From a virus: DNA of 21,032 bases. Of this stretch, positions 1 through 21,032 are shown in pieces. Where the stretch lies: positions 1 through 21,032 of the IMG/VR virus record IMGVR_UViG_3300027906_000184; one strand, 5' to 3'. The translations under genes were made by a program, and so were the position numbers. Positions within the stretch are counted from its first letter, which is position 1; each line of letters opens with the position of its first letter. The notes under the pieces are model-generated. The model saw only the letters and a program-made list of their open reading frames with translations. It ran no database searches and had not been told where the DNA came from.

Positions 1-118
1 TATCTTCATTGGTACTTTCAAACTTTTTAAGTTTGGTATCGATATCATTGGGGCTTTTCTTATCTATTTCAACTGGTGTCACGTCAAATGTTTCGTTAAG
101 TTTTTCATACTTATCCAT
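1..118 (-). CDS. 16: gp16 small terminase subunit, N-terminal part (runs off left edge)
   Basis: Only the first 39 codons are in the window; the gene continues past position 1. The visible protein starts MDKYEKLNETFDVTPVEI, an acidic and lysine-rich opening that resembles the N-termini of small terminases in T4-like marine phages. The small terminase recognises concatemeric phage DNA and stimulates the large terminase (gp17) during packaging into the prohead. The start at 118 is supported by a GAGG Shine-Dalgarno at 126-129, seven bases upstream, which overlaps the TGA stop of the preceding gp15 gene, so translation is probably coupled. Position directly after gp15 is exactly that of T4 gene 16. 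No catalytic or DNA-binding region is in view, so the call rests on start similarity and synteny. Confidence 0.82.
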   Translation of the reverse strand, partial: MDKYEKLNETFDVTPVEIDKKSPNDIDTKLKKFESTNED

Positions 119-125
119 AATTTAA

Positions 126-129
126 CCTC
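126..129 (-). promoter_or_regulatory. Shine-Dalgarno of gp16, embedded in the gp15 stop
   Basis: The minus strand reads TGAGGTTAAATTATG: the TGA is the gp15 stop codon and GAGG lies seven bases before the gp16 ATG. A ribosome finishing gp15 therefore ends on the gp16 binding site, which favours coupled translation of the two genes. Confidence 0.7.
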
Positions 130-1126
130 AGAGTAAATTACCATCAAAACCAAAGTCATCTCCTACTTCAATCTTGGTATTATCAGCCTGATTAATAGTA
201 AAGACCTTGGATCCCAACACATGATTTTGAATTGGTGATTTATCCTGGGACCTTCTGACAAGGATCTTATTACCTGTCACAGTCTCAACATACATTTCCT
301 CTTGATCGATGTAGATGTAAGATCCTTCTGGAATTTTGGTTCCATCTTCTACATCAATGACGGTTTCCACCATATCAACATTCTCTGCGAGAAGTGTTGC
401 GACTACACCATCATAATCTTTGATAGCTCTTGGTGTGACCTGATACGTGACATCCCTTTCGTATTTGTTCGATTTGGATCCAGCAATATAACCAACAGTA
501 ACCTTCTTGACGATATCCTTGGTTACATCGGTAAGTGGTCCGAAGAGCATGGTTTTTGCTGTGAATGTAAACGTATAGATGAGTGCTCTTCTAGTATCGA
601 AGTTACCTTCATACTCATCCGTCATATCAATATTTTCAAGAACAACAGGAGTATTCACAACCTCCTCATAGTCCCCTAGAAACTTAATTGGAATTGTATA
701 TCCTGGTTGAAAATATGGTGCAATCTGTTCAGTAATCTGTAACATATCATCATTCAGTTTTGTATAAACCGAAAGGACAATAGTCATATTGTATGGAACA
801 GGTAAAAATGTTTTTCTCTCCTCTTCACCATTTGCATTGGTGATGACCATACTCTGGGTCTTGGTTGACTTCCTGGAAGGATCATACGCAAGTGCTGTAA
901 ATTCAAATGACATCCTTGGAAGGGTCATTTGAGTTGGATGATTTAGATCAGGGTTTTGTTGCAACCTTGCAAGAAACTTTTGTGTAGGTCCATAAGCAAG
1001 AGGAACTTTGATGACACTAAAGGTATCATCACTTTCATCCTTCTTTTTGATTTGGATTCCATTAAAAAGGGAACCGAAACCAATAATTACGGATCTAAAA
1101 ATTTCGTTGTAAAAATATTCAAACAT
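128..1126 (-). CDS. 15: gp15 tail sheath stabilizer / tail completion protein
   Basis: Homologue of T4 gp15, which forms the hexameric ring terminating the tail tube and sheath and joining the tail to the neck. The N-terminus MFEYFYNEIFRS matches the remembered T4 start MFGYFYNSSFRR, fixing the start at 1126. Other shared landmarks are FNGIQIKK near residue 21 and the block with DDMLQITEQIAPYFQP at 126-141, nearly identical to T4 DDMFQIVEQILPYFQP. At 332 residues it is longer than T4 gp15 (about 270). The excess is mostly at the C-terminus: after DYDG (237-240) a segment at about 253-310 carries IDQEEMYV, a basic LVRR turn and NHVLG, the 'module C' unit also present in both giant proteins here. 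No good Shine-Dalgarno precedes the start (AACAGTGTAAAATAATG). It lies 38 bases after gp14 and is followed closely by gp16, as in T4. Confidence 0.94.
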   Translation of the reverse strand: MFEYFYNEIFRSVIIGFGSLFNGIQIKKKDESDDTFSVIKVPLAYGPTQKFLARLQQNPDLNHPTQMTLPRMSFEFTALAYDPSRKSTKTQSMVITNANGEEERKTFLPVPYNMTIVLSVYTKLNDDMLQITEQIAPYFQPGYTIPIKFLGDYEEVVNTPVVLENIDMTDEYEGNFDTRRALIYTFTFTAKTMLFGPLTDVTKDIVKKVTVGYIAGSKSNKYERDVTYQVTPRAIKDYDGVVATLLAENVDMVETVIDVEDGTKIPEGSYIYIDQEEMYVETVTGNKILVRRSQDKSPIQNHVLGSKVFTINQADNTKIEVGDDFGFDGNLL

Positions 1127-1134
1127 TATTTTAC

Positions 1135-1158
1135 ACTGTTACACATCTATTTAACAGT
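1135..1158. repeat. Short inverted repeat between gp14 and gp15
   Basis: ACTGTTA at 1135-1141 and TAACAGT at 1152-1158 are perfect complements separated by ten bases, giving a possible 7-bp hairpin in the 38-base gp14-gp15 gap. The stem is AT-rich and no T-run follows, so it does not look like an intrinsic terminator. It may be an mRNA structure near the gp15 start, or chance. A degenerate late-promoter-like TTAAATA on the minus strand (1148-1154) lies within it. Confidence 0.3.
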
Positions 1159-1164
1159 TTCAAA

Positions 1165-2553
1165 TCAAGGCATCCCAAATGGGTTAGTCTGACTAAAGTC
1201 AATGATACTATCTGCAGCAATTTCGATATTATCATTATCTGCAAATGGTGTGACTAAATCATCTGTTTGAACACCACCAATTACATACTTTGCACCAGAG
1301 GTTGAACCAGTAAGAACTTCACCAACAACGAATGTTCCGTCAATGACCCCTACTTCCATTGTATCTGTAACAGTGTTCCATTCCTTGACCCTAGCTGTTG
1401 TACCACTTGTAGATCCTGTAACAACTTCATTGAATACAAACTCACCACCAACAGTAACACCAGCACTAATGGCTTTTGGTGGATCAATACTAACGATAGG
1501 TGCAGAGTTGATACCTACACCACCCTTAAGAATATAAATGGCTGTGACAATTCCAGAGGAACTAATAGTTGATATACCAACAGCAAGTTCACTTGTAGCT
1601 CCAATTGTGACCTTAGGTGCAGAAGTGTAACCCGCACCTCCATCGGTTACTGTAATAGATTTTACAGATCCATTGGTTGAAATACCTGTGGTTGCTGCAA
1701 ACCCTGTCCCACGACCACCATTTACCACTATCATTGGTGCTTCAGTATATCCACATCCAGTATTCGTCATTAGGATTGCAGGAATAACCCCACTAGTTCC
1801 TTTACATCCAGGACGACTGTAAGAAACAGATGCAATACCAGCCGCAGTTGTTCCACCAGATGGTGCAGAAGAGAATCCAACTGTAGGAGTAGATCTAAAA
1901 TTCTTACCCATGTTGGATATGTAAATATCACTTATCGAACCAGAACTACAGTGTTCTGCGGTTGCGGTAGCAGTTCTACCAGCACCAATCAGATTAAGTG
2001 TTTGAATATATCCAATCTGTGCAATCTCATCGTCAATTGTCTCGATTCCAGTATCGATGACTTCATCTTCATATCTGTAGAGTTCACACTTCAGTTCATA
2101 AACATAGTTCTTTTTAAGTTGGTAGAAGGGTTGTTCGTGTTCTACAAACTTGATCTCAAACAATCTATCTCCCAGAGGGAAGTAAATTAAATCCCCTTCC
2201 TTTGGTCTGGTGGCTAGTTGAATATTTGAGATCTGTTTTGTAAGTGGTGTAATATAGCTCTCAAATCTTTCTTTTGAGATGACAAGTGTCAAATCATCTC
2301 TATTCTCGATACCAAACTTTGAAAGGATAGTTCCCTGACCACCATATCCCTCATAAGTATCGACATACGCCTCTATAGGATATGCGTTCTTAAACTCAGA
2401 CTCAATTACTTCTCTAATGATAGTTTTTGTAGACGCATAAATTCTGGGGAGATAAAATACCTCCACTCCATACATCTTTAGTTGTTCGTTGACAAGACTC
2501 TGAATCAGGTTCTGTTCAGATGATGTGCCGTTAAGAAAAAATGGATTTAACAT
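1165..2553 (-). CDS. 14: gp14 neck protein with a long inserted repeat region
   Basis: Homologue of T4 gp14, which with gp13 forms the neck gating DNA passage between head and tail. Residues 1-190 are canonical: a V-x-x-x-Y-LPR-x-Y stretch at 30-39, YEGYGGQ at 67-73, and PKEGDLIYFP at 117-126 followed by LFEIKFVE and PFYQL, which align closely with remembered T4 PKEGDLIYFP...LFEINWVE...PFYQL. The C-terminal tail (about 437-462, with IIDFSQTNPFG) again resembles gp14 ends. Between them, about residues 190-435 (near 1249-1986), sits material with no T4 counterpart: four G-x-G-Y-x-x-AP-type repeats with prolines at 223, 273, 313 and 352, then two GE/NE-V-x-TGSTSG repeats at about 374-428. Length is therefore 462 against about 256 in T4. 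The start lies 6 bases after the gp13 stop, with only a weak GGTGAT ahead, so coupling to gp13 is likely. Confidence 0.95.
   Translation of the reverse strand: MLNPFFLNGTSSEQNLIQSLVNEQLKMYGVEVFYLPRIYASTKTIIREVIESEFKNAYPIEAYVDTYEGYGGQGTILSKFGIENRDDLTLVISKERFESYITPLTKQISNIQLATRPKEGDLIYFPLGDRLFEIKFVEHEQPFYQLKKNYVYELKCELYRYEDEVIDTGIETIDDEIAQIGYIQTLNLIGAGRTATATAEHCSSGSISDIYISNMGKNFRSTPTVGFSSAPSGGTTAAGIASVSYSRPGCKGTSGVIPAILMTNTGCGYTEAPMIVVNGGRGTGFAATTGISTNGSVKSITVTDGGAGYTSAPKVTIGATSELAVGISTISSSGIVTAIYILKGGVGINSAPIVSIDPPKAISAGVTVGGEFVFNEVVTGSTSGTTARVKEWNTVTDTMEVGVIDGTFVVGEVLTGSTSGAKYVIGGVQTDDLVTPFADNDNIEIAADSIIDFSQTNPFGMP
1249..1986 (-). repeat. Inserted glycine-rich repeat segment within gp14
   Basis: This part of gene 14 encodes four module A units (TPTVGF, APMIVV, APKVTI and APIVSI after a Gly-rich turn; spacing 50, 40 and 39 residues) and two module B units ending TGSTSG. 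The pattern of short hydrophobic strands separated by Gly/Ser/Thr turns suggests stacked beta structure. The same units occur in gp8 and both giant proteins of this window. Boundaries are approximate, set by where similarity to T4 gp14 stops and resumes. Confidence 0.8.
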
Positions 2554-2559
2554 ATATCA

Positions 2560-3426
2560 TCACCCGATAAGGTCAAGGGGTGGTAATTCATATGTACTCA
2601 ACATACTCTCCTTGATTCTGTCGATTTCTGCTTGGGCATCATCATAAAGTTGTCTTCCGTTAAACTCAATACCACCAGGAAGTTTCACACCCTGGAACTT
2701 AATCAAGTTCTGACCCCACTGTCTCTTGATGAGTGCTGTCAGATATGGCTTGAGGAAAGAATCATTATAAACTCTTGGATAATCATTAGGATCTGATGTT
2801 CTCCAACAGTCAATGATCAAGAACTGACCTGCCTTGAGTTGTCCCCAATCAACGTCGAGATACATCCTATCTTGTCTCTGATTAAATCTAATCTGTTTAT
2901 GTGTATTCAGAAGGAAGTTCATCGTCTCCAAATACGACATAGCCATTGAGTATGATAAAAGATCTGTGGATCCCCAATAATAGATATCATTAAGGAACAA
3001 CTGATATTTAAAACTAAACATGTTTGACATGCTCATAGACTGAGCATCATCATATTGATATACCTTATTGATACCAATTACATTAGGTGGTACCTGTAGA
3101 TAGTTACTATTTTCATAGTATGTAAAAGTAGTTTCAGTTCCTACAATCGTTGCGGTTGCGCTAGTAGATGCGATACCAGTTGTTCCACTATCATTTTGTG
3201 GTGCGCCAGCTGGTCTTGCTTTACCCCTATCAACATCTGCTTGAGTTACTTCATACTTAAGATATTGTTGTGACACACCGTCAAAGTGTCTCTCTTGAAA
3301 ATACTGAATTGCATCATCTACAAGATCTTGAACCTGCTCTTCAGCAACATTAATCTCCAAAACAGGAGCACCTAACTGTCTCAAACAATAGTCAATGAGT
3401 TCTTGTCTAGTACTAGGCTGAGCCAT
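2560..3426 (-). CDS. 13: gp13 neck protein
   Basis: Homologue of T4 gp13, the head-completion/neck protein that binds the portal side of the neck together with gp14. The N-terminus carries RQELIDYCLRQLGAPVLEIN (7-26), a helix then GAPV as in T4 gp13, followed by acidic VAEEQVQDLVDDAIQYFQERHFDG (T4 has ELYGEYHFDG). The C-terminal helical part has LKPYLTALIKRQWGQNL (225-241) and the hallmark KLPGGIEFNGRQLYDDA at 248-264, matching T4 MLPGGVTIDGQRLIEEA. At 288 residues it is close to T4 gp13 (about 309). A Gly/Ser/Thr/Ala-rich stretch at about 80-98 (GTTGIASTSATATIVG) looks like a small surface insertion. The start at 3426 is backed by AGGA at 3436-3439, nine bases upstream, and by a late-promoter-like element 25 bases upstream. 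It heads the gp13-14-15-16 cluster. Confidence 0.95.
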   Translation of the reverse strand: MAQPSTRQELIDYCLRQLGAPVLEINVAEEQVQDLVDDAIQYFQERHFDGVSQQYLKYEVTQADVDRGKARPAGAPQNDSGTTGIASTSATATIVGTETTFTYYENSNYLQVPPNVIGINKVYQYDDAQSMSMSNMFSFKYQLFLNDIYYWGSTDLLSYSMAMSYLETMNFLLNTHKQIRFNQRQDRMYLDVDWGQLKAGQFLIIDCWRTSDPNDYPRVYNDSFLKPYLTALIKRQWGQNLIKFQGVKLPGGIEFNGRQLYDDAQAEIDRIKESMLSTYELPPLDLIG

Positions 3427-3435
3427 TTATAGTGG

Positions 3436-3439
3436 TCCT
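3436..3439 (-). promoter_or_regulatory. Shine-Dalgarno of gp13
   Basis: AGGA on the minus strand with nine bases (CCACTATAA) before the ATG at 3426. It would fall inside the short leader of a transcript started from the AATAAATA element at 3451-3458. Confidence 0.65.
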
Positions 3440-3449
3440 ATCTATATGT

Positions 3450-3686
3450 CTATTTATTTAATAACTCAGTAATAGAATTAAGCATTGACTTAATTTCATT
3501 CACATCACTCTTTATACTTACTACTTCACCTTGAAGACAATCAATTTTTTGTTTATCTTCTTTTAGTTTTTGTCTGTTTCTGATGTATGTGTTATATTCG
3601 AGATTATTTTTATTAACGATTGCACCGGAATGGATGTCTCTAAAATAGCCATCCATTCCTTCGACTGGGAGATAATTATTCATCAT
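3450..3686 (-). CDS. Small coiled-coil protein at the wac position, function unknown
   Basis: A 78-residue protein of a type recalled as common beside structural genes of T4-like marine phages (opening N-NYLPVEG, then RD-x-HSGAIVNKN); I know no assigned function. Residues 1-40 are polar with NYLPVEGMDGYFRD and SGAIVNKN. Residues 41-78 form a textbook coiled coil: I48, L51, V55, I58, V62, I65, L69, I72 and L76 follow an unbroken 3-4 spacing over four heptads. It starts inside the end of the upstream giant gene: ATG at 3686 gives a 4-base ATGA overlap; a second ATG at 3683 gives a 1-base overlap and would yield a start more like relatives. Only a distant GAGGG lies upstream, so coupling is likely. 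In T4 the gene immediately before 13 is wac (fibritin, a trimeric coiled coil), so a much smaller neck- or tail-associated oligomer is conceivable, but this is inference from position and heptads only. Confidence 0.82.
   Translation of the reverse strand: MMNNYLPVEGMDGYFRDIHSGAIVNKNNLEYNTYIRNRQKLKEDKQKIDCLQGEVVSIKSDVNEIKSMLNSITELLNK
3451..3458 (-). promoter_or_regulatory. Late-promoter-like element (AATAAATA) before gp13
   Basis: The minus strand reads AATAAATAG, matching the NATAAATA form reported for late promoters of T4-like cyanophages (T4 itself uses TATAAATA, recognised by the gp55 late sigma factor). The last bases overlap the TAG stop of the 78-residue gene. A start of transcription would be expected around 3445, giving a leader of roughly 20 bases that contains the gp13 Shine-Dalgarno. 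It probably drives gp13-gp14-gp15-gp16. Confidence 0.65.
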
Positions 3687-6600
3687 GCGAATGACAGAGC
3701 CCTCAGACTTCTAATAAACGGAGCGTTAGCTTGGTTTGTTGATGTACCAATAATTTTAATCCTGAAGGATGTAAATGGACTGATGTCATCAACACTAAAC
3801 TTATACTCTCTATATTCATTGATAAGTGGTTCGGGGCTGTAAGAATCAACCTTAGGAACCTTCTTATCAGGTGTTCCATTATTGTTTCCAATATCAATGA
3901 TGGATCCGTTGATATCCTTGTTATTGAATCCAGGGAAGGGAACAAAGATACTCTCTTGAACCGGACCAGTCTGATTGAGTGCGTAGAACACTCTGATATC
4001 ACCAAAGTTGGAGACATACGCATCAAGAAGAACCTGAAGGGAAGTTGCAGGATTCTCAAGTTCTACATTCTTACTTACATAGATGAATCTATCGGGATCT
4101 TCCGATACTCCATTTACTTTGAAGTTCGATGCATAATCAGTGACAGGTTTATTGATTCTGTTACTGGTGAATACAACCGACGCATTGTCAAGATCAATAA
4201 CTGGACTGATACGAGGATTAGTTGACAATAATGTAAAGTTCATACCGAATGACTTCTTACCTGGGAAGGTATCAGCATTAAGTTGAAGAGCTTCATTCTG
4301 AGGTGATGCAACCATCATCATATCATCAAAGTAATTCTTATCAAAGAGAGTTACTTGTTTGTATCCTTTATCAAGATAAGATTCTTGATTACCGGATACA
4401 CTAGCCGCAGAAATTGTTCTTACTTGAGAAATAAGGTTAGTTCCGAGAGGAGTAATTGTTGTAATCTTAGGAGTGATCAAACTGAATGGGAGGTTGTAAG
4501 ATCCTTTAACGAAAGGACCACCAGCAAGTTTACTCTCACTAAAGTAAAGTGGTGGGAATCCTGCAGCGTTAGCTGGTGCTCTATTAACACCATTTGCATT
4601 CATCTGAACTTTAACATAGTAGTAGTCAAGTCCAATAGGAGCTTCTTCCAGTTCACTTGCATTGACGTTTGCAAGTTGATGTTCTGTGTTGATTCTTCTG
4701 AGAGATACACCGTCAAGTTCATACTTATATACTAGTTCACCAGAATTGTGCTGTGAGATAACAGTATTATCAATACCTCTAACGATACCAGTAAGAGTTC
4801 TACCATTAGTACCCGTGTAACTGATAATCTCATCACCGATCTTGACATAACCGGGATTAGTACCAGCTACACCAATATTCTCAAATGTATTGTAACCATT
4901 ACTGGAAGCATTTTTACTGAGGGTAATAAAGGTTGTTGAATTAAACGGATAATTTACTGCAAGAGTCAGAGGAGATGAATCACTTCTGACATCACTAAGT
5001 GTGACTCTGTTTACATTAGAGTAAAGACCATGGTTTCTTTGGAAGATCCTGAGATAAGATCCTTCGTGGTTAATTCTAATTGGTGCTATTGGAAGAACAG
5101 CTCCACCAACATCATTGAGTTCTGTTGTAAATCCAACAGCATTCTCATAGTATAATGGGTAAGATGCATTGGTGGTAAAGTTACCTTGTACATTGTCAAG
5201 AACAAGGGTATTATTACCAAGAGTACTATCTACAGAAAGTTGAATACCACGTCCAAGATTGAGGGTTCCAGGACCGACAGGTGCCAGAACGTCTCCAACG
5301 ACATAACCAGAACCCCCTGTATTGACTGTGGCTGCTGTAACTTCACCATTAGTAATAGTAATATCGGCAGTTGCATTTACTCCCTTACCAGTGATAGCTG
5401 TTAGACCAACTCCAGTATAAGTAAATGCACCAGAAGATGGTGTGTAACCAATACCTGCATTTGTAATCGTAAGATTAGAGGTGACAGAACCAGCAAAAGC
5501 TACAAGTGTACCTTGTGCACCAATAGTAAGTTGTTTGACTGTTCTTCCCTTAAGAAGACCAGCATCATTTACCAACTTGTTCAGTCCAAGTCTGATCTGT
5601 CTGGACTCAATAGTAATACCATTAGGGTCGATTTGAGAAATATCACTAGGAAGTTCAGGGTTAAACATGGATACGTTACCCTGTGTCTTAAAGTTCGCAA
5701 CATACATCGTGAACTTAAGGTCTTCATACTGTGAAGGAGTCCATACAGAAGCATTCTGTGACTTGAATAGTGATCCAAGTAGAGGTTGTTCTGTAACAAG
5801 AATCTGACCACTCTCTTGATTGGTAGAAGTGACATCTGCTTCACCAAGTCTACTGATCCATACACGGTATTCTGTAGAATGTGACAGAAGAACCATTGCA
5901 TACTCTGTCTGTGGATTCAGATATACAGGTGCCTTAAGTGTGATTGTTGTAGCAACAGTACCATCCTCACTCACATTTACATCATTAGGATCGATAGATA
6001 CTGCTGAGAATGGAAGTACATTGGATGTTGGGGTTCCAAGTTTTGTATCTCTGATCTCAAACAGAACAGGAATATTTTCATCCTTGGATTGGAAGAAGAT
6101 ATCAACCTTGGTAACAAATACACCCGACAAATCATCTACAAAGAATGTTTGTGCAAGGGGGTCGATCTGCGGCGGGGGCGGGGGCGGAATAAATCTCTGA
6201 CTTATATCAACATCCGTAGTGGTATTGGTATCTGTAGACTGAACATTGATAGCATTAGATCTGGCTGTATCACCGATGATTCGTCTCTGTGAACGCTCCT
6301 CTCTTCTGACAGTTGCATTTCTAATTGCCAGTGTCGTTTCCTGTGTAACGTCAACACTACCTTCAGAATAGAAAATAGATTCACCAGCAGTAGATACGAT
6401 ACCTTCAATAGTGCTGTTGATCTTACTACTTGTAAGTCTGAAGTTTGATCTACCAGTCTCAAATGATGGGTTGGAAGGATTGTTACCATTAGGAACAAAG
6501 TAGGAAGCGATCATCGTTCCAACTCTATCAGCTACCATCCTGACATTCGTAACTCTTGCTTGAGCACCACTGGTTCTACCAGTAAGAATCATCGACTTAG

Positions 6601-9600
6601 AAATAAATCCACTGAACTGTGGGAAGTCCTGAGATTGGAGGCTGAAAGTGTCAATATTCAGTACAGTAGCAGCAGATGAGTAAATGGATGGGAATACTAC
6701 ATCTCTATTGTAGGGGTCACTATCGTAGAAGTCAGTAGGTGAATTGTATGGACCATACTTGTGGTTATTTGTAGCAACTCTGAAGTTGATTGATGGGATA
6801 GTAGTACCAGTAGTTACCTGGGACCCACCATCATCCATTCTTCCATTGACAGTTTCACCAACAACAAATGTACCATTAATCATCTCAATTTCGATGAGTT
6901 TTGGTGTCATGTAGTTATTGACATCTACATCATCGAAGAATGAATAGACTCTGGTAAACGGCTTAAATCTTCTACCAATTACACTAATATTACGAGATCT
7001 CATGAAGTTGACGATCTCTCTTCTCACAACTCTATCACCAAGAGATTCGGTATCAATTCTTTCGTTGACAAAGAACTGTCTTCCAGATCTAGTCTGAGAA
7101 AGATTTGTAGAGGTAGTCGCTGTAATTGCGTTGTTGGTAGTTACTGTTCTGGTCGTATTTCTAGTTGTGACCGTGGTTGAGAGTCTCCCACCTAAAATAT
7201 TTGAACTAGCATTTGATCTATTGGTATTAGTGGAACTAACAGCACTACTAGAAACTCTATTGGAGAGTGAAGTATCAACATCAACACCAACCGTCTGCCA
7301 GGAATTCCAAGTTACAGGTGATACACCTCTTCTACTTCCATCAGCCGCAGTTCTCACATCAGCACCAAGGGCTTGAGCAATGCCTTGGAAGGAACCTTCC
7401 ATCATTACCTCATTTACTTCAAGTCTATTAACATCAATCCACACATCAACTTCTGGAATGAGTTCAATTTCACCTTGCCAAAACTGAACAAGGAATGGAG
7501 TGACATTTTCAACTCTTGTAGCAAAAGGTTGTTCTAACCAATTTTCATCAGTATAATCAAGTGTAATGACTCTATCACTCTTCTTGACATTGACACCTAC
7601 AACTTCTGCAAAGTCAGCATCCTGATTTGCATTTGATGTAGTTCCGATACCAGCGATGGCAGTTGTTCCAAGTTGGAGATTGAGAGCAGTGGTATAGTGG
7701 GATGGTCTTAGAACTCCATTATCAGTATCAATAGAGTTTCTAATACCGATAGAAGTATCTTGTGGCTCAAGAGATGTGAAGTTATCAACAAAAATACCCG
7801 ACTTAAATCTGTTCTGACCGTTAGCATCCTCAACAAAGAGATTGAGAGTGCTTGATTCCAACTGACTCAACGAAGTATAATACTCAAGATTTTTGATTCT
7901 CTGTTCAAGTTTAGAGATATCGCTCATCTGATATCTCTTATGTTCAATAAACTTAATCTGAGCATCACCTACATCATACAAGTATGCTGGTAAGAATACA
8001 TTAGCAATGTTCATTACATTGCTGAGACTATCAGGAAGTTTGGGGAAGTCATCGGGAGCACCTGCCAGGTAGCCCAAAGCACCTTCTTTGTCAATGTAAA
8101 TTCTATCAGCTCTTGGGAGATAGTAGTTGTAATCTACAGTCAGTGACTCATCAGATGCAATAATGTGCTTAGAGGACTGTTTATTAGCATTTGCTGTGCC
8201 ATCTACAAAGTTTCTTCCGTCAAATTCAAATGGAGATCTTGCACCTTCAGCTAAAACATAATCTGCCAGTCTAGGTCTAACATCAACGATATCAGAACAT
8301 CTAACACCATCAACACCCGAAATTTCTGTACCATAGTTATAACCAACATAAGAATTGATCGTGGTGATATCCCCTTCATCACCTGCATCATAGTAAGATG
8401 ATGCAAAATATACACGAATTTTTTTATTTGGAACTTGCGCCTCGGCATTTCTGATGATTCTTGAATAATCATAGAAAGTTCCTCTTTGACCATCAAAGAA
8501 TTGGAAATCTTCAGTGATATTTTTGGATCCAAGACTTACATTAGATGTAACACCATTAACAGTAGAAGATTCAAACTTAACAACTTCCGCATTAGCAAAT
8601 ACTGTGTCATTCAAGTAGGTAAAGAAGATGGAAGTATCATCATCCTTTTGGAGGTAGATTGCCTTAGCTCCACTCGTTTGACCAACAATAATCTCTCCAA
8701 CAATAAGATCATTTGTCGTTGCAGTGACACCATCCAATTGGGAAAGTGTCATACCAGGACATGTAGGATCATTCTCGTTTTCTGATTCAAAGATACCGTG
8801 AATCTTATAAACATCAACAGTATTCAAAGAAATCTCTTCATCTTGAACTCTAGTACCATATGGCCAATTACCAGTAGTCAGACCATCTCCAAGAGAGGTT
8901 GAGCCAATACCAGATGCAGTGGTATTAGACTTAGTGATAATCAAATCTTGAGCTACATTCCTAATCTTTGTCTTCGACTTTACATCAGTTTTTCTGATGG
9001 TTGTAATCAATTTAGTATTTGTATCGTTTGCACCAAGTCCGTTGATCTTCAGTGACTTAGAACCATTAGTAAATACAAACCTATCTTCAGTCAATACCTC
9101 AGTAGAACCATCAGATCTAATAAGAATATATCTTTCCTCATCAAAAGGAAGGAATACTTCTTTATCTTCAGTATTGATAACAGGAGTAGAATTACTTGTA
9201 ATTGATGTAGTATATTGTCTTCTAATAACAATTTCAGAATCAACAAGATTTACTGATTCTACATTAGCTTTAGGGAATGCACTATAGAGTGCTCTGTTGT
9301 TCGCTTGGTTTCCAGAACCTGCGGTACTTCCAGTTCCCTTAGTAGAAAGTAGCTCAAAGTTCTGAACTTCTGTAACTGCAGCGGGAATAGTACCATCACA
9401 TACACCATTTACAGATGTAATTGCTTCAACAGTGATATTTGTTTTTGCAATACCAATAACTTTATTCAAAGTGGCAATATCAAAACCGGGTTTTGAGTAT
9501 CTAACAATATTACCGGTAGTAACGATACCAATAAAGGAGAAACCAGGATCTGCAGGAATAGAGATCAACGAGGAACCACCACCACCTGCAGAAACATTTG

Positions 9601-11323
9601 CAGAACCAAAACTACGAACTTTTGTCTGAATCGTGTCTGCGGTGAATGTTGCAGCTGTACCTACAAGACTACGAACCGATTTTACATCAGAAAGAGAGAA
9701 ATTTTTATCCGTTACAACGAATCGTGCATTGTCCAATACACCATTGAACAGAAGTCTCTCACCCTTGTGGAACTCACCCGATACGTTGTAGAGAGACAGA
9801 CTAGTAGAGTTGGTTACAGCACTCTTCAAGAAACCTGTAGCACCACTAGATTCACCCTTAACGCGTGTAGAGACTGTCAGGGTAACTGCATCATTAAGTG
9901 TAACGGTAGTATATAGCTGAACATCATACAGAGACAAGTCCCAGTTATTCAGATTGGGGAATGGTGTGTTATAAGAACCACCCTCAAGTGCAAAGTCATA
10001 AATTCTTGCAACACCAATTTCAGCACCAACAGAACTAAATGATGTAACACCAAGTCTGGAATCTCTCAAACTCACTGTCAGAGACGTATTGACACCAATT
10101 GTAGGTGATCCACTGACACGGTTAAGGTTAAGAGTAGGTCCAAAACCAAAATTGACAGCCTGATCTTCTACTTTTTTGGTAGATCTGGGCTTATTAAAGT
10201 CAATCAAAGAAGGGGAAATTGTCTCTACCTCATATCCTCTACAATATGCCTTTCCTGGTGAGACTTTATAAATTCCTAGGTCATCGCTAGGAACATTTCC
10301 CGACTGTGTTGTTTGATCTGAATTATAAATTCCTCTATTTCCTTCGTTGTCATTAAGACTGTTCTTAACCGAAGTTATAAATTCCTTGATATAATAATTA
10401 CCGGACTCCTCAAAGGTTCTTCTCGCAAATTCATCACCAAGGAAGTTATAATCAGTATTTTTGTTAATAAGACGAAGAACTCCATCTCTTACCTCTGAAA
10501 GTTGAACGAAATTAGTTTCATCAAATGTACCTAAAGGTTTTTTAGATAGAGTTGTTGATATCTTAAGTCTATCTGCACCAGGAGCCGTAAAGTTACTGAA
10601 TCCTTGGGCATTATCATTCAGTGAAGGATCAACATCAGAGGAAACAATCTCCTCAATGACATCAAGACCAACTCTGTAAGATGGAGTATTGTTATATTGA
10701 TCAAGAATCAGGGTTTGGGAGTCAACATTGACAAAATAGCCTCTCAGGAAATAAATACCCTGCGAAATATTAAAGGATGAGCCAATAATTGGTGCATTTT
10801 GGGGGATTGTTGTTGCAAATCCCTCTCCAGCAGAAATAAATGTGGATGCATAAGTGATATTTGTGCTCGTCGTCAGAATTTCACCCTCTTGGAAGGTGCT
10901 TACTGCTTCATCGGAAGATGGAGAATTCTCATAGTTCAGATATAATGTAAAAGTACCTCTTTCAGACTGCTTATCGGTGATATAAGTGACTATCTTAGCT
11001 GTAACACCGGATATGGAACCGGTAACAGTAGTTCCAACCAGTTGGTCGAGATAAATTCCAACAGGAATACCAAGAAATTCGGGCTCAATCTGAACACCGT
11101 AGAAATTTTGAATATATGTGAGATCACCAGGAATAACTTTCGCACCCTCTTTGAAGAAATGGTTTCCCATCTCTTCCACTTGATTTTGAAGAATTGATTG
11201 AAGACCAGTCAGTTCTCTTGTTTGAACCGGAAAACCCGGCTTAAACAAAATCTTATAATAATTTGAAGAGGGATCAAAGTCGTCAAAATAAGGAGCGACA
11301 TTGAGATTTGTTTCCTGTGGCAT
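3683..11323 (-). CDS. Giant DUF4815-containing baseplate/tail structural protein
   Basis: 2,546 residues. The N-terminus (about 1-70, with YYKILFKPGFPVQTREL and LQSILQNQVEEMG) matches the DUF4815 family of phage tail proteins. Further landmarks: a heptad-rich M-x-DISKLEQRIKNLEYYTSL block from 1133; a Ser/Thr/Asn-rich linker at about 1350-1412; a conserved MRSRNISVIGRRFKPFTRVY-SFFDDVDV block near 1438-1465; six prolines at 1713-1718 leading into DPLAQTFFVDDLSG, which opens a predicted beta-sandwich seen in many phage tail proteins; module A units at about 1946-2014; module C at about 2154-2203; and a C-terminal FRIKIIGTSTN...PFIRSLRAL motif. Module B units recur at least five times (near 10870-11040, 9735-9875, 8540-8730, 6810-6890, 6535-6610). 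It sits between gp8 and gp13 where T4 has genes 9-12, so it may take over fibre-socket or host-contact roles; that is inference. It starts 6 bases after gp8, with AAGAG just ahead. Confidence 0.88.
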   Translation of the reverse strand: MPQETNLNVAPYFDDFDPSSNYYKILFKPGFPVQTRELTGLQSILQNQVEEMGNHFFKEGAKVIPGDLTYIQNFYGVQIEPEFLGIPVGIYLDQLVGTTVTGSISGVTAKIVTYITDKQSERGTFTLYLNYENSPSSDEAVSTFQEGEILTTSTNITYASTFISAGEGFATTIPQNAPIIGSSFNISQGIYFLRGYFVNVDSQTLILDQYNNTPSYRVGLDVIEEIVSSDVDPSLNDNAQGFSNFTAPGADRLKISTTLSKKPLGTFDETNFVQLSEVRDGVLRLINKNTDYNFLGDEFARRTFEESGNYYIKEFITSVKNSLNDNEGNRGIYNSDQTTQSGNVPSDDLGIYKVSPGKAYCRGYEVETISPSLIDFNKPRSTKKVEDQAVNFGFGPTLNLNRVSGSPTIGVNTSLTVSLRDSRLGVTSFSSVGAEIGVARIYDFALEGGSYNTPFPNLNNWDLSLYDVQLYTTVTLNDAVTLTVSTRVKGESSGATGFLKSAVTNSTSLSLYNVSGEFHKGERLLFNGVLDNARFVVTDKNFSLSDVKSVRSLVGTAATFTADTIQTKVRSFGSANVSAGGGGSSLISIPADPGFSFIGIVTTGNIVRYSKPGFDIATLNKVIGIAKTNITVEAITSVNGVCDGTIPAAVTEVQNFELLSTKGTGSTAGSGNQANNRALYSAFPKANVESVNLVDSEIVIRRQYTTSITSNSTPVINTEDKEVFLPFDEERYILIRSDGSTEVLTEDRFVFTNGSKSLKINGLGANDTNTKLITTIRKTDVKSKTKIRNVAQDLIITKSNTTASGIGSTSLGDGLTTGNWPYGTRVQDEEISLNTVDVYKIHGIFESENENDPTCPGMTLSQLDGVTATTNDLIVGEIIVGQTSGAKAIYLQKDDDTSIFFTYLNDTVFANAEVVKFESSTVNGVTSNVSLGSKNITEDFQFFDGQRGTFYDYSRIIRNAEAQVPNKKIRVYFASSYYDAGDEGDITTINSYVGYNYGTEISGVDGVRCSDIVDVRPRLADYVLAEGARSPFEFDGRNFVDGTANANKQSSKHIIASDESLTVDYNYYLPRADRIYIDKEGALGYLAGAPDDFPKLPDSLSNVMNIANVFLPAYLYDVGDAQIKFIEHKRYQMSDISKLEQRIKNLEYYTSLSQLESSTLNLFVEDANGQNRFKSGIFVDNFTSLEPQDTSIGIRNSIDTDNGVLRPSHYTTALNLQLGTTAIAGIGTTSNANQDADFAEVVGVNVKKSDRVITLDYTDENWLEQPFATRVENVTPFLVQFWQGEIELIPEVDVWIDVNRLEVNEVMMEGSFQGIAQALGADVRTAADGSRRGVSPVTWNSWQTVGVDVDTSLSNRVSSSAVSSTNTNRSNASSNILGGRLSTTVTTRNTTRTVTTNNAITATTSTNLSQTRSGRQFFVNERIDTESLGDRVVRREIVNFMRSRNISVIGRRFKPFTRVYSFFDDVDVNNYMTPKLIEIEMINGTFVVGETVNGRMDDGGSQVTTGTTIPSINFRVATNNHKYGPYNSPTDFYDSDPYNRDVVFPSIYSSAATVLNIDTFSLQSQDFPQFSGFISKSMILTGRTSGAQARVTNVRMVADRVGTMIASYFVPNGNNPSNPSFETGRSNFRLTSSKINSTIEGIVSTAGESIFYSEGSVDVTQETTLAIRNATVRREERSQRRIIGDTARSNAINVQSTDTNTTTDVDISQRFIPPPPPPQIDPLAQTFFVDDLSGVFVTKVDIFFQSKDENIPVLFEIRDTKLGTPTSNVLPFSAVSIDPNDVNVSEDGTVATTITLKAPVYLNPQTEYAMVLLSHSTEYRVWISRLGEADVTSTNQESGQILVTEQPLLGSLFKSQNASVWTPSQYEDLKFTMYVANFKTQGNVSMFNPELPSDISQIDPNGITIESRQIRLGLNKLVNDAGLLKGRTVKQLTIGAQGTLVAFAGSVTSNLTITNAGIGYTPSSGAFTYTGVGLTAITGKGVNATADITITNGEVTAATVNTGGSGYVVGDVLAPVGPGTLNLGRGIQLSVDSTLGNNTLVLDNVQGNFTTNASYPLYYENAVGFTTELNDVGGAVLPIAPIRINHEGSYLRIFQRNHGLYSNVNRVTLSDVRSDSSPLTLAVNYPFNSTTFITLSKNASSNGYNTFENIGVAGTNPGYVKIGDEIISYTGTNGRTLTGIVRGIDNTVISQHNSGELVYKYELDGVSLRRINTEHQLANVNASELEEAPIGLDYYYVKVQMNANGVNRAPANAAGFPPLYFSESKLAGGPFVKGSYNLPFSLITPKITTITPLGTNLISQVRTISAASVSGNQESYLDKGYKQVTLFDKNYFDDMMMVASPQNEALQLNADTFPGKKSFGMNFTLLSTNPRISPVIDLDNASVVFTSNRINKPVTDYASNFKVNGVSEDPDRFIYVSKNVELENPATSLQVLLDAYVSNFGDIRVFYALNQTGPVQESIFVPFPGFNNKDINGSIIDIGNNNGTPDKKVPKVDSYSPEPLINEYREYKFSVDDISPFTSFRIKIIGTSTNQANAPFIRSLRALSFA
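6170..6187 (-). other. GC-only tract encoding six prolines
   Basis: Within the giant DUF4815 gene, 18 consecutive G/C bases encode Pro1713-Pro1718 (CCG and CCC codons), right before the DPLAQTFFV beta domain. This is a sharp GC island in AT-rich DNA. Runs of proline are expected to be a stiff inter-domain linker and to need EF-P for efficient translation. Confidence 0.9.
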
Positions 11324-11329
11324 ATCTCT

Positions 11330-12889
11330 TTAGAATTGCAAGATAACTTTAACGTCTTCTTTCTGTGAAGTTGATCTAGTAACAGAAGGTCTGTTATCAA
11401 CATAAATGATGTCGCCAGAGTATTTTTGAGACTCTGGATTGGAAACTCCGTTCGTGAATTCCTGACCCAAGAAGTATGTACGACTATTTATTGTAGTAGA
11501 TACACCAGAAAATGATTGATCAATTAATAGAGTATTGCCGGAGGTTGGATTAATTTGAGCACTACCTCCTGATACTGGGGTAGCACTAAATTTAATCTGT
11601 TCAAATCCAAATTTAGGATTTGAGTTCTGAGTACCATCTGTATTGAAACCAGCAGTTCTTCTATCCTGCCAATACTTCAAAACTCCTGTTTGTTGGTCAT
11701 ATGAAACGACTTTACCAATAGCTGTTGAACCTAAACCAACAGTTTGAGTGAAAGTACTGTCTGCTGTAAATACAGCTTCACTGAATCCAGTACCAACAAG
11801 TTTCAAAGCATAAACTGCACTGGCTTTATCAACGGTCAAATTGATCGAAGAATTGAAATTTTTGGGATTTTTAACTATTCCGACCTGCGCAAACTGATTT
11901 CCGGTAATAAAATCGGGATTTTGTGTGTCGTTTTCAAATCTTGCATAAGAAAGCACGTTATTTGCGCCCAATTCACGGTAAATATTGGCTCCATGACCTC
12001 CAGGAGGAGGAATAATGACGTTAAAAATAGGATCAACCGTACCTGAAGGAACTCCACCATCCAATAAATTCAAAGTTCCGAAGGAATAGCCACTTCCACC
12101 GTTAGAAACGGTCACAGATTCAATTTTGGAGTCATTATTTACGACAACAGTGGCCTCTGCACCCCTTCCATCACCCTTAATAGGTACTCTAGTGTAGGTA
12201 ATATTGGCTGTTCCAATACCAACACCACGATTTCTGATGGTTACAATCTTAATTTGACCACTTTTACTCGCATTTTCTCTTACAGCAGTGTAAGATGAAT
12301 TGGTGTCCCAGTCTGTGGGAACTGGAATGAAGTTAGTTGAGTCAAATTTAATGATTTGATTGGGTTTAATTGTATAAAGATACTTCCAAATATACCCATC
12401 ACCACTACTTCCTGCCTCTCTAGGCTCCAAATCGGTGAAATTTGGTTCATCCAGAGAAGGACCGCCTCTAAAACTATTCTCTGGATTGGCGTTATTGAAC
12501 AAACAAATATAAACTTTGAACTCACTATTAACTACATAATAGTTTGAATCGTAAATATCCAACGCACCAGATGGCTGTGACGGATTATTTCTATCAATAT
12601 CGTTTCTCCACATATCGTATGTGGTACCTGATTGCCAAGAAATCTTCTTTACAACCTGACTTACATCCCCAGAGTTGATCTTTTTAAGAGCCAACATGGT
12701 ATCCCAATAATAATCAGAATCATCCAAACAATCCTTTGGGGCAGGAGGGTTTGAATTCCAGTCACTCTGGAACTGAGGAGCATCTGGAAGACCAATCCAT
12801 GCATAATATGAATTAGAAGAATCTTGTACAGAATCAACAAAATTCTTCGCGTTCAAAATACGAAGTTGATCAGTAATTATCGCAGCCAT
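11330..12889 (-). CDS. 8: gp8 baseplate wedge subunit, enlarged
   Basis: Homologue of T4 gp8, a wedge protein that dimerises and joins gp7, gp10 and gp6 in the baseplate. Shared landmarks: an N-terminal Y-x-AWIGLPDAPQF block (28-40; T4 has ITFGRSEPW); M-x-ALKKI at 65-71; RNDIDR at 95-100; GDGYIWKYLY at 163-172 (T4 GDGYVWEYLF); a GHGANIYRELGANNV block at about 298-312 then FAQVGIVKNP at 333-342 (T4 FRQISIITNP); and the C-terminus YSGDIIYVDNRP...EDVKVILQF (490-519), nearly parallel to T4 HSGEMIYMENRP...EEINILFTF. Length is 519 against 334 in T4. Extra material includes a module A unit around 215-280 (VTVSNGGSGYSFGTL at 259-273) and a region at about 360-480. No Shine-Dalgarno is visible before the ATG at 12889. 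A late-promoter-like element lies 86 bases upstream. Confidence 0.93.
   Translation of the reverse strand: MAAIITDQLRILNAKNFVDSVQDSSNSYYAWIGLPDAPQFQSDWNSNPPAPKDCLDDSDYYWDTMLALKKINSGDVSQVVKKISWQSGTTYDMWRNDIDRNNPSQPSGALDIYDSNYYVVNSEFKVYICLFNNANPENSFRGGPSLDEPNFTDLEPREAGSSGDGYIWKYLYTIKPNQIIKFDSTNFIPVPTDWDTNSSYTAVRENASKSGQIKIVTIRNRGVGIGTANITYTRVPIKGDGRGAEATVVVNNDSKIESVTVSNGGSGYSFGTLNLLDGGVPSGTVDPIFNVIIPPPGGHGANIYRELGANNVLSYARFENDTQNPDFITGNQFAQVGIVKNPKNFNSSINLTVDKASAVYALKLVGTGFSEAVFTADSTFTQTVGLGSTAIGKVVSYDQQTGVLKYWQDRRTAGFNTDGTQNSNPKFGFEQIKFSATPVSGGSAQINPTSGNTLLIDQSFSGVSTTINSRTYFLGQEFTNGVSNPESQKYSGDIIYVDNRPSVTRSTSQKEDVKVILQF
11485..11492 (-). promoter_or_regulatory. Possible internal late promoter inside gp8
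   Basis: A further AATAAATA on the minus strand lies within the gp8 coding region, about 162 bases upstream of the giant DUF4815 gene. It could add transcription of that gene, but the motif is short, the DNA AT-rich and the bases also encode a Thr-Ile-Asn-Ser stretch, so chance is a serious alternative. Confidence 0.3.
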
Positions 12890-12960
12890 GTTTAGAGGAC
12901 TTTTTTCTTATTTAGACGGTAACTTAGACTGTAAACAAGTTAGGATGAGCTACAATTGTC

Positions 12961-12990
12961 CCAATTCTATATTTTATTTATTTCAATTGG
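12961..12990. repeat. Inverted repeat bracketing the late-promoter-like element
   Basis: CCAATT at 12961-12966 and AATTGG at 12985-12990 are perfect 6-bp complements around an 18-base AT-rich spacer that holds the AATAAATA element. One arm lies in the last codons of the upstream giant gene. Too weak and AT-rich for an obvious terminator; it may be a binding-site-like dyad or chance. Confidence 0.3.
12975..12982 (-). promoter_or_regulatory. Late-promoter-like element (AATAAATA) upstream of gp8
   Basis: The minus strand reads AATAAATAAAATATAG immediately after the TGA stop (12983-12985) of the upstream giant gene. It matches the NATAAATA late-promoter form of T4-like cyanophages. It sits in the largest intergenic gap of the window (12890-12982, 93 bases) and would give gp8 a leader of about 80 bases. 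The rest of this gap shows no ORF or RNA gene. Confidence 0.6.
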
Positions 12991-15900
12991 TGTAGCCATT
13001 AAACTTCAGTGGTCTCAATCTCTGTACAAGAGCTGAGGTTGATAGTCCAGAGTAGGGATTTGGTGTAAATTCAAGAGCAGTAGTAGAAGATCTGTTCTTA
13101 AATTCGATCTTACCCCAAGTATACTCACCCCAGAAGTAATCATTTTTAAATGTAGAAGATGTACCAATACCAACAGACGCAATTTCAACTCTTCTGATAG
13201 ATGTAGTTCCGATTCCAACAGATGTCAGATCCTTTGTTACATTGTATGCCTTGGAGACTTCATACACACCATCCATAGTTGTGGTGGATATAGTGTTTGA
13301 ATTATTGATAACAAAAATATCACCAATAATCAATTGACTCATAGTGATTGCAGCTCCAGGACCCATAACAGATTCCTTTCTAAGATCTGAGGATTCTGGG
13401 ATGTAAAGTTCTAGAGTAGCAAGACCACCAGCAGATTGTGCATAACCAACAATCTGACCAGAATCACCCTTATAGGTAAGAACACCGACAGTTTCACTTC
13501 TAATTGTTGGAGTTTCAATCAATACTTGAGGAGCCTGAGTGTACCCAGTTCCAGGATTAGTAATTGTAATTGAAGTAACACCACTTCCAGTTACGTTTGC
13601 AGTAGCTGTTGCTCTTGTACCACTAGTATCATCGGGAAGTGCGATAGATACCGTTGGAGTGAAGGTAGAATAACCAGAACCAACATTTGTGATTGTAATT
13701 GAGGTAACGGTTGATCCAATACCTACAGATGCAATACCAAGAGCTGTTGTGAACTCTCTTTGATCGATTAATGTAATACGATCTTGATAGTCAGTCAGAT
13801 TAGTCTCATTTCTACCACTGAATAGTGGTCTTGAGGTGTCAGTATATGCATAAGTACTTGTGAGACCAACATAACTTGTAAGATATGCTGCTGGGAAGAT
13901 AGATGGCTCCTGATCAACTCTATCTTTGGTGATAAACTGACCGTTGATGATGATATCATTAGTCTGCTTACACCATGTAACTGGTCTTACCAAAGTTTCA
14001 TTTTTTGTAATACCAGGTCCATCATAAGGGAATGTCCTAACTGTATCCAAGGTAGTGATACCTGTTACGGTTCTACTATCTTGGAATAAACCAAATCCTT
14101 GACCTACTTCAGGATTATTTTTCAGTTGTACTGAGTCACCTACTTTAATTGTCTCAAGAATATCGACCAATACAACATCAACAGAGGGTGTTCCCTTGTA
14201 GAATATAATCTTGGACTTATCACCCTTCTTAGGTGCTTCAGTGAACTCAATGACTGCACCACCATTAAACTTATAAGACTGATTTGGTACCTGAAGAATA
14301 TCATTAATTGTGACAATTAAACACTGAGCAATGTCAATATTTGATCCAGCGGCAACTTCAATAGAGTATTGCTTACCACTAATAGTAAGATCAAATGCCT
14401 TTTTAAATCCATCAAACTGTTCACCCAAATCGTCAAAGACATCAAGTTCTCCAACCGTAAATCCATTGAAAGAGTCACGGAACACATCCTCAATAGTGAG
14501 TTGGAATGGGTCATAATTAGTACTGGTCTGAACACCAGTTGTTCCACCAATAGAAGGTCTAACAACCTCACCTTCTTTGTAACCAAAACCAGCATTGACA
14601 ATATCAAAAGATACGACACTCGAACCTTGTCCTACGGTCACATCAACTCGTGCTCCAGTTCCTGTTCCAACAACACCATCAGCATAAACGAGAGGAATTG
14701 ATTGGTAGGGAAGTGGTGCATCAATAATGATAAGGGGTGGGTGTAAATCATCAAGATGAGCACCAATATAACTTGTAGTGATAGCTACAACACTTCCATT
14801 TTGAACTGTGGCTGTTCCAATATTAACAACAGTTGTAATACCAGTTGCAGAAATTGCATATCCAACATTAACAGTCTGAATACCGACCCTATAACCAGAA
14901 CCAGGATTATTGATAACCGTTGAGAGGATTGTTCCTGCAGAAGATACATTGACACTTGCACCAGCGGATACAAGTGGTTGATATCCAAAGCCTTGTGTAG
15001 ATGCTACAGATACAATAATACCACCTCTGGGGATAGTAGCCTTATTAGGATCTTCACCAGATGAAACACTATCACCAAGATATGTAATACTTGTTACACC
15101 AGCAGTTTCTGTAATATTAAAATCACCAGTGTTAATCTGACCACCCTGTGGTTCTTGAAGAATATTAGAATTTAGAACAATTGCATTGTTCGTAGAGAAC
15201 CCTGTAATGTTAGCACCATTCTGTGTCAAACCAAATACTTTTTTCTGACCATTAAATCCGGCCTGAATATTATCAAAGGTGAAGTTTGTGGAATAAGTAT
15301 CTACAGATTCATCAGAAATTCCACTCCTCATAAAAGTCCTTCCTTGGAAAGTGGAGAATGTTGTAATTCCTGAGAAATCTCTTTCATCTGGACTACCAGT
15401 GGTAGTACCAATGGGAATAGCACCGAATGGAGCTTGTATAAAATTGATGGTATTATCGACAATATTGTAGTTACCACCCATAAGTTCTACGGTAGTACCA
15501 TTTGCATGAGTACCAATACCAGTTCCCATTTGAGCTCTCAATACTCTTACTCTGTTTGTAGCTCCTACTCCAACGTCTTGAATGAGCATCATCTCATTGT
15601 TGACCTTAATGAGATCATTGGATGTCAGTGATGAGATACCACTAACAATGAAATCTACATCAAATATAACATCTTGAGCAAGAGTGGTGGATATATTAAC
15701 TTCAGTCACAGGTGCCTGAATCATATTATCAATGGCAACCAGAGCTCTTGCATTTTGGTTGGTTGATGTAATTTGATGGAACGTTCCAACACCAACAGAA
15801 GTCATATCTAATGTTGTCGGAGGAACTGCTAGAGCATCAAATGCACTTGCTGCAAATGCAACATTTACATCACTCAACTTGACTGCGTATACTGTGGTAG

Positions 15901-18900
15901 GTAATTTGTCAGTTGAGACACCAGCAATTGTTGTGGTAGCAATTCCAACAGCATTGGCCGTAGATGTCAAAGAATTTTCGTAATTATAAATCAGCTTTTC
16001 ACCAGTTACAAAGAAGTGATCTGGAACTGAGATAGAATTATTTGAAAGATTAACAACAGATCCACTGTTACCAAGGAAAGATCTTTGGAAGATTGGTTTT
16101 GTATTGTGTCTAAGGGTAAATGCTCTCTTCTTATCATTTTCAGTTCCTGTGTATCCACCAAATTTAGACCACAAAATATTATTATTCAGTGTACTAATTG
16201 ATGCGATACCAGTAATATTATCATAATTTTTAAGACTAATACCAAACGCCCTTACTTGAACGTCAATACTCGCATTTGGAGTATAGACAAGATTAGTAGT
16301 ATTACTAGTTTTGGTAACACCAACTGTCCCTAGCCCAACATTAGTTTTAATATCACCATACTTGACAATTCCAATATTGTCTGCATCAAGTACATTACAT
16401 TCAAACATCTCATATTCATTATTTGTAGTATCATGAACAGTTACTACAAAGTATTCTGTTGCGAATGGATTGTCATATGTTGCAATCAAATTAGCAGTGG
16501 GTGATCCTGAAGATGAGATAGACTTATAATAGGATGATAGGTTGGAAGTAATCATACTGACGGTTCCAACACCAGATGTACCAGCATTTGTCAGGATTGC
16601 AGAAACATTTGCAGTGACTGCTGTTCCTACTGTAGGAACAATACTGAAGACCAGATTTGAACCACTAATTTCTGCCTTATATGTACCAAATGCATCTTGA
16701 CCGGTCATTCCAGAATTATTTGTAATGTCACCATACTGCAACATCTCCACATTTGTTCCGTCATGTAGAATACTAAATTCAGACACGAAGTAATTGTTTT
16801 GAGTGTCTTCCAGTTGAACCAAGAGTTTTGCTGATCTCTCAGTTGTAGGAATTGTAAACAACGTGGTTGTCGTAGCAACAGCTACAGAAACAGAAGATGA
16901 TGCAATCGATACCAAATTACCAATTGCTTGAGATCCAATACCGGTTATATCGTCAAGACCACTGAATTGGAAAGTGGATACATCGTAGTTATTATATTCA
17001 AAGAGATTTGGTGTAAATGTGAGACCCCACTCACTAGTTCCAATACTTGTGTGACCAAAGAAACCGAGCGGAACGATAGTGTCAAGTGTGGAATACTGAC
17101 TTACATATCCATTATTACGATCCTGAAGAACACAAACTATAGCAGACTGTTTTCTGTTTCTAAGTTCCTTATCCTGTACCAGAGTAAAGATCTTATTGTA
17201 TGTGAATGAATCATCGTAAGTTGAAGTCACTGAGAAGTTAGTGGATCTGGGATTACTGTTAAATGAGGAGCTAAAATCGTCAATTTTAAGAACCCTGTTC
17301 CCTTTAGACTCAAAGTAGTCAAGAAGAATTTTGTTTTCAAATACTACTTGATCCGAAACAACTTTATTTCCACCAATATCAATAGTTCTTTCAGAAGCAA
17401 AATCGTAATCTGGGAAACAGCTGAGCTTTTCTTCACCAATAAGATCAACAACCGTTGCAATTTCAGAACCAACAGCTGTTGCAATACCAACAGCAGAATT
17501 ATCAATCAAAAGATCAGCAAATTTCCTGAATCCTGCAGTATGATTAAGTGAACTTACTGGATCATCCCATGTGTTAAAATCTACTCTCGATTTTAATGAA
17601 TATGAGAAGTTTTGGTAATACTCATTATTAGGAAGCACCTGAAGATTATCATTCAAGAATCCTGAGTTATTTTGCCATCCACCATTAAAGGTGGCACCAA
17701 CACCAAGTTTAATTGTTGAGTTAAAATCAATAAAGGAATTAATACGAGCCTGAGTACCTGTTGTCTCAGATCTTATGATTGAGCCAACTTCAAAATCATC
17801 ATCAGAAGTAATAAACAAGAATCCACTAACACTATCATATCTCTCAACTATTCCAATACCACTTGGATTTGCAACTATTTCACCCGCAACAAAGTCCTTA
17901 GTTGAAATTTCAGGATCAAAAGTTGGGAAGTATGTTTTAGGAGTAACTGAACCTGCAACAAGATTTGTAGTTGTTCCTGGATATTCACCAGCTGCAAGAT
18001 AGTTTGTAAGGTTGTATTCGATGAATGACCCAGAACCACCTAGGTTACTATCCAAATTAGTTACCTCAAATAACTCATATCCATAGTCTTCTGAGTTGTA
18101 ACCCTTACCCTGTGTTCCAAAACCAACAGCAATATTTTCTACAAGGACAGATTCACCAACCTTAAATGGCCAATCTTGTGCATCACTGAAAATATTTGAG
18201 AAGAAAAGACGAACAACTTTACTTGTAGAGTTATAAGTAATCGAGCTAATACTAAATCCATTAGTATTATTGATTGGAATAATATGAGGGGTGACATTAT
18301 TGAGTGAGTTAGTGTTTCTTCTGATATTCACACTATTATCATTTAACTCATAATCAAGAAGCAAATCAGTAATCTGCTTGTCAGTAAATCCATCAATGAC
18401 AACAAGATCAGGAGACTGACTATAATTTACACCACCAGAAGTAATACCAATCGATTCAAAACTACCCAGTGGATCAAGTTCTAGTACAAGAGGTAGATTT
18501 CCTACAGCATTAAGTGTATTATCAGATGGATAACCAAAACCAATATTATTAATCTTAGTAGAAATAATACTACCAATTGAAGTACTATTTGGTTTTAATA
18601 GAGCACCAGTTCCTTTTGCACTACTAACAGATGTAAATCCAGGAAGTGTCTTATAACCAATACCATTATTATCAGAGGAAACTCTACTGATAGGGCCTAT
18701 AGCTGTCAATGATGATGTGCTATATGTAATTCTAGAATTTGTTGAGCCATAAGATACGATTGTATCGTAATCAAAAGGTATATTGTAATCAAATGTGTCT
18801 GATGTTACACCAACAACATTGAAAATACCATCAAATTTATTAGAAACCAAATTAAGAGTATTGTTCTCAGTAACTTCAGTATCTTCAATAATTTCTTTCT

Positions 18901-21032
18901 TTATATCTGGAAGAACATCCAAATTATCTGGTTCTAATCCATAGAAGAGAACTGATGGAATATTATCACTTACGGTAAGAGTCAGTGAAGCATCATTATC
19001 GACACCAATAGCACCATTTTTCTTGACTTCAAATGTAGAGTCAGTTTCTGTGGTCCAAAACTCATTTATTTTTTGTTGATCCACATAGAGATGCATGTCA
19101 AAGGCGGATAATTGATTACCGCTATTAGTAAATGACAAAGAAGAATCTGACAAGTCAAATTTGATGATTTGATTCTTCTGAATCTCAACTTCTGGATTGA
19201 TACGAGCCAATGTTGCTGTGTTTGCACTTCCTACATTGACAAATGTAGGGTTTTCACTAGAAAGTTCACTCTTATTCCTAACCAGTTTAATAACATCATT
19301 CTTCAGATTATATACAAAGTACATATCGGATGATGCCATGTTATCAGATGGATTATCTGACGTGTAGATAACTTTATCACCCGTAAAGTACTTATTGGTA
19401 GGAACAGCAAATGTGTTTGCATCTGTATTGATTCCTGTAGCATCAATTACATCAGGATCAAATACAATTCTTCTATTATACTCATCATACTTGACTTTAA
19501 TAGTGGTAGTAGTGGTTGGATTTACATCAATCGTAATTCTATCACCACGAAGAATTCCATGAGTCTGTGCTGTAGATACGGTCACAATATTCTGTGATAC
19601 TCTACCTTTTAACACACTTGGAATATCAGTATTGAAGCTATGATAACTTCCTACACCGGTTACACTGGTGAAATATAACAATCCACCAGCATTAGTATCA
19701 ATACCAACAAAGTTACCTGTTGAATTAACACCAACTCTCTGTGTTGCGATACCAATCACATTATCTGACAGCGGTACTGCAAATACGTTTCTGGTAGCAG
19801 TGAGATCATATTTTGGTGTATCTTGTACTCCACTCCAGACCTCAATAGAAGTCCCATCATTGGGGTAATACTTCATTGGAGTATTGAGTTCCAACTTATG
19901 GTTTGGAATCAAGATCTGTTGTTGACCCAGATTTAATTGGGTTACTCCAATTCCAGGATTGGAGAATGTGACTGTAGTAATACCCGAGAACATTACCACT
20001 TGATCTGAACCAAGACCTACAGACTCATTTGGTTTGAAGTAGAACTGTTTATTTACCTTAAATGATCTATTGGTGGTGATACCTGTGGATGTAAATCTAA
20101 TCTTCCTTGGATCATCTCTTACAACAACACCAGCAGCGTGTGCAACACCTAGAGTTCCATCAACTCCCCTCAGAACTCTAATTCTTCCAGAATCATTATC
20201 AATATTAAGAACCTTCAGTTTTTCACTCTCAATTCTCAAAATATCATTAGGTCTGATGATTTGTTCATCCAAACTACCAGAAACATAGATGTATGTCTGA
20301 ATACCTGTGACTGATTGTGTTTGGATACCTACAGAAACATACCATCTCTCACTTGATACTCCAACAGTATATGCTCCATCAAAGCCCTTATAGTATTGTG
20401 AGAGATTATCGATGAAAACAGTATCTCTTGGAAGGAAATTGTGGGGTGCTGACGTAAATCCAATAAAGTTATTGGGATTATTACCACTACCAAATTCTAC
20501 ATTTTCAATGAAAGTAGTTGCAAGTGATACATTATTAACACTCTTACCTTTGATTTGAGAAACCTTATATCTTACGTTTCTACCAGATGTTCCTGTAGAA
20601 TTAAATACAACTTTATCATTTACCGAGTAGTCGGTTCCTGGATCAACAATATCCAAAGAATCAACAGAACCAGAAGTTGTTGCAACTACATCAATAGATT
20701 GATTTCTTACTAGATCTGAATTATAAACATAATCATAACCAGCATTTCCACCATCATTGGTGTAGTAGAACTTGGTATTTCTAAACCAAGAATTATTTGC
20801 TATATCATATTCCTTTTGATTAGATGCAGATTTGAAGTTAAATGGATTTGGAATAGATTGATATTCATTACCAATCACATATGGGAATGTTGGTCTTCTA
20901 AATTTGTTGAAAGGACCACTTGCATCAATATTATCGGAGATAGTACAGAAATATGCATATATTCCATTAGGGAAATCTGGTGTTACACAGAATCTACCAT
21001 TTGATTCATCTAGATCACCATCAGCTGTAAAG
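12983..21032 (-). CDS. Giant virion structural protein at the gene 7 position, 5' end outside window
   Basis: At least 2,682 residues; the frame stays open to the right edge. A GTG at 20878 is internal: 51 more in-frame codons, with GRFCVTPDFPNGIYAYF and FRRPTFPYVIGNEYQSIPNP, read smoothly across it. This stretch resembles the end of YHYH-type domains of cyanophage tail proteins (YAYF here), an inference. The rest is a chain of beta-rich segments with few cysteines. Numbering from the first visible codon: module C at about 253-308 and 1798-1853; module B at about 1043-1103; a duplicated domain at about 1391-1486 and 1521-1606; module A units scattered near 783-880 and clustered at about 2000-2165 and 2444-2511. 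It directly precedes gp8, where T4 has gene 7 (a 1,032-residue wedge protein), but I see no clear gp7 similarity. A baseplate-wedge or fibre role is inferred from position and composition. The stop at 12983 abuts a late-promoter-like element. Confidence 0.88.
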   Translation of the reverse strand, partial: FTADGDLDESNGRFCVTPDFPNGIYAYFCTISDNIDASGPFNKFRRPTFPYVIGNEYQSIPNPFNFKSASNQKEYDIANNSWFRNTKFYYTNDGGNAGYDYVYNSDLVRNQSIDVVATTSGSVDSLDIVDPGTDYSVNDKVVFNSTGTSGRNVRYKVSQIKGKSVNNVSLATTFIENVEFGSGNNPNNFIGFTSAPHNFLPRDTVFIDNLSQYYKGFDGAYTVGVSSERWYVSVGIQTQSVTGIQTYIYVSGSLDEQIIRPNDILRIESEKLKVLNIDNDSGRIRVLRGVDGTLGVAHAAGVVVRDDPRKIRFTSTGITTNRSFKVNKQFYFKPNESVGLGSDQVVMFSGITTVTFSNPGIGVTQLNLGQQQILIPNHKLELNTPMKYYPNDGTSIEVWSGVQDTPKYDLTATRNVFAVPLSDNVIGIATQRVGVNSTGNFVGIDTNAGGLLYFTSVTGVGSYHSFNTDIPSVLKGRVSQNIVTVSTAQTHGILRGDRITIDVNPTTTTTIKVKYDEYNRRIVFDPDVIDATGINTDANTFAVPTNKYFTGDKVIYTSDNPSDNMASSDMYFVYNLKNDVIKLVRNKSELSSENPTFVNVGSANTATLARINPEVEIQKNQIIKFDLSDSSLSFTNSGNQLSAFDMHLYVDQQKINEFWTTETDSTFEVKKNGAIGVDNDASLTLTVSDNIPSVLFYGLEPDNLDVLPDIKKEIIEDTEVTENNTLNLVSNKFDGIFNVVGVTSDTFDYNIPFDYDTIVSYGSTNSRITYSTSSLTAIGPISRVSSDNNGIGYKTLPGFTSVSSAKGTGALLKPNSTSIGSIISTKINNIGFGYPSDNTLNAVGNLPLVLELDPLGSFESIGITSGGVNYSQSPDLVVIDGFTDKQITDLLLDYELNDNSVNIRRNTNSLNNVTPHIIPINNTNGFSISSITYNSTSKVVRLFFSNIFSDAQDWPFKVGESVLVENIAVGFGTQGKGYNSEDYGYELFEVTNLDSNLGGSGSFIEYNLTNYLAAGEYPGTTTNLVAGSVTPKTYFPTFDPEISTKDFVAGEIVANPSGIGIVERYDSVSGFLFITSDDDFEVGSIIRSETTGTQARINSFIDFNSTIKLGVGATFNGGWQNNSGFLNDNLQVLPNNEYYQNFSYSLKSRVDFNTWDDPVSSLNHTAGFRKFADLLIDNSAVGIATAVGSEIATVVDLIGEEKLSCFPDYDFASERTIDIGGNKVVSDQVVFENKILLDYFESKGNRVLKIDDFSSSFNSNPRSTNFSVTSTYDDSFTYNKIFTLVQDKELRNRKQSAIVCVLQDRNNGYVSQYSTLDTIVPLGFFGHTSIGTSEWGLTFTPNLFEYNNYDVSTFQFSGLDDITGIGSQAIGNLVSIASSSVSVAVATTTTLFTIPTTERSAKLLVQLEDTQNNYFVSEFSILHDGTNVEMLQYGDITNNSGMTGQDAFGTYKAEISGSNLVFSIVPTVGTAVTANVSAILTNAGTSGVGTVSMITSNLSSYYKSISSSGSPTANLIATYDNPFATEYFVVTVHDTTNNEYEMFECNVLDADNIGIVKYGDIKTNVGLGTVGVTKTSNTTNLVYTPNASIDVQVRAFGISLKNYDNITGIASISTLNNNILWSKFGGYTGTENDKKRAFTLRHNTKPIFQRSFLGNSGSVVNLSNNSISVPDHFFVTGEKLIYNYENSLTSTANAVGIATTTIAGVSTDKLPTTVYAVKLSDVNVAFAASAFDALAVPPTTLDMTSVGVGTFHQITSTNQNARALVAIDNMIQAPVTEVNISTTLAQDVIFDVDFIVSGISSLTSNDLIKVNNEMMLIQDVGVGATNRVRVLRAQMGTGIGTHANGTTVELMGGNYNIVDNTINFIQAPFGAIPIGTTTGSPDERDFSGITTFSTFQGRTFMRSGISDESVDTYSTNFTFDNIQAGFNGQKKVFGLTQNGANITGFSTNNAIVLNSNILQEPQGGQINTGDFNITETAGVTSITYLGDSVSSGEDPNKATIPRGGIIVSVASTQGFGYQPLVSAGASVNVSSAGTILSTVINNPGSGYRVGIQTVNVGYAISATGITTVVNIGTATVQNGSVVAITTSYIGAHLDDLHPPLIIIDAPLPYQSIPLVYADGVVGTGTGARVDVTVGQGSSVVSFDIVNAGFGYKEGEVVRPSIGGTTGVQTSTNYDPFQLTIEDVFRDSFNGFTVGELDVFDDLGEQFDGFKKAFDLTISGKQYSIEVAAGSNIDIAQCLIVTINDILQVPNQSYKFNGGAVIEFTEAPKKGDKSKIIFYKGTPSVDVVLVDILETIKVGDSVQLKNNPEVGQGFGLFQDSRTVTGITTLDTVRTFPYDGPGITKNETLVRPVTWCKQTNDIIINGQFITKDRVDQEPSIFPAAYLTSYVGLTSTYAYTDTSRPLFSGRNETNLTDYQDRITLIDQREFTTALGIASVGIGSTVTSITITNVGSGYSTFTPTVSIALPDDTSGTRATATANVTGSGVTSITITNPGTGYTQAPQVLIETPTIRSETVGVLTYKGDSGQIVGYAQSAGGLATLELYIPESSDLRKESVMGPGAAITMSQLIIGDIFVINNSNTISTTTMDGVYEVSKAYNVTKDLTSVGIGTTSIRRVEIASVGIGTSSTFKNDYFWGEYTWGKIEFKNRSSTTALEFTPNPYSGLSTSALVQRLRPLKFNGYTN
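16215..16860 (-). repeat. Tandemly duplicated beta domain inside the right-hand giant protein
   Basis: Two successive segments share a layout. Copy 1 (about 16575-16860) has VQLEDTQNNYFVSEFSILHD, MLQYGDITNNSGMTG and SGSNLVFSIVPTVG. Copy 2 (about 16215-16470) has VTVHDTTNNEYEMFECNVLD, IVKYGDIKTNVGLGT and NTTNLVYTPNASIDVQVRA. Shared signatures are D-T-x-NN-x-(Y/F/E), (Q/K)YGDI-x-(T/N)N and a NLV-x-x-x-x-P strand. Divergence shows the duplication is old. Function unknown; probably a structural beta-sandwich. Confidence 0.75.

Follow-up and report, generated by a model that had tools for sequence, protein, structure and literature searches.

The tail region of T4-like cyanophages carries a toolkit of three recurring protein modules, here called A, B and C, which is real and is chiefly a new instance of the known modularity of phage proteins. 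We consider it rather probable that marine T4-like cyanophages (Kyanoviridae and kin) added these three sequence-unrelated β-modules to conserved T4-type cores along the whole tail, in neck, baseplate, hub, sheath and fibre proteins. Each gene would have been seeded long ago and would then have evolved mainly by descent, with repeated gain or loss and with occasional new insertions from other genes. In the tail, B and C would have a structural, contact-making role, and arrays of A would be stiff spacer arms that enlarge or extend the proteins and are able to carry further domains.

The window and its relatives

The window, by which we mean the whole 21,032-base viral fragment that was analysed, belongs to a T4-like phage near the Synechococcus phages RB11-B, RN05-S and S-B43, with DNA identity to these phages of about 78% across one third of its length. 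Read along the minus strand, it encodes the right giant, gp8, the DUF4815/VrlC giant (hereafter VrlC), a 78-residue open reading frame, gp13, gp14 and gp15 (Table 1). The gene order of RB11-B is the same except for one extra gene that separates the right giant from gp8. The 78-residue frame (window 3450-3686, minus strand) lies between gp13 and VrlC, and an RB11-B gene of similar size is annotated as a virion structural protein. VrlC has a solved relative, ORF65 (9euf).

The right giant is open at its 5' end, where it is cut by the contig end; its cut N-terminal end (window 20933-21025, minus strand) holds the end of a YHYH domain (Pfam, 33.2 bits). Its relatives of 4307 and 4337 aa, the latter from RB11-B, are annotated as baseplate wedge subunit or initiator. 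The giant at this gp7 position adjoins gp8 in S-CAM7 and ACG-2014f, as it does in the window, and one additional gene lies between the two in RN05-S and P-TIM68, as in RB11-B. Since T4 gp7 itself is missing from such phages according to the available part of one report (PMC7029224), we make no claim that the right giant is homologous to T4 gp7.

Table 1. Genes and modules. Positions are those of the window unless a locus is named. The profiles behind the window-wide coordinates include window copies; leave-one-gene-out (LOGO) profiles omit the tested gene.
Feature	Position	Strand	Basis or remark
gp15	128-1126	-	Pfam T4-gp15_tss 265.7 bits, cut-off 25
C, gp15	188-379	-	between T4-like core and DDFGF tail
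gp14 neck protein (head closure Hc2)	1165-2553	-	Pfam T4_neck-protein 5.9e-32, 111.6 bits, cut-off 25
gp14 T4-like core, residues 1-161	2071-2553	-	extent of listed T4-type gp14 alignments; remainder is module region
A copy 1, gp14	1834-2007	-	profiles including LOGO
A copy 2, gp14	1684-1860	-	profiles including LOGO
A copy 3, gp14	1594-1731	-	profiles including LOGO
A copy 4, gp14	1447-1602	-	profiles; LOGO 1.1e-3
B copy 1, gp14	1339-1455	-	profiles including LOGO
B copy 2, gp14	1225-1359	-	profiles; fold match of residues 181..430
gp13	2560-3426	-	module-free, internal control
VrlC (DUF4815/VrlC giant, 2546 aa)	3683-11323	-	Pfam DUF4815 (PF16075) 3e-54, 184.7 bits, cut-off 30; phrog_358
C, VrlC	4715-4903	-	profiles, predicted structure, fold match
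A copy 1, VrlC	5381-5542	-	profiles and predicted structure
A copy 2, VrlC	5294-5392	-	profiles and predicted structure
B, VrlC	6497-6634	-	profiles
B-like stretch, VrlC	6843-6895	-	DNA 72% identical to 1307-1359 (gp14 B; repeat family D9); overlapping residues 1481-1494 2.1e-3
B, VrlC	8597-8734	-	profiles
Weak B-like stretch, VrlC	10988-11038	-	0.0027; LOGO 4.7e-3; unproven
gp8	11330-12889	-	Pfam Phage-Gp8 42.4 bits, cut-off 25
A, gp8	12029-12196	-	profiles including LOGO
Second, weaker A, gp8	12215-12271	-	9.2e-5
Right giant, C-terminal 2682 aa of gp7-position baseplate wedge protein	12983-21031	-	phrog_2885, E 0, two stretches
A, right giant	13481-13630	-	profiles
A, right giant	13625-13771	-	profiles
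A, right giant	14519-14671	-	profiles
A, right giant	14828-15001	-	profiles; LOGO 7.5e-4
C, right giant	15470-15670	-	profiles
Weak B, right giant	17711-17797	-	2e-4
Two weak A, right giant	18389-18619	-	0.0014 and 1e-4; only residues 856-880 recur with LOGO (7.3e-4)
C, right giant	20105-20302	-	profiles
Weak A, right giant	20579-20689	-	1.8e-3
Long gp14s	L386:2998-6324, L388:1566-4892, L397:514-3576		1021-1109 aa; A array broken by long non-A stretch holding block site

Profiles detect the modules across genes

Leave-one-gene-out profiles were trained on seven other cyanophages and the remaining window genes, and were compared with 200 shuffles per protein. In ten positive gene-module tests, which are not wholly independent because the training copies were gathered by iterated profiles seeded in gp14 and gp15, none of the 200 shuffles of the protein concerned equalled its best real match. 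Module A gave four matches in gp14 (3.6e-10, 2.3e-8, 1.3e-6 and 1.1e-3), two in VrlC (1.7e-7 and 4.7e-5), two in gp8 (1e-10 and 9e-5), and three strong (1.7e-14, 3e-8 and 1.7e-7) and four weak ones (7e-4 to 8e-3) in the right giant. B was detected twice in gp14 (1.5e-10 and 9.6e-8), twice in VrlC (2.4e-7 and 7.9e-6) with two weak matches besides (2e-3 and 5e-3), and once, weakly, in the right giant (2e-4). C was found in gp15 (4.6e-9), in VrlC (1.1e-8) and twice in the right giant (1e-8 and 5e-6). The corresponding profiles for A and B were negative in gp15, as were those for B and C in gp8. Because some match beyond 0.01 occurred in up to 13 of 200 shuffles, matches weaker than about 1e-3 count as unproven. 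A match of the C profile was also obtained at gp14 residues 169-194 (7.8e-4, 0/200 shuffles as good); this is probably a look-alike, a false match that marks the limit of the test. All ten tests were unchanged after we dropped the copies of one S-RIM14 protein that had been labelled gp7 and is annotated only as hypothetical.

These results confirm, with corrections, the recurring modules proposed in a sequence-only reading of the window: A, B and C cross-detect between proteins, and the coordinates assigned to them there hold under profile placement. The motifs written in that reading were too strict, GxGYxxAP occurring three times and GExVxGxTSG never, and instead of five or more B copies VrlC has two clear ones plus weak ones. 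No single module is common to all five proteins: four of them have A, three have C, and two have B, with one further protein giving a weak B match. Nor does the decoration extend over the whole cluster, inside which the iterated profiles gave no A, B or C match in gp13.

The iterated profiles, once converged, yielded 66 A, 25 B and 32 C matches and 0 decoys at the same cut-offs (reversed plus five shuffled copies of every protein), counts that still include the S-RIM14 hypothetical protein under the label 'gp7'. An A profile made from the four gp14 copies only matched the right giant at 9.5e-8 and gp8 of relatives at 0.004; in VrlC it did no better than the best decoys (0.09), and wider training was needed there. 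The gp14-only B profile matched VrlC of S-SZBM1 (4e-6) and of the window (0.002), and a C profile from gp15 only matched the sheath protein gp18 of S-SZBM1 at 0.016. Against PHROG, the gp14 A array matched 15 families; one has no known function, and the other 14 are annotated as connector, baseplate wedge, tail fibre, hub-lysozyme or virion structural protein. For the window proteins, neither Pfam nor NCBIfam listed a model that corresponds to any of the three modules. The possibility that A, B and C form one family was considered and rejected, since profile-profile probabilities were under 1 for every pair, and they are treated as unrelated. A and B have a similar three-strand order in the gp14 model.

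The modules reach along the cyanophage tail

A census of seven whole cyanophage records, which omitted RN05-S as near-identical to RB11-B, counted 112 places with A, 30 with C and 29 with B. In these records the genes that hold modules are either annotated as virion genes or large and of unknown function, gp13 never being among them, and the annotation of some goes no further than hypothetical or structural protein. Modules are carried by the gp5 hub proteins of S-CAM9, P-TIM68, S-CAM7 and RB11-B and by long tail fibres of cyanophages, A being among those in the fibres. C is present in the gp18 sheath proteins of S-SZBM1 (924 aa, L006:30246-33020, two copies) and S-CAM9 (885 aa, L007:33646-36303, one copy), both of which are longer than T4-type gp18 (659 aa). 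No A, B or C was found in the whole record of one T4-type genome, phage RB14. Out of 50,697 phage records searched with a gp14-type A array, the 261 that matched all bear Synechococcus, Cyanophage, Prochlorococcus or Marine in their names; with one array as query, the search is uninformative on single diverged A copies. Two giant genes for virion structural proteins were observed, at NC_070839.1 149248-169107 (open frame of 6619 codons) and at KX349299.1 61316-79912 (6200 codons). These genes are A-rich, adjoin gp6-type wedge genes and appear to replace the right giant.

Empty sites in gp14 and gp15

The listed T4-type gp14s (60 of 2322 records) align to window gp14 residues 1-161 or fewer, and the listed T4-type gp15s (60 of 2117 records) to window gp15 residues 1-251 or fewer. 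That both alignments stop before the modules, together with the cross-detection and the lack of matches in RB14, bears out the earlier proposal that the modules are add-ons on proteins of separate origin. In gp15, C lies between the core and the conserved DDFGF tail and is present or absent at this one single place in the examples compared; gp15 of S-CAM7, ACG-2014f, S-RIM14 and S-SZBM1 has the DDFGF tail without C. The S-SZBM1-type gp14 has two B repeats and zero A, and the S-RIM14 type has two A repeats inside the loop of the first B (B1) hairpin. The gp14s of L172-L176 are empty relatives, their sequence being continuous across the B1 hairpin site. In window-type gp14 the A array stands one strand earlier, ahead of B1. 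For the two A sites within one gp14 domain, separate insertions or a loss followed by regain give the best explanation. In one gp14 of the S-RIM14 type (L166, 486 aa), an extra insert of about 90-100 residues was seen between the two A copies.

The IMG/VR sets used for comparison each comprise the best 80 of several hundred matches. From 400 loci plus reference genomes, 343 rows had gp14 and gp15 both complete, and representatives were drawn from 342 of these (RN05-S not among them). On the best tree of the gp14 and gp15 cores, with inserts excluded, gp15 C underwent 11 state changes and the gp14 state 5, counts that may be inflated because 50 of the 142 inner branches are weak and in which parsimony cannot separate gain from loss. 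Co-occurrence was scored over the 213 loci of the first three IMG/VR sets in which gp14 and gp15 are both complete. Within L097-L176, C was absent from gp15 in 68 of 68 S-RIM14-type loci with the hairpin-loop A array in gp14, and present in gp15 in 5 of 5 empty-site loci. Mutual exclusion of this array and gp15 C was considered as a rule and set aside, the tree of 145 representatives containing four independent pairs only. S-CAM7 and ACG-2014f have A in gp14 yet a gp15 without C. The class 'no B1 after the array' is not clean, as it also took in three window-type loci (L042, L049 and L085), and an initial classifier of insertion place, which left 40 of 80 window-like gp14s unclassified, was superseded.

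An 88-residue A-type block in long gp14s

The gp14s of L386 and L388 (1109 aa) contain an 88-residue block that is missing from gp14 of L397 (1021 aa), the genes being otherwise about 96% identical over 3,063 bases. The block is also present in gp14 of L395. In the outgroup pair L414/L417 (80-81% identical) it is missing at the same place, which makes gain a simpler reading than loss. The block is picked up by the A profile. Outside these gp14s, the sequences nearest to it among the loci compared share 42-47% protein identity and belong mostly to other large tail-region genes; those inspected are the large gene on the upstream side of gp13 in phages of the S-RIM14 type and a structural protein of S-SZBM1, and the S-RIM14 copy of that large gene is annotated as hypothetical and starts with a tropism-determinant N-terminal domain. 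Weaker matches were found in one tail fibre, one VrlC and another gp14. Judging by these sequence comparisons, the block may derive from another tail-region gene, though no donor was found among the loci compared. The long non-A stretch of these gp14s that holds the block site has no Pfam family above cut-off. A lectin-like domain was suspected by eye in the very long gp14s and was dropped when Pfam gave no confirmation.

Predicted folds and structural relatives

VrlC residues 1895-2260 were predicted with a pLDDT of 90. The gp14 model has a pLDDT of 77.6 overall and a pTM of 0.50, with the A array at 84-96 by blocks. The C domain of VrlC matched the folds of VP1 capsid protein 9in6_M (Z 7.9), JBD30 baseplate 8rk3_b (7.4), Mystique tail tube (6.3) and the Chi (8vjh_B) and lambda tail tips (5.7 each), all under 8; ATP synthase and translation factor barrels come next in the list, after these phage virion chains. 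In sequence searches, the C profile matched the Chi minor tail protein 8vjh_A at 6.2e-11 (two places) and the JBD30 hub 8rk3_o at 2.9e-5 (497-553). C is thus predicted to fold as a small barrel like those of siphophage tail tips and hubs. The JBD30 hub has a small six-stranded barrel that the available part of its description presents as stabilising the baseplate (PMC11445458), and we infer that this barrel is the stretch matched by the C profile. Chain M of 9in6 is the VP1 major capsid protein; its sequence match to C was not significant (E 2.1), and from the fold comparison a C-type barrel may also be present on this capsid protein.

Residues 181..430 of gp14 matched barrels of the aIF2-gamma type over 67-74 residues with Z 5.7-6.0, values that common arrangements also reach and that are too low for a fold match to be relied on by itself. 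The fold-match lists of gp14 are occupied by its core. The strand before the A array and both B repeats may form a translation-factor-like barrel, with which this match would agree. A is predicted to be a three-strand repeat in tandem arrays, set in or beside such barrels. The expectation that the modules fold alike could be followed in the two of the five proteins that were modelled, gp14 and VrlC, and for A by strand order, which is predicted to be the same in both. B had no relative of note among PDB sequences, and the JBD30 hub and the Chi minor tail protein are not among the matches listed for the A and B profiles.

Spread and role of the modules

The sequence-only reading had attributed the shared modules to shuffling between neighbouring genes, and ongoing shuffling or gene conversion among the neighbours of one genome might keep them alike. 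Adjacent genes do have modules in common, gp14 shows one fairly recent in-frame gain, and the best non-gp14 matches of the inserted block include a gene that is separated from gp14 by one other gene in phages of the S-RIM14 type. The C copies of the gp7-position giants (nine, at several places) and of gp18 (three) also form no single groups in the C tree. However, the VrlC copies in this tree are one group with a support of 100; the gp15 copies lie on one side of an unsupported branch. Cross-gene similarity, calculated with the S-RIM14 protein labelled 'gp7' included and RN05-S omitted, was no higher for copies that share a genome than for copies from different genomes (A 0.366 versus 0.363, B 0.442 versus 0.446, C 0.295 versus 0.297), and label permutations reached the observed similarity in 214, 330 and 267 of 500 cases, respectively. 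Direct DNA repeats in the window are weak (at best 85% over 26 nt, 79% over 38 and 72% over 53). Modules are absent from gp13 (0 of 359 complete proteins) yet present in genes elsewhere in the genome (gp5, fibres). Exchange between neighbours is quite unlikely in view of these results, and what is visible is discrete insertion with empty-site relatives, for the gp14 arrays at two places, for gp15 C and for the 88-residue block. Convergence, by which glycine-rich β-hairpins or turns of large β-proteins would have become alike without common descent, could draw on the shortness of the repeats and on their few strongly conserved columns (A has one invariant glycine and one nearly invariant tyrosine), and the probable C look-alike in gp14 also beat 200 shuffles. 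Yet shuffles never reached the best real matches of the ten positive tests, the T4-type genome has no matches, and the strand order of A is predicted to be the same in gp14 and VrlC, so that we hold convergence to be very improbable.

Regarding function, the solved proteins to which C is related by sequence are one hub protein and one minor tail protein, and a structural, contact-making role would fit by relationship. The modules might alternatively be glycan-binding decorations of the virion surface, comparable to the Ig-like domains of other phages, that provide a weak and general contact with the host. The best PDB sequence relative of A, a tailspike depolymerase (0.0034), and the occurrence of A in tail fibres point in this direction, and arrays and C are gained and lost among relatives as surface parts would be. 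In contrast, Pfam matched no carbohydrate-binding family within the module regions, the hub and minor tail proteins are the clearest relatives of C, and the barrel of the JBD30 hub is given a baseplate-stabilising part in the available text (PMC11445458). We find glycan decoration unlikely and retain contact domains for B and C and spacer arms for A as the probable roles, in combination with old seeding of each gene, descent and occasional insertion. A further idea, to which we attach little expectation, is that A might be an undescribed mobile module at the protein level that enters β-domain loops as in-frame blocks, in nested fashion, so that gp14 would form neck arms of up to about 900 residues (in the 1109-aa protein) that carry further domains and perhaps replace fibritin whiskers.

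Relation to known systems

Ig-like domains are reportedly scattered over phage virion proteins, as Fraser and colleagues are said to have described in 2006. Like the modules described here, they are small β-domains on unrelated virion proteins and are patchy among relatives; unlike them, the present set comprises three modules, one in tandem arrays, and is concentrated in cyanophage tails. No Ig-like or BIG family was among the Pfam matches up to E 1 for six window proteins. By fold, C and the BB unit resemble small barrels that we take to be the RIFT group. The available part of a survey (PMC10684548) attributes RIFT-related barrels to many tail and neck proteins of phages, whereas here, in T4-like phages, C is placed as an addition to gp15, VrlC, gp18 and the gp7-position giant. 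The JBD30 hub gp53 (8rk3) and the Chi minor tail protein (8vjh) are alike in being matched by the C profile, but they are siphophage tail-tip proteins with no A or B match listed.

For T4-like fibritin, the portion of the study at hand places module exchange mostly in the distant past, with vertical divergence thereafter (PMC3797505). Old exchange followed by descent is similar to what we propose, but the gene is a different one and the present case also includes a newer insertion. Domain mosaicism, in which unrelated proteins share domains, has been surveyed for phages, with neck passage proteins among the recent cases; as far as the available part extends, the survey used ECOD domains, whereas A, B and C are without a Pfam model (PMC10684548). 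The words marine and cyano are absent from its main text. In the literature on cyanophage tail proteins, VrlC/DUF4815 and domain shuffling, covered as titles and abstract openings of the matches listed, A, B and C are undescribed. Within this literature, the particular set, its reach along the tail, the tandem A arrays with empty sites and the nested gp14 insertion seem to be new.

Cyanophage neck and baseplate proteins can far exceed their T4 counterparts in size, and much of the extra sequence is without a family. Naming A, B and C provides an annotation vocabulary and accounts for part of this size, as in gp14, which ranges from 256 to 1109 aa. The natural empty-site pairs, down to one 88-residue block, could be used to ask what a virion gains from a module.
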